Shown: one piece after another, positions 1 to 64,000 of the stretch | Layout: each line of letters opens with the position of its first letter | Numbering within the stretch: the first letter of the stretch is position 1 | IMG/VR virus record: IMGVR_UViG_3300012271_000928 | Coordinates: 62,001-126,000 of that record | Direction: 5' to 3' (one strand) | Length of the DNA: 64,000 nucleotides | DNA from: a virus | The notes under the pieces: generated by a model | The model's database searches: none | Told to the model about the DNA's origin: nothing | The model's input: the letters and a program-made list of their open reading frames with translations, nothing else | Position numbers and translations under genes: made by a program

Positions 1-767
1 GACAGGATCTCTCCGCCCTTGATCACACCAGCTCCGTCCGGGACGAACCCCTTGGCATTGGTGGCCCCCTCGACCTCGAAGAAGCCGAACTCCGCATCAC
101 GCTTGCTGCGGATCACCTTCCCCTTGAACTTGACCTTGGTACCCCTGGCGGGGTCGTTGGTGTAGAGGTCCGCGAGGCTTGCGTCGATGTTGCCAAAGAG
201 CTTGAACATCTGACCCTCCTTAACCACGCTCAAGAGCATGGCGGGGCCCTTCTGGTTGGTCTTGGTCGAAATGACCGTACCCACCACCTCGTACACCCCC
301 TCAACCACCTCACCCATTACGGGCGCGTCATCCGAAGCGATGTCAGGTGCGTTGAGGTCGGTCCGCTCGAACTTGAGCTTCCGAGGATTGGGGAGCTGGC
401 CATCCGTGCGAAGCTTCGAGCTGGTCCAAGCCACCACGCCGGCCCGGTCGAGCAAGAAGTAGTAAACCTTCCCGTAGCGCTGCTGGACGATGGCGATGGC
501 GCGCATGGACTTGCGGTTGTACCCCTTGATCTTGCGGGCCCAGTTCTCGGACTCCGTGGGGTACTGATTCTCCTTGAGCGCATAATCCAACGCGGTCCGA
601 CCCTGAGCCGGGGAGTCGTAGAGACCCTCCCGATACTTGGCCGCCGTGAACATGGCCCGCATGAAATCAAACGCGATCTTGCTACGCGTCGCCTGGACCG
701 CCTTCAAGGTTGAGGAGAAGGCCGGGACGGCAGCGAGTCGGGTCAGAAGCATAGACAGAGAATTCAT
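1..767 (-). CDS. Unknown protein, 3' end cut by window edge
   Basis: An open frame of 255 codons starts at an ATG at 767 (MNSLSMLLTRLAAVP...) and runs off the left edge without a stop. Third positions are GC-rich and no competing frame has comparable codon use. The C-terminal part seen here (about residues 150-245) alternates short hydrophobic strands with charged turns, including VKFKGKVIRSK and FGFFEVEG, and could be a small beta-barrel such as an OB fold; that is only an impression. It lies 21 bp downstream of the actin-like gene. No family is recognised. Confidence 0.7.
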   Translation of the reverse strand, partial: MNSLSMLLTRLAAVPAFSSTLKAVQATRSKIAFDFMRAMFTAAKYREGLYDSPAQGRTALDYALKENQYPTESENWARKIKGYNRKSMRAIAIVQQRYGKVYYFLLDRAGVVAWTSSKLRTDGQLPNPRKLKFERTDLNAPDIASDDAPVMGEVVEGVYEVVGTVISTKTNQKGPAMLLSVVKEGQMFKLFGNIDASLADLYTNDPARGTKVKFKGKVIRSKRDAEFGFFEVEGATNAKGFVPDGAGVIKGGEIL

Positions 768-788
768 GGGGCAGCTCGTGTGTGGGTG

Positions 789-2054
789 TTAGGAATCTTG
801 CCTCGCCTGCACGAGCAGTCCCTCGGCCACAGCCGTCATGGGGTTGCTCGCGCGACGAACCTCGCTGATCTCCAGCGGGAAACGCTTGCGGTGCTTCTTG
901 TCAAAGACAGACTCGAAGACCTCGATGAAGCCGTCGGGGAGGCTCGTACCTCCAGAGACGACGATCGGGATGGCCGTCAGCTCCGTGTCGGACTGCTCGG
1001 CCTTGAACTGCTTGGCGATGTGCTTGAGCGCGTAGTTAATCAGGGACTTGTAGTACACGACCAAAGCCTCCTGCTCGCGGCCCACAGGGGCAGCCAAGTT
1101 GATGCCCTTCTCCTTGATCGTACACATGCGCGAGGCCGTCGTGCCGAGAGCCTGCGCCGACTGTGCGTCAATCCAGTCGCCGCCGCGCGCGAGCGAGAAC
1201 TCCATGATCGGAAGGGTCTGGTAGGACAGGGCGATGTTGACCATGCCCGAGCCGAAGCTGATGCCGATACCCGAGAAGGTCTCCTTGGCACACTCAGCGT
1301 AGATGATGGCCATCGCCTCGTTGCCCGAGATCGCCGTGTACCCCAGCTCCTCCAGGATGCGCTCGAAAGCCGCCTCGTGGTAAACCACGTCCCTCTCCGG
1401 AGCATCCACCGGGGACGCCGGGATCGAGTAGTAGCACACCTCGTCCTCGACCTGCGGCTTGCCCAGTACGCCCTCGATCATGATGGAGAGCACCTCCAAC
1501 GCATCATGCTCCGACGCCGAGATGAGGCCTTGCGCCAGCGGACGGCGCGCCTCACGCTTGAAGAGGTTGGCGAGCTGAAGCGCGTCATCACCCAGGATCA
1601 GGATGTGGTCCTCGTACTCCACGAAGGTCGTGCCTCCGAGCTGGAGCTTGGCCTTGGCGTCCAGGTCCAGGTCCAGGAACGCATCGCGCGTTCGGCTGGT
1701 GACCACGCCCTCTTCGGACTGCACCGCGCTCACGATGTTCATGGTCCCGATGTCCAGACCCTTGCCAAAGAAGATCTTGGCAGAGGTGGGCGCAGAGGTG
1801 GGCGGGATGAGCGTGGTCTTTCTGTCTTCGGTCATGTCTGTACTCCCAAGTTTCTCGGGGGCCGGAGTGTCATCACCCGGCTCCGCTGTATGGTAGACCT
1901 GAGGCTCGGTCAAAAGCTCAAGGTCCCACTCACCCATGCGACGTCGCACAGTTGAGGAGCTGCACCCTAGCACAGCTTGGATCTCTCGTACAGTCATTCC
2001 TTGTTTGACGAGACGCGTCAAGCGTTGTTTGGTGATGTCCAGCTTTTTAGCCAT
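789..2054 (-). CDS. Actin/ParM-like ATPase with N-terminal helix-turn-helix
   Basis: A 421-residue protein. Residues about 8-42 (RLTRLVKQGMTVREIQAVLG, then CSSSTVRRRM) look like a resolvase/Hin-type helix-turn-helix. From about residue 94 it has the Hsp70/actin ATPase signatures in order: phosphate-1 GLDIGTMN (99-106), phosphate-2 GISFGSGMVN (264-273) and an adenosine-type motif VVSGGTSLPDG (365-375). Phage and plasmid actins of this fold make filaments that move or segregate DNA, usually with a separate DNA-binding adaptor; here the adaptor-like domain is fused. An internal ATG at 1835 (codon 74) follows GGGAG by 7 nt, a better ribosome site than the weak GAG before the first ATG, so two forms or a shorter true protein are possible. 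The fold is well supported; filament formation and the DNA target are inferred. Confidence 0.75.
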   Translation of the reverse strand: MAKKLDITKQRLTRLVKQGMTVREIQAVLGCSSSTVRRRMGEWDLELLTEPQVYHTAEPGDDTPAPEKLGSTDMTEDRKTTLIPPTSAPTSAKIFFGKGLDIGTMNIVSAVQSEEGVVTSRTRDAFLDLDLDAKAKLQLGGTTFVEYEDHILILGDDALQLANLFKREARRPLAQGLISASEHDALEVLSIMIEGVLGKPQVEDEVCYYSIPASPVDAPERDVVYHEAAFERILEELGYTAISGNEAMAIIYAECAKETFSGIGISFGSGMVNIALSYQTLPIMEFSLARGGDWIDAQSAQALGTTASRMCTIKEKGINLAAPVGREQEALVVYYKSLINYALKHIAKQFKAEQSDTELTAIPIVVSGGTSLPDGFIEVFESVFDKKHRKRFPLEISEVRRASNPMTAVAEGLLVQARQDS

Positions 2055-2094
2055 GTCTGCGTCTCGAAGCTCGGTCTGAGTCTACCGACCTCAA

Positions 2095-2112
2095 GGCATT
2101 AAAAGATCACCA
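2095..2112 (-). promoter_or_regulatory. Candidate phage promoter motif (weak copy)
   Basis: On the minus strand the intergenic gap before the actin-like gene reads TGGTGATCTTTTAATGCC, 41 nt upstream of its ATG. It resembles better copies at 6742-6760, 21664-21682 and 41521-41539, but lacks the clear TTTATA core. Confidence 0.3.
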
Positions 2113-2123
2113 CGGGGGCGCGC

Positions 2124-2834
2124 TCAATCCTTCCGAGCTTTACGCAGCGCCGCAAGTGCGGCTGCCGCGTCTGCTACCCCCGACGACGACCCCTCCTCCT
2201 GCTTGCTGTTCACGGTCCCGGAGAGCTTGGAGCCCGAAGACCGAATCTTGGACGGCAGGTAAATCGGTACCTCATCGTCGTCGTCGTCGTCGTCTTCGTA
2301 ATCGTCTTTCGCCTTGGTGCGCTTCGGATCAACCACGTGACCGCTCGCCACCGGATTGACCGAGATGCCCTTCTCAAGAAGCTCCTTGAGTTGAGCCAGC
2401 ATCTCCCCCTGAGAGACCAGAAGCTCTCGGGTCATCTGCTGGAGGTCGTCATTGCGTGTCTGGAGGTCCTCCTGGCGATTCTGAGCGCCTTGAGGTCCCT
2501 CACCCGACTCCGTAGTCGCGTGGGGAGTTGTAGCGGCGCTAACGGGAGAGGAAGAGACAGGACGCGCGGGCGGGCTCGCGGGCGGGCTCGCGCGCCTGTA
2601 CGTACGCGTGGGCTTGGGCGCGACACGAGAAGACGCCCTCGGCTGGTGCTCAAGCGCGGTCTGAACGCGAACGCGCGTCACGTGACCCTGACGGTACGCG
2701 TCCTGGAGGTCGAGGCTTCTATGAGCCAGGACGCTACTCAACGGAATCTCCGTGTCGTACGGGACGGTAACGCCGAGGTCCTTGATCGTGTGACCCCCCA
2801 CGACCTCTCCACGGATGATGATCTGCTGTAGCAT
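2124..2834 (-). CDS. Acidic-tail coiled-coil protein, function unknown
   Basis: A 236-residue protein starting at an ATG 5-6 nt after GGAGG. Residues 1-60 look like a compact beta-rich domain (MLQQIIIRGEVVGGHTIKDL). A low-complexity Pro/Ser/Ala/Arg linker follows (about 65-105), then a predicted coiled coil (about 115-155, QEDLQTRNDDLQQMTRELL), an acidic run of Asp (about 178-188) encoded by GTC/GTC-type repeats, and an Ala-rich basic tail. It sits in the virion-protein region, so a structural or assembly role is plausible, but no family is recognised. Confidence 0.7.
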   Translation of the reverse strand: MLQQIIIRGEVVGGHTIKDLGVTVPYDTEIPLSSVLAHRSLDLQDAYRQGHVTRVRVQTALEHQPRASSRVAPKPTRTYRRASPPASPPARPVSSSPVSAATTPHATTESGEGPQGAQNRQEDLQTRNDDLQQMTRELLVSQGEMLAQLKELLEKGISVNPVASGHVVDPKRTKAKDDYEDDDDDDDEVPIYLPSKIRSSGSKLSGTVNSKQEEGSSSGVADAAAALAALRKARKD

Positions 2835-2844
2835 GTGAGCCTCC

Positions 2845-3345
2845 TCAACGGTTGTACTTCTTACCTACCACGCCAAACCGAGACGCCACACGTTGGCGAG
2901 TCATCTCCAGAGCTTGGGCCGATATGATCTTGAGCGCACGCTGAGCGCCGCGCTCAATGAAATTCTTACCTTCAAAGCCCGGATGTTTCCAGGCTCCTGA
3001 CCTCATAGAGGCCTGTGTCGCAGTTCGGAACACCACCTGTCCGTTGTCCGTGACGATCGGGATCGGCCGGCGCGCCTTGGTCAAGTGTGTCATCTGGTAC
3101 GCCTTGACCCCGTTGTTCAGGTAACTCGCAGCGGGGTGTGAGGAACGGATGATGATCTGACCACCACGGACCTCCGACTCGAACGACGACAAGAGGTCGC
3201 TTGGTACCGACTTGAAGGCGGTACGGCGGATCTCAGCCTTGACCTCCCGGAGGGCCGTGTCGGCGGCCTTCTCCAAGAAGCTCTTCGAGAGGGACGATGT
3301 ATCGCGCAGTGGGGCCTCGGGCCTGGAGCGTTCGTTGTCGGGCAC
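2845..3345 (-). CDS. HK97 gp10-like neck/tail-completion protein
   Basis: A 166-residue protein started by GTG after a strong AAGGAGG. The central SHPAASYLNNG segment and the C-terminal part (RSGAWKHPGFEGKNFIERG, then an amphipathic helix) have the pattern of the HK97 gp10/minor tail family, in which a W-x-H-P-G-x-x-x-x-x-F segment precedes the last helix. Such proteins sit at the head-tail junction or tail terminus. Size and position among virion genes agree. The assignment rests on motif pattern, not on a search. Confidence 0.5.
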   Translation of the reverse strand: MPDNERSRPEAPLRDTSSLSKSFLEKAADTALREVKAEIRRTAFKSVPSDLLSSFESEVRGGQIIIRSSHPAASYLNNGVKAYQMTHLTKARRPIPIVTDNGQVVFRTATQASMRSGAWKHPGFEGKNFIERGAQRALKIISAQALEMTRQRVASRFGVVGKKYNR

Positions 3346-3426
3346 GGGGAGCCTCCTTGACCGTGCCCACTACCCGTGAGTACGCGGCCTGTATGCTTAG
3401 TAGGTGTCGGTACTCAGGAGACTCCA

Positions 3427-4023
3427 TCATCCCAGCTCCGGATACGGGCTCAGGCCCAGCCCTTCACGATGCGCTTGCACCGCACGCAGCAACATCTTGG
3501 CGTTGGCTTTTCCCAGGGACACCTTGACCTCCTGAGTGCCTTCGCACGTCCCATCCGAGATGAAGTTCACCACAGGCACACCCCAGTCTCGAACCTTGTT
3601 GTAAGCACGCTCCGCATGCGACTCCAAAGTCTCCAGGATGATCACGTCATAATGGCGACCACGCAGACGCTCATCCCAGCTTCGATGCAGTACCGAGGAG
3701 AACGTTAGATTCTGCGTCTCGCTCCCCATGTACGTCGGGATGGCATAGATCGGCGTAGGAGCCACGTAAGCTACCCGAAAGCCCTCTTGAGACAGTTGCC
3801 GAGACGCGTAGCTGTAGCCCGCCCTTCGACCCAACGACACATGCAAGCGTCGTCCTCGGCCGCGCACGTACTCTACGTGGTCTGAGAAGACCGTCTCGCC
3901 CCGCGCGAAGGCTTCCAGGAGCAGCACGAGTCGATCGCCCTGGTTCGGGGTATTAAGCCGAAAACGCAACGTCGGCTCGTGGATACCCTCCAACTCACCT
4001 ATGACCCAACGCGGAATAAGCAC
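3427..4023 (-). CDS. Unknown protein
   Basis: A 198-residue protein; the first codon is GTG, preceded by GAGGT. It looks globular, alpha/beta, with hydrophobic strands such as YDVIILETLESH and VPVVNFISDGT. No catalytic motif or membrane segment is seen. It lies 8 bp after the small gene at 4032-4328 and before the neck gene, so it may belong to the same transcript. Confidence 0.65.
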   Translation of the reverse strand: MLIPRWVIGELEGIHEPTLRFRLNTPNQGDRLVLLLEAFARGETVFSDHVEYVRGRGRRLHVSLGRRAGYSYASRQLSQEGFRVAYVAPTPIYAIPTYMGSETQNLTFSSVLHRSWDERLRGRHYDVIILETLESHAERAYNKVRDWGVPVVNFISDGTCEGTQEVKVSLGKANAKMLLRAVQAHREGLGLSPYPELG

Positions 4024-4031
4024 TACCTACC

Positions 4032-4328
4032 TCACTTATCGTCGACCAGATCCATGGATTTGGCCACGTCAATGACAATCCTGTTCAGAGCAGGGTACAT
4101 CTTGTCGTCTTCCAAGTCGATCTTGCCGCCCAGCTCTTCTTTGAGTTCGGAGCGAACGCGCACGAAGAACAGCTCGGGCGCGTCATCTACGCCGAGCTGC
4201 TGAGTCGTCATCTCTCCAATCATCTTGTCGATGGACTCTTTGGGATCGAACGCGTCGTCGTCCGCAGCGTCGAGGAGGTTGGTGTATGCAGCCGCCACGC
4301 GGCGGGCCAGTCGGATTTGCTTCTTCAT
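4032..4328 (-). CDS. Small acidic protein with LARRVAxAY N-terminal motif
   Basis: A 98-residue acidic protein. It begins MKKQIRLARRVAAAYTNLL; the LARRVAAAY part recurs in variant form near the termini of at least five other small proteins here (genes at 17399, 18192, 37006, 40292 and 41192), in otherwise unrelated sequence. The rest is helical and acidic (DLEDDK, SMDLVDDK). Function unknown. Confidence 0.6.
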   Translation of the reverse strand: MKKQIRLARRVAAAYTNLLDAADDDAFDPKESIDKMIGEMTTQQLGVDDAPELFFVRVRSELKEELGGKIDLEDDKMYPALNRIVIDVAKSMDLVDDK

Positions 4329-4351
4329 CAGTCTCTCAAGGTTGAGGTCAG

Positions 4352-5338
4352 TTAGTGGATCATCAGTTGCGGTTTGGGATGCCAGTTACGCGAGAGTTGA
4401 TGAGAGCAGGGAAGCACGGTCTCTAAAAGAATCGACAGGGCCTCCCCGGACTTGATCTCACTACCGCTAAAACGCACCACACTATACCCCCTCGCCAAGA
4501 ACGACTGATCACTCTGAGTGTCTGATGCCGCCTTAATCCGAGGATCTATAAACACAGTATCAAGACCGTGGAAGGCTTCCCCGTCGCACTGAACAACGAC
4601 CACACGACCGGAAGCATCACAGAGCTGTAAATCGGCTTCCCAAATTTGACGGTCGATTCCCGTGCCAAAAGTATACCAAGCGTTTCGTCTCCGAATTGAA
4701 ACGCCCTCGCCTGCCAACTGCCCCACCAACAGAGCTTCCAAGCTTGACGGTCCGGTTAACCGTTGGAAGTGTTCCACACGGCCTTCCGTAGACAGCGTGT
4801 CCCACCACCTACGAAAACCGACGTGGGCGGCTCGAATAGACCGACGATTCCCCCGAGACACAACTGCGCAATAGGCTTCTTCGTCGTAAACGGTCAAAAA
4901 CAGGGCACGGGCTTGGGAGTACCCCAACCCGAACTGAGACATGGCATACCTAACCCCTTCCCGTGATACCACGTCCGCCACCGCGCGAGCAGATAGCGTA
5001 CCAGGATGGAGACCCTCAAAGGTCTCAAAGAGGTACTCGATACTCAAAGGCTTCCAGGCCTCATACGACCTCTTGCTCATCTGGGAGCCTACAGAAACGC
5101 AGCGAGGGCACCTCTTCGCTTGAGAGCCCTTTTTGTCATAGACCTCCCAAACCGATCCACATTTCCGGCAAGTGAGTTGACACCGATACCCCGTCTTCCA
5201 CGCATCCCACGACTCTCGCAAAACCACATGCGCCTCGTCAGTGGCGCAACTGATGTGGTTAATCCACGAATACACGCTTTTGACATGAGCGCCACAAGCT
5301 CCGCAAGAAGCGGGGAAGATGTGATAGGTGTTCTGCAT
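4352..5338 (-). CDS. Free-standing Vsr-like (EDxHD-type) homing endonuclease
   Basis: A 328-residue protein. The ATG at 5338 lies one base after the TGA of the upstream gene; a longer frame exists but would overlap that gene deeply. Residues 12-80 carry cysteine pairs of one or two zinc ribbons (CGAC at 12-15; CQLTCRKC at 53-60; CPRC at 77-80). The C-terminal 100 residues have the Vsr/DUF559-type nuclease pattern: E234, D236, VVVQCDGEAFH (about 247-257), a later D, then GYSVVRFSGSEI. Free-standing endonucleases of this type invade phage genes lacking them. The same family stands between the intein halves at 10702-11646. The target site is unknown. Confidence 0.7.
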   Translation of the reverse strand: MQNTYHIFPASCGACGAHVKSVYSWINHISCATDEAHVVLRESWDAWKTGYRCQLTCRKCGSVWEVYDKKGSQAKRCPRCVSVGSQMSKRSYEAWKPLSIEYLFETFEGLHPGTLSARAVADVVSREGVRYAMSQFGLGYSQARALFLTVYDEEAYCAVVSRGNRRSIRAAHVGFRRWWDTLSTEGRVEHFQRLTGPSSLEALLVGQLAGEGVSIRRRNAWYTFGTGIDRQIWEADLQLCDASGRVVVVQCDGEAFHGLDTVFIDPRIKAASDTQSDQSFLARGYSVVRFSGSEIKSGEALSILLETVLPCSHQLSRNWHPKPQLMIH

Positions 5339-5339
5339 A

Positions 5340-6698
5340 TCAATACATGATATTGGACCAGACCGGTGTTCGGCCGCGCTCTTCGATGCCCTCAGGCGGC
5401 TCGTCCGTACAGTCGTCGCCCGTCTTGTCCGTGATCTGCGGGTAACGCACTGCGTCATCCGAGTCATCCCAAAGCCACGGGCGCGTCTCGGGGAAAGCCA
5501 GGGCATCGGTACCCGTCACAGGAACCTTGTACCGGATATCGTGCCGGTCGAGGAGGTTCACAGAGAAGTGCTGCTGGAGCACGTTACCTCGGTTGGTCGG
5601 CATACGTACCGCTCCAATCGAGTAACGGTCACCGTTGAGCTTGACGAAGAAGTCACGCTGGCTCAAGAGAGGCCGAGGGCCCGTCCAGACGTCATAGCGC
5701 ATCTCTTCGTAACGACCACGATCCGTCTGACGGAGCGTACGCTCGGTGTCGGGCGGAACAAGGAGCTGCTCGTAAGGACCCTCGTAACCCCCAAGAATTC
5801 CAGTGCCGAAACAGCCGGGGCAGTTGTTACGAGGATGGGGGTCGTCCGCATCCTGGCGACAGCCGCACGGCACGCCCTGGTACTTGTGGATGAAGAGCTT
5901 GACGCGCTCTCCGCCCTGATCAATCAGCCAGCGGTTGCGACGGATCGCCTCTCGCCAAATGTAGTCCAGATTCTCCATCTGATGGATGTGGCGCGATTCC
6001 GTCCACTCAAGGGGCGTCTCCTTCGTTTGGAGATCCCAGGAGTCCACACCAACTGTCGTGATCCGCCAGAACGCACGCTTGAACAGATCCGTACGCAGGT
6101 GGTTGGTGTTGTAGGTGTAGTCGACCGTCACCGTGGAGCCCGGAAAGGGCAGCACGGGCTCAATGCGCTCATTGGTCCGTACGTCGTAGGTATAGGCCGT
6201 CTGAAGCTGAACCTCACCCGTCTCCCCGAAGACGCGTGCGGGCCGAACCTGCACGCCGTCTATCGTCACGATCACGTCGTCGGAGCTGTTCGCCGGGAGC
6301 CGGGGCTGTCCCGGCTGCATGATTGGGAAGTTAGCCGTCTTGAACGTCCAGTTGTCCGCCTCGTCCCCTCGGGAGAGGAAGCTCCCCGAAACATCCTCGC
6401 CCACCACCGTCTGCTGCGTCGTCGCGTCCCTGTAGTACGTCGCCCCGATTGGGTTGATGTTGAGACGCTCGAACGGGCCAAACTCGGAGTCGAAGCTCCG
6501 GTAGATGTTGACCCCCAGGATCGTGAATCGGCCGTTGTTCGGCAAGAGCGCGGGCGCATCCCAGTACAGATCCACGGTCGGGAACGCATCATCTGCGTCG
6601 AACGCGTACTGCACGTTGAAGTTCAACGGCTGTACCGGGAAGTCGGGATTGACCCGCTCCTTAACCGTTGTCCTTCTATCTCGGGGTCCTGCGGCCAT
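5340..6698 (-). CDS. Large virion protein with internal zinc-binding segment
   Basis: A 452-residue protein starting at an ATG after a gap that holds a promoter-like motif. It is rich in beta-strand sequence (about residues 30-200; VTIDGVQVRPARVFGETGEVQL) as in fibronectin-like virion proteins. About residues 275-295 contain CGCRQDADDPHPRNNCPGC, a four-cysteine knuckle followed by FGTGILGGYEGPY. Such knuckles occur in baseplate or tail proteins of large phages. A structural role is inferred from composition and neighbours; the precise place in the virion is unknown. Confidence 0.6.
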   Translation of the reverse strand: MAAGPRDRRTTVKERVNPDFPVQPLNFNVQYAFDADDAFPTVDLYWDAPALLPNNGRFTILGVNIYRSFDSEFGPFERLNINPIGATYYRDATTQQTVVGEDVSGSFLSRGDEADNWTFKTANFPIMQPGQPRLPANSSDDVIVTIDGVQVRPARVFGETGEVQLQTAYTYDVRTNERIEPVLPFPGSTVTVDYTYNTNHLRTDLFKRAFWRITTVGVDSWDLQTKETPLEWTESRHIHQMENLDYIWREAIRRNRWLIDQGGERVKLFIHKYQGVPCGCRQDADDPHPRNNCPGCFGTGILGGYEGPYEQLLVPPDTERTLRQTDRGRYEEMRYDVWTGPRPLLSQRDFFVKLNGDRYSIGAVRMPTNRGNVLQQHFSVNLLDRHDIRYKVPVTGTDALAFPETRPWLWDDSDDAVRYPQITDKTGDDCTDEPPEGIEERGRTPVWSNIMY

Positions 6699-6741
6699 GC
6701 GCGGTGATCTCCAGGTGGGTTGGATCGAACACGACCACCGC

Positions 6742-6760
6742 GACTATAAAAGGATAACCA
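6742..6760 (-). promoter_or_regulatory. Candidate phage promoter motif
   Basis: Minus strand TGGTTATCCTTTTATAGTC, 44 nt upstream of the ATG at 6698. Near-copies lie 36 nt before the gene starting at 21628 and 60 nt before the one starting at 41461. The TTTATA core resembles the single-box late promoters of some large phages. Confidence 0.45.
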
Positions 6761-6765
6761 CGCGC

Positions 6766-7155
6766 TTACGCGCTCAGGCACGGCTCCAGGAAGTCCTCCT
6801 GAGACAGGCAGTAGGCGTAGCCGTGAGGATCAACCTGCAAGATGGCACCCACGAAGTGTGCCCCCGCCTCCATGATGAACAGGTCCGGCAAGTGGCTCAG
6901 GATGTGCTCCTGCTCCTCGTAGTCGTTATGAGGCCACACGTAGTGACACTCAGTCCCGTCCTCCTGAACCTCCACGATGAGAACGGTCTTGAGAGAGAAC
7001 ATCTCCTCCAACCACATGTAGAGGTCCTCAGAAGCACTCGACTCCGAGCGTAGACGCTTCTGCTTGTCCTTACCGATCGGCGTGTAGTGTACCGTGAATT
7101 CCGGGTGGGTTGGGGGTGAGAAACTGTAGAGCGTTTGAGGTCGCATCGTCCACAT
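6766..7155 (-). CDS. Unknown small protein
   Basis: A 129-residue acidic protein. The ATG at 7155 follows GAGGGG closely; a second ATG at 7146 is the alternative. It looks globular with several aromatic and His residues (TECHYVWPHNDYEEQEHIL, DPHGYAYCLSQEDF). No motif is recognised. Confidence 0.6.
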   Translation of the reverse strand: MWTMRPQTLYSFSPPTHPEFTVHYTPIGKDKQKRLRSESSASEDLYMWLEEMFSLKTVLIVEVQEDGTECHYVWPHNDYEEQEHILSHLPDLFIMEAGAHFVGAILQVDPHGYAYCLSQEDFLEPCLSA

Positions 7156-7236
7156 AATCCCCTCGCATTGCTGCTGGTTGCGGGTTGCTTCCGGAAGCTC
7201 AAGCTCCCTGGAACACCTACAGAGAGGATGAGTAGA

Positions 7237-7704
7237 TTAAGGCTCGAAGGCCACAGCATCGACAGGCTGACCCATCTCCTCCAAGCCCTCACACAGGGGG
7301 CAGTTGATACCGTGCTCCCAGCACACCTTGCCGGCTTGGTGTTTCGGAGAGCCCTCATGGCTACGCGCCGGAGCGGCTGGCCCGGCCGGACGACTCATCC
7401 CTACCCAGGTATCCCCACTCTCTATGCGCAGAAGAGACCAACGCCGACCGCCATAAACGAAAGTCCGACCCGAACGCTCCTGCGACTCCCACCACATCCG
7501 AATCGTAGCCAAGGAGGTGGTCTCCAGGCCCAAGGACTCATTGGCCTCGAACCTGAAATACAAGAACCATCCCGCCTCATAGCCGCTTGACGAGACACGC
7601 AGCTCTACGACCTCATGCGAGGTAAACAAGGGCGCACCGATGTGAGGTAAAAGCAGCTCCTCCAGGAAGTCTGACGTCCGGCTCACAGCCTCTCGCTCAT
7701 CCAT
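7237..7704 (-). CDS. Unknown protein with C-terminal Cys/His cluster
   Basis: A 155-residue protein. The N-terminal 100 residues look like a mixed alpha/beta domain. After a Pro/Ala linker the last 35 residues hold CWEHGINCPLC, a C-x(2)-H-x(3)-C-x(2)-C set that could bind one zinc ion. It is followed by a rho-independent-like terminator belonging to the next gene upstream in transcription (7746-7773). Function unknown. Confidence 0.6.
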   Translation of the reverse strand: MDEREAVSRTSDFLEELLLPHIGAPLFTSHEVVELRVSSSGYEAGWFLYFRFEANESLGLETTSLATIRMWWESQERSGRTFVYGGRRWSLLRIESGDTWVGMSRPAGPAAPARSHEGSPKHQAGKVCWEHGINCPLCEGLEEMGQPVDAVAFEP

Positions 7705-7745
7705 AACACACCTTCATACCCTTGTAACGTAGTAGACGTAAAATA

Positions 7746-7773
7746 CCCCTTGACGCTTGGTAGTGTCAAGGGG
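7746..7773 (-). terminator. Rho-independent terminator
   Basis: CCCCTTGAC (7746-7754) pairs perfectly with GTCAAGGGG (7765-7773) around a 10-nt loop. On the minus strand the stem is followed by TATTTT. It lies just downstream of the stop at 7799 and so ends the transcript of the tagged gene 7799-8608. Confidence 0.7.
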
Positions 7774-7798
7774 CATATACGTGGACCTCAAGAGAGAC

Positions 7799-8608
7799 TC
7801 AGACCGACTCGGCCTCGTAGCGGCCGTTGCCCATGTTGCGAATGACGTCTCGGCTGGTCTGGGGTATCTCGACCAGGATCGAACGAACATAGTTGCTGCG
7901 GTTGTACTCATCGTCATAGTAGTAGTCGTCGTCAAACGAGCTACGCGCCTCCTTGTAGACGTCGACACGCACGACATCACCCGCCTCAACCCGACGGAGC
8001 ACCTCTTCAAGGCCACCGCGACGAACCGAAGGTGCGCCCTTGAGCGCATCCCAGCCTCGGAAGGCCTCAGCCGCATGCGTGTAGTCCGCGCCGCGCAGCT
8101 TCTCCTTCTGGAGAACGTAGTACACGAACTTGGCTGCATGACTCGCACCCGCCATGCGTACAGACGCCTCGCGCCAGCCGTCTCGCGTCTTCTCGATCTT
8201 GCCCTTGCTCGTCATGGGTATTTCGACCGTAATGTTCTGCTTGAGATCACCACGCACCATCTCATCCTCATCCTCATCGTACTCACTGAAGTACACGAAC
8301 ACGTCCACCACCGTACCCGGAGAAGCCGAGGTGAGCGCCTCATCCAGGGGCTCAATGTCGGTGATGCCGTTCATAGACGACATGTTACGCTTCCAGGAGT
8401 CCCAGTCCTTGTAGACGATGGCCTCGTGAAGGTACTTCTTGCCCGACGCGCGCTCCTTGCGTAGAGCTTGCCGAACGATCTTGGCTGCGTACGAAGCAGC
8501 AGCGGCAGTACGCGTAGACGCCAGGGAGGCGATCACAGGCTTGAGGTGAGGACGCAGCTCAGGCTTGGTTTTGCCGAGGCGAATGAGACGGGCTTTGAGA
8601 TCAGACAT
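7799..8608 (-). CDS. Protein with shared N-terminal tag (PELRPHLKPVIASL)
   Basis: The start is the ATG at 8608 (MSDLKARLIRLG...), because the first 29 residues match those of other genes in the window; a longer frame upstream is not supported. The tag core is PELRPHLKPVIASL. Behind it two similar modules occur: each has an alpha-helix with AAKxVxxxLRKE(R/K), then a WD(S/A)xK segment, then a beta segment ending ITVEIPMTSKGKIE or ILVEIPQTSRDVIR. So residues about 35-150 and 160-265 form an internal duplication. The second half carries DDDYYYDDEY. Product 269 residues; function unknown. Confidence 0.7.
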   Translation of the reverse strand: MSDLKARLIRLGKTKPELRPHLKPVIASLASTRTAAAASYAAKIVRQALRKERASGKKYLHEAIVYKDWDSWKRNMSSMNGITDIEPLDEALTSASPGTVVDVFVYFSEYDEDEDEMVRGDLKQNITVEIPMTSKGKIEKTRDGWREASVRMAGASHAAKFVYYVLQKEKLRGADYTHAAEAFRGWDALKGAPSVRRGGLEEVLRRVEAGDVVRVDVYKEARSSFDDDYYYDDEYNRSNYVRSILVEIPQTSRDVIRNMGNGRYEAESV

Positions 8609-8673
8609 GGCGTACGTGCTCCGGGATAGAAGAAGGTATACACCTTCCCCCTGTATAGACGAGTTACCGCACA

Positions 8674-8844
8674 TCACCACCGAAAGCGAAGGGTGCCCAT
8701 GAGATACGAATACAGGAGCGGGCTCACGTAACACACCAACGCCAGCCATCGGTCGACCTGGAAGTACGGTGCAAAGCCTACAAACACTACGCCCGATACC
8801 AGCATCAACACGTACACTGCACGTCGGAGATGAGTAAGAGTCAT
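8674..8844 (-). CDS. Small membrane protein, two transmembrane segments
   Basis: The ATG at 8844 follows GGAGAGG. The 56-residue product has two hydrophobic stretches (about residues 10-26, VYVLMLVSGVVFVGFAP; and 33-48, LALVCYVSPLLYSYLM) with a short loop (YFQVDRW) between, and ends RFRW. It is probably an inner-membrane protein. A holin is possible by size, but no lysis genes are seen beside it. Confidence 0.55.
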   Translation of the reverse strand: MTLTHLRRAVYVLMLVSGVVFVGFAPYFQVDRWLALVCYVSPLLYSYLMGTLRFRW

Positions 8845-8869
8845 GAAACCTCTCCAGGTAAAGGTAGAC

Positions 8870-8890
8870 GAAACATCCCCGCTTGCGCGA
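8870..8890 (+). repeat. Solitary degenerate CRISPR-like repeat
   Basis: ACATCCCCGCTTGCGCG (8873-8889) differs in one base from the core of the two CRISPR repeats at 9709-9798. Similarity stops after that core and no second copy is at 61-bp spacing. It lies in the leader of the small membrane-protein gene. It may be a remnant repeat or an unrelated GC-rich palindrome. Confidence 0.35.
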
Positions 8891-8928
8891 AGAGTTGACA
8901 CGGGGCACACGTTTTGCTGTACCACGCC

Positions 8929-9465
8929 TCACCCCGGAGAGTCGCAACCGTCAAGGGGTTTCGATCTTTGCAGGAGACCCAACACCTGCTGCTCCCTCAA
9001 GATCTCCGCTTCCTCGTCCTCTTCGGGAAGCCCACCCTCCAGGATGCCCACCAGCTCGAAGATGCCATGCGGGTCGAACTCGCCCGTACTTGCGTCGAGG
9101 ACCCAGGACCTACCCCCGAGTAGATTCTCAGGGCATGTATGCTCCTCGACGTAGTAACGCATGTCACTGAGGCGCTCTTCAGCGTTCGCGGCGCGCCCGT
9201 AATCCAGGGTCTCGCGTGCGAGGACGAAATGCCCGGCTCGGATAACCTGCGTCAACTGGGACGCCTTGGTGCCCGTGGTAACCTCGACCACCTCCTCCCC
9301 CAGGATCTTCCCGCTCACGCTTACGAGACAGTTATCGCAGTACCAAGGGCCAAATCGACGCACCTGCGTAGAGTCCGCATCAAAGAGGTGGTCGACCGTA
9401 CTCATGTCCTCACCGCAGTCCGGGCAGCACAAGAGCGTGCGAGTGTCTTTTCGTGTGTATGACAC
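8929..9465 (-). CDS. Zinc-ribbon protein, function unknown
   Basis: The preferred start is GTG at 9465, which follows GGAG by 5 nt; the upstream in-frame ATG at 9498 lies in the loop of a terminator-like hairpin and has no ribosome site. The 178-residue product has CCPDCGE near residue 13 and YCDNC near residue 42, a four-cysteine zinc ribbon. The rest is acidic, ending with a charged helix (LPEEDEEAEILREQQVLGLL). Unknown function; the C-terminal gene boundary at 8929 is clear. Confidence 0.6.
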   Translation of the reverse strand: MSYTRKDTRTLLCCPDCGEDMSTVDHLFDADSTQVRRFGPWYCDNCLVSVSGKILGEEVVEVTTGTKASQLTQVIRAGHFVLARETLDYGRAANAEERLSDMRYYVEEHTCPENLLGGRSWVLDASTGEFDPHGIFELVGILEGGLPEEDEEAEILREQQVLGLLQRSKPLDGCDSPG

Positions 9466-9484
9466 AGTGTCTCCGTCATAAAAA

Positions 9485-9507
9485 TACCTCCGTAACATAC
9501 GGAGGTA
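9485..9507 (-). terminator. Hairpin with T-run: terminator or attenuator
   Basis: A perfect 10-bp inverted repeat, TACCTCCGTA (9485-9494) and TACGGAGGTA (9498-9507), with a 3-nt loop. On the minus strand it is followed by TTTTT. It lies between the CRISPR-bearing gap and the zinc-ribbon gene at 8929, so it would stop read-through from the fractured virion gene. Its 3' arm also contains GGAGG, so masking of a ribosome site is an alternative. Confidence 0.55.
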
Positions 9508-9708
9508 ACCCAGGGTACCACGAGAGAGTGAAGCCCGTCAAGGGTCCGAAGACCTGACAAGCTCCCGGCGCCGTCTCCCCTACTCCTGAAGGTCACCCCC
9601 CACAGGGACATCACAGTGTAACTCGCCCGGCTCCATCGAACGCTTATGCCCAAAGGCCACGAAAGGCACGGAGTACATCAGGGTCTCGCCCATCCCATTA
9701 TAATGAAT

Positions 9709-9798
9709 GGGACATCCCCGCTCGCGCGGGGAACACTATACAGTGCGTGGAGTGGGCGGCGTCAAGGGCGGGACATCCCCGCTCGCGCGGGGAACACT
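9709..9798 (-). CRISPR. Type I-E-like CRISPR mini-array: two repeats, one spacer
   Basis: Two identical 29-bp repeats lie at 9709-9737 and 9770-9798, separated by a unique 32-bp spacer (9738-9769); the period is 61 bp, as in type I-E. On the plus strand the repeat starts GGGACATCCCCGCTCGCG and ends GGGGAACACT; its reverse complement has the usual I-E form, with TTCCCCGCGCGAGCGGGGAT as the hairpin. By family convention the array reads on the minus strand, like the genes. No cas gene is in the window, so processing would need host Cas proteins. No match to the spacer was noticed by eye. Confidence 0.85.
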
Positions 9799-9896
9799 CT
9801 TCAAATGTTCAAGCCTTCGGAAGTGTACCTAACCCCCTGTATTCGCTCAGGAATCCTGTTGGCATGGGGTGCGCCGTTTTGCTTTACCAACTCTTA

Positions 9897-9935
9897 CCCT
9901 GTGGTATACCCCTGTGGTATACCCCTGTGGTACAC
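9897..9935 (+). repeat. Three 13-bp tandem repeats (CCCTGTGGTATAC)
   Basis: Copies are at 9897-9909, 9910-9922 and 9923-9935; the third has TACAC for TATAC. They lie on the presumed leader side of the CRISPR mini-array. The core CTGTGGTATAC recurs at 21711-21721 in front of the only plus-strand gene, so the repeats may be iterated promoter or operator sites. Confidence 0.6.
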
Positions 9936-10060
9936 CTCTCCGACTCATGAGAAGGACCCTACCTCAAGAGAAGGGGGACGTCAAGCCTCTGTTGCCAAAA
10001 ACTCTCCCAGGCGCAGGCGGACGACGCCCGCCTGCGTCTGGATCTCACCCTCCCACAGGG

Positions 10061-10708
10061 TCAGATTCCCATGAATTTACGGGGGGTTAGCGTACCGTTA
10101 CCTGTAATCGGACCAAAACTCGACCTCACGCCCAGGCCATAGCGGCTCTGTTTCAGGCCACGCATGTACTTGACCGTACGAGCCTTGCCGTCGGTCATCA
10201 TCTTCTCGAACTGCTGCTCGGCGTTGCCCTTCAAGGACTCGTACTTGGAACTGCGCTCGATGTCCAGATTGATACCGCCAATGGAGTACGAGTTATGCGC
10301 CAGGATGCCGTTGGTGAGTACGAAGTTCTCATCTCCAGGCACACTCAAGTCATAGGTGTATACACGAGCAAGGGCTTCCGTGTGCGCCGTCAAACGAGAT
10401 CCCGAAGCCTGAGAAGAACCCTCCACACATACCGCCAAGGCATCCCCTACCTTGAGATCCTGAGCCAAAGCTTCACGTACCGCCCCATCTGGCCGGTACT
10501 CAAAGACCGAGTGATCCCCCGTACACGTCACAACCCTGCCCTGCGCATCCTCCAGCCGCACCATCGGCTTGTGTGGTGTATGGTGACGCATCACATCAGA
10601 GACCCGAGACCAACGTACACGCCCCGTAGAAGTCTCGACGCTACGAACCTCCAAAGAACCCTCTCGCAAGGCGTTCAGGAGCCACTCTCGCTCATTATCG
10701 CTCAACAT
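10061..10708 (-). CDS. Split gene part 2: C-intein plus C-terminal part of virion protein
   Basis: A 215-residue product. Residues 1-139 are a C-intein: MLSDNEREWLLNALREG, a splicing-domain segment with block-B TGDHSVF (64-70), KVGDAL (86-91), block-F YDLSVPGDENFVLTNG (119-134) and the terminus LAHN (136-139) with the penultimate His and final Asn needed for cleavage. The C-extein follows at codon 140 with Ser as +1 (SYSIGGINLDIERSSKYESL, 76 residues). Its partner is the N part at 11639-12409. The ATG at 10708 overlaps the end of the endonuclease frame by 7 nt (ATGTTGA). Trans-splicing would join ...NWVADEF to SYSIGG.... Confidence 0.88.
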   Translation of the reverse strand: MLSDNEREWLLNALREGSLEVRSVETSTGRVRWSRVSDVMRHHTPHKPMVRLEDAQGRVVTCTGDHSVFEYRPDGAVREALAQDLKVGDALAVCVEGSSQASGSRLTAHTEALARVYTYDLSVPGDENFVLTNGILAHNSYSIGGINLDIERSSKYESLKGNAEQQFEKMMTDGKARTVKYMRGLKQSRYGLGVRSSFGPITGNGTLTPRKFMGI

Positions 10709-11646
10709 ACCTGCACCTTATTGAAGAATCGTATAGCCCGGTCCAAACACCCGTCGTAATCGCGCTGCAACTCATGCTCCCACAGCACCAACACCTCCCA
10801 ACCACCTCGCGCAAGGTACGCCAACTTGGCGAGGTCTCTTCTGCGATTGGAGGGAGGCCCCTCCAGACCACATAACAAACAGGAGTGCCAGTATCAGCCA
10901 TGTATCTCCAACACCTTGCGCATCTCCGGCTGCACCTCATCACAGGTGTAGTACCCAATAGCGTACTCCGTCTCCAAGTCCTGCACCCCATTGCGAACCA
11001 ATGCCGCCTTAAAGTTCAGATGAAGCTGTGAGGTGGCCTGAATAAACGTGCGCGCGTGCGCGGCTGACTGTCGAGACTGCTCCGGGTGTGACGCATGCCA
11101 GGACAAGACAGCCTCGCGCAAATCACCGCCCTCCTGCCACCGCTCCAGGGATTGAGCGGATACGGCCTGCCGCCGCCCCTCCGTCTGGTTCAATGCGATG
11201 AACTCAGCCCTGCGCGTACCCTCTTGCATCCGCTCCCGCGAAGTCTGAGCAATCCGCAGGCGAGTGTGTACCCCTTCAGGAGACTGAAAATGCTCTAACA
11301 TGGCCCGTGACTGGTGAGCCTTCTGTTCTGGGCTCTTCCGTCGACGTACAGTAGTCGTAGCACACGCCAGAGGCGCTTTCGGGTACTTCGTACGATACCC
11401 GTCCAAATCAAGCGAGGCGCATGCCTGCAAGTGTAGGGATGTAATCGCAGCCACCCAGGCCCCACAACAACGACACACTACGTAATGCGTACCCTCCACC
11501 AACGCGTCTAGCGACGCCACAGACACACACGTTCGGCGCCCGGCCTTACGCGCTTGAACGTCACCGCTCTCGATCAAGGTAACCAAATGCCGTGCGTTCA
11601 GTCCATGCCTGAGTTGCGCCTGTCGTTTTGATATCCACTCACTCAT
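10702..11646 (-). pseudogene. Homing endonuclease between intein halves, interrupted by in-frame TGA
   Basis: The frame starts at ATG 11646, overlapping the stop of the N-intein gene by 8 nt, and is open for 315 codons except for one TGA at 10894-10896 (codon 251). Residues 1-52 look like a helix-turn-helix (MSEWISKRQAQLRHGLNARH). CRCCGAW and HLQAC near 60-80 look like a zinc-finger/Ros-type segment ending DGYRTKYPKAPL. A repetitive middle (RRKSPEQKAHQSRAM) resembles endonuclease DNA-binding modules. The C-terminus is a Vsr-like nuclease split by the TGA: VLEIHG-stop-YWHSCLLCG, then RRRDLAKL and GGWEVLVLWEHEL. Relatives, as I recall them, have Cys at the stop position, one base from TGA. Without read-through the protein loses its catalytic end. 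Confidence 0.75.
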
Positions 11647-12409
11647 GAGCCTCAGCTTCCACCTGGAGGGCATACAGCTCTTCCATCGACACCTGAATCT
11701 CCTGCCCTCCAGACACACGTACCGTAACCAAGGTCTCCCCGGCAAGCGAGAATTCGTCCGCAACCCAATTGAACGTGAGCGCCATCGCAGCCTGAGCCAT
11801 GGCCCCCGTGATGATCCACACGATCCAATTTCGCTGAGCGGACACCATCATGTCCATGCTCAGGTAACCCGTAGCCGGGGGGTAGGAGTTGATGAGCATG
11901 GTCGCCTGATCCATGTACTCAAGCAGCTCCTCGTCCTCCCAGATGTAGGCGAACACGCGATTGAACTGGTTCACGGTCCCCGACGAGGTGGGAGGCCTGA
12001 AGTGGTAGTTGCGGTCAGGGTTGTTGTCCCTCAAACGGATGCGGATGCGGCGGATCATATCGAGCTGCGTCGCCGTGTAACGCGTCGTCAGGAGCTGGGA
12101 GGGTTCCACGATCTGGAACTCTTGAAGGAGCGTGTTCTCAGGATCACCCGACAGCTCCACGAGGGTCCAACGAATACGATAGAGACCGAACGCTACGAAC
12201 TCGGGCACCTGGAAGTGGGCGTAGTATTGACCCACGCCCACGCGCACGGGCACGTGAGCCGGAGGTCCAATGAGGACCTCGCTGCCCGTCGTGACGTCGT
12301 AGAGCGCGTATGTGATGGAGAACGGGTCGACAGGCACGTCCAAGCTGTCCAGAACCTCGATGGCGAGGTCCGTAGGCGTCGTGATAGACCCTCGTGTCAG
12401 CTCAAGCAT
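11639..12409 (-). CDS. Split gene part 1: virion protein N-terminal part plus N-intein
   Basis: A 256-residue product starting 5 nt after GGAG. Residues 1-220 are the N-extein, a beta-rich N-terminal domain (about 1-105) followed by a helical part (LLTTRYTATQLDMIRRIRIRL..., WIVWIITGAMAQAAMAL), as in phage virion or neck proteins. The last 36 codons (11642-11749) are the N-intein: SLAGETLVTVRVSGGQEIQV and a short tail. S-LAGETLV is intein block A with Ser at position 1. The N-intein is much shorter than in the usual split at about residue 100. The C partner is at 10061-10708. Confidence 0.85.
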   Translation of the reverse strand: MLELTRGSITTPTDLAIEVLDSLDVPVDPFSITYALYDVTTGSEVLIGPPAHVPVRVGVGQYYAHFQVPEFVAFGLYRIRWTLVELSGDPENTLLQEFQIVEPSQLLTTRYTATQLDMIRRIRIRLRDNNPDRNYHFRPPTSSGTVNQFNRVFAYIWEDEELLEYMDQATMLINSYPPATGYLSMDMMVSAQRNWIVWIITGAMAQAAMALTFNWVADEFSLAGETLVTVRVSGGQEIQVSMEELYALQVEAEAHE

Positions 12410-12433
12410 GCGAACTCCGGGAAAGAAGGGGAA

Positions 12434-12454
12434 GCCGCCCCCACGGGAGGCGGC
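12434..12454 (-). terminator. GC-rich hairpin after the tagged gene at 12469
   Basis: GCCGCC (12434-12439) pairs with GGCGGC (12449-12454). It lies between the stop at 12469 and the start of the split gene at 12409. There is no clear T-run on the minus strand, so termination is uncertain. Confidence 0.35.
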
Positions 12455-12468
12455 CCCTCGCGCGGCAC

Positions 12469-13632
12469 TCAGAAGTGCTCACGGAGGAAGTTGGAGAACG
12501 TCCACGCGACCTCTTCAAGATCGGACGGAAGGTCCTCCAGCATACGATAATGTGTACGGTCTTCGAGGCCTTCCACGAGGCTCTCAGCCGTGGAAGCGAG
12601 GTCCTCACTCATCTTGACAACCTTGGCCAAAGACGACTTGGAGAGGGCGGAGTAGGCTCCGCGACGGAGAAGGTCGAGCCCTCGCATGAGGTCCTTGACG
12701 CCATCGACATCACGCTCAAGCTTCTTGAGGTCCCGGCCATAAGCCTTCAAGATCCGGACCAAGGTGCCCTCGACGACATCCTCGTACGCGCCCTGAATGC
12801 GGGACTCCTTCTCAGCCTCTACCGATGCCGAGAAGTCGTTCTGCATCAAGGTCTGGATTCGATCGAAGGCGCGCTTGACCTCGGCAGTCTTGGCGACCGC
12901 CTTGAGAGCCTTGGAGGGGTCCGAGAACATGGGGCTGAACTCGCGCGGAGTGCCTCCATCACCGGAACACTCCATGTAGACCTCATAGGAGTACGTGCCC
13001 ATCTTCTCCAGCATCTCCTCGACGAAGAGCGGAGCGGACGCGTCCATGTCAACGACGTCAGCCGGCTTGGGAGTCACAGGCACGAGGTCCAGCTCAGGAG
13101 CAGCCTGATCACGAGGGTTGAGGAGAGCGTCTTCCAGGCCTCGCTGGTTCTGACGCAGGCTCTCAGCGCGATCACGCTGGGCCTGCTGATCCTGCTTCGT
13201 GACGAACGGATGCCCCTTGAGGTAATAATTGTCCCATGCCACCATGTCCGCATTGGCAGGATCGAGAGCCATCTCACGGAGCACGAGCTGCACGCGGTTG
13301 GCGAAATCCTGGAAGGCCTGAAGCGTGCTCCGGCTCACGTCCCCCGTGAACCCCTTGCGGTACTCGTCCGGGAAGTTGTTCTGGAACTCCAGGTCGAGGA
13401 GACCTTCCACAAGCTGCCCACTGAGGCCGGGCCCCATATCCCCACGCACGTCTGCGCTGTACGCCACACGAAGCGCTCCGTACGCGCTAGCGTGCAGCCT
13501 TCGACGCTGGGCCGAACGAGTAAGCACCTCCTGACGAGTCACCGTCAGGGAGGCGATCACCGGCTTGAGGTGTGCACGCAGCTTCGGAGTTGAGCTGCCA
13601 ATGCGAATGAGACGTTGCTTTAGAGTGCGCAT
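12469..13632 (-). CDS. Tagged protein (HLKPVIASL), probably virion-associated
   Basis: A 387-residue mainly helical protein. Residues 1-29 are the shared N-terminal tag in variant form (LIRIGSSTPKLRAHLKPVIASL). The rest is unrelated to the other tagged proteins: a helical region with HPFVTKQDQQAQRDRAESL, a short beta part (MGTYSYEVYMECSGDGG) and a long helical C-terminus with coiled-coil character (LKKLERDVDGVKDLMRGLDLL). No enzyme motif is seen. It lies immediately upstream of the split virion gene. Confidence 0.65.
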   Translation of the reverse strand: MRTLKQRLIRIGSSTPKLRAHLKPVIASLTVTRQEVLTRSAQRRRLHASAYGALRVAYSADVRGDMGPGLSGQLVEGLLDLEFQNNFPDEYRKGFTGDVSRSTLQAFQDFANRVQLVLREMALDPANADMVAWDNYYLKGHPFVTKQDQQAQRDRAESLRQNQRGLEDALLNPRDQAAPELDLVPVTPKPADVVDMDASAPLFVEEMLEKMGTYSYEVYMECSGDGGTPREFSPMFSDPSKALKAVAKTAEVKRAFDRIQTLMQNDFSASVEAEKESRIQGAYEDVVEGTLVRILKAYGRDLKKLERDVDGVKDLMRGLDLLRRGAYSALSKSSLAKVVKMSEDLASTAESLVEGLEDRTHYRMLEDLPSDLEEVAWTFSNFLREHF

Positions 13633-13644
13633 GTGGGAAATCCT

Positions 13645-13884
13645 TTAGGCTGCGTGACAAAGACGTTTGAGTGTCCGGACTTCGTTGGTCAGCGTCAGTG
13701 CGCTGACCTGTGCTCGGCCCGAAAAGTAGTCGTTCTTTCGCTCCCGCATATCGCCCTGGTTCGCGAAAACGAAGTAGGTCTTGGACCCCTGACGTACCGC
13801 TTCCATGAACGGAATATCAATGGCCTTGAGGTACGCAGCGAAGTACAGATCGGAGGTTCGGTAATCAAGCAGGACTGACGACAT
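13645..13884 (-). CDS. Small DUF5659-like protein
   Basis: A 79-residue protein starting 7 nt after GGAG. The pattern YRTSDLYFAAYLKAIDI, then TYFVFANQ, then a tail with LTNEVRTLKRLCH follows small proteins of the DUF5659 type found in phages and bacteria (T-x-D-hyd-x-A-A-hyd-L, F-x-F, then L-K). Function of the family is unknown as far as I know. Confidence 0.5.
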   Translation of the reverse strand: MSSVLLDYRTSDLYFAAYLKAIDIPFMEAVRQGSKTYFVFANQGDMRERKNDYFSGRAQVSALTLTNEVRTLKRLCHAA

Positions 13885-13902
13885 TCCACAACTCCTGGAC
13901 TA

Positions 13903-14364
13903 TCAGATGTAGCGTACGGTCAACTTGGAGCCCACGTACTGACGCACGATGGCCTGAATCTCCTCATCGGACACGACCCCAGACACGGGAGCGAATGCGA
14001 AGGACTCGTCCAGGAACACCTTACCATTGTAGGCCGACACCACCCCGGAGTGTATATCATCAGGAGAGACCCTACGCCCGGAAGCACGAGACAACGCCGT
14101 CAAGATGTTGGCCGCCACGCCTCGCAGCTCCCGGCCACGCACGTTCACGAGCTGGTAATCCACCTCCGCGCCAAAGTCATGACGTATGAGCAATGAGACG
14201 CTATAGCCCCCATCACGTGCCGACAGACTACGAGAGAGCGTCAGGGCCGCCGTCGTCGATCCCTGAGCCTGCTTATGCAGGGAGGCGATCACAGGTTTGA
14301 GGTCCGCACGAAGTTCAGGCTTGGCGGTCCCCATACGAATCAGTTCGGCTTTGAGATCGGACAT
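13903..14364 (-). CDS. Tagged protein (PELRADLKPVIASL), unknown function
   Basis: The ATG at 14364 is preferred over 14496 because the product then begins with the shared tag (MSDLKAELIRMGTAKPELRA...) and has GAGGG 8 nt upstream. The 153-residue product has the tag (1-29), a Thr/Ala/Ser linker, then a compact alpha/beta domain (YSVSLLIRHDFGAEVDYQLV, GVAANILTALSRASG, DEEIQAIVRQYVGSKLTVRYI). The leader from 14365 to 14505 contains a small GGTCC/GGACC hairpin and no gene. Confidence 0.7.
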   Translation of the reverse strand: MSDLKAELIRMGTAKPELRADLKPVIASLHKQAQGSTTAALTLSRSLSARDGGYSVSLLIRHDFGAEVDYQLVNVRGRELRGVAANILTALSRASGRRVSPDDIHSGVVSAYNGKVFLDESFAFAPVSGVVSDEEIQAIVRQYVGSKLTVRYI

Positions 14365-14505
14365 GGGCGTAGCCCTCATAGAAGAGCCGCGAGGAACCGC
14401 TGCGCAGTACGAAGGCTGGTCCTTTGCAGGACCGTGGCACTCGCCGTAGTCAGGGCGGCTCCTCAGCGGCTTTGTTTTGAAAAACGCATCAGACACCGTA
14501 AGGCC

Positions 14506-14952
14506 TCAGAGCATGAAGAGCGCGTCGCCAGCGTCGGTGAAGACCTTGATCCAACCCGCATCGAGGAGGCCCTTGACCACACCACGATCGAACGAGAGCA
14601 GGAACTGACCCGTCTCGATGAGCGGGTACGAGATGAGAGCCTGGATGGCCTCAGCCTGGGGAACCGTGGTCGCCGCGATGCCAGTCATGGCGTCTGCGGA
14701 GGCCTGAATGGTCGCCACCGAAATGTCATCCGCGTCAACGGTCGACAAGATGAACACTGCAAGCTCCGCTGCAACAGCGGTGCCTCCGAGACCCTTGAGG
14801 TACTCAGTGAGGTCTCCCGTCGAGTCGACGGGGTTGATGTAGCGCTCCTGGCCCGTGGGGTAAAGAGTCTGCTCGCGCAACGTCTGCTTCTTGGTCAGGT
14901 CATTGAGCAGCACACGCTCAAAAGGGGTACCGACCACTGCGATCTTAGCCAT
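14506..14952 (-). CDS. Probable virion protein
   Basis: A 148-residue protein after a good GGAG site. It begins MAKIAVVGTPFERVLLNDLT and is Ala/Thr-rich with moderate hydrophobicity and no charged clusters, as in small head or tail proteins. No motif identifies it. The genes around it (14981-16993) have the same character. Confidence 0.55.
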   Translation of the reverse strand: MAKIAVVGTPFERVLLNDLTKKQTLREQTLYPTGQERYINPVDSTGDLTEYLKGLGGTAVAAELAVFILSTVDADDISVATIQASADAMTGIAATTVPQAEAIQALISYPLIETGQFLLSFDRGVVKGLLDAGWIKVFTDAGDALFML

Positions 14953-14980
14953 GATGTTTCTCCTTGCTCGTTTCCGAGTG

Positions 14981-15328
14981 TCAATCGAGGTGGCCGGTAC
15001 GCTCTAGCCGTACCAGCTCTTCTAGAATTTTACTCAGGTGCACGAAGACCGTACCCACCTCCCGAAAGAGCATGGCATGGTCTCGTGTCCTGACGCGCCG
15101 TATACGCTCACTGGACAACCGCAACTCTCGCTGCGACGCTTGGATCGAACCCGCTACGGGCAAGCCCGACACGTCCAGATCCACTACCTCCTCTACCAAT
15201 TCATCCACTACCGCAACTACCAGCACCAACACGTTGAGGTCTAGCAGGCGGCGCGGCTCCCAGTTCAAGCCCTTGAAGCCCGAGGCCTGGGAGGCGAGAA
15301 CTGATCGAATACCACGTATGTCCGCCAT
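14981..15328 (-). CDS. Unknown small protein with hydrophobic core segment
   Basis: A 115-residue protein. Residues about 29-50 (LLDLNVLVLVVAVVDELVEEVV) are very hydrophobic but end in charges, so a buried strand-helix is as likely as a membrane segment. The C-terminal part is helical and basic. Function unknown. Confidence 0.55.
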   Translation of the reverse strand: MADIRGIRSVLASQASGFKGLNWEPRRLLDLNVLVLVVAVVDELVEEVVDLDVSGLPVAGSIQASQRELRLSSERIRRVRTRDHAMLFREVGTVFVHLSKILEELVRLERTGHLD

Positions 15329-15339
15329 GCCAGGACCTC

Positions 15340-15954
15340 TCAGATCACCGTGACGGCTGCCGTCGCGGTCTTCGTGTTGGAGGTCACCGTGACCGAAGCC
15401 ACGTTGTTTGACTCGTCCGTAGCGAACCCATGAAGAGCTGCCGGGATCGTGATGGCGGTGTCCGTGAAGACGCCACCCCCACCAGTGATCTCAGTAGCCG
15501 TCAGGGTCACCGTCGCCGCGTTCGCGGCAGTGACGATCACCGAAGAAACATCGGGAGCAATCGACAGGAACGCCGTACCCGTGATCTCCACGCGGTAGTC
15601 GTCGGTGCCATCGGTAGCGTCAACCGTATCCTGCTCTGCCGTCGCAACAACCGGAGCCACGAGGGTACCCGTCGCGATGTCGATCACAGTGACGAGACCC
15701 CCGGCCTCAAAGCCTGCGATCACGCCGTGGTCACGGCTCAAGAGAACATCATCCGTAGGGATGAGGTCAATGAAGCCGGGCTGAGTGGTGTCAACGTCGA
15801 CACCCCCACCGTTGAAAGACTTGCGGTTGTACGTCACGTAGACGTCCTGCTTGCTGTAGTCGTCGAAAGGACGACGCGGCGTGCCGTCCTCGATGTCGTT
15901 GACGAGCAAGTCGGCAAGCTGCGACTGCGTATGGACAAGGCGAATGAGCGCCAT
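15340..15954 (-). CDS. Probable virion/decoration protein, beta-rich
   Basis: A 204-residue protein after GGAGG. The first 70 residues look like a globular part (MALIRLVHTQSQLADLLVND). The last 100 residues are Val/Thr/Ala-rich beta repeats (VIVTAANAATVTLTATEITG, ASVTVTSNTKTATAAVTVI), as in Ig-like or decoration domains of phage virions. Assignment is by composition and neighbours. Confidence 0.55.
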   Translation of the reverse strand: MALIRLVHTQSQLADLLVNDIEDGTPRRPFDDYSKQDVYVTYNRKSFNGGGVDVDTTQPGFIDLIPTDDVLLSRDHGVIAGFEAGGLVTVIDIATGTLVAPVVATAEQDTVDATDGTDDYRVEITGTAFLSIAPDVSSVIVTAANAATVTLTATEITGGGGVFTDTAITIPAALHGFATDESNNVASVTVTSNTKTATAAVTVI

Positions 15955-16013
15955 GGAAGCCTCCTGTTCAGAGCGGGTGTGGGGTCACACGTGTATCACA
16001 CGGATGGATATAT

Positions 16014-16040
16014 CGAAACATTATAGACTCCAGCACCTAT
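16014..16040 (-). promoter_or_regulatory. Possible promoter in AT-rich gap
   Basis: The minus strand here holds GGAGTCTATAATGTTTCG, with a TATAAT about 70 nt upstream of the ATG at 15954. The flanking GGTGC is only weakly like the motif at 6742-6760. It may be a sigma-70-like -10 box without a clear -35. Confidence 0.3.
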
Positions 16041-16045
16041 GCTAC

Positions 16046-16993
16046 TCAGAGCATCCTTTGAGCGTTCAACGTCACCGCGATGTCGACCGTGGTAGCGCCT
16101 CCATCCCCACGGAGCGTGATGGTCGAGATGTTGACCCGGTTGTCTCGAATCGACTCTCCAGCAGCCACGGTAAGCTCGGCCGTACCCGCACCGAAGCTCA
16201 CCAGCAGATCCACCCCACCCGTGTTGGTCATCGTATACGAGCTGATCTGACGAGGAAGCTCCAAAGGCAACGCATCAGCAAGGGTCGCACCAGCCGGAGC
16301 AGTACCCACCAGGGAGAGCATGGTGTGTGACTCCAGGAGCTGCTTCTCGGTCAACAGGATGTTCGTAGAGGAGGTCTCCCCCGCGAACGGGACCGCACCG
16401 AACATCGGGATGAACTTGAAGAACTGTACATCGGCGTCGATCCGGCCGAAGTCCGCCAAGTCAAAGACCACGCGCGTGTACTTACGCAATTGGTTAGCGT
16501 TGATACTCAAGCCATCCAGAGCCCTGCGATCACGCCCCGGCGTCGGGGAGACGAAACCCCGCACCGAAGAGATCTCCTCAACTGAGGTGAACACCGCATC
16601 CCAATTGTCCGCGAACTGCATATCGAAGTGCGTCGGGCCTTCAGGACGAACACGAATCGCGCCCTCCTCATCCGTGGTATCGACCATGGGGTTAATCTGT
16701 CCCCCAAAATGATCGTGACGCAGGCGGAAGGTAGTCGACGTGGAGCCTGCAAAGGCACTTACGGGTACCGAAGAGGCCTGAATGGCGTTGATGAACTCAG
16801 TAACTACGGCTGCGGAGCTGTCCGCTCCCGGTACCGGGTCCGCCACCACGAACGTCACACCTGCGACCGTCAAGAGGAAGTCCCCACCGCTGACGGTGCC
16901 ATCCGCGATCGTCACGAGCATCCAGTCGTGGCGAGGGATCAGGACCTCCACCAGACGGTTGTAGCGCCGGAGCGTGTAGCTTTGTAGAGTCAT
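16046..16993 (-). CDS. Virion structural protein
   Basis: A 315-residue protein after GGAG. It is beta-rich and begins MTLQSYTLRRYNRLVEVLIP. The centre has ADFGRIDADVQFFKFIPMFG, and the C-terminal 80 residues form a Gly/Thr/Val-rich beta domain (GGVDLLVSFGAGTAELTV, DGGATTVDIAVTL). This fits a tail or baseplate component. No catalytic residues are evident. Confidence 0.6.
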   Translation of the reverse strand: MTLQSYTLRRYNRLVEVLIPRHDWMLVTIADGTVSGGDFLLTVAGVTFVVADPVPGADSSAAVVTEFINAIQASSVPVSAFAGSTSTTFRLRHDHFGGQINPMVDTTDEEGAIRVRPEGPTHFDMQFADNWDAVFTSVEEISSVRGFVSPTPGRDRRALDGLSINANQLRKYTRVVFDLADFGRIDADVQFFKFIPMFGAVPFAGETSSTNILLTEKQLLESHTMLSLVGTAPAGATLADALPLELPRQISSYTMTNTGGVDLLVSFGAGTAELTVAAGESIRDNRVNISTITLRGDGGATTVDIAVTLNAQRML

Positions 16994-17012
16994 GAGTAGG
17001 TCTCCTATCGGA

Positions 17013-17402
17013 TCACTTGCGCAAGCGGTCGCGCTTGATCAGTCGGTCGTAGGTCTCGGTGATCTTGCCTGCGTCGCGCGCGGCATCGCGTGCGTCCTCC
17101 CAGGTGTCCGCTACCTCCCCCTCAAAGTTGGGGAGCAGCTCCGGAACCTTGTGGTTGGTGCGCATGCGCTGGCCCATGTACTTCGAGCGGTTCTTCCGGT
17201 AGGTCTTCTCTTTGAAGTTCTTGTCCGCCCACGCATCTCCCGCGAACGAGATCTGCGTTCCCTTCGGATTGAACAGAAAGAACGCCCTCTCGCCACACGC
17301 GTCGCATGGCACTCCGGAAGCCTTGGCCTCCGGGAACGCCTCAACGGACATGCTGCGCTCGCTGACCTGCTCGCACGTCGAACATTTGAAATCGTACTTC
17401 AT
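17013..17402 (-). CDS. FmdB-type zinc-ribbon protein
   Basis: A 129-residue protein. The N-terminus MKYDFKCSTCEQVSERSMSV and the second pair CDAC (residues 33-36) form the FmdB/CxxC zinc ribbon common in phage structural regions. The rest is basic and helical (NFKEKTYRKNRSKYMGQRM). The ATG overlaps the TGA of the upstream gene (ATGA), so translation is coupled. The role in phages is unknown. Confidence 0.7.
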   Translation of the reverse strand: MKYDFKCSTCEQVSERSMSVEAFPEAKASGVPCDACGERAFFLFNPKGTQISFAGDAWADKNFKEKTYRKNRSKYMGQRMRTNHKVPELLPNFEGEVADTWEDARDAARDAGKITETYDRLIKRDRLRK

Positions 17403-17812
17403 GAATCCCTCGTTTTAGCGGTATAGAGGCCCGCGACGCGGCGAGCCAGGGTACTGGCCGTGTAGACGCCCCGAAGAGGCGACACGACGCTCTTGGACAC
17501 GTAGGGAGCATACTGGTCTCCGATCCGAGCTGCCAGCGCTTCGATCCTCTGCTGACACAACATCATCGTAGCGACCAGCTCCACGGCCTCGCGATTGACT
17601 CCCGAATGAATCTGCTCGACATCACCGAGGCCATCCTCATCAAGGCCCAGCTCACTCGCGAGCATAGGGAGGTCATTGCACCGGGACATCACGTTCTTGA
17701 GCAGATCCGTGGTCGCCTTGTACTGAGACGCGCACAGATCAAGGGACTGACGCATCTCCCGAGCCTTGTTGGCAAACGTCGAGATGGTGCCGGCTTTACG
17801 TGTATCAGACAT
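17399..17812 (-). CDS. Helical protein with C-terminal LARRVAGLY motif
   Basis: The ATG at 17812 follows GAGGAG by 5 nt, inside the end of the SWIM gene. The 137-residue product is helical (TISTFANKAREMRQSLDLC...), with several cysteines that do not form a clear zinc site. It ends STLARRVAGLYTAKTRDS, matching the LARRVAxxY motif at the N-terminus of other small proteins. Function unknown. Confidence 0.6.
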   Translation of the reverse strand: MSDTRKAGTISTFANKAREMRQSLDLCASQYKATTDLLKNVMSRCNDLPMLASELGLDEDGLGDVEQIHSGVNREAVELVATMMLCQQRIEALAARIGDQYAPYVSKSVVSPLRGVYTASTLARRVAGLYTAKTRDS

Positions 17813-17814
17813 GA

Positions 17815-18195
17815 TCACTCCTCAAGCTGAGACAAGACCGCTGCGGCGTGCTTACACACCCGATGGCGGCCTTCCGGGTCTCGCGTGGTTGGACGTACTG
17901 CGGTACCTCTTGGAGATCCCAGGAGGTAGCCCTCACGAGACGCGTGGTACTCAGGACCCTGGTAAACCCAGAAGTCACAGGAGCACGACAGGCGGACGTT
18001 GGACTCCCCCCTCTCCAGACGTACATCATACTCACCAACACGCCAGGACCCCTCTCTCACGAGACGAGGACGCAGCGAGCGCGAACGCTCCAGGAGAGAC
18101 CTGTCCAATCCCTGGAGGATCTCCCCCCGACTCGCACCAAGGCGCGTGCTATGTATACGAGCTACCCGGAGGGCGAGGCTCTCCAGCGTGCTCAT
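17815..18195 (-). CDS. SWIM zinc-finger protein
   Basis: A 126-residue basic protein. About residues 66-76 read VRLSCSCDFWV and about 112-120 read RVCKHAAAVL, giving the C-x-C...C-x-H pattern of SWIM zinc fingers, which bind DNA or proteins. The N-terminus has MSTLESLALRVARIH, a variant of the LARRVA motif. It overlaps neighbours on both sides by a few bases. Confidence 0.65.
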   Translation of the reverse strand: MSTLESLALRVARIHSTRLGASRGEILQGLDRSLLERSRSLRPRLVREGSWRVGEYDVRLERGESNVRLSCSCDFWVYQGPEYHASREGYLLGSPRGTAVRPTTRDPEGRHRVCKHAAAVLSQLEE

Positions 18196-18758
18196 GGTAC
18201 ATCGTCCTGCTTGACATCAGGCTTGGTCAGGTAGGTCGAGAAGGCCGAGTAATCCACGACGTCACGACGAGACGGAGAGCGCTTGGCGAAATCGTCAGCC
18301 CGCTCCACATCGTAGATCGACTCCTCGTCTGCGCGAGTCTTATCAATAGCAGGAGGAACATCCTGGACGTACGTTGGGAGACCCTGGAGCGTCGCGGGGT
18401 CCGTGATCTTGGACTCCATCAAACGATCCAGGGTCTTACGCGCCGCAGGTTGGATGTCTTGGGCCGAGGAAGAGGCGGCCATGTGGTTGACCACATAGCT
18501 CACCTCGGCCACGTTTGACCGGATATCGGTGATCGAAGACTGGACACGAGTGATCATGTCACCCGCCTCCCGGTAGATGTGATCCCGATGAGTCGAGGCT
18601 TCAATGAGGCGCACCCCACGATCCACCATCTCCTCCAGGGTGTCGAGCTGCACACGCGCACTGGACAAGTTCACCTGCATCTGATCACGCAGGGTCTTGC
18701 TCAGGTACTTTTGAGCGACCTTGGCCGCCAGTCGTCTGTGTCGCGTGTGCATGCTCAT
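18192..18758 (-). CDS. Helical virion-associated protein with LAAKVAQKYL motif
   Basis: A 188-residue protein beginning MSMHTRHRRLAAKVAQKYL, one of the recurrent terminal motifs of this phage. Residues 25-110 are strongly helical with heptads (ARVQLDTLEEMVDRGVRLIE). The C-terminus is acidic and polar. It overlaps the SWIM gene start. Function unknown. Confidence 0.6.
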   Translation of the reverse strand: MSMHTRHRRLAAKVAQKYLSKTLRDQMQVNLSSARVQLDTLEEMVDRGVRLIEASTHRDHIYREAGDMITRVQSSITDIRSNVAEVSYVVNHMAASSSAQDIQPAARKTLDRLMESKITDPATLQGLPTYVQDVPPAIDKTRADEESIYDVERADDFAKRSPSRRDVVDYSAFSTYLTKPDVKQDDVP

Positions 18759-18759
18759 C

Positions 18760-19740
18760 TCATCCGAGGTTGTACTGGGGGAAGGTCTTGGAGATCTGAG
18801 CCTTCATCTTCGCCGTCTCAACCGCGTAGGCTGCGAAGATGAAGACCGGGCTGGCCTCGTCCTTGAGAAGCTTGAGCTTGCTGCGCCAGTTCATGTCAAA
18901 GTCCCACTCGAACGTGGGGAGCATCTGACGGGCGAGAGCCAAACGAGCTTCCTTGTCCTCAATGACATCCTCGGCGGAGACCTTGACCGCCACGGGGCGA
19001 CCAATCGTACCGACCACCTCATGACCCTGGCTACCCTCGCCGTCCCACAGCTCCATCTCCGGAGCGAGGTCTGTCACATCATGCTGCACGACACCGGGAC
19101 CCGGACGAAACTGAACTCCCTCGCGGGTGGGCGCGCGACGTGAGGAGATGCCCTGCTCGGCGCGCATCTCCGCAATGGCCTTCTGTGCTCGACGAGCCTC
19201 GCTCTTCTCGAACTCTGCAAGCTTCTGACGAGCCGAGGTCTCCTCCAAGGCTACCGTGGACGTGGACGTCATCGACGACACGTCTACCGCAGTAGCCTCT
19301 CCCGCTGCGCCCTTGCGAAACGCCTTCACGCCGAAGCCCGAGCCCACGACCCTGCCGTCCTGAGCCTCCACGACCGGAACCTGGGAGTGGTTGTTGGCTC
19401 GGATACCCTGGATGGTACCCATGTCCCGCTCCTCCTCGCTCACAGCCATCTGAGCCTTGACTGTATCCTGCTCAGGTGTGGCGCCTCGCATGGAGATGTC
19501 CGCGCTTGCCGTCGTCGGTGGCACGTAGTCTTCGCCGTACAGCTCGGCCGCCGTGACCAGCCACTTGGCCTTGATAGCCGACCGAAGATTGGGGAGGGTG
19601 TATTCAACCCCATCAATCGTCGCCTTGCGGCCGTCATACTCCACAGTGGTCCCCTTCTGGAGAATGATCTGGTTGGAATTCAGGTCTCCGTGGAGACCCA
19701 GTGACACCTTCATGACCGCGACGTACGTTTGTACCTGCAT
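18760..19740 (-). CDS. Probable virion protein
   Basis: A 326-residue protein after GGAG. The N-terminal 60 residues are beta-rich (VAVMKVSLGLHGDLNSNQII, GTTVEYDGRKATIDGVEY). The middle is low-complexity and charged with a helical EKSEARRAQKAIAEMRAEQG stretch. The C-terminal part is basic (WDFDMNWRSKLKLLKDEA). It resembles head-tail connector or tail-associated proteins with an N-terminal fold and a disordered centre, but no family is recognised. Confidence 0.6.
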   Translation of the reverse strand: MQVQTYVAVMKVSLGLHGDLNSNQIILQKGTTVEYDGRKATIDGVEYTLPNLRSAIKAKWLVTAAELYGEDYVPPTTASADISMRGATPEQDTVKAQMAVSEEERDMGTIQGIRANNHSQVPVVEAQDGRVVGSGFGVKAFRKGAAGEATAVDVSSMTSTSTVALEETSARQKLAEFEKSEARRAQKAIAEMRAEQGISSRRAPTREGVQFRPGPGVVQHDVTDLAPEMELWDGEGSQGHEVVGTIGRPVAVKVSAEDVIEDKEARLALARQMLPTFEWDFDMNWRSKLKLLKDEASPVFIFAAYAVETAKMKAQISKTFPQYNLG

Positions 19741-19817
19741 TACTCACACTCCTCTATAGTCAGCCAAGGCCGGGGGCACCACGCGCCCAGCCTACATAAG
19801 CTCAGACTACAAGAAGA

Positions 19818-20798
19818 TTATTCAGCAGCCAACATCGCGGCCGCTCTTGAGACCTTGGCTGCCGGGGTCTCTTCACCCAGCGCAACCAGAAGCTCCGCGA
19901 CCTGCTCAAGCACCGCGACGAAGGCTTCGTGCGTCACCAGATCCTCCGCCAACCTGACGTCGAGGGCCACGGACAACTGGAAGAGCCGGGTGAGGGCGGG
20001 CATCATCTGGGGATACGGAACGTGGGCGCGCTTACGGGTATCCTGAGCCGCGAAGACCATCGCCTCGCGCACCAGCGTCCCCTCATCGTAGAAGTGCATG
20101 GAGTCCAGGTAGTTGAGCAGAACCGACATGTACCCCGTATGAAACAGCGAGAGCGCGCCAGCCGGGAACCCTCTCTTCTGAGCCACCATACGGCTCATCT
20201 GGACCACTTCACCCACCAACCGCATGTCCGAGCCAGAACACGCACGCTTGGCCATCCCAGCGGTAAGCGTACCCATGTCCGGAGCATGAGGCGTGAAGGG
20301 CCTCACGAGACGATTGCCTCCAAGGAAGTCACCGTCCAGGTACTCAATCCAGCCAAACGTCTTGGAGGCGTCCGACAGCATCGAATCCTCCCAGGACTCC
20401 TGCGTGAACTTCGAGTGGCTCATGCCGATCCCATTGGTGAATCCCGCGTTGACGTCAATGCGGATCACGCCGTCCACATCATGCGCCGAAGGCGCCACGG
20501 TAAAGGTCGCCCACAAGCGGGGGGCCATCGGCTCCGAGTTGGCGCGCAGTACGATGTAGCGCACCGTGACTGTGTAATGAGCCGAAGACGACTTCGAGAC
20601 GTCAACCTCCTCGAAGTCGACCTTGCGACCCAGGGCTTGGTACAGGTAACGCTCATACTCCGCACGCAGTCCTCGGAGGGTAGAGCCAAGGCTATCGGCT
20701 CGTTGGGAGACCTTCTGAGCCTTGGCGCGCTCCTCAGGGCCCAAACCAAGCATGGAAGCCCGGCGCACCGTCTGGACAATCAGCTCTCTCGTAGACAT
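19818..20798 (-). CDS. Unknown 326-residue protein
   Basis: The ATG at 20798 overlaps the TGA of the upstream gene (TGATG); a GTG one codon earlier is possible. The product has an N-terminal helical region, then an alpha/beta domain (about 75-160) with HYTVTVRYIVLRANSEP and GVIRIDVNAGFTNGIGMS, and a helical C-terminal half. No motif is recognised. It pairs with the Dps-like gene by coupling. Confidence 0.6.
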   Translation of the reverse strand: MSTRELIVQTVRRASMLGLGPEERAKAQKVSQRADSLGSTLRGLRAEYERYLYQALGRKVDFEEVDVSKSSSAHYTVTVRYIVLRANSEPMAPRLWATFTVAPSAHDVDGVIRIDVNAGFTNGIGMSHSKFTQESWEDSMLSDASKTFGWIEYLDGDFLGGNRLVRPFTPHAPDMGTLTAGMAKRACSGSDMRLVGEVVQMSRMVAQKRGFPAGALSLFHTGYMSVLLNYLDSMHFYDEGTLVREAMVFAAQDTRKRAHVPYPQMMPALTRLFQLSVALDVRLAEDLVTHEAFVAVLEQVAELLVALGEETPAAKVSRAAAMLAAE

Positions 20799-21628
20799 CA
20801 CGCCGACACTCCCGCAACGCCCTTGAGACGCTGACCCAGCAAATAGAGGTGAGTCTCGTGCGTAGACGAGACAGCTCCCAAGAGATCCTCCATGCCCATC
20901 GACATACGATCTCCCAGAGCATCCCGAACCGCATTGATATGCTCGATCACGACCATCTCTGCGATAAAAGATCGCTCCGGGTATCCAAGGCGAGCCTGCG
21001 ACTCCAGGAAGGTGACAAAGCCTGCCACACGTTGAGCCTGATCAACCGAGTCAATCTCCAGGCCATACACGCCCATCAACTTCTCTGCGAGCGCGTCAAT
21101 CTCAGGACCTACGGCCTCATACATACGCTCAAAGAGCAGGTGATCCTGATACGACGTGTCTCCCGATGAACCCCAATGCGCGTTTTGGTGAAGCTGTTGG
21201 ACCGCCCGCACCAATGCGAGGAGGTCCAACAGCAATCGGTGAGGCTCCTGTTCTGAGACGTTCGCACGTCGGATGTTCTTGGCCGTGACGTACGCAGCCA
21301 CCGCCCGATCAATGTCATTGCCCGGTGCCTGCGACAGCTCCTTGGACAGAGAAGCACTCACCCGCGAGGGGAGACCTCGGAAGGAATACGTCACACCGCT
21401 CGACGGAGCCATCGGCCCCTCGTAAGAAGTCACCTGACCTCTGGTCGTGTGCGACTCAACAGCACCTTCGGGCCCTCGAACCTCCACCACCGCATCAAAC
21501 GTCGCGGTGAGGGCGTAGGAATGACGACGGTGCAGCTCTCCGAGGTACGTGTACTCAGCATTACGGACCGACACGTCCTGGATCGTATACAGCGTGCCCA
21601 ATTGAGAGCGGGAGATGAAGGTGCGCAT
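20798..21628 (-). CDS. Dps/ferritin-like protein with extra N-terminal domain
   Basis: A 276-residue protein. Residues 1-105 form a beta-rich domain of unknown type. From about 120 the sequence has the Dps helix signature: LLDLLALVRAVQQLHQNAHW, then DHLLFERMYEAVGPEIDALA and E-K-L, and a last helix ending HLYLLGQRLKG. In Dps proteins the H-x(3)-HW and D/E-rich helices bind iron at a dimer interface and protect DNA. Here His, Asp and Glu are kept in the expected order. The N-terminal fusion is unusual. Iron binding is inferred. Confidence 0.65.
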   Translation of the reverse strand: MRTFISRSQLGTLYTIQDVSVRNAEYTYLGELHRRHSYALTATFDAVVEVRGPEGAVESHTTRGQVTSYEGPMAPSSGVTYSFRGLPSRVSASLSKELSQAPGNDIDRAVAAYVTAKNIRRANVSEQEPHRLLLDLLALVRAVQQLHQNAHWGSSGDTSYQDHLLFERMYEAVGPEIDALAEKLMGVYGLEIDSVDQAQRVAGFVTFLESQARLGYPERSFIAEMVVIEHINAVRDALGDRMSMGMEDLLGAVSSTHETHLYLLGQRLKGVAGVSA

Positions 21629-21663
21629 GTGGTTCCTCGCGTAAAATGGTTCTGTACCCTAGA

Positions 21664-21682
21664 GATTATAAAGGCATCACCA
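21664..21682 (-). promoter_or_regulatory. Candidate phage promoter motif
   Basis: Minus strand TGGTGATGCCTTTATAATC, 36 nt upstream of the ATG at 21628. It shares TGGTnATnCnTTTATA with 6742-6760 and, more loosely, with 41521-41539. It sits in the only divergent intergenic gap of the window. Confidence 0.5.
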
Positions 21683-21693
21683 GCTCCCACGGA

Positions 21694-21722
21694 TTTACGA
21701 TTGTACCGTACTGTGGTATACA
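21694..21722 (+). promoter_or_regulatory. Candidate plus-strand promoter
   Basis: TTTACG (21694-21699) and TATACA (21717-21722) are separated by 17 bp, with CTGTGG just before the second box. It lies 31 nt upstream of the only plus-strand gene. The string CTGTGGTATAC is the same as the tandem repeat core at 9897-9935. Confidence 0.4.
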
Positions 21723-21752
21723 GACTCCGTACCCTCAAGAAAGGAGCTACCC

Positions 21753-22520
21753 ATGACAAGAAGCCTCGAAGCCCGACAGGTCTTTGACCGACTGACACGA
21801 AAGAGAGACGAGCTGGAGACGTTGAGGAGAGACGTCCAGCGCAAGGCCTCAGACCTCCACATCCACAATCAAGATCTGGAGGTCCTCGACCTGTCCACAT
21901 TCCCCGACCCTCTTGAAAGCGCCCTCAAGGGTCTCCGGGATGCGTGGCGAAAGACATATCCCCGGAGGAAGACGGCGCCCTTTACGGAAGCCATCACGCT
22001 CCAGGTCAAGGACTTCACACAGACCCAGGGCGCGTTCAACGTATGGCACGAAGGCCTCCAGGCTCAAATCGAGCTACTGGAGGAGCAGAGAGCCAAAATG
22101 GCTCCCCAGTGCCCGGTCCAACACGACCCAGACAATCTGATAGAGCTGGAACCCGGTCGAGCCTCCCACATGCCACCACACAGCTACCAAGACGGCAGCG
22201 ACGCCCGCATCCAGGCAGCCGGGTTCGTACGCGCGGGGGTACCTGGAGTTGGAGCCTACCACGCCGGAGGTCACCGACTGGGTGGAGGACCCACCCGAAG
22301 GGTTCGGCACCATACAGGCTACGCCCTCTACGCTGAGGTCGCTGCCGACGATGTGGAGTTGGCCCGGCTCAAGAGAAAAGAGGTCTCGGTTGTCGAGGTC
22401 ACCGCCTACCAAATGAAGCAGGGGCACGAGCCTCACAGACCCTTCGAGAGCCCACAGGAGCGCGAGGTGCTCATGCAGGCCGCGCGTGATGGCTCCTGGG
22501 ACTTCTCCGACGTACCGTGA
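21753..22520 (+). CDS. Unknown protein; only plus-strand gene; likely paired frameshifts
   Basis: A 255-residue product with AAAGGAG 7 nt before the ATG. The N-terminal part is helical and charged (FDRLTRKRDELETLRRDVQR); the C-terminus is acidic (LYAEVAADDVELARL, ending DGSWDFSDVP). Between about 22235 and 22318 the frame has poor third positions and a Gly/His/Arg-rich product, whereas the +1 frame reads YLELEPTTPEVTDWVEDPPE with good codon use. One extra G in the GGGGG near 22235 and one missing base near 22315 would explain this. They may be sequence errors or compensating mutations. It faces against all neighbours, so it may be an early or lone regulated gene. Confidence 0.6.
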   Translation: MTRSLEARQVFDRLTRKRDELETLRRDVQRKASDLHIHNQDLEVLDLSTFPDPLESALKGLRDAWRKTYPRRKTAPFTEAITLQVKDFTQTQGAFNVWHEGLQAQIELLEEQRAKMAPQCPVQHDPDNLIELEPGRASHMPPHSYQDGSDARIQAAGFVRAGVPGVGAYHAGGHRLGGGPTRRVRHHTGYALYAEVAADDVELARLKRKEVSVVEVTAYQMKQGHEPHRPFESPQEREVLMQAARDGSWDFSDVP

Positions 22521-22521
22521 G

Positions 22522-22830
22522 TCAGATCGACGTGAGGACGCTCTTGAGGCCTCGCATCTCACTGCTCAAGTTGGCGTACTCCTCATTGAGTGAGCGAATG
22601 CCCTGGTCACGGGCACGATCCGTCGTCGCACGTGCGATCGTGACCTGAGCACGGTAGATCGCACTGGCGATGTCCTTGAGTGCGTCAGGGATCAACTCCA
22701 GGCGCTCCATAGGGTCGCCGTAAGCGATACGCGTATCAGACGCCAGAGAGGCGATCACGGGCTTAAGATGGGGGCGCAGCTCCGGCTTGGCGTTGCCGAG
22801 ACGGATAAGACGGGCTTTGAGATCAGACAT
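22522..22830 (-). CDS. Tagged protein (PELRPHLKPVIASL), small helical
   Basis: A 102-residue product after GGAG. Residues 1-30 (MSDLKARLIRLGNAKPELRP...) are almost identical to the start of the gene at 7799-8608, also at DNA level. The remaining 70 residues are helical (LIPDALKDIASAIYRAQVTI, then RARDQGIRSLNEEYANLSSE), with coiled-coil character. It lies between the capsid-gene terminator and the plus-strand gene, whose end it nearly touches. Confidence 0.7.
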   Translation of the reverse strand: MSDLKARLIRLGNAKPELRPHLKPVIASLASDTRIAYGDPMERLELIPDALKDIASAIYRAQVTIARATTDRARDQGIRSLNEEYANLSSEMRGLKSVLTSI

Positions 22831-22867
22831 GAGTTGGGCTCCTGAAGTCGGGTTTGACGTACAAAGG

Positions 22868-22909
22868 AGAAGAGCCCCCTCCCCTCAATCGCGGGTAGGG
22901 GGCTCTTCT
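22868..22909 (-). terminator. Strong hairpin terminator after the capsid gene
   Basis: A 13-bp perfect stem: AGAAGAGCCCCCT (22868-22880) pairs with AGGGGGCTCTTCT (22897-22909), 16-nt loop. On the minus strand it is followed by a pyrimidine-rich CTCCTTTGT. It lies 38 nt after the major capsid stop, where strong termination is usual. Confidence 0.8.
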
Positions 22910-22946
22910 GTGCGATCAGTTCATGACGGTTAGGTCATGCCTGTGC

Positions 22947-23825
22947 TCAGCGGCGCACGACCAGACGGACAAGTCCGCGCGGGTTGTGGCAGCCAATGCC
23001 CAGGTTCTCGAAGATCGAGAAGCCGATCTGGCGGGCAGCGGGGTTATCCGCCGAGAGAACCGTCAGCTCAGTGCGAACGGGGATGCGGCCGAACATCTCG
23101 GGCTCGGTGCAGAGGTACACGAAGCCAGCCGGGACGAGACGCGAGACGATGATCTGCGCGCCCCAGAGGGTGGACTGGAGACCCGTGTTCAGAAGGACAG
23201 CCTGCGACTCGATGTCGAGGATCTCGCGACCGAACTTACGGATGTCCGAGTAGTCCTTGGCGTTCATGTAGATGCGCGCCACGCGAAGGTCATGCTTCTC
23301 GATCTCGGAGAACGCGTCCGCGAGGACGGCCTGCGAGATGGGAGCCACGACCTGGAGGTCGGGGTTGACCGTACCGGGAACCGAATCGAACCCGTTCTGA
23401 GCCACAGCGTCGAGGATAGCGAAGACGCGCTCGTCCTCGGCAGCCTGGATCTGGCTCTTACCGAGCTGCTGGGCACGCTCGATGAGGTCGAAGCGGCGCT
23501 CCTTGATCTGCGTGATCGGGATGGTCGGAAGCGACGCGATCTCGAACAGGGGGATGATCACACGACGAGGCTTCTGGACAGCCTGGATGTTCTCACCCTC
23601 CTCGCCTACGACGTACGCGGTGACATCCGGGTCCTTGTCGTAGATGGGAAGTGCGCCGTCGGGAAGCTGCTCGACGAGGAAGGTCTTTCGACCGACCGAC
23701 GAGTAGTCGCGACGAAGGCGGAGGGGCTGAATCATCGAGTTGGCGAGACGCGCGCGTCCTGCCGCAGTCTTGATGAATCGGCCGATGAGCTGCGACTTGG
23801 CAGCGGGGCTGAGCTGGTTGGACAT
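22947..23825 (-). CDS. Major capsid protein (HK97 fold)
   Basis: A 292-residue protein. The ATG at 23825 has GGAG 10-12 nt upstream; an ATG at 23861 is less likely. The segments DYSSVGRKTFLVEQLPDG, YDKDPDVTAYVVGEEGENI, IPLFEIASLPTIPITQIKER and RFDLIERAQQLGKSQIQAAE, followed by an AKDYSDIRKFG segment and LVPAGFVYLCTEPEMFGRIP, are the pattern of HK97-fold major head proteins of several large phage groups. Upstream genes are a decoration-like, an acidic scaffold-like and a protease-like gene, the usual head-module order. The N-terminal QLIGRFIKTAAGRARLANSM is faintly like the shared tag of other proteins. Confidence 0.88.
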   Translation of the reverse strand: MSNQLSPAAKSQLIGRFIKTAAGRARLANSMIQPLRLRRDYSSVGRKTFLVEQLPDGALPIYDKDPDVTAYVVGEEGENIQAVQKPRRVIIPLFEIASLPTIPITQIKERRFDLIERAQQLGKSQIQAAEDERVFAILDAVAQNGFDSVPGTVNPDLQVVAPISQAVLADAFSEIEKHDLRVARIYMNAKDYSDIRKFGREILDIESQAVLLNTGLQSTLWGAQIIVSRLVPAGFVYLCTEPEMFGRIPVRTELTVLSADNPAARQIGFSIFENLGIGCHNPRGLVRLVVRR

Positions 23826-23884
23826 TTTTTTATGTCTCCTGTTTGGCGTTTCAGTGGGCAATCGGGCCCTGAACCTGCGAAGGC

Positions 23885-24550
23885 TCAGATGCGCTGGTCG
23901 ATCACGAGTTCAGCGTGGACAGCATCGGGCACGATCGTGATCACGCCGATTCGAGTAGCTCCCGCGAGAACCTCGTCGCCGTTGGCGACCTCGTGAATGT
24001 CCGCATCCTCACTACCCGCAGCCGAAACCGCCGAGGTGAGGTACCCGTTGACACTCGCGTAAACCCACAGGCCGTTCTCGTAGATCAGCGGATCGCCCGC
24101 CGCCCCCGAGGTGGTGCCGGCAAGGCCGGGCGCCAGAACAGCGGTCTCGTAGAGACGGAGACCCATGGTGCCCTGAGCCGACACGTAGGTGCCCTTGCCC
24201 GAAGCCACCGCAGGGGTGTTCTCGTAGGCGCTGCCCGCTGCGTCGTTGACGAAGAGTCCAACGGGACGGATCGCACCAGCGGCCGCCGCTGCGCCCGTGG
24301 GGCCGCCAACGAAGCCGTTACCGGCTGCCGGACGCGTGAACGCTATCGAACCGCCGAGGACGCCGCGCTTGGGCGCGGGGGGAAGAGTGGTCGAAACCGT
24401 ACCCGCCGCCGAAACGATGGGGGGGTTCTGCTGCTGGAACGCATCCAAGGTCAGCTCGGCCGCAAACGTGTTGCGGATACCGACGTAAAGAATGCGAAGG
24501 GCGGAAGACGACTCGGTGAAGTCGCCGCTTGCCTGTCCGGGGAGTGCCAT
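23885..24550 (-). CDS. Head decoration-like protein
   Basis: A 221-residue protein after GGAG. It is Ala/Gly/Thr-rich and poor in charges, with beta-strand pattern (RILYVGIRNTFAAELTLDAF, GLWVYASVNGYLTSAVS) and a closing DADIHEVANGDEVLAGATRI. Position directly before the capsid gene and composition suggest a capsid decoration or head fibre protein. No specific family was recognised. Confidence 0.5.
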   Translation of the reverse strand: MALPGQASGDFTESSSALRILYVGIRNTFAAELTLDAFQQQNPPIVSAAGTVSTTLPPAPKRGVLGGSIAFTRPAAGNGFVGGPTGAAAAAGAIRPVGLFVNDAAGSAYENTPAVASGKGTYVSAQGTMGLRLYETAVLAPGLAGTTSGAAGDPLIYENGLWVYASVNGYLTSAVSAAGSEDADIHEVANGDEVLAGATRIGVITIVPDAVHAELVIDQRI

Positions 24551-24633
24551 GATCTTTCTCCTATCGAGAAAAGTGGGTTAGTTGCTACACTTACGCTATA
24601 TATGTGAAGTCGGTTACGTACTTCCGGCCGATC

Positions 24634-26052
<1,419 letters not shown>

Positions 26053-26211
26053 TGATGCCTCCTGCGCAGGGGGTTCTTCGGTTTCGTAAATCCGGTAGCT
26101 GACCCCTTGCACAGAGGCAGCTTGCAAACACCGGTGGTACAAGTAGATTACTTAAAAATTTGTTGACTTTTCTCGAAGACCTGAGATAAACAGGCCTTTA
26201 AAGAGGGGTAG

Positions 26212-27735
26212 TCAATTAAGAAAACGAGAGTGGGACAGAGCAGCGGCAGCCTCTGGTCGAGTCGGAACCCTTCCGTGCTGCTTGGTGAAGGTCTTGAGGT
26301 ACTCCATATTGGAGCCGTATCGGCAAATACCACCAACCTTGATGAGCGTGGCGTAGAAGTCCATCGGAAGCATCTCACGATCCGAGCCTTCACGATCAGC
26401 AAGGATCAGGGCCCCCACGATGTCCGTGTTGGCGAAGCGAGGCTTGAGGGTCTCGTAGTGCTCGGGCTTGTCCATCGTATAGAGCAGCGCGAAGATTCGG
26501 CGGCGACGGTTGATGTCCGACAGCTCTCGTGCGTAGCGACGAGAGAAGATCGCATACGCCGTACGCGCGATCGAGGAGTGCTGGATGGAGTCGTTAGGAG
26601 CCATCTCCCCCTCAGGCATGTCCTTGGTCTCGGGAGCGTCGCGAAGGTCATCACGCAGTTCGCGCATGGCCTTGTCTTTGACCTTCTCCTTGAACTGCTC
26701 TACCGCCTCGTCGACCGGGTTCTTGGGAGCCTCTTCCTCCTCACCGCCTTCCTCATCCTCATCGAAGCCGAACGCCAGCTTGAGCTGCGAGTTGACCTCC
26801 TCCCTGGCAATACGTGCCGAGAGAGCTGCGGTCTTGCGGAACATGTCCGTCCACTCCGCCTGGATACCAGCAGGAACCGTATAAGCGTGCTGAATGCGAG
26901 CCTCAAGGTCCGTGGTCTCATACCGAGAAGGAGTATGCGTCGTAGGACCTCCGGGAAGCACCGACCTCAACACGGCGCCCTTGAACGCGGGATTGCCCAC
27001 CCACGAGCCCTCGATGAAGCTCACCGAGTCTGGATCAGTGTGGTGACCACAAAGCTCCGCCACGACGTGAATCGCTCCATCGGGACCGACGAACTTGTTG
27101 CCCTTCTCATACTTGACGTGACGACACAGCTCCGCGTCATCCTTGGCGCGGTTGCCGCACTTGGTGCACGTCGAATAGGCGATGGTGCAGCCCATGGACA
27201 GCGTGTTCAGCTCACCGCTCTCAATGCGTGCGATGAGATCGCGGTGCTTGCGGTCCGTCGCCACCAGGATGTCTACGTAAACCGTATCACCCAGATCACG
27301 CGCCACTGCGTCAATGATCTTGCCCTTGGACAGCTCCGGGATCTGGATATGCTCGACGTAGTTCTCGGCTCCCACGAACGTCTGATACGTCGCCATGAGG
27401 AGCTTACGCTCCCAGGCGTCGCCGTTGGCGTTGATGTACTTGGAGCACCCAGGAGTGATCAGATAGTCCGAGTACGGACGGTTGATGCTCTCACCATCAT
27501 CGTTCTGGACGCTGGCTCCCGTCTTGACGTTAGGAGCCTCATCCACGTCTACCGATGCGATGATCGTGCAGTGCGTCAGGAGGTACTTGTCGGGGCTAAA
27601 CTTGCCCAGAAGGTCCGACGCCGTACGGCTGCGATGCGCGCCCGCAGTCACAGCGTTGGCACGCGTCACGTTCCACTGGTCCACGCCAATGATTGGATGC
27701 TGTACCACAGCGTTTGCAATACGAATCATGGCCAT
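26212..27735 (-). CDS. Probable prohead maturation protease with zinc-binding insert
   Basis: A 507-residue protein. The N-terminal 290 residues have the layout of prohead proteases of large phages: LTHCTIIASVDVD, later SDYLITPGCSKYIN, VDILVATDRKHRDLIARIES and GELNTLSMGC. A Cys/His cluster follows (CTKCGNRAKDDAELCRHV, later AELCGHH), probably a zinc site. Candidate catalytic residues are His at 55 and Ser at the GELNTLSMG segment, but this is not certain. The C-terminal part has an acidic linker (DEDEEGGEEEEAP) and helices. Position in front of the scaffold-like and capsid genes agrees. Confidence 0.55.
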   Translation of the reverse strand: MAMIRIANAVVQHPIIGVDQWNVTRANAVTAGAHRSRTASDLLGKFSPDKYLLTHCTIIASVDVDEAPNVKTGASVQNDDGESINRPYSDYLITPGCSKYINANGDAWERKLLMATYQTFVGAENYVEHIQIPELSKGKIIDAVARDLGDTVYVDILVATDRKHRDLIARIESGELNTLSMGCTIAYSTCTKCGNRAKDDAELCRHVKYEKGNKFVGPDGAIHVVAELCGHHTDPDSVSFIEGSWVGNPAFKGAVLRSVLPGGPTTHTPSRYETTDLEARIQHAYTVPAGIQAEWTDMFRKTAALSARIAREEVNSQLKLAFGFDEDEEGGEEEEAPKNPVDEAVEQFKEKVKDKAMRELRDDLRDAPETKDMPEGEMAPNDSIQHSSIARTAYAIFSRRYARELSDINRRRRIFALLYTMDKPEHYETLKPRFANTDIVGALILADREGSDREMLPMDFYATLIKVGGICRYGSNMEYLKTFTKQHGRVPTRPEAAAALSHSRFLN

Positions 27736-27738
27736 GGG

Positions 27739-28032
27739 TCACTCCGGGGGGGCTACGTGCGTTAGCAGGGGAAGAAGATGGGGACGAAGTTCAGGACGCT
27801 CAAACGCCAACTCTACGAGATCCTCGAAGAGCGTAGACGGAGCCTCCGTACGGCTCGGCGCCTGACTCAACAGATTCAACAGCCTCAACCCCGCACCATG
27901 CTGAGCAGAAGAAGGAGAGCCCATGGACGCCTGGAGGCCACGGCCAAAGTAGGCACGCACCGCGTCCGCGAGGGCCCCATCCTGTCCACCCCGTTCCCGG
28001 AGAGCCTCCATGATCGCGTCTTGACTGGTCAT
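27739..28032 (-). CDS. Small protein with C-terminal copy of the tag-like motif
   Basis: The ATG at 28032 overlaps the TGA of the upstream gene (ATGA). The 97-residue product starts MTSQDAIMEALRERGGQDG and ends FEDLVELAFERPELRPHLLP plus 10 residues; PELRPHLLPLL is the tag core seen at the N-terminus of other proteins, here at the C-terminus. Function unknown. Confidence 0.6.
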   Translation of the reverse strand: MTSQDAIMEALRERGGQDGALADAVRAYFGRGLQASMGSPSSAQHGAGLRLLNLLSQAPSRTEAPSTLFEDLVELAFERPELRPHLLPLLTHVAPPE

Positions 28033-28442
28033 CGTACGTGATCCGAAAGCTTCTGGTTGATGCGCCCGAACAGGTCGTCGAGAGACTCGTGCTGTCCGGT
28101 CTCCCATTTGTGGAACTGAGCATCCTGGAAGCTCGTACCCACGTGAAGCATGGTCTCGATGTCGTAGCCGTCGCCTTTGTGAACGATGTCAAACTTGACC
28201 CGCCACTGGATTTGGGAGAGCTGCCCCTCCAGGTAACCCGGCTCACGCTTGGTGATCGAAGTCGAGTAGGTACAAGACGTGGCGAAAGCCTCCGTCAGCT
28301 CCGCCAGAAAGTGATTGCGCACGAAGTCGAAGATGGACACGTCCAACGTCGACAACCCCGCTCGTTTGAGCACAGGACCCAACGCGTCCCGGAGACCGGG
28401 GCGCGCCAAGGCGAGTCCAATGAGTTGTTCATGCAGCGCCAT
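28029..28442 (-). CDS. Protein with divergent N-terminal tag
   Basis: A 137-residue protein. The first 28 residues (LHEQLIGLALARPGLRDALG, then PVLKRAG) are a divergent form of the tag. The remainder is an alpha/beta domain (about 38-125) with VRNHFLAELTEAFATSCTYS, WRVKFDIVHKGDGYDIETML and a C-terminal helix. Function unknown. Confidence 0.6.
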   Translation of the reverse strand: MALHEQLIGLALARPGLRDALGPVLKRAGLSTLDVSIFDFVRNHFLAELTEAFATSCTYSTSITKREPGYLEGQLSQIQWRVKFDIVHKGDGYDIETMLHVGTSFQDAQFHKWETGQHESLDDLFGRINQKLSDHVR

Positions 28443-28468
28443 ATGGTAGGCCTTTCGAGAGTCTGAAC

Positions 28469-29218
28469 TCAGATCCAGTCGTTGAGGACCGAATTCGAGT
28501 CGCTGAAGCTAAGCCCGTCGTCCTCGCAGTCCCCGGTATCCGACGCTGGGTCATTCGGGTCTACGAGATCACACGGCTGAATCAGAAACAGGCACTCGGG
28601 GCACGCATACAACTTGGTGCGCTTTTGGTAGATGGTGCGACCCATCTGAGTCTTGCACCTGGGACATCCCAGATTGCCAGACTCACGCTCGGCCTGGGTC
28701 GTCACGTACTGACGCCCCTTCTGCTTCCAGTAGATGGCCACGCGTCGAGACGGCTCGTAAACAAACGAAATCGCCTCACGAACAGGACCATCTCCCAGAG
28801 TGTCGGAGAACGTCGCCGCCATCTTGAGGTACGCGTCCATCTCCTGGATGCCAGCCTCGCGCATGCGCCAAGCGGTCTCCTTGAGATGAGCCGTATGATT
28901 GGAGTACGCACTGGCCACGCGCTCAATCGGCTCAGTCCCATAACCACCCTTGCGACGGTCATAAGAATCGAGGAAGTCGCCCGCTACTGCCGGGCTCTTG
29001 TTGACGCGTACCAGGAGGTCTGGGCTCATCCGATCAGTTCCCCACGGGAACGCAACGTCAACGAAGCCGATGCCCTTGAGCACCGCTTCTACGCGACCTT
29101 CGAGGAAGTTAGCGAACTCCTTTCCCCGCACCGCGTCCACCTTGCGCACGAACTCACCCACAGTAAACTGGGCTGCGAGCGCTTGGTGGTCGATGTAGCT
29201 ATTCTTGTGGTGACTCAT
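28469..29218 (-). CDS. Unknown protein with C-terminal zinc ribbon
   Basis: The ATG at 29218 follows GGAGG by 8 nt; a longer frame upstream overlaps the next gene and is not favoured. The 249-residue product has CPRCKTQMG and YACPECLFLI about 20 residues apart (about residues 188-215), a four-cysteine zinc ribbon, after a 180-residue globular domain with EWxx-poor, Tyr-rich sequence. It ends acidic. Function unknown; it sits in the head module. Confidence 0.65.
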   Translation of the reverse strand: MSHHKNSYIDHQALAAQFTVGEFVRKVDAVRGKEFANFLEGRVEAVLKGIGFVDVAFPWGTDRMSPDLLVRVNKSPAVAGDFLDSYDRRKGGYGTEPIERVASAYSNHTAHLKETAWRMREAGIQEMDAYLKMAATFSDTLGDGPVREAISFVYEPSRRVAIYWKQKGRQYVTTQAERESGNLGCPRCKTQMGRTIYQKRTKLYACPECLFLIQPCDLVDPNDPASDTGDCEDDGLSFSDSNSVLNDWI

Positions 29219-29234
29219 TAGAGGCCCCTCCTGA

Positions 29235-29669
29235 TCACCAGTTGCGCCAATCGGTGTCCGCGTCCGAGGCATCCATCTCCCACCAGTTGTCCGAGGAATC
29301 AACCTCGTTGCTGGAGTCCTCGCCACCGGGGGTCGAGTTGCCGGGCGTCAGCTCCGGGTGGTCAATGAGCTGGTCGAACGTGTCGTCGCGGAAGTGATCC
29401 ATGTAGGGCTCATCCGAGTCCATCTGGTTGTCCACGGGGCCCGCGTCGTCGAACGTGGACATGTAGTCCTCGTCCTTCTCGTGCTCGACCACATCAGCGT
29501 CACGACCGACCATGCGCTCAAGGCGATCCGACGACTGGTCCAGGGAGAGGGCGATCTCATACCCCTGAGCTGCCGTCATCCCGTACTGCGCGGGGTTCGA
29601 CTGCACGGCGGTCGCCATACGGTCCATGTACTGCGTCAAGCGCTTAACGTCGGCCTTCTTGATGAACAT
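29235..29669 (-). CDS. Small acidic protein of the head region
   Basis: A 144-residue protein after GAGG. Residues 1-60 are helical (KKADVKRLTQYMDRMATAVQ, AAQGYEIALSLDQ). The last 85 residues are very acidic and polar (DDAGPVDNQMDSDEPYMDHF), probably disordered. A TTGACA is present in the upstream gap (29745-29755, minus strand), but no good -10 follows. Function unknown. Confidence 0.6.
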   Translation of the reverse strand: MFIKKADVKRLTQYMDRMATAVQSNPAQYGMTAAQGYEIALSLDQSSDRLERMVGRDADVVEHEKDEDYMSTFDDAGPVDNQMDSDEPYMDHFRDDTFDQLIDHPELTPGNSTPGGEDSSNEVDSSDNWWEMDASDADTDWRNW

Positions 29670-29752
29670 TTCTTACCTCTTCGGAGGGTGTTAGTGGCGG
29701 CGACACACCTGAGGCGTGCTCCCCGACCGGAAGTATCAAAGGATTATTACTG

Positions 29753-31852
29753 TCAAGTCGTGATACGCTTTAGGATCGTCAACAGGCGATCGTAGGTGGG
29801 CGCGTCGATCATGCCTGCGTAGCGGTAGCCGCTGGCAGTCAGGATACCGAGGTCCAGGGCTGTGCCATAGAGAGAGTCCTCAGAAGCTCCCGGCATATCC
29901 CGCACAAACGAGAGGCGATCCGTCTCCAGCCAAACCTTGGCCTCCGACAGGATCTCCGCGTAATCCTCGTTGAGCAGCGACATCGAACCCGACGGGAGCG
30001 TCCAGTTCGGAGACGGCGGCCTCTCCGAAACCGGCAAGCGACCGGGAAGGCCTCTGTACTGAGCCACGCGGTTGCGTCGAGAGAGTGCACGGGTGAAGCC
30101 GTCGGAGAAGGCCTGAGCTGTTTTGTTTGACTTCATGAGGTCCTCCAAGAGAGACGTAAAGAACGCAGCAAACGACGAGTCTACCGCCTCGGGGGTCTTG
30201 GTACTCTCCTGATCCTTCTTGCGGCGCGTCAAGTAGACCTTGACCTGCACCGGATCAAATACACGCGCTCGGCCCGGCTCCTCCGGAGAGAGGCGGAGCT
30301 GCTCAAAGTAACCCTTGGTCAAGAAGTCCGCTGTCAGCTCGTCCATAAGACGCTGCTTGAACGCGGGCTCCAGGATAGCCGTCGCAGCCTGAGTGTTCGG
30401 ACCGATATCGAGAGCCATACGGTAACCGGGTTCGTCCTTGACAAGCTCCACAAGGTCTTTATCGGATAGCTTGCGGATCTTCTCCACGAAATCAGATACC
30501 TGAGCCTCATCCGTAAAGTCGACCTCGGAGGGTTTCAGCCCATCTCCGCTCGCAGCCTCCAGACGAGACAGCACACGCCCATAGGTCGTCGTCTCATCCG
30601 GAGCCTTCTTGCGCGACAAGGATACAAGGGGCTCCTTCAGCTCCGTGTAATACTTCTGCGCGGAGGAGCCCTTCTCCGAGTCCTTGATGAGCGCATCAAG
30701 CTGGGCCACACCTGCGTCCACATCCTTCTGAGAGGAGAAGAGGGCCGCCTGATACAGCTTGGGGCTATCGTAGTTGAGCTGGCGAACCAAGCCACGATCA
30801 CTCAACGCGTTCAAGGCCTTCTTGTCGGGCAAGAGAGACTCAAGCGTGTTCTCCTCTCCCAGAGACGGGAGGTTACGCAGGCGAGCGCGCGCGCCCTCGA
30901 AGACTGACTTCACCTGCTCGTAGTACATGCGCTGGACAGGGTTGTTCTCGAACCCGGCCTGCGTCAGCTTCTCGGAGACGTCCTGGAGCGCTGAATCGTG
31001 ATCGTACACGTCCCAGTTGCTCGCATGGTCTTCCAGGACCTTCTTTGTGTCCGCGTCCAGCTCCCCACGAAACCCCTCAGGCATCTCGTCCATACCCTTG
31101 GGGTAGGAGGCCTTCTGCTCCATCATCACGCGCTGTGCAGCCTGAGCCTGCACCGAGTCCGGGTCATCCGAGACGCCCACATCATACAGGTCATCATAGG
31201 ACGCACCTGAATCACGAAAGGCCTGCGCCTGTGTATCAATGAGCACCTGCCGCTGCTCTCCACGGGAGTCGTCGATATTATCTGGGACCACCTCCTCGCC
31301 AGAGACCTCCGGAACGTTGTCACGCATCTCGTTTAGAAGCTCTCGCTCCATGTCCGTGATCGCGTCATCGTCCTCCCCCTCTTCTCCTGCGTCACCGGAC
31401 GCAGCCTCCGCGCTCTCTTCACCGGCATCAGCCTCCTCCGGCTCTTCACGGATCTTGAGCTGGCGAGGGTTCTTGGGCTTCTCCGCCTCACCCTCGGAGT
31501 CCTTTGCAGACTCATCCTCCTCGGAGCCGCCCTCCTCCGAGTCTTTGACCACGTGATCCTTACGGTCCGCACCTGGATGAGCCTCCTGATACGTGTCCCA
31601 GGCCTCCTCGGTGGCGAACTCAGCCCCCATGAACAGACGTGAGACACGCTGGGCGAGAGTCTCCCCACCAATGTCTTTGTAGTTGAGCGAGAGGTCCCTG
31701 TCCTTGCCGTCCGTGTCCTTGTCCTTGGGCTGGATGCGGCCGCGCTCCTTGTCCCGGCGAGGAGGCTTGTTCTTGGGAGAGGGACGCACCAAGCGCTCCG
31801 CCTCCTCTTGCTCGCGCTCCGCGTCGCTCTTCGTGGCTTTACGGTGTGTCAT
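29753..31852 (-). CDS. Large acidic virion-associated protein
   Basis: The ATG at 31852 overlaps the end of the portal gene by 14 nt and has GAGGA upstream. The 699-residue product has a basic N-terminus, a segment ATEEAWDTYQEAHPGADRKD, then a long acidic low-complexity region (about 105-200; GEEGEDDDAITDME), and a helical C-terminal 450 residues. The TEEA...HPxAD segment recalls one I know from many uncultured-phage proteins, from memory only. Placement right after portal suggests a head-associated or internal protein. No enzyme motif is recognised. Confidence 0.6.
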   Translation of the reverse strand: MTHRKATKSDAEREQEEAERLVRPSPKNKPPRRDKERGRIQPKDKDTDGKDRDLSLNYKDIGGETLAQRVSRLFMGAEFATEEAWDTYQEAHPGADRKDHVVKDSEEGGSEEDESAKDSEGEAEKPKNPRQLKIREEPEEADAGEESAEAASGDAGEEGEDDDAITDMERELLNEMRDNVPEVSGEEVVPDNIDDSRGEQRQVLIDTQAQAFRDSGASYDDLYDVGVSDDPDSVQAQAAQRVMMEQKASYPKGMDEMPEGFRGELDADTKKVLEDHASNWDVYDHDSALQDVSEKLTQAGFENNPVQRMYYEQVKSVFEGARARLRNLPSLGEENTLESLLPDKKALNALSDRGLVRQLNYDSPKLYQAALFSSQKDVDAGVAQLDALIKDSEKGSSAQKYYTELKEPLVSLSRKKAPDETTTYGRVLSRLEAASGDGLKPSEVDFTDEAQVSDFVEKIRKLSDKDLVELVKDEPGYRMALDIGPNTQAATAILEPAFKQRLMDELTADFLTKGYFEQLRLSPEEPGRARVFDPVQVKVYLTRRKKDQESTKTPEAVDSSFAAFFTSLLEDLMKSNKTAQAFSDGFTRALSRRNRVAQYRGLPGRLPVSERPPSPNWTLPSGSMSLLNEDYAEILSEAKVWLETDRLSFVRDMPGASEDSLYGTALDLGILTASGYRYAGMIDAPTYDRLLTILKRITT

Positions 31853-33791
31853 CGGTCTTGTCCTCGCGTTGCGTGTGAGATGCACTCATCATACGGCGCA
31901 CCTGTTCCCCAAGCTGGGGATTCGACTGCAAGGCTCCTGTAATGTACGACGCCAGATCCTGGACGCTCGACGGGATAACCCCCGGCGACGGCTGCGAACC
32001 CTGTACCGACCCGAAGCGCGAGTTGGTGTCCTTGGGAGGGCTGTAGGACAGCTTGAGGTAGTCCGCAGTACGCTCCAGGAGATCGGTCTGCTCCGGAAGC
32101 GCGCGACCAACCTCCGAGTAGGAGGACCTCAGGATCTCGTTGAAGAGCGAGTCGTTCATCGTCAAGAAGTCCTGACGCAGACGCTCCTCGACAGCCTGAG
32201 GGTCCAGGTTGAACAGCTCCAGGATGTACCCCACGCTCAAGCTGCCCTTCTGATACAGGTTGAACATCGCATCGAACGTGTCCCTGTTGTCTCGAAGGGC
32301 CAGACGCGTAAAGCTCAGCTCGGGGTAGAGCACCACCAAGTTGCCAAACTCGTCCACCTCCGTGTAGCCCTTCTTGATGGCCACGGGACGGAACAGGTTC
32401 TCCTCCACGTACTGCTGGATACGCTCGCGATAGAGCATGTAGCGCGTGTTGATCACCTCGATGTTGATACGCTCGCCCGAGTAGCTCGACTCACCCGTGA
32501 GCATCGACTGAGTGACACCCAGACCGGCAAAGAGCTGACGATCCGTAATGTCGTACTCACCCGCCAAGTCCAGGAGCCTGTCTCGGGCCGAGATCTCCTC
32601 CCAGGTGACCTGGAAGTTGGTGATCAGCGAGTAATCCGGGTCCATGAGCAGGAGGTCAACCTGCTCGCGCAGATCCTCCACGTCCGCCAGGGACATGTCC
32701 TCCGCATACACGAGCCTCTTGGGCGTCATGGCCCTGGACGCAATGGAGGTCTGAGCTTGACGCAGCTTGTCTCGGTACACCAGGGTGCGCATCACCGACT
32801 GAAGAATCGACTCGCCGTGATCCTTACCCGCTTGACGGTTGCGCGACAAGTGGTATACAAAGGAGCCCTTCTCCGGGTCTGTACCCAGGGGGAGGTTCAT
32901 ATCCTGAGAGATGTACTCAATGATCTGCTCCGGGACATCCTCCAGCGCCTCAATAGCGGACTCGTCCCCTGCCATGGCAGCCTTGACCAGACCTTGAGTG
33001 GCGCCGTCAGGGATCAGCTCGACCTTGTACTTGTGTGAAAAGGAGTACGTCTCCAGAGAGACCTGATCGGGCGGGAGGATGATCACCCGGTCCCAACCTC
33101 GATAGTGAGCCTGCCGGTACGTCGCGATGGCCTCTTCAGCATCGGACCGACGAACCACGCGCATGGACGTCTCCCCCGTCTCCGTGTCCAGATGGTTGAG
33201 GGTCTCGGTGAAGACGTACTCCGGAACCTCAGGCTCGGTGTCCTCCGCGAACAGGAAGGCCTCCCCGATCACGTAGAACTCTCGGGTCGCATCCACGAGG
33301 ACGTTGAGGAGGTCTATCTTCTTGACCATCTCCTCGTAGAACCTCAGGATCTCGCGATTCTTCTTGGCGTCCGTGCCCTTGGGCATGGTCAAACGCAGCT
33401 TGGAGAGCGGCAGCTCCGTGTGGAGGATCACCGCCTGCTGGACGTAGGGATCGTTGTTGTAGAAGAAGCGGTAGTACGACCGCATCTCAGCAAGGTTTTG
33501 CGGAAGCTCCAGGAAGTCCGTAGAGAGCTGCGGGGAGTACACGTTGGTGGCGCTGCCCATCGTCACGCCCGCGCCCCCACCAAAGCCGCCGCCGCCGCCG
33601 CCGCCGCCGCCACCGAAGCCATAACCGTATGAGCCCGATCCCCCGATGTAGTTGGCTGTGCGGTTCAGACGCGACGCAATCCGAGAAGAAGGACGCACCT
33701 CGGCCAGACCCTGCGACGCGATCACCTTGCGGACGTGGGACACCGAAGAGACAATCTCGGCCTGCTCATTCTGTTCACGCAACGTAGCCAT
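31839..33791 (-). CDS. Portal protein
   Basis: A 650-residue protein after GGAGAG. The segment MRSYYRFFYNNDPYVQQAVI followed by a helical clip/stem region, LLNVLVDATREFYVIGEAFL, DRVIILPPDQVSLETYSF and, later, LGVTQSMLTGESSYSG with ERINIEVINTRYMLYRERIQ, has the order of portal proteins of large tailed phages. It forms the dodecameric head vertex through which DNA passes. Residues about 58-75 are a Gly run encoded by GCC repeats on the plus strand, a likely flexible linker or slippage-prone tract. It is encoded one small operon step after the large terminase. Confidence 0.85.
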   Translation of the reverse strand: MATLREQNEQAEIVSSVSHVRKVIASQGLAEVRPSSRIASRLNRTANYIGGSGSYGYGFGGGGGGGGGGFGGGAGVTMGSATNVYSPQLSTDFLELPQNLAEMRSYYRFFYNNDPYVQQAVILHTELPLSKLRLTMPKGTDAKKNREILRFYEEMVKKIDLLNVLVDATREFYVIGEAFLFAEDTEPEVPEYVFTETLNHLDTETGETSMRVVRRSDAEEAIATYRQAHYRGWDRVIILPPDQVSLETYSFSHKYKVELIPDGATQGLVKAAMAGDESAIEALEDVPEQIIEYISQDMNLPLGTDPEKGSFVYHLSRNRQAGKDHGESILQSVMRTLVYRDKLRQAQTSIASRAMTPKRLVYAEDMSLADVEDLREQVDLLLMDPDYSLITNFQVTWEEISARDRLLDLAGEYDITDRQLFAGLGVTQSMLTGESSYSGERINIEVINTRYMLYRERIQQYVEENLFRPVAIKKGYTEVDEFGNLVVLYPELSFTRLALRDNRDTFDAMFNLYQKGSLSVGYILELFNLDPQAVEERLRQDFLTMNDSLFNEILRSSYSEVGRALPEQTDLLERTADYLKLSYSPPKDTNSRFGSVQGSQPSPGVIPSSVQDLASYITGALQSNPQLGEQVRRMMSASHTQREDKTDDTP

Positions 33792-33805
33792 TTAAAACTC
33801 TCCCT

Positions 33806-34186
33806 TCACTGATTCAAAAACCGGCTCAGAATGCGCTCCAGGTCAAACTCAATCGTGTTTGCCTGTTCTGCCAACTTCCGGCTGTCCTGCTGCTGACGCT
33901 CACTACGACGTGATCGACGCTCTTGCGCTCTTGTCCGAGCGCCAACGATCCGCCTCTTGAGACTGCGTACCATGCCCGCACCTTCAAGGCTTGAAGTCAT
34001 TGATACAAAATTGCGAGCTTCCCGACGAACTTGACCCGACAGGTCTCGATCCTCTCGAACCATCTCATTGAGGTCCATGGTCATACGAGCAAGCGTGCGT
34101 GCTTCCCGAAGCATCGCAGCCTCTACACGCTCCATCTCACGCACGTGCGACTCGATCGCGTCAAAGTCTTCCTGGTCCATACTCAT
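33806..34186 (-). CDS. Basic coiled-coil small protein
   Basis: A 126-residue protein whose ATG overlaps the TGA of the gene before it (ATGAG). It is helical throughout with many Arg (RSLKRRIVGARTRAQERRSR) in the second half and heptad patterns in the first (VREMERVEAAMLREARTLAR). It may bind DNA or act as a scaffold helper between terminase and portal. Function unknown. Confidence 0.6.
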   Translation of the reverse strand: MSMDQEDFDAIESHVREMERVEAAMLREARTLARMTMDLNEMVREDRDLSGQVRREARNFVSMTSSLEGAGMVRSLKRRIVGARTRAQERRSRRSERQQQDSRKLAEQANTIEFDLERILSRFLNQ

Positions 34187-34410
34187 TTGCGTCCCTTGGA
34201 CTTTTTCTCACTCAGGTACGCCCGGCAGCACTTCTTGAGCACCGTCCACGCCTCCGGATCACCCTTGGCCAACGCCTCCCAGGTTCCCCCCGCCTGCTCG
34301 TATAGCTCGACGACCTCATCGTACATGGCCTCCTCGCGAGACCCTACGCCCATCTTACGAAGAGCTTCGTCCACGCTCATGTGGCAAAAACGGTCATGCT
34401 GCTTGGGCAT
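34183..34410 (-). CDS. Small protein between terminase and portal
   Basis: A 75-residue helical protein (MPKQHDRFCHMSVDEALRKM..., ending SEKKSKGRK). It starts 4 nt from the end of the large terminase gene and overlaps the next gene, so it is in the packaging operon. No family is recognised. Confidence 0.6.
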   Translation of the reverse strand: MPKQHDRFCHMSVDEALRKMGVGSREEAMYDEVVELYEQAGGTWEALAKGDPEAWTVLKKCCRAYLSEKKSKGRK

Positions 34411-34413
34411 TGT

Positions 34414-36399
34414 TCATCTCCTGCGTCGGTTCCAGCGCTCGATCTGCTTCAAGCGACCTCCCCGCTGATCGGTGTAGTTGTTGTGCCGACTCTTTCGACG
34501 CTGATAGGAAGCCACCGACGTGGGACCCGAGGGCCGGTCATCCGAACCTCCCCGCGCGCCGCGACCCGCGATGGCCGTCTGTTTCCCCGTAGCCATGGCG
34601 CTGAGCCAGACCGAGCGAACCAGAGCATCCGAAAAGTCATCGTGCTTCCCATCGGTTTGGGGAGCCTCTACCTCGATGATCTTCTTGGACTTGCGCGTCG
34701 CCCGAAGCTCCAACAGCTCCGTGATGTAGGGAGCATTCTTGGCATCTCCGGCGTCGAGGACCGAGGAAGCGGTGTCGTTGTCGTCCTCCGTGTTCACGTC
34801 ACGCATCATGTAGTCGTACAGCTCAAGTTTACCATGATACATCAGGGCCTTGAATGCGTCGAACATCTGGGACGTGTGATCCTTGGTGAACTGCTTGGAC
34901 TTGATCTGCTCCAGCCCCATCTTGTCCAGGGTCTGCTGGAAGCTCAGACCCTGCCACTGGTCGAACAGGCCTTCTCGGACGTAAAACTTGCGCGAGACCT
35001 CCTTGACCCAGGCGGCCATCTCATCGAAGTCGAGCATGTCCACGTGGACGATCTCCCGCGCGTACGGGACCATCGGAGCCTGCAAGTGGGGGTTGAGGTC
35101 GTACCAGTCATGACCTGCCTGCCACTCCTCGTGGTAGATGAGGCGGATACCATCAGCTTCGGGACGGGTGAGCACGAGCGACGTACGGTCCGAGACCACA
35201 GCGAGGTCGAGCCCCATGTAGTGCGCCTGACGCGCGCGGCCACGAATCTCAGGCTTGAGGTCCTTGAGCACGCACACCATGAGGTCTCGCTTACGCTCGA
35301 TCCACGAGCTAACACGGTCCGTGAACTCCGCACCAAACTCCGTCGCAAAGACCGTCGGATCGTTGGCCTGGAAGTCCTCCAGGAAGGAGATGGGGACCTG
35401 CGGGTTGACCTCCCACGTCGGCGCCTGAATCATGAGGAGATCGCGAGCAGGTGGACCACCAGCCTTGGACTGCGAATACGAGTTGTAGAAGAGACCCGAC
35501 TTCGCAGAAGGCGAAGAGATCATGATCACACGGCCCTCAGAATGCGACGTGAGGTTCGTCTGAGACTGATTGGGGTCCGAGGGCCCGAACGTAGCTACCG
35601 AGGGCGTGACGGCGCTGTAAACGGACTGAGCAGACGACCCGCCCTTGTCCTTGAAGAAGGCGACCTCATCCAGAATGACGACGATGTTGGCGTAACCACG
35701 GATACCTGAGCTGGACGAGGAGAAGAACCTGATCTGACAGCTCGCCCGGCCATCATCACGCGCCGAACCCGTCTCCTCGATGTCGTGAGGAGTCTGGAAC
35801 CTCATGAACGACTGCGTGTCGTGTGACAGAAAGGGCGTGAAGAAGTCACAGTTGACGAAGTGGTTGCGAATAGCGTTGTAGAGGATCTGAGACTGATCCT
35901 TGGTCGGAGCGACCGTGGACAGGGTGATCTCAGCACCCTCAGCCATCCCGTAGTACCGCTGCGGGTCAAACTTGCGCAGGAGCCGGTAGATCTCGTAAGC
36001 CCCGATGATCGACGAGATGAAGGACTTGCCAGAACGTCGACCAATAGGGAGGATCAGTCGGTGCCGCTCGTGATCTGGCTCCCGGATGTTGCATCGGCCC
36101 TCATTGAAGAGGTAGCCCATGTACTCGGCTTCGGTGAAGTTGTGGAAATGCTCCGCCTTGGCCGAGTCTCCATCGCGCCAGTTCTTGGGGATGCGAATCG
36201 TACGCTCGGAGCTGTTCAGCTCCAGGTTGTAATAGCACTTGAGGATGAACTGCTGCACCGGGAACAAGCGGATACGCTCACTAGGACCCATGTTCAACCC
36301 AAACGGGCTCTCCACGAACTCCTGGATGTTCATGGCCGAAGGGGTTTCGTCGGCCGTACTACGGCGTCCGGCTCGGCTAAATAGGGTTGAAAGATCCAT
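34414..36399 (-). CDS. terL: Large terminase subunit
   Basis: A 661-residue packaging motor and headful/cos nuclease. ATPase domain: Walker A GRRSGKS (120-126), Walker B VVILDE (240-245) and coupling SSPSAKSG (295-302). The nuclease (RNase H-like) domain starts YMGLDLAVVSDRTSL with D398, and has a late acidic cluster DDFSDAL (about 599-605). It assembles on the portal at 31839-33791 and pumps DNA into proheads. The C-terminal tail is Arg-rich (RLKQIERWNRRRR). No intein or frame break is seen. Confidence 0.92.
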   Translation of the reverse strand: MDLSTLFSRAGRRSTADETPSAMNIQEFVESPFGLNMGPSERIRLFPVQQFILKCYYNLELNSSERTIRIPKNWRDGDSAKAEHFHNFTEAEYMGYLFNEGRCNIREPDHERHRLILPIGRRSGKSFISSIIGAYEIYRLLRKFDPQRYYGMAEGAEITLSTVAPTKDQSQILYNAIRNHFVNCDFFTPFLSHDTQSFMRFQTPHDIEETGSARDDGRASCQIRFFSSSSSGIRGYANIVVILDEVAFFKDKGGSSAQSVYSAVTPSVATFGPSDPNQSQTNLTSHSEGRVIMISSPSAKSGLFYNSYSQSKAGGPPARDLLMIQAPTWEVNPQVPISFLEDFQANDPTVFATEFGAEFTDRVSSWIERKRDLMVCVLKDLKPEIRGRARQAHYMGLDLAVVSDRTSLVLTRPEADGIRLIYHEEWQAGHDWYDLNPHLQAPMVPYAREIVHVDMLDFDEMAAWVKEVSRKFYVREGLFDQWQGLSFQQTLDKMGLEQIKSKQFTKDHTSQMFDAFKALMYHGKLELYDYMMRDVNTEDDNDTASSVLDAGDAKNAPYITELLELRATRKSKKIIEVEAPQTDGKHDDFSDALVRSVWLSAMATGKQTAIAGRGARGGSDDRPSGPTSVASYQRRKSRHNNYTDQRGGRLKQIERWNRRRR

Positions 36400-36423
36400 A
36401 GCAAGTCACTCCGTTTGGGGGGG

Positions 36424-36975
36424 TCAGTCCGAGTCTCCCCCGGACTTGACGTACTTCAACGCCTCACGCTCCCACCCCTCGAAAAGCTCCTGCATGACGT
36501 CGAAAAAGCGCTGGCGCATCTCGTCTTTCATTTCGACCTCATCACAAGCCGCTGAGATCTTGTCGACCCAGAACTTGAAGAGGAGTTGGAACGTGTTTGA
36601 GCTGAAGTCAAGAGACTCGCTCATAACCGTCTCGCGCTTCTTGAAGTAGGTGTCGATCACCGCCTTGATGGACGTGATCTTCTTGGCGCTGATGGTGGTG
36701 GTATCCTTGCCCTTGCGCTCGGCCTCTTGCCGCTCGAAGTCCAGGCTCCCCGCCTCCTTGGCCAGCTCCACCATGGCCACGTCCAGGACGTCCATGCTGT
36801 CTGGAGCCTCAATGAGCTGAGTGACCAGAGCGTCGTCGCGCAGATGGCGCTTCTTGTTGCGCATGAGCTGCGCGACGACCTCATCTACCGGCTCAATCGG
36901 GATCTTGGGAGGACGACCCCTGGGGCGCTTCTTATCAACCCGCTCCAGCGTCACAACCTGCAATTTGCTTCCCAT
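36424..36975 (-). CDS. Putative small terminase subunit (AT-hook N-terminus)
   Basis: The ATG at 36975 follows GGAGG by 6 nt. The 183-residue protein starts with a DNA-binding AT-hook-like KRPRGRPPK (about 16-24), followed by helices (VDEVVAQLMRNKKRHLRDDA, ...ISAKKITSIKAVIDTYFKKR) and an acidic-to-basic C-terminus. Small size, a DNA-binding motif and position just before the large terminase make it the best candidate for the small subunit. No homology is evident by eye. Confidence 0.5.
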   Translation of the reverse strand: MGSKLQVVTLERVDKKRPRGRPPKIPIEPVDEVVAQLMRNKKRHLRDDALVTQLIEAPDSMDVLDVAMVELAKEAGSLDFERQEAERKGKDTTTISAKKITSIKAVIDTYFKKRETVMSESLDFSSNTFQLLFKFWVDKISAACDEVEMKDEMRQRFFDVMQELFEGWEREALKYVKSGGDSD

Positions 36976-37005
36976 AACCAACCTCCTAAACAAAGAAAAC
37001 GCAGC

Positions 37006-37329
37006 TCAGCGCAACGACGCCGCGACGCGCTTGAGAAGAGTCGCCTCTTCCTTGCGACCCAGGACCGAGAACATGACGCCCATCGCGTAGGTCATGAGGT
37101 AGGCCTGACGACGCATCTCATCCGAATCCTGCTTGGTGACCGCGACAACAAACTTCGAGCCGCCCGCCTTGAGCTGGCTGCCCAACTCGCGAATCTTGCC
37201 CATCGCATTGGCCTTCTTATCGGTCACCATATCCTCGCCCGAAGCGAGATGTGCGATCACGGGCTTGAGGTCCGCGCGAAGCTCGGGATGAGCGTTGCCG
37301 AGGTCGATGAGTGCTTGCTTGGTGTTCAT
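37006..37329 (-). CDS. Tagged protein (PELRADLKPVIAHL) with C-terminal RVAASL
   Basis: A 107-residue product after GGAG. Residues 1-28 (TKQALIDLGNAHPELRADLK then PVIAHL) are the tag in variant form. The body is helical with LGSQLKAGGSKFVVAVTK and AYLMTYAMGVMFSVLG. It ends TLLKRVAASLR, a form of the second recurrent motif, so this one protein has both. Function unknown. Confidence 0.65.
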   Translation of the reverse strand: MNTKQALIDLGNAHPELRADLKPVIAHLASGEDMVTDKKANAMGKIRELGSQLKAGGSKFVVAVTKQDSDEMRRQAYLMTYAMGVMFSVLGRKEEATLLKRVAASLR

Positions 37330-37350
37330 ATCAGGTCTCCAGTTGGGGAA

Positions 37351-40299
37351 TCAGTCGAGGATGAAATCCCCGTCAAGGGTGATGTCGAAAGAATCTTCAG
37401 AACCTTCTGCATTCAACTCGAAGTCAAGGCTACCTCCAGCGGGTGCCATCTCGAACTCTCCCATGAGCACGTGTGCCGTCGGAGCTGCCGAACTGGTATC
37501 CCGAGCGGTCTCCAATGCAGTCCGCGCCGCACGTGAAGCCTCTGCCTTGGCGTCCAGGCTCTTTTGAGCCTTCTGAACATCCACAGCAGGCTTGAAGAGG
37601 TCCCCGTAGTGACCCTGGTACAGGCCGTCATGCGAGGCCTCAACCTTCGGAGTGCGTGTGTGCGCGAGCATGGTGCGGGTCTTGGCGTTGCCAGACTGAG
37701 CACGAAGGGTCTCGGCCTGCCTACGCGTCAACTCACCCGCCTGCACACGATGGCCAATGGCCCGGTCGACGGTCGAGTCGTCGTAAACCGGCTGAGCCAC
37801 GAGCGGCTTGCGATAGGCCTTGCACGAGCCCTGACGGTTGAACTGACACCCGACACACTTCGCGGACTTGACCACCTGTGTCACGGTTGAAGCCGTTCGG
37901 GCGGCGCCCTGGTGGCAGTCGTCATACGCATCTGCGACCACGTACACGCGGCCGTAGAGGCCTTCCTCCTCACGCATCGCGAGCACGACCGGAGCCGAAT
38001 CCACCAGGGACTCGGTGTCCATGGCACGCTTGATGTCCCGAGACAGACGCGCGCCATGCGCTCCTGACATGAGACGATCACGCATGAACCGCCCCGCCTT
38101 GCTCTTGAAGAACGCCGAAAGAGGCGGGACCGAACCGCGAGCCACGAAAGACGGGTCCGTCGCAGCCTTGATGATGGAGCTGGCCTTGCGCAACCCATCA
38201 CGTGAGCTTGCAACGCGACTCGACGCTTTGCCGTCCTGCTCCGAGAGGTACACCTCCCCGAGCACATCCAGACCCACACGATGAGACAACCGGTCGAGGA
38301 TCACATCCCCACCAGGAGCCTTGAGGTGGTCCTCCAGAGTCGCGAACACGCGCTTACGCGGCGTGGCCGCGAGCTGGGCGACGAAACCACGCATCTGCTC
38401 GTTGCTCACGAACTCCGGGCGCCACTGGCGATACGGAGAGTCGTGGGTCGCAACGCGAGAAGCCACGGGACGCGCGTAGGCCTCCAGTGCGAGCTTGCGC
38501 ACACCCTCACCCGAGAGCTTGGCCAGACGCGTAACGGTCTGACGCAGGTAGCCATCCATCTTGTCCGCGCGTACGCCCGCGTGCGCGGCCATGCGACGCG
38601 CGAGGGGCGCGTGCGCGTACGGGCTCGTGAAGAATGTCTCCCGGTTCTCCGGAGTGAGACGGGGGAGATCGTTGAGACCCTCCCGTCCAGCCTTCTTGAG
38701 CAGCGCGGGAGACACGAGCGACGTGTCGACGTAGAGCTGACCCAGCAGGTGCAAGTGCGGCTTGAGACTGGCCAGCTTGGGGTCAGCCTCCAACAGGGTC
38801 GCAACGCGAGCGCTGTGATCACCACGGAGCATGGCCACCACAATGTCCTCGCGGTTGGAGACCTCGCGCGGGTTGGCGGTCGTAATACGCTCAGGGCTGT
38901 AGGCCTTGAACGCCTCGACAGCCTGCTTGAAGTTTACACCCTTGGTCGGGTTGTAAATGTACGGAGCATCGTACATCGCAGTCTTGGTGGAGACCGTCTT
39001 CGACCAGATACGACGAGCGACCTCAAGAGCCGCCTCCCGATCTTGCGAGGACACCTGAGCCCACATCGAGTCAAAGACCGACTGGGACTGAGAGGCCTGA
39101 CGGTCCGAGGGGCCTTGAGTCAGCTCAAGGTAACGGTTGAGCGTTGCGCGCAGAGGTACGGGGTGACGCACATCCGCAACAGGACCCTGCACCAAGTCGG
39201 TGCGAAGCTCCGTCTCGGAGTACGGCATGCCCACGACGTGTGCAGGGCGCTCGGGGAGGGCCTCGATAAACGCCGACGCCTCCTTGTAGGTGGGGAAGAA
39301 CGAGATGTCGGCGTACACGGGACCCAGGAGGTGCAAGTGCGACTTGAACACCGCGAGGTCCGCGTCATGAGCCACGCGCTCCTGAAGGACCTTGCCATGA
39401 GGGTTCGACATCATGATCTTGGCCCAACGAAGCTGCTTGCGCTGAAGGCGGACGTTGCCCACGACCTCCTGCATGCCCTCATGCGCCATGAGCTGACGTG
39501 CGGCGTCCTGAGCCGAAATCGCATCGCCCACGTTGGCGACCACCGGCTTGTGCTCCTGAACCGTCTCCGAGAGGCGAGCCTTGCGCAACATGGCCGTCTG
39601 GACACGAGCACGCACGGGCATGTCCTCAAGATCACTGACGTCCTTGTCGAGCAGGCGATCCTGAAGGCCGTCCCAGAGGCTCTCGCTGTAGTCGACCTCG
39701 AACGTCAGATCCTTGTGGAAGACCCCACAGCGTCCTTCTCGATTGTGTACGCAGCCCACACACGCGCTCTTGGCCAGCAGGAGCGTCGCCGCGCGGTTGC
39801 GCGCAGTGAGGCCCCGCTGAACGCCTCCGTTGGCGCAGCGAGGAAACAGACGCGCATCCAGGTACACCTCACCAAGGAGGCCACGCTCCTCCAGGACGGC
39901 GCGAACGCGATCACGCGACGCAGCGAGCGTCTTGGGCCCGAACTTGGTCTGGAGGTTGGAGATCACAGTACGAGCTTTCACGCCCGCCTGGACCTGAGCA
40001 CGGGTGAAGTGCTCGACCAGGGCCACGACGTCCTCGTCTTCGAGGCGACCAAAGTGCGGACGCTCCGACCAAAACGGAGTCGTCGGCTTGGCGGGCTCTC
40101 GGTTCTGAGGCAAGAGGTGGAACGCCTGTGCGTCACTCAGATCCTTGAGATGCGCTTGCAGCTCCGGGATAGAGTCGAGGTTCTGCTCGGGGAGAGCCTC
40201 CATGTGTTCACGGTACTCCTCCTTGTCAACGTCGAGCCAATCCAGATCTGCTACTGGCTCCTCGTCAAGAAAAGTCCCAAGGTCTCCGAGATCAGCCAT
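37351..40299 (-). CDS. 982-residue repeat protein with two CxxC...C clusters
   Basis: The ATG at 40299 has GGAG 6 nt upstream and overlaps the upstream gene; longer frames are not needed. A motif of the form LLG-x-(V/L)-Y-x-D recurs about five times: GLLGEVYLDARLFPRC, HLHLLGPVYADISFF, HLHLLGQLYVDTSLV, VLGEVYLSEQDG and GLYGRVYVVADAYDDC. The first and last are followed by near-identical cysteine clusters, CVGCVHNREGRC and CVGCQFNRQGSC. Between them are helical stretches with many Arg. The clusters could bind zinc or iron-sulfur. It lies upstream of the terminase genes; a virion-injected role is possible but not shown. Confidence 0.6.
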   Translation of the reverse strand: MADLGDLGTFLDEEPVADLDWLDVDKEEYREHMEALPEQNLDSIPELQAHLKDLSDAQAFHLLPQNREPAKPTTPFWSERPHFGRLEDEDVVALVEHFTRAQVQAGVKARTVISNLQTKFGPKTLAASRDRVRAVLEERGLLGEVYLDARLFPRCANGGVQRGLTARNRAATLLLAKSACVGCVHNREGRCGVFHKDLTFEVDYSESLWDGLQDRLLDKDVSDLEDMPVRARVQTAMLRKARLSETVQEHKPVVANVGDAISAQDAARQLMAHEGMQEVVGNVRLQRKQLRWAKIMMSNPHGKVLQERVAHDADLAVFKSHLHLLGPVYADISFFPTYKEASAFIEALPERPAHVVGMPYSETELRTDLVQGPVADVRHPVPLRATLNRYLELTQGPSDRQASQSQSVFDSMWAQVSSQDREAALEVARRIWSKTVSTKTAMYDAPYIYNPTKGVNFKQAVEAFKAYSPERITTANPREVSNREDIVVAMLRGDHSARVATLLEADPKLASLKPHLHLLGQLYVDTSLVSPALLKKAGREGLNDLPRLTPENRETFFTSPYAHAPLARRMAAHAGVRADKMDGYLRQTVTRLAKLSGEGVRKLALEAYARPVASRVATHDSPYRQWRPEFVSNEQMRGFVAQLAATPRKRVFATLEDHLKAPGGDVILDRLSHRVGLDVLGEVYLSEQDGKASSRVASSRDGLRKASSIIKAATDPSFVARGSVPPLSAFFKSKAGRFMRDRLMSGAHGARLSRDIKRAMDTESLVDSAPVVLAMREEEGLYGRVYVVADAYDDCHQGAARTASTVTQVVKSAKCVGCQFNRQGSCKAYRKPLVAQPVYDDSTVDRAIGHRVQAGELTRRQAETLRAQSGNAKTRTMLAHTRTPKVEASHDGLYQGHYGDLFKPAVDVQKAQKSLDAKAEASRAARTALETARDTSSAAPTAHVLMGEFEMAPAGGSLDFELNAEGSEDSFDITLDGDFILD

Positions 40300-40861
40300 T
40301 GTGCGCTCCATGGTATCGGACGCTCGCCTGCTTGACGACATCCTCCTTGTACTCTCGCTCGACAAACGCGTCCGGGTTGAGACTGATCTCATCGGACTCA
40401 TCAAGCATCTGCTCCGCTTCCGCCTCCTCGCTCGCCGGGATCGACAAGGTTTTGGCGTCCCAATGCGGAGCACGAAGCTCGTCATAGAGAGTGTCTTGCA
40501 ATGCGGACAGCGCCTCAATGGACTCGTTCATCGACTTGCGCATCTCTTTGATGTCCTGAATGAATCCCGAACCTCCGAGCTTACCGTCCGGAGAGATCGA
40601 GACCGCCTTGATCTTGGTGAACGTCCCGTGCGCGCTAATGAGGTGCCCCAGGGCCACGGAGGTGGACCACAGGACCTTGGCCAGAGGCTTCTTGGCCTTG
40701 GGGTTGTACTTGTACTCGTCGGGAAGCACGCGGCCGTCTGGGCCCGTGTCCTTGATGAAGCGGATCTCACCGGCAGACTTGACCCTCCCGGACGCCAAAA
40801 GGTGACGGCGGGCTACGTCCTGAGCCAGACGTCGTTCGCGTTTAAGGTCTCGGGAGTTCAT
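40292..40861 (-). CDS. Conserved phage protein of unknown function
   Basis: A 189-residue protein. It starts MNSRDLKRERRLAQDVARRH, a variant of the LARRVA motif. The centre (about 30-125) is dense with conserved-looking residues: KSAGEIRFIKDTGPDGRVLP, KPLAKVLWSTSVALGHLISA, HGTFTKIKAVSISPDGKLGG and EALSALQDTLYDELRAPHW. From memory this stretch is common in uncultured large phages, always unnamed. Function unknown. Confidence 0.65.
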   Translation of the reverse strand: MNSRDLKRERRLAQDVARRHLLASGRVKSAGEIRFIKDTGPDGRVLPDEYKYNPKAKKPLAKVLWSTSVALGHLISAHGTFTKIKAVSISPDGKLGGSGFIQDIKEMRKSMNESIEALSALQDTLYDELRAPHWDAKTLSIPASEEAEAEQMLDESDEISLNPDAFVEREYKEDVVKQASVRYHGAHNG

Positions 40862-40864
40862 AGG

Positions 40865-41167
40865 TCATCCAGCCTTCAGGGGGTTGCCATCTGCATCAAA
40901 GAGACGCTCGACCTCCCAGCCTCCGCCCTCTCGCTCGCGCAGCTTCCAGAGATCATGCTCGGACTTGCGGATCAGCGTATCGTTGGCCACGCGCCGAAAG
41001 CCCGACAGATCACGCAGGTTCGCCACGCGAATCGTGTTCGGAACCTCCGGGACAGACGGATCACGGAAATCAATGGTGGCCTTTGGCGAGTCGTCAAAGA
41101 ACGCGTCGATGCCCGTATCAGGAGCCGTCAAGGCGGACAGGTCGAAGTCGGTATAGTCGTCAGACAT
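40865..41167 (-). CDS. Small conserved phage protein
   Basis: A 100-residue protein after GGAG. The N-terminal half is acidic; the second half reads ANLRDLSGFRRVANDTLIRK then SEHDLWKLRE and a DADGNPLK tail. It is next to the conserved gene at 40292 and probably co-expressed. Function unknown. Confidence 0.65.
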   Translation of the reverse strand: MSDDYTDFDLSALTAPDTGIDAFFDDSPKATIDFRDPSVPEVPNTIRVANLRDLSGFRRVANDTLIRKSEHDLWKLREREGGGWEVERLFDADGNPLKAG

Positions 41168-41191
41168 GAAGAAGTCTCCGGGTAGAGGGGT

Positions 41192-41461
41192 TCAAAAACC
41201 GGTCATCGTCAGGCCGTCCTTAGACGCACGATCTGCAATGAGGCCCGCAACTCGGCGGTCCTCCGACAGAAACGTCAGGTAGTCGAACCCACGCGTACAC
41301 TGTACGCCCGAGTGCTTCGACTTGACCCCTTGCTCAAAAGCAACAAGCTGACGCTCATCACTGAAGTAAACCGTAATCGTCGACGTGACTTGCCCTACGT
41401 TGTCCAGGTAGGCCTGAGCAACGCGTTTTGACATCACCACGTGTTTGATTGAGTTCTTCAT
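41192..41461 (-). CDS. Small protein with SKRVAQAYL motif
   Basis: The ATG at 41461 (MKNSIKHVVMSKRVAQAYL) puts the recurrent motif near the N-terminus; an earlier start at 41509 is possible. The 89-residue product continues with a beta-rich domain (STITVYFSDERQLVAFEQGV, VQCTRGFDYLTFLSEDRRVA). A promoter-like motif lies upstream at 41521-41539. Function unknown. Confidence 0.6.
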   Translation of the reverse strand: MKNSIKHVVMSKRVAQAYLDNVGQVTSTITVYFSDERQLVAFEQGVKSKHSGVQCTRGFDYLTFLSEDRRVAGLIADRASKDGLTMTGF

Positions 41462-41520
41462 GGCCGTCAGGGTCCGAAGGGAGGCGTTAGATGGTGGTAC
41501 CATTACCACTCAGTGCCCCG

Positions 41521-41539
41521 GACCATAAACGGATTACCG
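41521..41539 (-). promoter_or_regulatory. Candidate phage promoter motif
   Basis: Minus strand CGGTAATCCGTTTATGGTC, 60 nt before the ATG at 41461. It aligns base for base over most of its length with 6742-6760 (GGTnATCCnTTTATnGTC). It lies at the border between the replication and head modules, a natural place for a late promoter. Confidence 0.5.
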
Positions 41540-41579
41540 ACCGCGAGCGCAGCCGGACTTGACTAGAGAGGACCTCTTG

Positions 41580-42392
41580 TCAGACGAGAGTGCGAGTCGG
41601 ACGCTTGGTCCATTTCGGGAGGCGAATCTCGCGCAGAATGTTGAAGTTGTATCGGATGATCAGGAACGTGCGGTAGTAGTCCGCCATGATCATGAGCTTG
41701 GGAGGGATGTCCTCGCTCTCCACGCCACGCAAAGCCGCAACCAGATGATAGAGGCCGTCATGTTCGGGAGCTGTGATCTCACGTGCGGTACCCTCGACGC
41801 GAGCGTCCAGGTAATCCTCCAAGCCGTCACAAACCTCCCAAAGGTCCTCCGCGAGGTCTTCGTTCTCATCCCGAGCCAACACAGCGTCCGACCAGTTCTC
41901 CAGCTCCGTGACCAAGTGCTCTCCCAGGCGGGCGAGGTTGGCGATGAAGCGATGGCGGACGCGACCTTGAGAGATCTTCAGGATCTGCGCGACCTCAGAC
42001 TGACACGTGGAGATGAACATCTCCGAGAAGATCCGGGCGTCCAGCTCGCTCATGAGCCCGTTGAGGTCCTTGAAGATCTGCTCTTTGGTGACATCCGGGA
42101 TCTCGACCAGGAAGCGAATGCGCTTGATCGCGCGCTGGAGCCTGTACGACACCGCCGCCTGCGTAATCTGGAAAATCTCCGCGATGTCCACCTGCCTCTT
42201 GCCCCTGAAGTAATAGAGACGGATGAGGTCCGCCTCGCGAGAGGGGAGCCGATCCATCACCGCATTGATCTTGTCAATGTGCAGGTCCTTCCAGGCCGTG
42301 TCCGTCTCGGGAAGCGGCTCCAGGCCATCGCCCTGCGAAAAGCGCGCGGCGATCTCCTGAGGGTCCAACGGTTGGATGTAATAGCGACTCAT
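41580..42392 (-). CDS. Sigma-70 region-4-like transcription factor
   Basis: A 270-residue protein. Residues about 40-95 read INAVMDRLPSREADLIRLYY, then RGKRQVDIAEIFQITQAAVS and YRLQRAIKRI, the helix-turn-helix of sigma-70 region 4. A second helix-turn-helix-like segment follows (SEVAQILKISQGRVRHRF). The C-terminal half is unlike sigma factors. It may redirect host RNA polymerase to phage promoters such as the TTTATA motif. The ATG overlaps the TGA of the exonuclease gene (ATGA). Confidence 0.7.
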   Translation of the reverse strand: MSRYYIQPLDPQEIAARFSQGDGLEPLPETDTAWKDLHIDKINAVMDRLPSREADLIRLYYFRGKRQVDIAEIFQITQAAVSYRLQRAIKRIRFLVEIPDVTKEQIFKDLNGLMSELDARIFSEMFISTCQSEVAQILKISQGRVRHRFIANLARLGEHLVTELENWSDAVLARDENEDLAEDLWEVCDGLEDYLDARVEGTAREITAPEHDGLYHLVAALRGVESEDIPPKLMIMADYYRTFLIIRYNFNILREIRLPKWTKRPTRTLV

Positions 42393-43324
42393 AGCAGCTC
42401 TCCTGTGCGGTAGAAGCCCTTGGGCTCCTCAATCATCCCAACCAGCGGCTCGACCATGGAGGACATCTCCAGGATCTCACAGGCCGCTCGCACGCGATCG
42501 GGGTCCCCAGCACCCTCCAAGAGTTTGGGCTCGTCCGGGGTCTGGAAGCGCATGACCGCCTCATTGACCAGGGCTTGAGATGCGAACGCAGTCAACGTCT
42601 TACGCTGATACGCGGTCAGGTCTGCAAAGCCTGCTTTATAAATAGAATCCAAAGACCCCTCATGCTCGGTCACCAGACGAGCGATGATCTTGCGAGGGAC
42701 GCGCTTGAGTCCGGGGAGGCCGTCCGACGAGTCTCCCGAGAGCGCTCGAAAGGGCAGCAGGTTCGAGGGACCGATGCCGTGGAACTGCTCTCGGACAGAG
42801 GAAGCATCATGGGACTTCTTGCCGTCCGGAGACATGACCACCACACGATCCGTCACGAGCTGCAAGAGGTCACGATCCGTCGACACGAGAACGCGGACAT
42901 CATCAGGAGACCCATAGACATCCTCCCCAGACGCCGGAGCTTCCCGCGTGAGCCACGCGATGATGTCGTCCGCCTCGTACCCCTGTGCCTGGACTTGGTA
43001 GACCCTGAGCGCGGAGAGAATTGGCTTGAGAAGGTCGAGCTGAACAGAGAGGCCATCCCCAAGGGCTCCTCCGCGACCTTCCTTGTACGAGGCATGAAGC
43101 GCACGACGGCTCTCGACGTGTGCGCCATTCTGCTCCTCGTCACCCTCCCACGCTACCCAGAAACGCGCGCGAGGATGCTTCTTGCGCCAGGACACCAGCG
43201 AGCGAAGCATACCGTAGATGGCTCCTGTTGGAATCCCAGCCTCAGTGGAGAGGCCCGCCCTCACGTCGTAAACGAAGTGGGAGCGACACAACAGGTTCAT
43301 GCCATCAAAAATCACGTGCTTCAA
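42389..43324 (-). CDS. 5'-3' exonuclease / flap endonuclease (PIN/FEN-like)
   Basis: A 311-residue protein with a TTG start at 43324, which has GAGGAG 5-6 nt upstream and overlaps the stop of the NusG-like gene (TTGA). It has the T5/Pol I-type exonuclease pattern: VIFDGMNLLCRSHF with D7, AWEGDE (58-63), GYEADDIIAWL (115-125) and STDRDLLQLV (148-157), then a Gly-x-Asp helix-hairpin region (LSGDSSDGLPGLKRVPRKI). It would remove RNA primers or flaps in phage replication. All main acidic metal ligands are present. Confidence 0.85.
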   Translation of the reverse strand: MKHVIFDGMNLLCRSHFVYDVRAGLSTEAGIPTGAIYGMLRSLVSWRKKHPRARFWVAWEGDEEQNGAHVESRRALHASYKEGRGGALGDGLSVQLDLLKPILSALRVYQVQAQGYEADDIIAWLTREAPASGEDVYGSPDDVRVLVSTDRDLLQLVTDRVVVMSPDGKKSHDASSVREQFHGIGPSNLLPFRALSGDSSDGLPGLKRVPRKIIARLVTEHEGSLDSIYKAGFADLTAYQRKTLTAFASQALVNEAVMRFQTPDEPKLLEGAGDPDRVRAACEILEMSSMVEPLVGMIEEPKGFYRTGELL

Positions 43325-43887
43325 GGGGACTCCTCGTCATCATCATGAGCCCCACCTTGAGGCTCCAGGAACTGATAGGGCAACTCAACAATGACCTCCA
43401 TCGACTCCAGATCCGTGACGTGAACCGTCGCGGCATCTCGATCCGGCCACACGTGCAACACCTCTCCGAGGAGTTGAGAGTAGGAGCCCTCAATAATCTG
43501 CACCAAGTCTCCTACCTCGATCTTGCGCGCGGCGAGCACCTGAAGCTGACGTTCGAGGTCCGCGATCGTCTGCTGTGGGACGTAACAAAGGTACCGACCA
43601 GAGTTCTCGGTCTTGGAAAGCACCCGAGCCACGTAGGACGACTCCTCCAGGTCAAAGTAACGATCCGTAGATAGACCTGCCTCCACGAAGGCATAACCTT
43701 CCATGACGTACAGGGTCACCCGCGTATCTCGACGGGTGAAGGTCAGCGCAGGCACGAACACCTCGACACCTCCTCCAAGAGCCTGCCCCAAGAGGGTGCG
43801 GATGTCCGAAGGCGTACGCTTCTCTCCCTGGTGGCTCAACTCCACCACGACCCATTGGCGAGACATCTTGTTTGTACCTTGGGTCAT
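43321..43887 (-). CDS. NusG/Spt5-like transcription elongation factor
   Basis: A 188-residue protein. An N-terminal NGN-like domain (QWVVVELSHQGEKRTPSDIR, then VEVFVPAL and EGYAFVEAGLS) is followed by a KOW-type module (about 128-178; KIEVGDLVQIIEGSYSQLLG, then VHVTDLESMEVIVELPYQFL). NusG proteins bind RNA polymerase clamp to promote elongation or antitermination. An ATG overlapping the TGA of the clamp-loader gene is used here; an ATG 7 codons later is possible. It is encoded beside a sigma-like factor. Confidence 0.75.
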   Translation of the reverse strand: MTQGTNKMSRQWVVVELSHQGEKRTPSDIRTLLGQALGGGVEVFVPALTFTRRDTRVTLYVMEGYAFVEAGLSTDRYFDLEESSYVARVLSKTENSGRYLCYVPQQTIADLERQLQVLAARKIEVGDLVQIIEGSYSQLLGEVLHVWPDRDAATVHVTDLESMEVIVELPYQFLEPQGGAHDDDEESP

Positions 43888-45254
43888 GTCTCCTCGTCAA
43901 GCAAAACACTCAAAGAACGTTGAATGCCTTTGGAGGTCGCAACGCGCGTCCTCGGCATGTCAAAACGCTTCTGCACTTGATCTTCATGAGCATCCTTGAC
44001 CGGCAGCCCCCTGGAGGCCTTGGCACCGTGCTTCATGACCTGACCCGCCCATTTTCGATTGTCGACTTCGGCATGCTGGGCGGAGCCCTTCGAGCTTGGA
44101 GACGGGCTCTTACGTTGAGAGGCCGGAACCTCCGCAGCCGCCGCTTGAATCACCACCATTTGACCTCCAGTCTGTCCGAGTGTACCAATCAGAAGGGCTT
44201 GACGCAAATAGAGCAGCTCACACATCAAGCTGGTGTCGTCGGTGACCGGGTTCTTCAGGAGGTGCCGGGCGAGGTGCAACAAGGTCTCTCCCTCATAGGT
44301 CTGAGACACTCGCTTGAGTGAGCGACGGTCCATGACACCCAAACCAGTAGTGATACCATTCGCGAGCCGATACGCAGCCATCCCAACGTCGAGGACCCCT
44401 GCATGCACGCTGGCAGCAGAAGACGTTGCCAACGCCGCCTCGACGGCCGTGTTGATCGCCGTCGCGTCCTGCGACAGGGACTCCAAGACCGCGCAGTGGT
44501 GATCCAACATGCCCAAGCCGAGCTGATCACGCACCGTCGCAGAAGTCACCGCGCCGGCATACGACACGCGCTCCAACGCCGTCACCATGTCCCGCATGTG
44601 GCCCCTGCCAAACTCAAAGATCGTCCCAAGGGCCTCCGGGTCAAAGTCCAGGCCCTCTTGCGTGCATATGTGCGCCAACCGCGTCACGGCTTCATCACGC
44701 GTCGGAGACAGGACAGAGAAGACCATGGATCGGCCCTTGATCGTGTCGCGCAGCTTGTGCGGCTCCGTCGTACAGAAGAGGCCCACCAAGCGTTTGTCAC
44801 GCGTACCGGGGATCGTATCCTCCATCGGCTTGAGCAGCGCATCCATAGCCTGTGCGCTCAAGCGGTGAGCCTCGTCGATCAGGTAGACGATGCGATCACC
44901 GGCTCCGAAGACGTGGTAACCAAGAGCTGCCACGAGCTGACGCACGTTGTCTGCTCCCGAGTGATTGGCGGCGTCCATCTCGCGGAAAGACGGCACATCC
45001 GCCTCCGAGAGCATCGCCTTACAGCTTGAACACGTATCACAAGGAGCTGAGCCCTTGCCGAGCTGCTCACACAACATGGCGCGGGCGAGGATACGCGCCA
45101 TGGTGGTCTTACCCGTCCCCGAAGGACCAGCGAACACATAGCTACGCTCGAACACGCCCCCTGACGAGAGCAACGCCTCCAACACCTGGATCGTATTCTT
45201 CTGGCCTGCGACCTCCTCGAAGGTTCTTGGCCGATAGGTGGTGTCAAATCCCAT
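43884..45254 (-). CDS. Clamp-loader ATPase, DnaX (gamma/tau)-like
   Basis: A 456-residue AAA+ protein. It begins MGFDTTYRPRTFEEVAGQ as DnaX does, with Walker A GPSGTGKTT (43-51), zinc Cys at 62, 72, 75 and 78 (C-x(9)-CDTCSSC), Walker B LIDEAH (125-130), CTTEPHKL as sensor 1 (161-168). The usual SRC arginine-finger motif is GRS (174-176). The C-terminal domain fits the collar. It would load the sliding clamp encoded at 48695-49927. No other clamp-loader subunit is in the window. Confidence 0.85.
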   Translation of the reverse strand: MGFDTTYRPRTFEEVAGQKNTIQVLEALLSSGGVFERSYVFAGPSGTGKTTMARILARAMLCEQLGKGSAPCDTCSSCKAMLSEADVPSFREMDAANHSGADNVRQLVAALGYHVFGAGDRIVYLIDEAHRLSAQAMDALLKPMEDTIPGTRDKRLVGLFCTTEPHKLRDTIKGRSMVFSVLSPTRDEAVTRLAHICTQEGLDFDPEALGTIFEFGRGHMRDMVTALERVSYAGAVTSATVRDQLGLGMLDHHCAVLESLSQDATAINTAVEAALATSSAASVHAGVLDVGMAAYRLANGITTGLGVMDRRSLKRVSQTYEGETLLHLARHLLKNPVTDDTSLMCELLYLRQALLIGTLGQTGGQMVVIQAAAAEVPASQRKSPSPSSKGSAQHAEVDNRKWAGQVMKHGAKASRGLPVKDAHEDQVQKRFDMPRTRVATSKGIQRSLSVLLDEET

Positions 45255-45409
45255 AGAGTCGTGCTCACTGGTGCGACCTGCTCAAGAGGAGCTGGCCAGA
45301 TAAGGTCTGGTAGCTGAAACGTCGAGAGGCGCGGTGTAATGTCCGTAGAACCTACGAGATATACACCACGCCTCCCAAGACGTCAACGAACGGGGTCGGA
45401 GGGTCCGCC

Positions 45410-45931
45410 TCAGGAAGAGGTCGTATCCACCTCGGCAACCTCCGCCACGGCAGGCGAACGAAGGACCGGCTCCGTCGCAGTCGCGTTCTGCCTCAGGTTG
45501 AGCGTGCTCAAGCGGTTGACGCCTGCGTCCCATCCGGTGCCGTGGCGGTTGAGAATGACCGGGAACGCACGGACGGAGGGCTTGCGCATCTTCCACTTGA
45601 TGTCGCCGTTCTTATCCTCCTCGCCGTAGCAGCACTCCAGACAGTGATCAACCCAGGCCGCCTTCTGAGCCGAATTCAGCTCCTGCCACGCGTCCGCTCC
45701 AATCTCGATGATGAAATCGTAGCCCACATCACCCGAGACCGTCTCCTCCATCAAACACTTGTACCGGTCCGGAACCTTCATGGCCTTACCCACGATCGGC
45801 TCGCCATCGCTCATCGAGGCCTTGGTCTTGAAGATGTAGGCGATGTTCGCCCCGATGAGATCAGGGTGCATGCCGAGGTAGCCGCGAGCGATCTCAGCAA
45901 CGTCGTCAGCCTTCCAGTATTCAGTAGCCAT
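45410..45931 (-). CDS. Phage metallopeptidase-like protein, probably inactive
   Basis: A 173-residue protein with the pattern of the phage PHM-type metallopeptidases: NIAYIFKTKASMSDGEPIVG, KAMKVPDRYKCL, DFIIEIGADAW and NRHGTGWDAG. At the usual D-H-E-L-x-H zinc helix it has DHCLECC, lacking both the Glu and the second His, and the later E is also missing. So it has probably lost peptidase activity. The 155 bp before it (45255-45409) hold no gene. Neighbouring genes are for replication. Confidence 0.55.
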   Translation of the reverse strand: MATEYWKADDVAEIARGYLGMHPDLIGANIAYIFKTKASMSDGEPIVGKAMKVPDRYKCLMEETVSGDVGYDFIIEIGADAWQELNSAQKAAWVDHCLECCYGEEDKNGDIKWKMRKPSVRAFPVILNRHGTGWDAGVNRLSTLNLRQNATATEPVLRSPAVAEVAEVDTTSS

Positions 45932-46022
45932 GTGTCTCTCTCCATCGTAATAGTTCGTAACAGACCTTCACGGCCTTCGGATCACAGTAGACCAATCGAG
46001 CCCACGACGTCAAGCGTAATGC

Positions 46023-46724
46023 CTACAGGCCACCACGACGCGTCAACTCCTGCCGGAACGCCTCCTCCCCCAGACGCTCCCACAGCTCTCCAGGGTCCTT
46101 GGCCGGCAAGACCAACCTCCAAATACGGTCAAAGGACGACCCGTGTTTCTCCTGGAACTCCCGCCAGAAGCGATCACCGCCCCAGTCCGTATCAAACACC
46201 ACGCACACCGTATCCACGTAGCGTCGAAGGAACTCGATTTGCTTGACCGACACATTCGCCGTGCCCGTACAAAGGGCGTTCGGGAACACGCGCATCAGAG
46301 GAGGCAAGTCGAAAAGGCCCTCACACAGGTACACCTCGCGGGTCTTCCAGATGCTCGGCATGGCCAAGTGAGTGCCAAAGAAGAGCGCATCCACACCCGA
46401 CTGATTCAGGTAGAACTTGGAGTAGTCCTTGACGTCGGGGTCCGGGCTGCGCACCTGAAGCCCACGGACCATCCCCGAAGCGTTGGTGATCGGGAAGACG
46501 ATCTTGTTCTTGAGGCGCCAGCCCTTGCGGGACCAATCCTGCCACCGCTGCACGTCCTCCGAATCTCCTGCCACTTTGGGAGGCCAGATATGCTCTGGGA
46601 AGTATCCGAGACCCAACGCGCGCGCCTGCTCCATCGGGACTCCCCGCTTAGACAGGTATCCTACGGCCTTGGGGTGGTCGAGGTGTGTGCGGCTCACCTC
46701 CAGGATTTGATCGAGGAACCCCAA
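46023..46724 (-). CDS. DnaG-type TOPRIM primase core
   Basis: A 233-residue protein with a TTG start (GGAGGAG upstream, overlapping the gene before). The N-terminal part is DnaG-like (AVGYLSKRGVPMEQARALGL). The TOPRIM centre has VYLCEGLFDLPPL with E135 and CVVFDTDWGG with D178 and D180. The catalytic core is short and no zinc-binding or helicase-interaction domain is attached; a zinc domain may be in another gene. It would make RNA primers for phage replication. Confidence 0.8.
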   Translation of the reverse strand: MGFLDQILEVSRTHLDHPKAVGYLSKRGVPMEQARALGLGYFPEHIWPPKVAGDSEDVQRWQDWSRKGWRLKNKIVFPITNASGMVRGLQVRSPDPDVKDYSKFYLNQSGVDALFFGTHLAMPSIWKTREVYLCEGLFDLPPLMRVFPNALCTGTANVSVKQIEFLRRYVDTVCVVFDTDWGGDRFWREFQEKHGSSFDRIWRLVLPAKDPGELWERLGEEAFRQELTRRGGL

Positions 46725-46725
46725 G

Positions 46726-47535
46726 TCACTCCTCCTCAGTCTCGTCTCCGAACCCTTCCAGCGGGATACGCATGCTCACGACACCCCGCTCCGGGTTATG
46801 AACCAGGAGCGCCACTCGGTCTGCCACACGCCACAGGTGACCGACCGCATCCGGGGACGCCGTAAAAGCCAAGTCCAGCAGCAGGTAGGGATTATAGTAC
46901 ACCGGAAGCCGTGAGGGAGTCTCCTCTTCCTGCGCACCTTCCGTCACAGGGAGAGCGACCCAACCCACACAGTCATGCGTCGACATCCACCCTCGGAACG
47001 TCTCGTCGGTAAGCTCCTCATCGGAGACCTCCTCCGGCAACTCCAGACTCCCACCCGTCAACAGCGCCGTGATGCCCACGACACCGGCGAAGACCTGAAA
47101 AGGCTCCAAGGCCGATGCGTCAAAGTAGCTCGCCACCTGTGCGACGTCCTCCAGACTCACCGAATGGGTAGTACCGACCCCTCCCCAGCCTGCCTTGACA
47201 CGGTACTCATAGAGATACTTCAAAAGAGAAGCGTGGGCGCGCTCTTCTTCATCGGAGGGAGGCCGCTGCTCCAGCGCCACCTCTTCCTCGGTATCTCTAT
47301 CGAGGTCCTCATCCAACGAGGCCGCCGATTCCGGCATCAACACGAACCCGGTCCTCGTAGGACGGTCAGGCTTGACGCGTACCATACGAAACTCGGTCGA
47401 CCGAAGGCTGATACAGACAACTTCCAGGGCGGGAGAGAGACTGATCTGCATGATCGCGGGCGTCTTGATATGCCCATCCTGGTCCATCTGAGTCCGGCCA
47501 TGCTCAAGCTGCAACATTCGAGTCAAGCTCGACAT
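46726..47535 (-). CDS. Unknown protein in the replication cluster
   Basis: A 269-residue protein after GGAG. The N-terminal half looks like a beta-rich domain, followed by an acidic linker (LDEDLDRDTEEEVALEQRPP), a helical segment (ERAHASLLKYLYEYRVKAGW) and a C-terminal part (WRVADRVALLVHNPERGVVS). No motif is recognised. It stops 1 bp before the primase start and is co-expressed with it. Confidence 0.6.
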   Translation of the reverse strand: MSSLTRMLQLEHGRTQMDQDGHIKTPAIMQISLSPALEVVCISLRSTEFRMVRVKPDRPTRTGFVLMPESAASLDEDLDRDTEEEVALEQRPPSDEEERAHASLLKYLYEYRVKAGWGGVGTTHSVSLEDVAQVASYFDASALEPFQVFAGVVGITALLTGGSLELPEEVSDEELTDETFRGWMSTHDCVGWVALPVTEGAQEEETPSRLPVYYNPYLLLDLAFTASPDAVGHLWRVADRVALLVHNPERGVVSMRIPLEGFGDETEEE

Positions 47536-47560
47536 AAAGGCTCCTTCTACTGGCCATCGG

Positions 47561-48055
47561 TCAGGTGACCGAGGCCTTCAATTCTGACTCCAACTCCAAC
47601 TCCGACTCCAGCAAAGGAGGGCCCTCGTCTTCGGGAACCGTAGGCCCTCGGAGCCACTCCACCAGCCGCTCGTACCAGGGGAGGATAGGCTCAGAAGCCT
47701 CCAGGACCCACTGAAGCGTCACCAGCTCCGGATAGACCTCCACGCCTTCATCAGACTGGAGCGTGTTCTCCAGGCCCTCCAGCACGCTCTCACGCGTATG
47801 TCTAGGATCGAAGAAGGGACATGAGCGTGCGTTCTCCGTCGTATCACACAGGTTGCCCGGCCAGTTCTGAATGTCCTCAGCGCCCAGCATGCAATAGCGA
47901 ACCGAGATGTCCTTGCCCGCCTCGTTCTCCGTGATCTCCAGCAGGTTATGCGTGCAGTTGCACGGCTCAACCGCCAGACTCTCCCGGAGAAGATCCCTCC
48001 TCAACTCATACCGCAAGGCGCGGTACCTCTTGTGAACTTCCGACTCAGTGCGCAT
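47561..48055 (-). CDS. Cysteine-rich protein in the replication cluster
   Basis: The ATG at 48055 has AAGGA 5 nt upstream and lies inside the end of the SbcC C-part gene. The 164-residue product has Cys at CNCTHN (about 32-36), YCMLG, LCDTTENARSC and CPFF, five or six cysteines in 55 residues, which could hold zinc or an iron-sulfur cluster. The C-terminal tail is Glu/Leu-rich (LESELELESELK). Function unknown. Confidence 0.6.
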   Translation of the reverse strand: MRTESEVHKRYRALRYELRRDLLRESLAVEPCNCTHNLLEITENEAGKDISVRYCMLGAEDIQNWPGNLCDTTENARSCPFFDPRHTRESVLEGLENTLQSDEGVEVYPELVTLQWVLEASEPILPWYERLVEWLRGPTVPEDEGPPLLESELELESELKASVT

Positions 48056-48698
48056 GACCATCCTTAATTCTATCCAGCTTCAGTCGACCGTTGGACCCCA
48101 TCCGGCCCTTGTAGGCTACCGTCGCGTGCTCCAGGAAGCCGTCGTTATGTGTCACCAGCAGCACGTTGACGTCGAAACGCTCGCACAACTTACGCAAGAA
48201 TTCTCCACAGGTGTCCACGTACTCGACGCTAAGCGCTGCGAGAGACTCGTCCAGGAAGAGGTAGCGAGCCATGCCCGTCTTCAGGAGCACCAGGATGCGC
48301 AACAGCAAGCTCTCCACCGACGCGACCCCACCACCAAACGACTGGAGCGGATCTCCATCACGGCCCGCTTGACTGGTCAGGAACGACACGTCGACCTTCC
48401 CCCTCTTCTGGCCAACTACGATATCAAACGCTACGTCTTGGTCGTGGTAGATCGCCTGTAGACCCTCAGTCACGAGGGCCGAGAAGTTGTCCGCGTACGC
48501 GTTGACGTGCCGCTCCACGAGGTGCTTGAACAGTTCGGAGACCTTATCCAGGACCTTGAGGTCCGTCTCAAGGTGCTCCAGCTCCTCCGTCAGACTCACC
48601 TCGCGCTCACCCAGGAGCGTGTGGCGCGCCTGCACGCGCGCGACGCGATCAGACAGGGTAGCCATCCGGGAGCCGAATTGGTCTTCAAGGAGCATCAT
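48045..48698 (-). CDS. SbcC/Rad50-like ATPase, C-terminal half (separate gene)
   Basis: A 217-residue protein with the C-terminal half of an SMC/Rad50 ATPase. A coiled coil (about 1-65) is followed by the ABC signature SFGGGVASVE (120-129), Walker B YLFLDES (146-152) and H-loop LVTHN (181-185). It has no Walker A; that is on the gene at 52171-53379, 3.5 kb away. So the two chains must come together to form the ATP site. The ATG overlaps the end of the clamp gene. Confidence 0.8.
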   Translation of the reverse strand: MMLLEDQFGSRMATLSDRVARVQARHTLLGEREVSLTEELEHLETDLKVLDKVSELFKHLVERHVNAYADNFSALVTEGLQAIYHDQDVAFDIVVGQKRGKVDVSFLTSQAGRDGDPLQSFGGGVASVESLLLRILVLLKTGMARYLFLDESLAALSVEYVDTCGEFLRKLCERFDVNVLLVTHNDGFLEHATVAYKGRMGSNGRLKLDRIKDGHAH

Positions 48699-49927
48699 AC
48701 CACGCTCCTCAGACCCACGAGCATCGTCTGGTCGTGGTACGAATCCCCTACCTCATTGAGCTGGTGGAGCTTGATGTACTTGGTCCGACCTAGCGAGAGA
48801 CCCAAGGAGAGGCCCCCTCGCGAGAACTTCGAGATCGCCATACGCAGCCAGTCCACATGAACCGTCAGGTGGACTGGAGTTTTGCGCTCCGTAGCCTGAC
48901 ACGACATCGGGACGCGCACCGTGCAGGTGGACTTGCCTCGTACATCCTGCACGGAGAACACCACCTCGGCGGGCTCTTCGAGGACACCTGCCGGGAACTC
49001 CAGGGTGAGCTGGCAGTCTTGCGCGGCTCTCATGGCGTCGAGCGCCCCGAGAGCGCCCTTGATGTCCTCCGGCTCCACGCTCCATACCTCGGTCTCCAAG
49101 ATCTTGGGGCTGAGGTCCGGGATAGAGGCCAGCTCAAACGAGGGGACGGCGAACGCCAGGAGCGAGCCGTCATCACCCATGATCACGTACTGCGTGGCGG
49201 TCTTGATACACGTGAACGTGTCGACCGAAGACAGGGACAGGAACCGTAGCACCTTGGGCACCTCGGCCTTGCTCATCTTAAGGCCCGTGACGGGGCCATA
49301 GGTCACGCCCGGCTGCTCCCCGAGGTTATACAGCGCGATCACGTGCGTGTCCGAGGCAAAGAACTGCCCGGCGCTGAACTTCGAGATCTGATACTGATTG
49401 GCGCGCTCATTGTTCGACGTCTCCGTCCCGATGGCGACGCGCACGAAGCTCAAGCCCTGAGTGAAAGGCTCCACCGGGCCCGTGAGAACCAACCCAGGAT
49501 GATCCTCCAGCACCGCGCCATCCTCAAGGCCCTCAAAGACCTCGAACGAAGGGAACAGGTCCGCGTCAAACACCTGGAACACACCCTCCGCGCGCCCGCA
49601 GGAGACCTCCAGGCCTTCATCTGTGATCTCCAGAGAGACCACGCCGTCGTCCACATTGCCCAACCACGCCTGAAGCCTCTTGGCCTCCACGGCGAAGTCG
49701 CCGCTACCCTGAGCCGACGAGACGCCGATAGGGACGCGCGTGAGCAGGATGTTGTCCGTGCTCGTGAGATAGAAGAGCTGGACAGCCTCCGTCTCCGTGG
49801 AGGGGCCTCGCGAGAACCGCACGAGCGTCGTGACGAGACCGTCCTTGGGCTTGTTGGACACCGCCAGCATGGCGATCTCCAGGCCCTTCTCCAGCACTAC
49901 CTTGTCTGCCTCAAACCGCATGCTCAC
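48695..49927 (-). CDS. DNA polymerase sliding clamp (DnaN/beta-like)
   Basis: A 410-residue protein, close to the usual 370-400 of bacterial beta clamps. Repeated strand-helix patterns fit three domains: ELE- and GVSSAQGSGDFAVEAKRLQA (domain 1), FTQGLSFVRVAIGTETSNNE (domain 2) and LTVHVDWLRMAISKF, ending YHDQTMLVGLRSVV (domain 3), near the MPMR-like C-terminus of DnaN. It would be loaded by the DnaX-like gene. It overlaps both neighbours. The family is likely but sequence divergence is high. Confidence 0.7.
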   Translation of the reverse strand: MSMRFEADKVVLEKGLEIAMLAVSNKPKDGLVTTLVRFSRGPSTETEAVQLFYLTSTDNILLTRVPIGVSSAQGSGDFAVEAKRLQAWLGNVDDGVVSLEITDEGLEVSCGRAEGVFQVFDADLFPSFEVFEGLEDGAVLEDHPGLVLTGPVEPFTQGLSFVRVAIGTETSNNERANQYQISKFSAGQFFASDTHVIALYNLGEQPGVTYGPVTGLKMSKAEVPKVLRFLSLSSVDTFTCIKTATQYVIMGDDGSLLAFAVPSFELASIPDLSPKILETEVWSVEPEDIKGALGALDAMRAAQDCQLTLEFPAGVLEEPAEVVFSVQDVRGKSTCTVRVPMSCQATERKTPVHLTVHVDWLRMAISKFSRGGLSLGLSLGRTKYIKLHQLNEVGDSYHDQTMLVGLRSVV

Positions 49928-50205
49928 ACCTCATACCGCTCAAGATGGGTCTCAGCTTCTTCCAGGGCCTCCTCGAAGAGCGCGACCTCGGCGTTGAGCT
50001 TGCGCTTCTTTTCTGCCAGGAGGTTGGGAAGCTCTTTGAGGTCCCAACCGTGCTCCTCCGCTTCGGCTCGCAGCCGGCGCAGCTCATCCTGACTCGAATG
50101 AAGCCTCGCCACATGGGAGGCCTTCCGGTCCACGAGCTTGTCGCGGCGAGCGCGCAGCTTCGAGATGCGCGCCTCCAGCTCCTGTCTATTGATCTCATCA
50201 CTCAT
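49924..50205 (-). CDS. Small coiled-coil protein
   Basis: A 93-residue protein after GGAGG. It is entirely a charged coiled coil (ELEARISKLRARRDKLVDRK, then LNAEVALFEEALEEAETHLE). It lies between the Cas4-like nuclease and the clamp within the SbcC/D region, so it may be a helper of the split SbcC, but that is inferred from position only. Confidence 0.6.
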   Translation of the reverse strand: MSDEINRQELEARISKLRARRDKLVDRKASHVARLHSSQDELRRLRAEAEEHGWDLKELPNLLAEKKRKLNAEVALFEEALEEAETHLERYEV

Positions 50206-50253
50206 GCCACGTACCTCCTCGTACTGTATTCGTAAGTCCCGGTGCGGGCCTGA

Positions 50254-51165
50254 TCACTCTACGACCTTACCTCCGAACCCAATCGACGCCGAAGCGTTCT
50301 TGGTCTCGGGGACAACCTCGACGCCCTTCTCAATCTTGTTCCAGCGACGCTTCTGGCGCGTTGCTTTAAGCTCCGCCTGACGCTCCTCACACATGTTCTC
50401 GAACTCGCAGTATTTGCACGCCTTGCCCGAAGGGGTCGCACGGAAATACTTGCGCTGGATGTTCGTGAACGTGTCCACGAGCTTGACCCGCATCTCGGCC
50501 ATACGCTCCTCGGACAGCTCAATCCAGTCGAAGGCCTGCTCCGGATCATCCGCGAAGTGGAAGAAGAAGAACCCCACCTTGTCTGGGAAGCTACCATGAC
50601 GGATCTCAAACGCCAAGGCATAGAACAGGAGCTGGTCAGGATCGACGTACTTCTCCCGATGCTTCGAGGCCTTGCCGTCAATGAGGAGGACCGTCCCGTC
50701 GGACTTGCGGATGATGAAATCCACGTAGCCGAAGAGAAAGAAATTCTTCATGAGGTGAGCGCGCAGCTTGATCTCGGACTGAGCGTAAGGGCCCAGTAGG
50801 CCGTGATCCTTGATCCCCTGGAGAACCTTCGGGACCATCACCTCGCACTTCTCCAGGCACTCCTCGCGCGTGAAGTTGCAGCGCACGTCACTGAAGTCGA
50901 CGTATTCCTTGTCCAGGAACTCGTAGAAATACTTGGGCACCAGATCCAACAGGGTCTGGCTGGTCTCCGAGCCCTTACGCCACAGCTCAAGGTTGTAGAA
51001 ATCCTCGAAGACCCGTTGCACGACGCTCCCCACGACGGCGTTGTGCTTGGAGTCCTTGACCGGAGGCTCGATCTTGTCGACCTTGCGCAAACGGTAGCGT
51101 TTGGGACACTCGTTGTAGAGCTTGTAGCTCGAATACGACATCCAGAATTCTTTACGGGTTCCCAT
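50254..51165 (-). CDS. Cas4/RecB-family PD-(D/E)XK nuclease
   Basis: The ATG at 51165 follows GGAGG by 5 nt. A 303-residue protein with GYVDFII (D149), VLLIDGKAS (D163, K165) and DQLLFYALAF (Q178), the motifs of RecB/Cas4-type exonucleases. A single Cys in YNECPKRYRLR and the late ACKYCEFENMC can hold an iron-sulfur cluster as in Cas4. It probably processes DNA ends for recombination beside SbcC/D. It shares a cluster with SbcD, not with cas genes. Confidence 0.8.
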   Translation of the reverse strand: MGTRKEFWMSYSSYKLYNECPKRYRLRKVDKIEPPVKDSKHNAVVGSVVQRVFEDFYNLELWRKGSETSQTLLDLVPKYFYEFLDKEYVDFSDVRCNFTREECLEKCEVMVPKVLQGIKDHGLLGPYAQSEIKLRAHLMKNFFLFGYVDFIIRKSDGTVLLIDGKASKHREKYVDPDQLLFYALAFEIRHGSFPDKVGFFFFHFADDPEQAFDWIELSEERMAEMRVKLVDTFTNIQRKYFRATPSGKACKYCEFENMCEERQAELKATRQKRRWNKIEKGVEVVPETKNASASIGFGGKVVE

Positions 51166-51184
51166 GGGCGCCTCCTTGTGGCAT

Positions 51185-52171
51185 CTAGTCGCTCGCTGCA
51201 CTCAGGTAGCGCAAGGCTCTCTCGCGTACCTCATCCTCAAACCCAGCCAAGCCGCGTACCGCCGTGGCCATGTCATCTACCTGCGCATCCACAGTCTGGA
51301 GTGCGAGATTATCGAGGAACTGGTCAATGTCCCGCTGCTCCTGCTGGAGCCGCTCATGCTTCACGAGGTCGAACACCTCAGAGGCGGGACGAACCTTCAA
51401 CGGGAGTGCCTCGGTGTTCACCGTGATCTCCCCTGTGATCTCGTCCTTCAAGATCTCCAACCAACCCACCCTCGGCGTTCGCTCCAGGTTGTCGTCGGTC
51501 AGGCTCCCGCGCGTCATTGACCCAAGGTTGAAGAACAGCTTGCCCCGGACGTCCTGGATACCCTGATCCAGGTGCAGGTGCCCAAAGATGAAGATGTCGG
51601 GGCTGCATTCAGCCAGCTCCGAGTAGGACTGAACCTTCTCCTTACCGTACCACTGATTGCCCTCCGGCGTCGCGTACGTGTGCGCGCATACGATGAGGAT
51701 GTCCTCGTCTCCTCGCTCCAGATCCCACTCCTCCACCTCGAACACGACCTTGTACGGGAAGCCTACGACGCGAACCTTGAGAGGGTCCTCAGCCGGGCCT
51801 GCCTCGAAGACGTGATCCGTCATGCGGTCAAAGACGCCCGTAGAGAACAGCACGCCTAGCGGCTGCTGGTGTACGTAGTCCACGTTGGCGTACGGGAAAT
51901 CGTGGTTGCCGGGGTTACACCAGACACGGCAGGGGTAGGTGTTGTGGAGGTCGGAGACTCGACGCACGAGGAGGTGCGAGTTACGAGAGGCCGATTTGTT
52001 GTGGAAGAAGTCGCCGTTGTCGAGCACCGCAGTGGCCTCACGCTCGCGCGCGATCTCACCGATCTGGGAGAGCTTCTCCAGACAGCTTTGCGTGTAGTCG
52101 TCGCACCGGGACTCCGGAGGACGATCCGAGATGTGCACGTCCGTACGGACCACAAACGATACCCTGGACAT
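51185..52171 (-). CDS. SbcD/Mre11-like nuclease
   Basis: The ATG at 52171 follows GGAGG and overlaps the stop of the SbcC N-part (TAATG). A 328-residue calcineurin-type phosphoesterase: DVHISDRPP (D11, H13), DNGDFFH (51-57), CNPGNHD (85-91), CAHTYATPEG near 155 and FGHLH near 190, in canonical order. It would pair with the split SbcC ATPase to cut DNA ends and hairpins. All metal-binding motifs are intact. Confidence 0.88.
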   Translation of the reverse strand: MSRVSFVVRTDVHISDRPPESRCDDYTQSCLEKLSQIGEIAREREATAVLDNGDFFHNKSASRNSHLLVRRVSDLHNTYPCRVWCNPGNHDFPYANVDYVHQQPLGVLFSTGVFDRMTDHVFEAGPAEDPLKVRVVGFPYKVVFEVEEWDLERGDEDILIVCAHTYATPEGNQWYGKEKVQSYSELAECSPDIFIFGHLHLDQGIQDVRGKLFFNLGSMTRGSLTDDNLERTPRVGWLEILKDEITGEITVNTEALPLKVRPASEVFDLVKHERLQQEQRDIDQFLDNLALQTVDAQVDDMATAVRGLAGFEDEVRERALRYLSAASD

Positions 52172-53379
52172 TAATGGACCTCCTGAGCACACGTCGGACA
52201 GATGCCCGCTTCATGCAAGAGGTCGTGAAGCTCTTTGTCCAACGCCTCCATCTCCTCGGAAGACTGGGCCACACCGAGCTTGGAATCGCGACCCGTGGTC
52301 GCATACTCCTTGAGCCGGCCGACCATCATCTCAAGGCTCCTGATCTCTTCGGTCGCCGCCGACACGTCGAGAGAGTCCGGAATGTCGAACTCCTCCACGT
52401 CTCGAAACGCTTTCACGGTCCGAACGCCATAGCGAGCACGATCGAGCAGATCTTGAGCCTGCTCCATCTCCCTGAGCGCCGTCTGGACCGTCTCCGGGAC
52501 TTCAGGGACCAACACGTCCCCTATGTCGCGATAACGCCCCACAGCGTCCAGCGTGCGAACAGCGCCGCCCTGGAGACGCTCCAGCTCCGTGATCTCGCGC
52601 AAAGAGGCCTCACACGACTGCACATCCTCCGAAGACGCCACCGAAACGTTCTCGACGCCCTCCAGGAGGTCCACCACGTCCTGGTAATGGGTGCGACCCT
52701 CCACGAGCCTCCCCACCAGCGTGATCTCCCGCTCCAGGCCCAGCGCGCGATCCCACCGGGAGCGCATCTCCTTAAACTGCCTCATGTCTTCCTCGTACGT
52801 CTCGAACTTCGCGCGCTCGGCCTGGAGATCACTCAGGTCCCGCGTACGAACCTTGCGTGTGGCCTTGTGCTCTCGACGGTCACGGTCACACGACCGCAGC
52901 GCCTCTTGAACCTCGGCCAGACGGTCCACGTCCGAGATCGCCTCCGCCGCCACAGCTCCGGAGATGTCCAGGAGGAAGAGCGGAGAGAACTGGTCGGCTA
53001 CCTGTACGGCGACGGACTTGTTGCCAATCTCCAGCTCCCGGAAACCGGCGTGAGCCACCTCGGAAGGCGCACCACGACCAACCAGCTCCAGATCCACCCC
53101 GTCAATCACGTAGTCGTTGTGTGATCCGCCCTTGCGCCAGATCAGATCCAGCGGCGGCGTGCCCTCCGTGGCGGGCACAGTGAGATGGACCTCACTGTGG
53201 GTGGCCCCTTCCGTCACGAAGTCATTGCCCTGCCGGTTCGACAGAGCGCCCGAGACCGCACGAATGACCGCAGACTTGCCAATGTTTGACTTGCCCACAA
53301 TCACCGTGAGGCCCCGGACCTCCAGCGTCGCATGCTCAATGGACTGGAAGTTGGTGATCTCAACCTCCATGGAGCACAT
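52171..53379 (-). CDS. SbcC/Rad50-like ATPase, N-terminal half with zinc-hook
   Basis: A 402-residue protein. Walker A GKSNIGKS (29-36) follows the N-terminal MEVEITNFQSIEHATLEV strand typical of Rad50/SbcC. A long coiled coil fills most of the rest. The C-terminus is GICPTCAQEVH, the CxxC zinc hook (C394, C397), so the protein ends exactly at the hook. The matching returning coil and the signature/Walker B half are the gene at 48045-48698. The start may be ATG 53379 or 53370. It is coupled to SbcD. Confidence 0.82.
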   Translation of the reverse strand: MCSMEVEITNFQSIEHATLEVRGLTVIVGKSNIGKSAVIRAVSGALSNRQGNDFVTEGATHSEVHLTVPATEGTPPLDLIWRKGGSHNDYVIDGVDLELVGRGAPSEVAHAGFRELEIGNKSVAVQVADQFSPLFLLDISGAVAAEAISDVDRLAEVQEALRSCDRDRREHKATRKVRTRDLSDLQAERAKFETYEEDMRQFKEMRSRWDRALGLEREITLVGRLVEGRTHYQDVVDLLEGVENVSVASSEDVQSCEASLREITELERLQGGAVRTLDAVGRYRDIGDVLVPEVPETVQTALREMEQAQDLLDRARYGVRTVKAFRDVEEFDIPDSLDVSAATEEIRSLEMMVGRLKEYATTGRDSKLGVAQSSEEMEALDKELHDLLHEAGICPTCAQEVH

Positions 53380-53908
53380 CTAACGTATGATTCATCAGAG
53401 CGGTGTAGCCGGTCTTGAGCACCTTCAGAGACCACACGTCCCCAGCCACAACAGGCTGCAACGTTAGATACGAATAGTACCGAAGCGCCTTACTCACACA
53501 AGCACCCTCTCGGTAACCCACTGCCACATGTGCAGTGTCCAGGTGAGACGCCACATACTCAAGCAACTCTTCCCAATTGCCAGAAAGAGAGGGGGCTCCC
53601 TCCAACCACGCATCAGGTTCTTCCCAAACCACCAAATCCTGGGAAGAAAACACCGCCGCATCCAACTCCAATACAGCGGCCAAGGACTCCGCCAAGAGGT
53701 ATTGATCCGGTGCTACCCCTACAGGACGCTCCCGAGTGGTCACCCATAAAGCCTGACCACCGTCCGCATGACACCTCTTCACAGCCTCCAGCGCCAAGGA
53801 ACGCCCTACCTCCGTATCCTTCGTGCGAATCCAAGACCACTTGCCACAAGGATACCCTTTCAACCTGGCATCCAGGGTTGAGTACCCCATACTCTTAAAC
53901 ACTGCCAT
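53360..53908 (-). CDS. Unknown protein next to RecA
   Basis: A 182-residue protein after GGAGGAG. It has an alpha/beta look (GRSLALEAVKRCHADGGQAL, WVTTRERPVGVAPDQYLLAE, LVVWEEPDAWLEG) but no P-loop. It overlaps the SbcC N-part by 20 bp. A role in recombination is suggested only by its neighbours. Confidence 0.6.
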   Translation of the reverse strand: MAVFKSMGYSTLDARLKGYPCGKWSWIRTKDTEVGRSLALEAVKRCHADGGQALWVTTRERPVGVAPDQYLLAESLAAVLELDAAVFSSQDLVVWEEPDAWLEGAPSLSGNWEELLEYVASHLDTAHVAVGYREGACVSKALRYYSYLTLQPVVAGDVWSLKVLKTGYTALMNHTLDVLHGG

Positions 53909-53911
53909 GAC

Positions 53912-55024
53912 TCACTCCTCCTCGTCGTGCGCCGTGAGGGCGTTCTCATCATCGGCGGTAAGGTCACCGAGCTGCGACAGGAGGTGGAGGTAATCCTCCT
54001 CATTCTCAACGAGGTGGGTTCTCAGCGCCTCCTTACCCTGGAAGGTCAACTCCTCGCCCACGCCATCGAAATACTTGAGCCAGGAGCCAGACTTACGAAT
54101 GATCTTGCGCGCCTCGCAGATGTCCATGATCGAGCGCACCGAGTCAATCCCCTCACCAAAGCGGATCACGATGTCCGACGAGTGGTTTTGGTGTGCGCTC
54201 ACCTTCGTCTTGGTGATCGTAGCGCGCGTGATGCGAGCGATGGGCTGCTTCTCTTCCTCGCCCGTCAGCTCGTTGATGTGCTTGGTATCGTACTCCGTCT
54301 TGAGCGGCTTCAAGCTCATGCGCAGCGACGAGTAATACTTGAGCGCCACGCCTCCCGACGTATCCTCATCAGGGCCCGGATCGTACTTGCTCGTCTTGAT
54401 ACGGCTACGGAGCTGGTTGAGGTAGATGATCGAGGTGCCCGTACGACGCAAGAGAGGGACGAGACGTCGCAGGAAGCCCGACTGGAGACGCGCGAGGAGA
54501 CCGATCTGACCCTGCTCGCTCATGCCTTTCTCGTGGAGGTGCTTGGGGACCATCGCGCTCACGGAGTCAACGATGATGAGATCCACCCCTGCCTCCGCCA
54601 GCGTCGAGATGATCTCAGCACCCTCCTCCCAGGTCGTCGGACAGTACAGGTCCCAGCACTCCTCGGAGAAGTCGACTCCCAGAGACTGCGTGTAGGAGGG
54701 GTCCAGCGCGTTCTCGAAGTCGAGGAAACACACGGTGCCTCCCTCCTCCTGACACTGCACCGCCGTCTCCAACGCCACGGTGGTCTTGCCCGACCCATAC
54801 GGGCCGTAGATCTCAATGATGCGACCCCTGGGGATGCCAGGACACTGACGCTGACCTGACGCTACCCGGTTACCTCCGATGAGGTAGTCGAGGAGCGGCG
54901 AACCCGTCGAGATGTACTTGTGGATCGGGGCGTTCTTGGGATCAAGAACAAGGCGGTTGTTCTTGAAGTCGATGTTCTTGTTCTTCTTGAGAGAGGCTCG
55001 GGCTTTTTCCAGAGTCGTGGACAT
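53912..55024 (-). CDS. RecA-like recombinase
   Basis: The ATG at 55024 (MSTTLEKARASLKKNKNI) has GGAG 8-9 nt upstream. The 370-residue product has STGSPLLDYLIGG, Walker A GPYGSGKTT (74-82), the catalytic LDFENALDP (101-109), Walker B VDLIIVDSVSA (147-157) and QLRSRIKTSKYDPGPDEDTS, GGVALKYYSS as in RecA loop L2. It would drive homologous recombination and repair in the phage. The C-terminal 70 residues are acidic, as in RecA. Confidence 0.88.
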   Translation of the reverse strand: MSTTLEKARASLKKNKNIDFKNNRLVLDPKNAPIHKYISTGSPLLDYLIGGNRVASGQRQCPGIPRGRIIEIYGPYGSGKTTVALETAVQCQEEGGTVCFLDFENALDPSYTQSLGVDFSEECWDLYCPTTWEEGAEIISTLAEAGVDLIIVDSVSAMVPKHLHEKGMSEQGQIGLLARLQSGFLRRLVPLLRRTGTSIIYLNQLRSRIKTSKYDPGPDEDTSGGVALKYYSSLRMSLKPLKTEYDTKHINELTGEEEKQPIARITRATITKTKVSAHQNHSSDIVIRFGEGIDSVRSIMDICEARKIIRKSGSWLKYFDGVGEELTFQGKEALRTHLVENEEDYLHLLSQLGDLTADDENALTAHDEEE

Positions 55025-55132
55025 TCGTTGTGTCTCCATGTCGTATGGCCGCGCTGTGGCGACCAAGTAGTGTGCCTTCGTTGCACGTCGTAAATGCGGT
55101 GAATCGTTCCCGCTCGTAAGTAGCCAGTCCCC

Positions 55133-55795
55133 TCACTCCTCTTCCGTGGCGTAGATCACGTCGTACTTCGAGTCGGGGTAGTCGAAGTATTTGCCCTTGG
55201 TGTTCTCGCCTTCGTTACGGAGATGCCCGGTCTTGCCGTGGTACATATCCTTTTCGTAGTCAAGCAGGTCATCCTCCGTGATCTCGCCACGAAGGAGCTG
55301 AGCAAAGCGACCCGCCATGAACCCACATACACCCGCGTCCGCCTCGTTGTTGTTGAAGCGTCCAGGGTTCCCGTAGAGCATACAGAACAGGTCTTTCATG
55401 TCCTGCTTGCTCATCTTGCCCGTCTCATCCAGGACACGGCGAGCGTACGCCTTGAGCTGAGGAGGCAAGTAGCAGACAAAGGGAAGCCTCCAGTCCAGGA
55501 GGATGTGCCAGATGTCCATGTAGAGGGCGTACAGGCCCGCCGAGTAGCTGCCCTTGAACGGCGGGTGCTCTATCCCCACGAAGTCAATGACACCTCCATC
55601 CTCGTGCGCACGAACCAACAGGGCCTTGAGGCTCTCCTGGTGGCTAAGGTATCGCCACGGCATGGGTGTCCTCTTGGTGGTCTTGAACGTACCTCGGTCT
55701 TCCAGAACACCAGTGAAATCTTTGGGATCGTCACTGGTGCGATGGATCGTCCACCCAAATCCAGTCAAGGAGGGGTCCAGACCGAGAATACGCAT
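55133..55795 (-). CDS. RuvC-like Holliday-junction resolvase
   Basis: A 220-residue protein after GGAG. MRILGLDPSLTGFGW carries D7, VGIEHPPF carries E76, and NNNEADAGVCGFM carries E151 and D153, matching the RNase H-like RuvC/phage resolvase triad. The C-terminal extension (about 170-220) is charged and unlike RuvC. It would resolve branched replication or recombination intermediates before packaging. It lies downstream of a double hairpin. Confidence 0.75.
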   Translation of the reverse strand: MRILGLDPSLTGFGWTIHRTSDDPKDFTGVLEDRGTFKTTKRTPMPWRYLSHQESLKALLVRAHEDGGVIDFVGIEHPPFKGSYSAGLYALYMDIWHILLDWRLPFVCYLPPQLKAYARRVLDETGKMSKQDMKDLFCMLYGNPGRFNNNEADAGVCGFMAGRFAQLLRGEITEDDLLDYEKDMYHGKTGHLRNEGENTKGKYFDYPDSKYDVIYATEEE

Positions 55796-55837
55796 ACCAA
55801 AATCTCCAAGTTGAAGTGCTACGCGAGAGCAGAAGGA

Positions 55838-55890
55838 GCGTCATGAGTGAGACCTCATGACGCCCCTTCTGGCCTCGAAAAACCAGAAGG
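55838..55890 (-). terminator. Tandem hairpins after the SSB-like gene
   Basis: GCGTCATGAG (55838-55847) pairs perfectly with CTCATGACGC (55854-55863); CCTTCTGG (55865-55872) pairs with CCAGAAGG (55883-55890). They lie between the stop at 55929 and the RuvC-like start at 55795. A third GC-rich inverted repeat lies just upstream at 55890-55920. This is probably a terminator region that limits read-through from a highly expressed gene. Confidence 0.6.
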
Positions 55891-55928
55891 CGGCCGCCGT
55901 GATCAGAGGCAGCCGCCGAGACTTCGAG

Positions 55929-56600
55929 TCAGCCGATGTTGGACATCAGGTCGTCGAAGTCGTCCTCGCTGTCCGTGGACGAGACGATCTCGACCTGCTC
56001 GCCCAGCTTGGACTTGATCTCGTCGATGGAGACCTGACGCGCGAGCTGGATGGTGCCGTGGTTGACGATCGCGTCCAGGATCTCCTTACGGACCTTCTCG
56101 TTGCGACGCCACAGGGCCTCACCCGCACAGGCCGTGAACGTGAGCTTTTGGTACTGCTCGCCGTTGCAGTTGACCTTCAGGTCGTGGAAGGACAGAGGGA
56201 ACTCCTCGTGGATGGCCGCGAGGTCCTCGAACTTCCGGGGACCGAACTGCCACTCCATGATCTCCCACTCCAGGCCGTCGCCCTTGTCCTGGGGCTTGCC
56301 GCTGCGGTCGGTGCGGTACTTGACCAAGTACGTCCCGAGACGGATCTTGGGCGCGCCGTACTTCTGAACGGTGTACTCGCCCACAGGCTCGATGTACCCC
56401 AGACCGTCCGCGTAGTGGCACGAGGACTTGGCGAAACGAGGCGTGTCGTTCTCGCTCATCTGATAGGAACCGTCCTCATTCTTGAAGAACCAGACCAGCG
56501 CGATGCGGTCCGTCTGGTTCTCCTTGCCCTTGTAGCGCTCCAGGCGACCGTTGTTGAGCACTTCCTTGTCGCCGCGACCGAAACCGATGAAATCTGACAT
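55929..56600 (-). CDS. Putative ssDNA-binding protein
   Basis: The ATG at 56600 gives a 223-residue product with a GGAG site. A beta-rich centre (about 30-115; IALVWFFKNEDGSYQMSEND, GEYTVQKYGAPKIRLGTYLV) could be an OB fold. The C-terminus is acidic and ends DSEDDFDDLMSNIG, like the acidic tail of ssDNA-binding proteins. Position among replication and recombination genes and strong terminators after it agree. There is no decisive motif. Confidence 0.45.
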   Translation of the reverse strand: MSDFIGFGRGDKEVLNNGRLERYKGKENQTDRIALVWFFKNEDGSYQMSENDTPRFAKSSCHYADGLGYIEPVGEYTVQKYGAPKIRLGTYLVKYRTDRSGKPQDKGDGLEWEIMEWQFGPRKFEDLAAIHEEFPLSFHDLKVNCNGEQYQKLTFTACAGEALWRRNEKVRKEILDAIVNHGTIQLARQVSIDEIKSKLGEQVEIVSSTDSEDDFDDLMSNIG

Positions 56601-56682
56601 TGTACGTCTCCTTGGACGTTGGGAGCACTGCGGACGTTGGGACCTCTCGTCAAGACATCCACACAGCACTCAGGATTGTAGT

Positions 56683-56729
56683 CCCCCTGCTTTGAGGGGG
56701 CGAAACGGTGTTGTAGGTCCTCACAACAC
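56683..56729 (-). terminator. Two hairpins after the Hc1-like gene
   Basis: CCCCCT (56683-56688) pairs with AGGGGG (56695-56700); GTGTTGT (56708-56714) pairs with ACAACAC (56723-56729). They lie between the stop at 56790 and the SSB-like start at 56600, so they probably end or weaken the upstream transcript. Confidence 0.5.
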
Positions 56730-56789
56730 AAGAGGTATTTAACTACCTAGCTCTACGCCGACTCAACGAGCCAACGCTTGAGGACGTGA

Positions 56790-57056
56790 TCAGGAAGCGC
56801 TGTCGCCGCCATCGTCCTCGCTGTCCGAGGAAGCCCCGGACTCAGGGAGGGGGAACGCGGACACGAGATCGCTCGTGTCCAGATCACCCTTCTTGATCGA
56901 AAGGAGGTCGTCGCGCACCGCGCGAACCTCAGTCTTGGACATCTCCAGGAGCGCCGAACGTGCTCGGGTCGCGGCGGCCTTGTTGCCACCATAGCCCTTG
57001 ATCACGTCGTCTTCGGCGGCCTTGAGAGCCTCAATCATCTTTGCGTAAGCGCTCAT
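56790..57056 (-). CDS. Histone H1/Hc1-like small DNA-binding protein
   Basis: The ATG at 57056 gives an 88-residue product. The first 55 residues (MIEALKAAEDDVIKGYGGNK, then AAATRARSALLEMSK) match the helical N-terminal domain of Hc1-type histone-like proteins, with the characteristic GNKAAxTRxR segment. Unlike Hc1 it has no Lys/Ala-rich tail but an acidic one (SSDSEDDGGDSAS). It may bind DNA or a partner near replication. Confidence 0.6.
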   Translation of the reverse strand: MSAYAKMIEALKAAEDDVIKGYGGNKAAATRARSALLEMSKTEVRAVRDDLLSIKKGDLDTSDLVSAFPLPESGASSDSEDDGGDSAS

Positions 57057-57132
57057 TAGCGTCTCCGTTCGTAGGACCACATCGCCTCCAGGGAACCCAC
57101 ATGGTACCCGCGTCAGGCTGTGATCGGAAAAG

Positions 57133-58023
57133 TCAGGACAGTCCTTGCAGCACGCTATCGAAGTCCTCGATGTCCGTGATTTGACTGCTCAGCATGAAGT
57201 CCTCGTCCGTGATCGGGTCGAGGTCCTCCGGGTCCGAGGGTACGGTACTTCCCGTGCTTCTGAAAGTCAACACCGCATTTGAACTGTCTACAGCGTTTTC
57301 GGTCGTATTACGACCATACTTGGCCTTCAGGTCTTTCTTCGACGTGCTCTTGTCCGAAGCGCTCTTGAAGAGCGCGTCAAGGTCGAGGTCGTCGTCAGAG
57401 AGCTTGGGGTTGACGTACTCTTCACGAGGCTTGGGCTCCGAGAGCGCCTCAATCAGAGAGGCCTCAGACGGCTCCTTCTGGGTAGAGGCCGGAGCGGCCG
57501 CGTGATCGTGGTGCTTGTTGGAGTCTGAACCCTCAGTGCCCCAGTACGAGCCCACCTCGATCTCGGCCTTGATGAGGTCGCGCTGGAGGCGAATTGCACT
57601 CATCGTATCACGCAGCTCTTTGAGCTTGTCCGAGATCACCGTCTCCACGTGCTTGGCGTCCGTCAAGTCACGCTCCAGGCGCATGATCTCGGTGCGCTCC
57701 TCGGAGAGCTTCGAGGACACGGCGGCCTCTCGGTCTACCCTGGAGTATTTGCGCATCGCCAGGATCTCGGGGTCGTTGGCGAGCAGGTCGTTGTAAGACA
57801 GCTCGTAGTCAGCCTCGCCGCGACGAAGCTGGGCCTCAACCGTGCGGATGTAGCGCTGACACTCACGCACGTAGGTCTGCACCTCGTTGGTGAAGTTACG
57901 GCAATTGGCCACCTGATTGGTCAGGAACTTTGGGCCCCGAACCAGGGGGTCGTAGTCGAGATCCACGCGGATCTCTTCGAGGCGTTCAAACACCTCTTCA
58001 ATGCGGTCGTCTTTCATATTCAT
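57133..58023 (-). CDS. Coiled-coil protein of the replication region
   Basis: A 296-residue protein. The N-terminal part (DYDPLVRGPKFLTNQVANCR) looks conserved. A long coiled coil (about 60-160; ERTEIMRLERDLTDAKHVET) follows, then a polar linker and an acidic C-terminus (LDPITDEDFMLSSQITDIED). It could be a replication or recombination accessory factor. No homolog is recognised. Confidence 0.6.
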   Translation of the reverse strand: MNMKDDRIEEVFERLEEIRVDLDYDPLVRGPKFLTNQVANCRNFTNEVQTYVRECQRYIRTVEAQLRRGEADYELSYNDLLANDPEILAMRKYSRVDREAAVSSKLSEERTEIMRLERDLTDAKHVETVISDKLKELRDTMSAIRLQRDLIKAEIEVGSYWGTEGSDSNKHHDHAAAPASTQKEPSEASLIEALSEPKPREEYVNPKLSDDDLDLDALFKSASDKSTSKKDLKAKYGRNTTENAVDSSNAVLTFRSTGSTVPSDPEDLDPITDEDFMLSSQITDIEDFDSVLQGLS

Positions 58024-58123
58024 CTCGTATTCGTAGGGGACACCGACACAGACACAGACCCGAAACCGCTGTGATCAACAGGCTCCAGGTAGACGTGATC
58101 TTAGCGGGATGAGACTCGACAGG

Positions 58124-58732
58124 TCAAGCGTCTTTGTCCTTAATGTCCTTAAAAGCCACATCCTTGAACGTGCGAGCCACTTCGAGCAGCTCCTTGATCG
58201 GCATGCCGACACGGCGAACGGGCATCCTCATGTCCGGGTCCAGGACGACGCAAGCCGCCCATCGGTGGTGACCGTCCATAATGTAGTGGTCCGAAGACAC
58301 GATCACGGGAACCTTGGTCAGGAACGCATCGTCACCGCTGCGGGCGCTGGACACCATCCCCTCTACCTTTTTCGAGCTGATCTCACGCTGAGTCGCGCGG
58401 AGATCCCCTACCGGGAGGCGACCCGACCGGACAACCACTCCCCGGTCACGAAGCATGGCGACGAACACGGGCACACGGCGGGCGTCTATCTGGGGCATCT
58501 CCGAACGGGGAATCCCCAGATGAGCGCGGCAGTGGCCAGTCTCCTCGCACCAGTCTTCCGACGCCGCCATCAAGACGCGCTGCAAGGCTACTGCGCTGGT
58601 CCGAACACCCTGGACGGACAGATTGGCGTGCGTCACCTCGGTAGGAACCACCGAGGCAATACGAGCGATGTGAGATGTCAGCTCAGGGCGCTGAAGGGCA
58701 AGGTTCACGAGCTGCTCGTACAAGGTAGGCAT
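58124..58732 (-). CDS. ParB/sulfiredoxin-fold protein with divergent N-terminal tag
   Basis: The ATG at 58732 gives a 202-residue product starting MPTLYEQLVNLALQRPELTS, a divergent form of the tag. About residues 70-85 read EETGHCRAHLGIPRSEMPQI. From about 140 it has VPVIVSSDHYIMDGHHRWAA, the Srx/ParB nuclease-like core (D-G-H-H-R-W), which binds nucleotide or DNA. The exact activity is unknown; ParB-like phage proteins include nucleases and methylation-linked enzymes. Confidence 0.65.
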   Translation of the reverse strand: MPTLYEQLVNLALQRPELTSHIARIASVVPTEVTHANLSVQGVRTSAVALQRVLMAASEDWCEETGHCRAHLGIPRSEMPQIDARRVPVFVAMLRDRGVVVRSGRLPVGDLRATQREISSKKVEGMVSSARSGDDAFLTKVPVIVSSDHYIMDGHHRWAACVVLDPDMRMPVRRVGMPIKELLEVARTFKDVAFKDIKDKDA

Positions 58733-58783
58733 GGTATTCCTTCTCCGGATAGTAGTGGACATACCACGCTCCATATCGACTGA

Positions 58784-60952
58784 TTAACCCACAAGGTCTC
58801 GCAGGCGCTTGGCGAACTGCGTGTTGCGTCGGGTGACCTCGTTGTTACTGACGGCCTTGACCACGCTCGACCAGTCTCCCAGCATCACTACCTTCGTCTT
58901 GGCCCTCGTGATCGCCGTGTAGAGCAGGTTGCGTTGAAGCTGCACCGAGTAGGAGTCCACGAAGGGCAAGATCACGTAGTCAAACTCCTGACCCTGTGAC
59001 TTGTGGATGGTGATGCAGAAGGCCAGCTTGAGCATCTTGTGCGTCTCTCCGAACTTGACCGGCACGACCTTGGTGTAGCCGTCACGGATGCGGATCATGA
59101 CCTCCTTGTTCTTGCCGTCGATGTCCGTGATCGTCCCCTGCTCCCCGTTGTAGACGCCGAGGTCGTAGTCGTTGTTGGTCACGATCACGCGGTCGCCCAC
59201 GCGCCACGTCACCCCCTTACCAACCGAAGCCGTCTTCTGCCCCGTGTCCGGGTTGAGCACCTCTCGGATCGCCTCATTGAGCCTCGTCACCCCCAGCTCT
59301 CCCGCCCATCGAGGAGACAGCACCTGGAAGGTCTCCCCCCGCTCCGTTGTCCGCTGAAGCTCCTCCACGAGCTTCTTGATCTGGACCTTGATGCGAGCAT
59401 CCGAGGAGACCTCACGAAACTCGAAGTCCTTGTGGGACCTCGCAGGGGGCTCCCCCTTGTTGATCCGGTGCGCTCCCAGGATGATGCCCGAGGTCTCACC
59501 CTGCCTGAAGATGCGCGTGAGGTTGACCTGAGGGACGACACCCGAGCGAATCAGCTCGTGAAGGACGTTGCCGGCTCCCACGCTGGGGAGCTGTGCGTGA
59601 TCCCCCACGCAAACCAGGACCGTGCCCGGCTTGAGCGCTCCCAGGAGGCGATAGAGCAGCTCCTGGTCCACCATCGAAAACTCATCCACGAGGACCGCAT
59701 CCACACTCAAGGGGTTGTTCGGTCCGTGGGTCCAGGAGTCACCCCGGTACCCAAGGGCCCGGTGAATCGTCGAGGCCGAGAACCCCACCACGGTAGAGAG
59801 CTTCTTGGCCGCGATGCCCGTGGGACTGAGCAACTCTACCCGAAGGTCCGCATCTCGAAAGAGCTTGACGATGGCGCGCGACACGGTGGTCTTACCCGTA
59901 CCAGGGAGACCCGTGACCAGCACCACAGGGTGCTCAGCTATCCGCGTCACAGCCTCACGCTGCTGCTCCGAGAGGTTGATCCCCTGGATGCGCTCGTAGT
60001 CGTCCAGAAAGCTCACCGTGTCCACGGACGCCAGGGGAGAGTTCGCCTTGAGCATCTGAACCATGCGATCAGCCGCCTGCGTCTCCACACGGTACAGGTG
60101 GCTCAGGTAGAGACGGGAGCCATCCAGCTCAACGCGTCCTCGACCCTGTAGCTCCTTGATCCCCATGGCCAGCTCCGTCTTGGTGATCGGCCTCCCAAAA
60201 CCAACGAGCTTGTCCGCGTGCATGGCCTTGCCCAACTGCGTCTTGATCAGCTCATTGAGCGTCAGGTAGAGGTGACCCTCCGTCTGCGCGACGCGCTCCA
60301 GCACGTACTCGAAGAGGCCCGCGAGACGAATCGAAGCGCACGGGTCCACACCCATCTGCAACGCCAGACGATCCGCAAGCTGGAACCCCGCGTACGGGAC
60401 CTCCATGATCACGTACGGGTTGGCCTTGAGTCTGTCCAGGGTCTTGGCTCCCCAGAGGTCGTACGCCCCCTTGATCACCTTCTTGGGGATGTCCTTCTGG
60501 AGCAGCTCCACAGCCACGCGACGGTAGTAACGCTGCTCCTGCCAGTTCTCCACCAGCTCCTCGCGCGCGCGCTGCGAGAGTCGAGCAACCTCAACCAACC
60601 GCTCGGGCTCCTCGTCCAAAACACGCAGCGTCTCCCCTCCAAACGTCTCCACCAATCGCTTTGAGAGCACCGGACCGATGAACTGCACGTGCGATTGCAG
60701 GTACTCCATGAGGCCTCGATCCGTGGTCGGGAGCGACACAGACAGTGACGCCGCCGCAAACGTTGGGCCCCACTTCGTATCCTCCCAGGCACCCTCCAGA
60801 GTGACGACCTGTCCAGGAGCCGGCGTGTCCACCACGAACGTCCCCTTGACCTTCTTGTTGCGGTGATCGGAGGAGTCCTCCAACAAGAAGATGAAGAAGG
60901 TCCCATCCTCGCTGCGGAAGATGAGCTTCTTGATGAGCCCGGTGAGTTCCAT
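58784..60952 (-). CDS. RecD2-type SF1B DNA helicase
   Basis: A 722-residue protein, the size of bacterial RecD2. N-terminal OB-like and helix-hairpin region (IGPVLSKRLVETFG); Walker A GLPGTGKTT (348-356), motif Ia with LLSPTGIAAKKLS, Walker B LVDEFSMVD (421-429), motif III with VCVGDHAQLPSVGAGN, motif V/VI with ITIHKSQGQEFDYVILP and LLYTAITRAKTKVVMLGD. It would unwind DNA 5'-3' in recombination and repair. All helicase motifs are intact. Confidence 0.9.
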   Translation of the reverse strand: MELTGLIKKLIFRSEDGTFFIFLLEDSSDHRNKKVKGTFVVDTPAPGQVVTLEGAWEDTKWGPTFAAASLSVSLPTTDRGLMEYLQSHVQFIGPVLSKRLVETFGGETLRVLDEEPERLVEVARLSQRAREELVENWQEQRYYRRVAVELLQKDIPKKVIKGAYDLWGAKTLDRLKANPYVIMEVPYAGFQLADRLALQMGVDPCASIRLAGLFEYVLERVAQTEGHLYLTLNELIKTQLGKAMHADKLVGFGRPITKTELAMGIKELQGRGRVELDGSRLYLSHLYRVETQAADRMVQMLKANSPLASVDTVSFLDDYERIQGINLSEQQREAVTRIAEHPVVLVTGLPGTGKTTVSRAIVKLFRDADLRVELLSPTGIAAKKLSTVVGFSASTIHRALGYRGDSWTHGPNNPLSVDAVLVDEFSMVDQELLYRLLGALKPGTVLVCVGDHAQLPSVGAGNVLHELIRSGVVPQVNLTRIFRQGETSGIILGAHRINKGEPPARSHKDFEFREVSSDARIKVQIKKLVEELQRTTERGETFQVLSPRWAGELGVTRLNEAIREVLNPDTGQKTASVGKGVTWRVGDRVIVTNNDYDLGVYNGEQGTITDIDGKNKEVMIRIRDGYTKVVPVKFGETHKMLKLAFCITIHKSQGQEFDYVILPFVDSYSVQLQRNLLYTAITRAKTKVVMLGDWSSVVKAVSNNEVTRRNTQFAKRLRDLVG

Positions 60953-60992
60953 GTGTAGTCCTTGATTCGTATATCAGTCGTAAGGTCGAGCG

Positions 60993-61610
60993 TCAGTCAA
61001 AGCTCAGGTAGAGCATATCACTCCGATCCGCGCGAAGGTCCAAGCCTACCATAAGACCCGTGAGGGGGACCACAGAAGCGAGCCGCATATCCTCTCGCAT
61101 TTCGTCCCACGGACCCAGCCCCTCTTCCGGAAGGACATAGGGGAGGCTATGTGCTGCGACCCCCAGGCCTGCGGATTTGAGCCACCAGAAGACCTCCCGC
61201 CTCTTGAGGTCGGGCATCTCCGAGGCCTCGTGTGCCCAAAAGACGAGGTGACGGCATACGCTCGCCTCCGCTCGGTCCTGAATCGAGAGAAGCCTACGTA
61301 GCGTACCCTCCACCGACTCGCCCTCACTCCTCAGGCGAGCACTGAGACCCACCCGACCCGTCACCACCCCCGTGTACGTCGCTCCGGCACCCGAGAGCTG
61401 CCTCGCAATGCCCCGAGCCAATACGGCATTCGGAGTCACTACCTGAGACACCGCACCCTGGAGCACGATGGACTTGAGCGCGCCGCTTTCGTAGCGCACG
61501 GACATCTCCAGCCCCTCAATGACGTATACATGCAACAGGGAGCGGCCACGAAGACCGCCCCCCTTGACCACCCACTCCATGAGCTTCTGCTGTACCTGAT
61601 CTGGCTCCAT
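60993..61610 (-). CDS. NAD+ ligase adenylation-domain-like protein without catalytic Lys
   Basis: The ATG at 61610 follows GGAGG. The 205-residue product aligns by pattern with the LigA adenylation core: HVYVIEGLEMSVRYESGALK corresponds to the K-x-D-G-L-x-x-S-L-R-Y-E-x-G-x-L region, then LLSIQDRAEASVCRHLVFWA to the N-P-R-N...R-x-L-x-F segment, and KSAGLGVAAHSLPYV to the following L-x-x-x-G-F part. The K-x-D-G motif reads VIEG, so it cannot be adenylated as LigA is. It may be a structural or inactive ligase relative. The RBS lies in a hairpin. Confidence 0.4.
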   Translation of the reverse strand: MEPDQVQQKLMEWVVKGGGLRGRSLLHVYVIEGLEMSVRYESGALKSIVLQGAVSQVVTPNAVLARGIARQLSGAGATYTGVVTGRVGLSARLRSEGESVEGTLRRLLSIQDRAEASVCRHLVFWAHEASEMPDLKRREVFWWLKSAGLGVAAHSLPYVLPEEGLGPWDEMREDMRLASVVPLTGLMVGLDLRADRSDMLYLSFD

Positions 61611-61612
61611 GC

Positions 61613-61650
61613 GACCTCCTGTGGGGCGTGATCTTACCACAGAGGAGGTC
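61613..61650 (-). promoter_or_regulatory. Hairpin that can mask the ribosome-binding site
   Basis: GACCTCC (61613-61619) pairs with GGAGGTC (61644-61650), continued by TGTGG (61620-61624) with CCACA (61637-61641) after a 2-nt bulge. On the minus-strand mRNA the low-coordinate arm contains AGGAGGTC, the ribosome site for the ATG at 61610. Translation may be gated by a protein or by translation from upstream. Confidence 0.45.
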
Positions 61651-61663
61651 ACCGGTCCAGGCA

Positions 61664-62026
61664 CTAAGCCCTCAAGTAGATGTAATCCGGGTCAAGATAG
61701 AAGACCTTGATCTCCTGGACGGCATCAAGCAGCTCCTCCTCGTGATGTGTCAGCCGACCCAAGAGCCCCTCCTCACGAAGATGGCCCGCGTCATAGTCAC
61801 TGGCGACGGTCTGGAGAGCCAGGAGAGGAGTCAGGACACGCGCGCGCGCTTTGGAGAGCGCTGCGTCGGAGAGGTCCAGGGGACCAAACATCTTCGTCAA
61901 GAGAGACATGGCGTTGTCCAGGAGCATCCCGAAGTGCCGACCATCTGCGTCAGACCTTCCTCTCAAGACGTCTTGAGCGCGGCGGTGCGCTTGAGCGACC
62001 AGGGCATCGAAAGCTGGGAGACTCAT
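61664..62026 (-). CDS. Unknown small helical protein
   Basis: A 120-residue protein overlapping the stop of the gene before it (ATGA). It is mainly helical (MSLPAFDALVAQAHRRAQDV; LLALQTVASDYDAGHLREEG), with a HHEEE segment near residue 93. No family is recognised. Confidence 0.6.
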   Translation of the reverse strand: MSLPAFDALVAQAHRRAQDVLRGRSDADGRHFGMLLDNAMSLLTKMFGPLDLSDAALSKARARVLTPLLALQTVASDYDAGHLREEGLLGRLTHHEEELLDAVQEIKVFYLDPDYIYLRA

Positions 62027-62226
62027 TCCGAACCTTTCGTGTGCGTGGGGATGAGCGAGGACGCGTCCAGGAGGTCCACACAGGTCAACCGAACCTCTCG
62101 GTTCTTGAAGCGGTCCAGCAGCGTCTCCAGGGGGACGAGCCGGCCATCCTGCTCCACGTACCAGTGTCCCTTGGCATTCTTACGCAGAACACCCTCTTCC
62201 AGGAACGAAATCTCCAACAGGTTCAC
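62023..62226 (-). CDS. Unknown small protein
   Basis: A 67-residue product with a GTG start at 62226 after GAGGAG. It is probably a small alpha/beta protein (KGHWYVEQDGRLVPLETLLD). It is translationally coupled to 61664-62026. Confidence 0.55.
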   Translation of the reverse strand: MNLLEISFLEEGVLRKNAKGHWYVEQDGRLVPLETLLDRFKNREVRLTCVDLLDASSLIPTHTKGSE

Positions 62227-62229
62227 AGC

Positions 62230-62439
62230 CTACTCCTCTTGTTGGGCTTGGCGCCTCTCCACCACACGCTTGTAGTGCGCGCACTCACGAGAGTCCGGAG
62301 CACGCCTACACTCGGACTTGTGCTGGATATGATACCACGCATCACACGACGCCGCATGACGATGTGGACACCGGCGCGCATAAGAAGGCGTCGTACACGA
62401 GAAGGCCGCGAGAGCTATGACGGGTATCAGAAACCTCAT
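62230..62439 (-). CDS. Small secreted Cys/His-rich protein
   Basis: A 69-residue product. MRFLIPVIALAAFSCTTPSYA is a signal peptide with a likely SPase I site after SYA; the FSC pattern is not a good lipobox. The mature part is basic with Cys and His (RCPHRHAASCDAWYHIQHKS). It may act in the periplasm or on the cell surface; a small spanin-like role is only a guess. Confidence 0.55.
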   Translation of the reverse strand: MRFLIPVIALAAFSCTTPSYARRCPHRHAASCDAWYHIQHKSECRRAPDSRECAHYKRVVERRQAQQEE

Positions 62440-62871
62440 TCAGACCCTTTCGCGGTTCCGCTCAATGGTCTTGGCGAGATCCAGCGCGAGGTGACCGGCG
62501 CGGGGGAACGGCACGCTTAGGATCTTGTCATAGAAGTTCCCCATGACGACCGTGCCCAGAAGCATACCCTTCTCCTCCTCGAAAGTGACCTCGCAGCGTA
62601 GCGAACGTGGCGAACCGCTACTAAACTCCAGGCGAATCACACAGTAATCAGGTCGCACCTCAATCTTGGGCCGGCTCAACATGCCCTTCACGTTGAGCGC
62701 ATTGAGTAGAATACTCGGAAGCTCCGCATAGAGCGCCTCAAGAGCCTTCTCCCAGGGACGGTCGAGTTTCCCCGAAGTCTTGGAGAGGCTGGCAATCACA
62801 GGCTTCAAGTGCGGACGAAGCTCGGGGTTAGATGTACCAAGGCGAATGAGCTGCGTGGCGATGTCAGACAT
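62440..62871 (-). CDS. Tagged protein (PELRPHLKPVIASL), unknown function
   Basis: The ATG at 62871 has GGAG 8 nt upstream and gives a 143-residue product starting MSDIATQLIRLGTSNPELRP, the shared tag. The rest is a small alpha/beta domain (ALEALYAELPSILLNALNVK, IEVRPDYCVIRLEFSS, CEVTFEEEKGMLLGTVVMG) with a C-terminal helix. It is the only clear tagged protein in the replication half of the window. Confidence 0.7.
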   Translation of the reverse strand: MSDIATQLIRLGTSNPELRPHLKPVIASLSKTSGKLDRPWEKALEALYAELPSILLNALNVKGMLSRPKIEVRPDYCVIRLEFSSGSPRSLRCEVTFEEEKGMLLGTVVMGNFYDKILSVPFPRAGHLALDLAKTIERNRERV

Positions 62872-62892
62872 GTTCAGGGCTCCAAAGAACAA

Positions 62893-62926
62893 AGAGGGTG
62901 ATGCGAGAAATGCCGCATCACCCTCT
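62893..62926 (-). terminator. Terminator after ribonucleotide reductase
   Basis: A 13-bp perfect stem, AGAGGGTGATGCG (62893-62905) and CGCATCACCCTCT (62914-62926), with an 8-nt loop; on the minus strand it is followed by TTGTTCTTTGG. It lies 34 nt after the stop at 62960. Confidence 0.75.
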
Positions 62927-62959
62927 CATTATTGATAAATTACCGCCAGGAACCGTACG

Positions 62960-64000
62960 TCAGCCACAGCCCGAGTTGCCACAGTCACGGCAGGTGGAGC
63001 ACCCAGACTCATAGACGACGTTCTCCGAGCCACACGCAGGACAGGAAGCTCCGACCGCCTTGGCACCGTCTGCGATGTGCTCCGAGAGGAACTTTCGCAC
63101 GGCCGTGAGCGTGGTCGAGATGTAGTCTCCGTCCACGTCCGACATCGCAGCCACGACGGCCGGAAGGCCCACACCGTGTCGAAGGCCCATCGAGATCAGC
63201 TTGCCCAGCTTGACGTGGTACGCGTCGCTGTGGAGCTTCTCCACCTGATCCAGCACCAAGTCGTGATCCAACCCCGACGCCAGCAGGAGCTTGTTCACGC
63301 TCCGGAAGGCTCGATTGAGCGTCACGTACTCGCCCTTGGAGTAGTCGTTGCTGTGAATCCAGAACGCGATGGGGTTGAGGACATCACACGGCAGGTAGCT
63401 CAGGTGGAAGTAGAACTTCGAGCCCTCGCGCTTGACCTGATGCGTCGGACCATTGCTGAAGACCTCCGGGAGCTTGACGTCGCGAATGATCACACCGTCC
63501 TCAGTCAACGGAGCATCCTCAGAGGTGCAACCCGCGTGAATGAGAGAGCGCACGAGGTTCCCGTGCTCCGGGACGAACGGACCCTCCTCGCCCTCCTCAT
63601 CGCTCACGACCGCGAGAACCGCCTCCATCGTACCCGCACGGTACGTCGTGAAGCCGTTAAGGCCTCGCTCCCATGCCGACAGGTAGAGGTCCTGGAAGTC
63701 CTCGAAGGGGTAGTCGTTGGGGAGGTTACACGTCTTCGACACGGACTGGTTGAGGTACTTCTGGACCACCGCCTGGACATCCACGTGCGTGGACACGGGG
63801 AGATCCTGAGCGGTCACCATGTAAGGCGCGTTGACCTCCTCAGGGTAATGCTCCAGAACCCAGCCGTAGCCGTAATCGCGCACGGGCTCAATGAAGCACA
63901 AGCCTCGGTTGTGAGGCTCGTAGTACCACGTACGACCGTCGTACTCTCCGCGCCACACGGTCGCGTCACCTGCCAACGTGCTCGGGAGGAGATCCCGGAC
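62960..64000 (-). CDS. Class II ribonucleotide reductase, C-terminal part (5' end cut)
   Basis: The frame is open to the right edge (about 346 codons seen), so the gene starts outside. The sequence has WRGEYDGRTWYYEPHNRG, STHVDVQAVVQKYLNQSVSK, TCNLPNDYPFEDFQDLYLSA and WERGLNGFTTYRAGTMEAVL, as in adenosylcobalamin-dependent (NrdJ-type) reductases. The C-terminus is a zinc-ribbon CPACGSENVVYESGCSTCRD plus CGNSGCG, the family's redox/zinc tail. It makes dNTPs for phage DNA synthesis. Its terminator is at 62893-62926. Confidence 0.88.
   Translation of the reverse strand, partial: VRDLLPSTLAGDATVWRGEYDGRTWYYEPHNRGLCFIEPVRDYGYGWVLEHYPEEVNAPYMVTAQDLPVSTHVDVQAVVQKYLNQSVSKTCNLPNDYPFEDFQDLYLSAWERGLNGFTTYRAGTMEAVLAVVSDEEGEEGPFVPEHGNLVRSLIHAGCTSEDAPLTEDGVIIRDVKLPEVFSNGPTHQVKREGSKFYFHLSYLPCDVLNPIAFWIHSNDYSKGEYVTLNRAFRSVNKLLLASGLDHDLVLDQVEKLHSDAYHVKLGKLISMGLRHGVGLPAVVAAMSDVDGDYISTTLTAVRKFLSEHIADGAKAVGASCPACGSENVVYESGCSTCRDCGNSGCG

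What the first reader, a model, noticed from the sequence alone, without database searches (positions are those of the whole stretch)
7799..62871. A shared N-terminal peptide (PELRPHLKPVIASL) on at least six unrelated proteins
Genes at 7799, 12469, 13903, 22522, 37006 and 62440 begin with about 29 residues of the form M-x-x-L-x-x-x-LIRLG-x-x-x-PELRxxLKPVIASL, then diverge completely. At DNA level the shared part stays similar and stops abruptly. Weaker forms start the genes at 28029 and 58124, and 27739 has PELRPHLLPLL at its C-terminus. This is the pattern of a sorting, docking or processing signal rather than of a domain with its own activity. Candidates are targeting into the prohead (cleaved by the maturation protease), into a replication compartment, or to a phage docking partner. 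I know no described system of this form.
Basis: partly seen in the sequence, partly recalled or inferred. Interest (0 to 1): 0.92.

Follow-up and report, generated by a model that had tools for sequence, protein, structure and literature searches.

The report
Shared sorting tag on giant-phage proteins
A short two-helix peptide of about 28 residues is fixed to the front, and sometimes the back or middle, of dozens of otherwise unrelated proteins in large uncultivated phages, and it probably acts as an address label that loads attack and defence proteins into the virus head for delivery into the bacterium.

Summary
All six N-terminal tags in the window are confirmed (HMM E 5e-18 to 3e-21). Two of the three weaker ones also hold up: 27739 at its C-terminus, and 28029 through its orthologue in a sister phage. 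58124 stays weak. The tag is not private to this genome. A profile (LRSKLIRLAHxxPELRPHLLPLLK; one Arg invariant in 170 non-redundant copies) finds about 300 copies in about 43 large-phage contigs, up to 25 per contig. It is absent from all GenBank phages but one uncultured 485-kb genome, from plasmids, and (strict pattern) from 84,980 bacterial and archaeal genomes. Copies are N-terminal (134), internal (27) or C-terminal (9). They are modular, predicted to be an independent helix-Pro-helix hairpin, and kept by selection on the peptide although codons are nearly randomised. Carriers are accessory proteins with polyvalent/injected-effector domains (ADP-ribosyltransferase, ParB-like, RelA/SpoT, SAM lyase, RNA ligase, LPD1). 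No recognised polymerase, terminase, portal or capsid gene carries one. Several window carriers sit inside the head-assembly operon. Best reading: a capsid-targeting (cargo-loading) signal that works like the T4 CTS and the P1 DarB signal, in a new sequence family. Packaging itself is inferred, not shown.

The parts
8522..8608 (-). N-terminal tag MSDLKARLIRLGKTKPELRPHLKPVIASL of gene 7799-8608 (269 aa, unknown body)
   Evidence: HMM E 8e-20
13546..13632 (-). N-terminal tag MRTLKQRLIRIGSSTPKLRAHLKPVIASL of gene 12469-13632 (387 aa)
   Evidence: HMM E 1e-18
14278..14364 (-). N-terminal tag MSDLKAELIRMGTAKPELRADLKPVIASL of gene 13903-14364 (153 aa)
   Evidence: HMM E 5e-20; start corrected from 14496 to 14364
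22744..22830 (-). N-terminal tag MSDLKARLIRLGNAKPELRPHLKPVIASL of gene 22522-22830 (102 aa), the gene after the major capsid gene
   Evidence: HMM E 3e-21; AF2 helix 3-14, Pro16, helix 16-33, pLDDT 85-96, then low-confidence linker
37246..37329 (-). N-terminal tag MNTKQALIDLGNAHPELRADLKPVIAHL of gene 37006-37329 (107 aa), directly upstream of the small-terminase candidate 36424-36975
   Evidence: HMM E 5e-18
62785..62871 (-). N-terminal tag MSDIATQLIRLGTSNPELRPHLKPVIASL of gene 62440-62871 (143 aa)
   Evidence: HMM E 8e-20
28356..28442 (-). degenerate N-terminal tag MALHEQLIGLALARPGLRDALGPVLKRAG of gene 28029-28442, between portal and head protease
   Evidence: E 2e-3; orthologue in G010 has a clearer tag in frame
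27757..27843 (-). C-terminal tag STLFEDLVELAFERPELRPHLLPLLTHVA of gene 27739-28032 (97 aa), directly upstream of the head protease gene
   Evidence: E 7e-11
58646..58732 (-). possible degenerate N-terminal tag MPTLYEQLVNLALQRPELTSHIARIASVV of gene 58124-58732, whose body is ParB-like (phrog_2859)
   Evidence: E 0.8, not significant alone; body homologous to tag-following domains in G006 and G007
31538..31627 (-). accessory module 2 (GAEFATEEAWDTYQEAHPGADRKDHVVKDS) in gene 29753-31852, between portal and protease; the same module follows the tag in other phages
   Evidence: HMM E 6.5e-16
22947..23861 (-). major capsid protein, untagged (context)
   Evidence: phrog_2522 E 2e-50
26212..27735 (-). 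head maturation protease, untagged (context)
   Evidence: phrog_18299 E 4e-14
31839..33791 (-). portal protein, untagged (context)
   Evidence: phrog_16240 E 1e-27
34414..36399 (-). terminase large subunit, untagged (context)
   Evidence: phrog_2 E 1.5e-27

Best explanation
The tag is a capsid-targeting (cargo-loading) signal. It folds as a small amphipathic helix-Pro-helix hairpin, usually at the N-terminus and joined to the body by a linker. A core, scaffold or shell component of the prohead recognises it, so that accessory effector proteins are built into the head and ejected into the cell with the DNA. Shown here: the tag exists, is modular, is under selection at the peptide level, sits on accessory genes with injected-effector domain types, and occurs inside the head-assembly operon. 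Inferred: that it binds a prohead component, that carriers are packaged, and that they are ejected. Open: whether the tag is cut off. No conserved cleavage motif follows it, so removal is not required by the sequence.
For: (1) About 300 copies in about 43 large-phage records, up to 25 per record, on unrelated bodies. (2) 170 non-redundant copies: 134 N-terminal, 27 internal, 9 C-terminal; Arg17 invariant, Pro14 93%, Pro22 96%. (3) Synonymous sites near saturation while the peptide is kept. (4) AF2: an independent hairpin in two unrelated carriers, pLDDT 80-96, followed by a low-confidence stretch. (5) Carrier domains: ART-PolyVal, LPD1, ParBc_2, RelA_SpoT, S-AdoMet lyase, RNA ligase, DUF2958, DUF5710, DUF7007. 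Several (ART, ParB-like, LPD1) are the domain types named for phage polyvalent proteins, which are predicted to be packaged and injected (PMC5512222). (6) No tag on MCP, portal, TerL, protease, clamp loader, UvsX or helicase in any genome examined; conserved genes are depleted of tags (5/203 vs 66/812, p=0.003). (7) In G000 the tags at 37006, 28029, 27739 and 22522 lie in or at the edge of the TerS-TerL-portal-protease-MCP operon. In G010 three tagged genes lie between portal and protease, the place of T4 core genes 67/68. (8) A tagged protein family (L038, L189) has a relative between portal and protease in G007 that carries another short motif (EARVAHRY) in place of the tag, with the same accessory module 2 behind it. 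(9) Precedent: the N-terminal 30 residues of P1 DarB suffice to send a reporter into the capsid (PMC9024508); T4 internal proteins use a 10-20 residue CTS (PMC5694885).
Against: No proteomics: no carrier is known to be in a virion. Many tagged genes lie far from the head operon, and the head-operon enrichment in G000 is mild (4 of 10 tags in about 12% of the genome, hand-computed binomial P about 0.02). No conserved protease site follows the tag. No receptor was identified. Phages with a 77-80% identical capsid protein mostly lack this tag (23 of 26 capsid-selected contigs), so the partner is either variable or not the capsid protein itself. The isolated relatives Tunturi_5 and phage G lack it.
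Confidence: 0.6

Rival explanations
1. The tag is a docking helix for a phage-encoded partner in the infected cell (a hub protein, polymerase or membrane complex) that gathers accessory effectors, without any packaging.
For: Same modularity and accessory-gene bias; many tagged genes lie outside the head operon.
Against: Carrier domains are those of injected polyvalent proteins, several tags lie in the head operon, and the known analogues are capsid signals. No hub was found.
Confidence: 0.2
2. Tagged proteins build the prohead core itself: the hairpins associate with one another or with the scaffold, and proteins with tags at both ends or with three tags act as cross-linkers, as structural scaffold rather than cargo.
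For: Small proteins with a tag at both ends (G007 26542, 115 aa; G021 12182, 133 aa) and charged multi-tag proteins (G007 28271, G006 10685).
Against: Most carriers have one tag and an enzyme-like or folded body. Internal tags are well explained by fusion of neighbouring tagged genes: the last domain of G007 28271 is a stand-alone tagged protein elsewhere, and tagged genes are neighbours more often than chance (15 pairs vs 5).
Confidence: 0.08
3. The tag is a degradation signal read by a protease such as the Lon encoded by this phage.
For: G000 encodes a Lon protease, and terminal degrons are common in bacteria (general knowledge).
Against: Only 2 of 30 tag-bearing records encode Lon; internal tags are hard to reconcile with a terminal degron.
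Confidence: 0.03
4. The tag directs proteins into a phage nucleus or other replication compartment.
For: These are large phages, and some large phages build a nucleus-like shell (PMC7824862).
Against: phiKZ chimallin finds no relative in 15 tag-bearing records while finding itself; no recognised replication protein carries the tag.
Confidence: 0.04
5. The tag is a mobile start cassette: a 5' gene segment spread by recombination that helps translation or solubility and has no partner.
For: N-terminal position is commonest, and a few pairs in G000 share more codons than expected.
Against: Internal and C-terminal copies exist, synonymous sites are near saturation while the peptide is conserved, and Arg17 is invariant in 170 copies.
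Confidence: 0.05

Closest known systems
T4 capsid targeting sequence (CTS) of internal proteins and Alt
   Same: Short N-terminal peptide shared by otherwise unrelated, non-essential head proteins that are injected with the DNA.
   Different: T4 CTS is 10-20 residues and is cut off by gp21; here about 28 residues, two helices, no conserved cleavage motif, also C-terminal and internal, and many more carriers per genome. No sequence relation tested or claimed.
P1 DarB N-terminal capsid targeting sequence
   Same: About 30 N-terminal residues sufficient for packaging of a polyvalent antirestriction protein.
   Different: In P1 no consensus is shared among the Dar proteins; here one family is shared by up to 25 copies per genome and dozens of phages.
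Polyvalent proteins of phages and conjugative elements (Iyer et al. 2017)
   Same: Carriers share domain types: ART-PolyVal, LPD1, ParB-like; several are multidomain.
   Different: Most carriers here are single-domain. The passages of that paper read here mention no shared short tag (one search read excerpts only).
Encapsulation peptides of bacterial microcompartments and encapsulin cargo-loading peptides (own knowledge)
   Same: Short amphipathic helices at N- or C-termini or between domains, joined by linkers, that load unrelated cargo into a protein shell.
   Different: Other shells, no sequence relation; resemblance recalled, not tested.
Long N-terminal propeptides of SPN3US/phiKZ ejection proteins
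   Same: gp53 and gp54 of SPN3US share N-termini although their bodies have diverged (PMC5694885).
   Different: Propeptides over 100 residues, cut at defined motifs, in a different giant-phage lineage.

Membership tests
Capsid targeting sequence (functional class, T4/P1 type) | short terminal peptide shared by or placed on unrelated proteins, separable from the body | tested here: met
Capsid targeting sequence (functional class, T4/P1 type) | directs the carrier into the head; sufficient on a reporter | not testable with these tools
   no isolate and no proteome; needs experiment
Capsid targeting sequence (functional class, T4/P1 type) | removed by the prohead protease at a sequence motif (T4) | tested here: not met
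   no conserved motif within 9 positions after the tag in about 160 copies; a protease gene is present in G000, G005, G007, G010, G014 and G021. The P1 signal is likewise not defined by cleavage
Capsid targeting sequence (functional class, T4/P1 type) | carriers are accessory, effector-like proteins | tested here: met
Polyvalent proteins | effector domains of the catalogued set (ART-PolyVal, LPD, ParB-like) | tested here: met
   for some carriers only:
Polyvalent proteins | several disparate domains in one polypeptide | tested here: inconclusive
   met in a few (G007 28271, G006 10685, G014 55732, G017 21887); most carriers are short (median 215 aa)
Polyvalent proteins | encoded near late virion genes | tested here: inconclusive
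   true of 37006, 28029, 27739, 22522 and three genes in G010; others are far away
Phage-nucleus imported proteins | phage encodes a chimallin shell | tested here: not met
   (distant homologues could be missed)
Lon degron | cognate Lon protease encoded by tag-bearing phages | tested here: not met
   2 of 30 records
T4 CTS as a sequence family | detectable sequence relation to T4 CTS peptides | not tested
   the T4 peptides were not aligned; tblastn of the tag against 50,697 phage records found only LR745208

The most novel reading that the evidence does not exclude
Large phages of this lineage use an address code for their injected payload. Several short N-terminal tag classes (the hairpin T1 described here, an [A/R]RVAxRYL helix T2, an LIRLASTLPvGSxxRRAIL variant T3) can replace one another on homologous bodies, and both T1 and T2 precede the same accessory module 2. 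Reading the tags would list each phage's packaged effector set from sequence alone.
Probability: 0.35. Interest if true: 0.9.

Novelty: new variant of a known kind. Interest (0 to 1): 0.78.

Why it matters
If the tag is a packaging signal, it lets one read from sequence which of the many unknown proteins of large uncultivated phages are carried in the virion and injected, a set that is hard to define even in cultured giant phages. It picks out dozens of small unknown proteins as candidate anti-defence effectors and would provide a new, terminus-tolerant loading peptide. Even if the destination proves different, one 28-residue hairpin kept under selection on more than 100 unrelated proteins appears to be undescribed.

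Tried and rejected
Recent duplication of a gene start: rejected, synonymous sites near random. Lon degron: Lon in 2 of 30 records. Phage nucleus: no phiKZ chimallin relative. Bacterial or plasmid origin: none found (the strict codon pattern could miss AT-rich forms). Capsid protein as sole partner: unlikely, because 23 of 26 contigs chosen by a 77-80% identical capsid protein lack the tag. Conserved cleavage site behind the tag: none. First collection search with the window's own subtype found nothing; the sister subtype (LLPLL) opened the family. PHROGs on window carriers: no hits except phrog_2859 for 58124. Looking for a tag-free orthologue of 28029 in G010 misled at first: my gene caller had missed the true start, and the frame upstream does carry a tag. 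Other 'none' rows (G017 2448, G014 6074, probably G007 12274 and G021 39462) may likewise be start errors, so I rely only on the Dps-like body for presence/absence (no tag in G000 or G005 at six-frame level). Literature: no paper holds the motif strings.
Full report
WHAT WAS CHECKED. The window is positions 62001-126000 of an IMG/VR virus record of 127,707 bp. A profile of the six reported starts, run over the six-frame translation of the record, recovers all six at E 5e-18 to 3e-21. With the wider profile the C-terminal copy in 27739 is clear (E 7e-11), 28029 is weak (2e-3) and 58124 is not significant alone (0.8). A further C-terminal copy lies outside the window at 7727-7810. Within the tag, codons for identical residues agree in 143 of 288 cases against 117 expected from codon usage, and the 60 nt after the tag are 22-38% identical. 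The peptide, not the DNA, is conserved, and the boundary is abrupt.

IT IS A WIDESPREAD FAMILY. The outlying copy and the C-terminal copy have the form LxxLxxLAxxxPELRxxLLPLL. That form opened the family: one uncultured 485-kb phage genome in GenBank with 11 copies and many IMG/VR contigs. An alignment of 45 tags (A2) finds 209 matches in 30 records, 80 more in 10 further records (two of which, G029 and G031, are nearly the same phage), and 26 in 3 of 26 records picked by capsid protein alone. Some records overlap, so 'about 300 copies in about 43 records' is an upper figure. Nothing was found in plasmids or, with a strict codon pattern, in 84,980 bacterial and archaeal genomes. Consensus from 170 non-redundant copies: L-R-[SA]-[KR]-[LV]-I-R-L-A-[HY]-x-[NK]-P-E-L-R-P-[HDQ]-L-L-P-L-L-K. 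Arg17 is invariant; the two prolines are 93% and 96%.

ANATOMY. Of the 170, 134 are N-terminal, 27 internal, 9 C-terminal. AlphaFold2 models of two unrelated carriers both give helix, proline break, helix for the tag at pLDDT 80-96, followed by a lower-confidence stretch. The body confidence is high in one (window 22522 protein) and poor in the other (a DUF2958 protein), so only the tag part of the second model is used. With tags masked, homologous bodies turn up with the tag in other places: a Dps-like body has an N-terminal tag in G010, an internal tag in G014 and none in this phage (window 20798-21628); a DUF2958 body is tagged at its start in L038 and preceded by a tag inside a longer protein in L187. 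Internal tags usually precede a domain that exists elsewhere as a separate tagged protein, and tagged genes are neighbours more often than chance (15 pairs against 5), so gene fusion within tagged operons explains them.

WHO CARRIES IT. About 160 carriers were scanned. Recognisable domains are ART-PolyVal, LPD1, ParBc_2, RelA_SpoT, S-adenosylmethionine lyase, RNA ligase, DUF2958, DUF5710, DUF7007, WGR, pentapeptide and beta-solenoid repeats. No capsid, portal, terminase, protease, clamp-loader, recombinase or helicase gene carries it in the genomes studied. Among 1,015 called genes of eight genomes, those with homologues in three or more other genomes carry it in 5 of 203 cases, the rest in 66 of 812 (p=0.003). 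Tagged proteins are thus accessory, and where recognisable they look like host-directed effectors.

LINK TO THE HEAD. Functions in this window: TerS candidate 36424, TerL 34414, portal 31839, protease 26212, scaffold candidate 24634, capsid 22947. Tags 37006, 28029, 27739 and 22522 lie in or at the edge of this operon (4 of 10 tags in about 12% of the genome; hand-computed binomial P about 0.02, a mild excess). In sister phage G010 three tagged genes lie between portal and protease, the 28029 orthologue among them. T4 encodes its core proteins gp67 and gp68 at that place (own knowledge). A second module of about 30 residues (EF.TEEA..YL..HPGAD...H.V) follows the tag in many proteins and is also present in 29753-31852, between portal and protease. 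In G007 a relative of tagged L038 and L189 proteins sits between portal and protease with an EARVAHRY motif where the others have the tag.

MECHANISM. Best supported is a capsid-targeting signal: the hairpin is bound by a prohead component and the accessory protein is enclosed and later ejected. The direct precedents are the T4 CTS (PMC5694885) and P1 DarB, where the first 30 residues deliver a reporter to the head (PMC9024508). Polyvalent proteins, whose domain types recur here, are predicted to be packaged and injected (PMC5512222). Packaging, receptor and ejection are inferred. Cleavage is open; no motif behind the tag demands it.

RIVALS. A non-virion docking hub remains possible (0.2). 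A structural-core role for the double-tagged small proteins is possible (0.08). A degron for Lon is disfavoured (2 of 30 records), a phage nucleus is disfavoured, and a mere recombining start cassette does not explain the C-terminal and internal copies or the peptide-level constraint.

NOVELTY. The kind (terminal capsid signal) is known. The family, its numbers, its three positions and its spread are not in the literature searched (the library lacks most subscription papers). I file it as a new variant of a known kind by what it probably works like, and do not claim membership in the T4 or P1 families. The capsid lineage is that of Bacillus phage G and Tunturiibacter phage Tunturi_5, neither of which has the tag. 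No tag-bearing phage has been isolated in the collections searched, which is why the decisive virion proteomics could not be looked up.

LIMITS. Genes were called with a simple codon-usage script; some starts are wrong, so absence of a tag in a called protein was trusted only where six-frame searches agree. Contigs are incomplete, so counts per phage are lower bounds. Records include near-duplicates.

Noticed in passing
window 4032-4328, 18192-18758, 41192-41461; also G005, G006, G007, G010, G014, G017, G055: Second recurrent N-terminal motif, [A/R]RVAxRYL (T2): 20 proteins in the first 35 residues against 5.6 expected (P 2e-5); in G055, which lacks the hairpin tag, it is the largest shared N-terminus and is followed by module 2.
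   Followed up: partly
L189 (four ORFs), L033 (two ORFs), G017 29622-30395: Third start motif, LTxSDRSALIRLASTLPVGSxxRRAILAGL (T3), on several different ORFs within one contig; may be a divergent form of the hairpin tag.
   Followed up: partly
G062 36338, 37136, 168925, 173608: In a capsid-related phage without the hairpin tag, four proteins share another start, MTYDFRxRxAG.
   Followed up: no
window 29753-31852 and 16 other proteins: About 30-residue module EF.TEEA..YL..HPGAD...H.V that follows both the hairpin tag and the T2 motif; most proteins with it are also tagged. Not found in GenBank phages.
   Followed up: partly
window 789-1937: Strong match to volactin, an actin-like protein (Pfam PF25216, E 3e-78).
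   Followed up: no
G000 29900-30484 and nearby (outside the window): This phage also encodes a Lon protease, GroEL/GroES-type chaperonins, gyrase B, and a large protein with EGF and cadherin-like domains.
   Followed up: no
G014 63947-83168; G005 83362-86559; G007 89007-92888: Unusually long head genes: the G014 protease (919 aa) contains an insert that reads like an intein, TerL of G005 and G014 is about 1,070-1,100 aa, the G014 portal is 1,004 aa, and a G007 protein holds an intein with LAGLIDADG inside a polyA-polymerase domain.
   Followed up: no
G026 44498-45993, G029/G031 (several places), G033 26876-27106: Short pieces 31-40% identical to parts of the major capsid protein in separate ORFs, beside a full-length copy in G029/G031.
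   Followed up: no
window 20798-21628: Protein with a Dps/ferritin-like second half, homologous to tagged proteins in G010 and G014 but untagged here.
   Followed up: partly

Follow-up and report, generated by a model that had tools for sequence, protein, structure and literature searches.

The two-repeat element of this phage sequence is a real CRISPR mini-array, and our analysis makes it likely that it belongs, as a satellite array, to a type I-E system encoded by the phage. The window, i.e. the whole stretch of 64,000 nucleotides that was analysed, comprises bases 62001-126000 of a 127,707-base virus record (G000), which is itself a fragment of a huge phage. Many small arrays seem to be dispersed over a bacterial virus of ~440 kb, the mini-array among them. 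Since this lineage carries its own type I-E machinery, the mini-array probably needs no bacterial Cas cutting proteins.

Table 1. The mini-array and nearby elements, in window positions.
Feature	Position	Strand	Remarks
Leader-proximal CRISPR repeat	9770..9798	-	28-nt repeat GTGTTCCCCGCGCGAGCGGGGATGTCCC plus flanking base
Leader-distal (terminal) CRISPR repeat	9709..9737	-	identical to repeat 9770..9798
Spacer, 32 nt	9737..9768	-	CCCTTGACGCCGCCCACTCCACGCACTGTATA in crRNA sense
Leader, family B	9799..9906	-	adjoins repeat 9770..9798
Decayed lone repeat	8868..8896	-	GCGCAAGCGGGGATG core; leader-B-like GGTAMAGCAAAACG stretch ahead
Tandem units, 3 x 13 bp (CCCTGTGGTATAC)	9897..9939		outer leader edge

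All 29 nt agree between the two repeats, which recur with a period of 61 nt and read AGTGTTCCCCGCGCGAGCGGGGATGTCCC on the minus strand, the orientation of the array. In the I-E register, the repeat comprises 28 nt plus one variable base, and the spacer falls as given in Table 1. With up to three mismatches allowed, the 27-nt repeat core had exactly two matches in the 64-kb window against none expected from 100 shuffles of it, ruling out a chance repeat. Each repeat is predicted to fold on the minus strand into a 7-bp stem with a GCGA loop (-15.1 kcal/mol, z = -2.9), the type I-E form of hairpin. Sequence, shuffles and folding thus confirm the I-E geometry and hairpin that had been described from the sequence alone. 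The hallmarks of a type I-E array are present: near-identical repeats of ~28-29 nt, a 61-nt period, spacers of 32-33 nt, a predicted repeat hairpin for Cas6e cleavage and a leader adjoining the first repeat, leader B being common to three loci. The element had also been placed in an intergenic gap of a phage and, indeed, no predicted coding gene runs across it; the array sits between predicted genes, which rules out a coding repeat. A terminator or promoter hairpin was likewise ruled out, as there is no T-run 3' of the repeats and the sole terminator-like site lies elsewhere. Leader B yielded no promoter of the sigma-70 type.

The name mini-array suits the window locus, but this is not the sole array of its contig. 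A loose search for repeats across the whole of G000 found nine repeats and eight spacers at contig positions 10651-11166, outside the window (repeat CCCCTCCCCGCACACGCGGGGATGTCCCC), as well as, at 15180, a solitary repeat whose leader (~140 nt) is homologous. When IMG/VR was searched with the repeat class of the mini-array, one other record was found, G001 (IMGVR_UViG_3300012271_000005, 125,429 bases), which holds several more arrays and lone repeats with two leader families, A and B. Family A takes in the nine-repeat array of G000, and family B the window mini-array, an eight-repeat array on G001 (48084-48538) and a lone G001 repeat at 27756. Leader and repeat of the window are together 93.5% identical over 138 nt to G001 48510-48647, part of an array beside a cas operon, and 90% identical to the lone leader-repeat unit at G001 27643-27776; the ~36 leader-B bases nearest the repeat are invariant in all three copies. 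Exact IMG/VR searches for further phages with leader B returned G001 only. In one family-A array (G001 23132-23173), the repeat hairpin is partly duplicated in tandem with an offset of 21 nt, and some spacings are 58-60, not 61. Lone 'repeats' near tRNA genes, at 15884 on G000 and 148859 on the related record G002 (see below), may be tRNA-arm look-alikes and were not relied on.

In favour of an inert relic, that is, a duplicated or collapsed array no longer in use, the mini-array has a single spacer, is absent at the matching place in three relatives and lies 840 bp from the decayed lone repeat of Table 1, itself probably a relic. Both of its repeats are, however, identical and fold fully, and the part of the leader nearest the repeat has stayed invariant in three copies; we therefore give a relic hardly any credence. 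Being absent in the relatives, the mini-array may be young or transient. The spacer is thus not fixed in all related phages; such fixation is what the sequence-only reading had named as evidence against itself.

The cas genes of the lineage are found on other contigs. G001 encodes a type I-E effector operon of Cas3 (876 aa), Cas7e (448), Cas6e (319), Cas5e (248) and a Cas8e-Cse2 fusion (735 aa), the last of which matches Cse1/Cas8e at its start and Cse2 at its end. The casC, casD, casE and cas3 domains scored above curated cut-offs, with the Cse1 and Cse2 matches in one protein, and Cas3, when aligned to 4q2c, keeps the HD, Walker A, DEVH, SAT and QRxGR motifs. Directly downstream of the operon, in the same orientation, lies the eight-repeat family-B array, whose ~110-nt leader and repeat class match those of the window mini-array. 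G002 (IMGVR_UViG_3300021978_000001, 437,490 bases) encodes this operon too, and there as well a single protein matches both Cse1 and Cse2. In G002, operon and arrays share one contig: about 60 repeats occupy ~17 dispersed loci, several of them around or between the cas genes (13-31 kb) and others at 110, 123-128 and 405-408 kb. Two G002 arrays (25954 and 28910) have near-identical spacers a few transitions apart, the sole such pair seen. Phage and plasmid collections held no relatives of the Cas8e-Cse2 fusion.

The I-E effector genes are thus on G001 and G002 and not on the window contig, to which they would be linked through the genome comparison given below. Cas1, Cas2, Cas3_HD and Cas7e were not found in the G000 fragment, and the label 'Cas-less' is therefore correct for this contig; it does not hold for the rest of the genome type, where cas genes are present. 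Dependence on host Cas proteins, which the sequence-only reading had suggested as possible, is probably wrong, given that the genome type encodes Cas3 and a full I-E Cascade and that the operon is flanked by an array of the same repeat class with a leader 93% identical. A virus-borne mini-array that uses host Cas proteins, like those of SPV1/SPV2 and the Cas-less arrays of huge phages, would suit a contig without cas genes; such use was inferred for SPV (PMC6858448) and is proposed for other huge phages with host-like repeats (PMC7162821), and adaptation without phage Cas1-Cas2 would require host proteins in any case. Yet in the phage's own genome type an I-E effector operon has a neighbouring array that shares this repeat and leader class, and no bacterial array with the mini-array repeat was found among 84,980 species, which makes this explanation unlikely.

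The lone leader-repeat units of the lineage (G000 15180, G001 27756 and window 8868) bring to mind RNA anti-CRISPRs (Racrs), which are solitary repeats near promoters (PMC10651486) and would act here as decoys tying up host I-E Cas proteins. Lone units elsewhere in the lineage would indeed qualify as solitary, with no second repeat within 100 bp, but the window element has two repeats, an exact 32-nt spacer and a leader. Moreover, the genome type encodes Cas proteins itself and its arrays reach 12 repeats, and a decoy would also sequester the phage's own Cas6e and Cas7e. A Racr is, in our view, very unlikely.

To relate the window contig to the operon, we compared both contigs with G002. Genes of G000 matched in order along 132-277 kb of G002 (109 of 136 genes), and those of G001 along 402-437 plus 1-94 kb (68 of 109), the two regions being complementary with zero overlap; on LR745208.1, a 485-kb huge phage, G000 and G001 likewise match different parts. 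The tetranucleotide distance between G000 and G001 (0.06-0.09) is at the within-contig level, compared to 0.34-0.41 to LR745208.1, and the two share no genes of note. Going by the complementary mapping and equal tetranucleotide make-up, both contigs probably derive from a single genome of ~440 kb; as they are separate contigs with no overlap of their ends, this evidence, though strong, is indirect. Should they be sister phages, the main reading would still be valid for the lineage.

Across the wider clade the system is patchy. Among 30 contigs, comprising G001 and 29 relatives retrieved via a conserved phage protein, Cas7e is present in two (G001 and G002), and only one of the 29 relatives, G002, has such arrays; an exact IMG/VR search for other phages with the G001 Cas7e found G001 only. 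A complete type I-E system with adaptation was not recovered, since searches of G000 and G001, both incomplete, and of G002 (437 kb) found neither Cas1 nor Cas2.

The comparison with G002 also touches the neighbourhood of the mini-array, which had been said to adjoin a split-intein locus. This was borne out: the nearby gene at window 10061-10708 has an Intein_splicing domain and, together with the gene at 11639-12409, matches one uninterrupted G002 gene (k235, 219177-220067), which means that in G000 an intein splits this gene. Outside the window, G000 carries a tRNA with a CTA anticodon (13973-14046; labelled tRNA-Pyl by ARAGORN), possibly an amber suppressor; TAG is the stop of only eight of the 136 predicted G000 genes. 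An intergenic stretch of ~45 nt (TTGTCTTACACACYCTATATACCACAAG...), perhaps a phage promoter, recurs at G000 13892-13952 and at G001 46556, 62254, 74955 and 114557. Many proteins of the phage and its relatives that otherwise differ have a short peptide motif of ~30-40 aa in common (window 7802-8947 and 13903-14496; G002 216.7, 218.3, 221.2, 221.6, 223.2, 230.9, 236.9 and 246.1 kb).

The repeats of the three contigs differ widely, yet the hairpin is kept, with compensatory changes. G000, G001 and G002 together hold 116 repeats of 63 kinds, and all 116 pair at both variable stem positions, although stem pairing was not a requirement of the search. One variable stem pair is G-C in 94 repeats, A-T in 21 and T-A in one, and double changes such as G-C to A-U are found in 16 of 62 distinct repeats. 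In the pair count, 100% of cells were paired, and the double changes exceeded those of every one of 500 shuffles. Leader-proximal pairs of repeats differ less (0.94 mismatches) than older pairs do (2.34; p = 0.009, in a comparison picked post hoc), which would fit growth of arrays at the leader followed by drift.

The spacer had been looked to for a target and the repeat for a host. No target match was obtained from phage and plasmid sequences, within limited collections and with IMG/VR covered by exact match only: no protospacer was found there for any spacer of the lineage, no related virus matched the window spacer, and the phage and plasmid collections gave either no match or only matches at E about 5. 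Self- or cross-targeting among G000, G001, G002, LR745208.1, G003 and G004 was rejected, only short chance matches being seen; the count of 98 spacers used for cross-targeting is too high, as it includes antisense duplicates that arise because family-A repeats are near-palindromic. Turning to the host, a search of 84,980 species genomes found no match to the phage repeat class. The closest repeats are of the Streptomyces type, with a different 5' end; together with further near-matches from actinobacteria, most of them single repeats on their contigs, these are too little to name a host.

What the sequences show is anatomy, namely the array, its leader family, the operon, the dispersed sister arrays and the conserved hairpin; how these function is inferred. 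If the mini-array is a satellite of the phage's own system, the leader would drive transcription of a short pre-crRNA, which phage Cas6e would cut at the hairpin. The crRNA would then load into phage Cascade, and the Cas3 that Cascade recruits would attack DNA matching the crRNA, the likeliest targets being competing phages or mobile elements that share the host; as no spacer target was found, this target class is drawn from known cases (PMC6858448, PMC6452262). Any gain of spacers would proceed via host Cas1-Cas2 adaptation proteins or recombination, because neither Cas1 nor Cas2 was found in the phage sequences searched. Against this reading count the separate contigs, the missing protospacers, Cas1/Cas2 and sigma-70-type promoter, and the absence of the array in relatives. 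We put at about even the chances of a broader reading, in which a huge-phage lineage has its own distributed type I-E immunity: one operon without Cas1-Cas2 would serve about a dozen or more leader-bearing arrays, new arrays would be seeded by leader-plus-one-repeat copies, and the repeats would drift while selection keeps only the hairpin, possibly since unlike repeats resist recombinational deletion in phage replication.

The system resembles type I-E of E. coli, Thermus and Streptomyces in its 28/29-nt repeat, 7-bp hairpin, 32-33-nt spacers, 61-nt period and Cas3-Cas8e-Cse2-Cas7e-Cas5e-Cas6e gene set, but it is phage-borne, with Cas8e and Cse2 fused and Cas1-Cas2 not found, and its very heterogeneous repeats lie in arrays dispersed over the genome, in G002 even between the cas genes. 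Huge-phage CRISPR systems without acquisition genes are known from Al-Shayeb et al. 2020 (PMC7162821), where phages of >200 kb carry compact arrays and interference genes; passages there describe a type I-C variant, type II and type V, and the term 'type I-E' does not occur in the text, whereas the lineage studied here has the entire I-E effector set, Cas3 and Cas6e included, together with numerous arrays that bear leaders. Mini-arrays that apparently use host Cas are also known (PMC6858448; reviewed in PMC11656645). Those of SPV1/SPV2 (Medvedeva et al. 2019, PMC6858448) are similarly intergenic, with one or two spacers, a leader and no adjacent cas; however, SPV repeats and leaders are host-like and the viruses have no cas genes, whereas the window repeat and leader find their match in a cas-linked array of the phage lineage itself. 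Phage ICP1 likewise encodes a CRISPR effector, which it turns on a competing element, but this effector is of subtype I-F in a different genome (PMC6452262), and here no spacer target was found. Racr units (PMC10651486) resemble the lone repeats with upstream regulatory sequence in the phage lineage, and differ from the two repeats and spacer of the window. In the literature examined, which did not cover a 2022 survey of virus-encoded systems by Al-Shayeb and colleagues that may contain I-E cases, we found no account of a huge phage that combines a full I-E effector set with numerous arrays dispersed over its genome.

Phage CRISPR is known, and Cas-less viral arrays are usually explained, in the literature examined, by borrowing from the host. 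Our analysis highlights that a 'Cas-less' viral mini-array can be an outlying piece of a virus-encoded system, and contig-by-contig surveys can misassign viral arrays because the cas genes may sit far off or on another contig. This lineage also offers natural material for studying how arrays grow in a phage without Cas1-Cas2, and how much variation is tolerated in a Cas6e substrate, with about 60 different repeats in three contigs and one hairpin.
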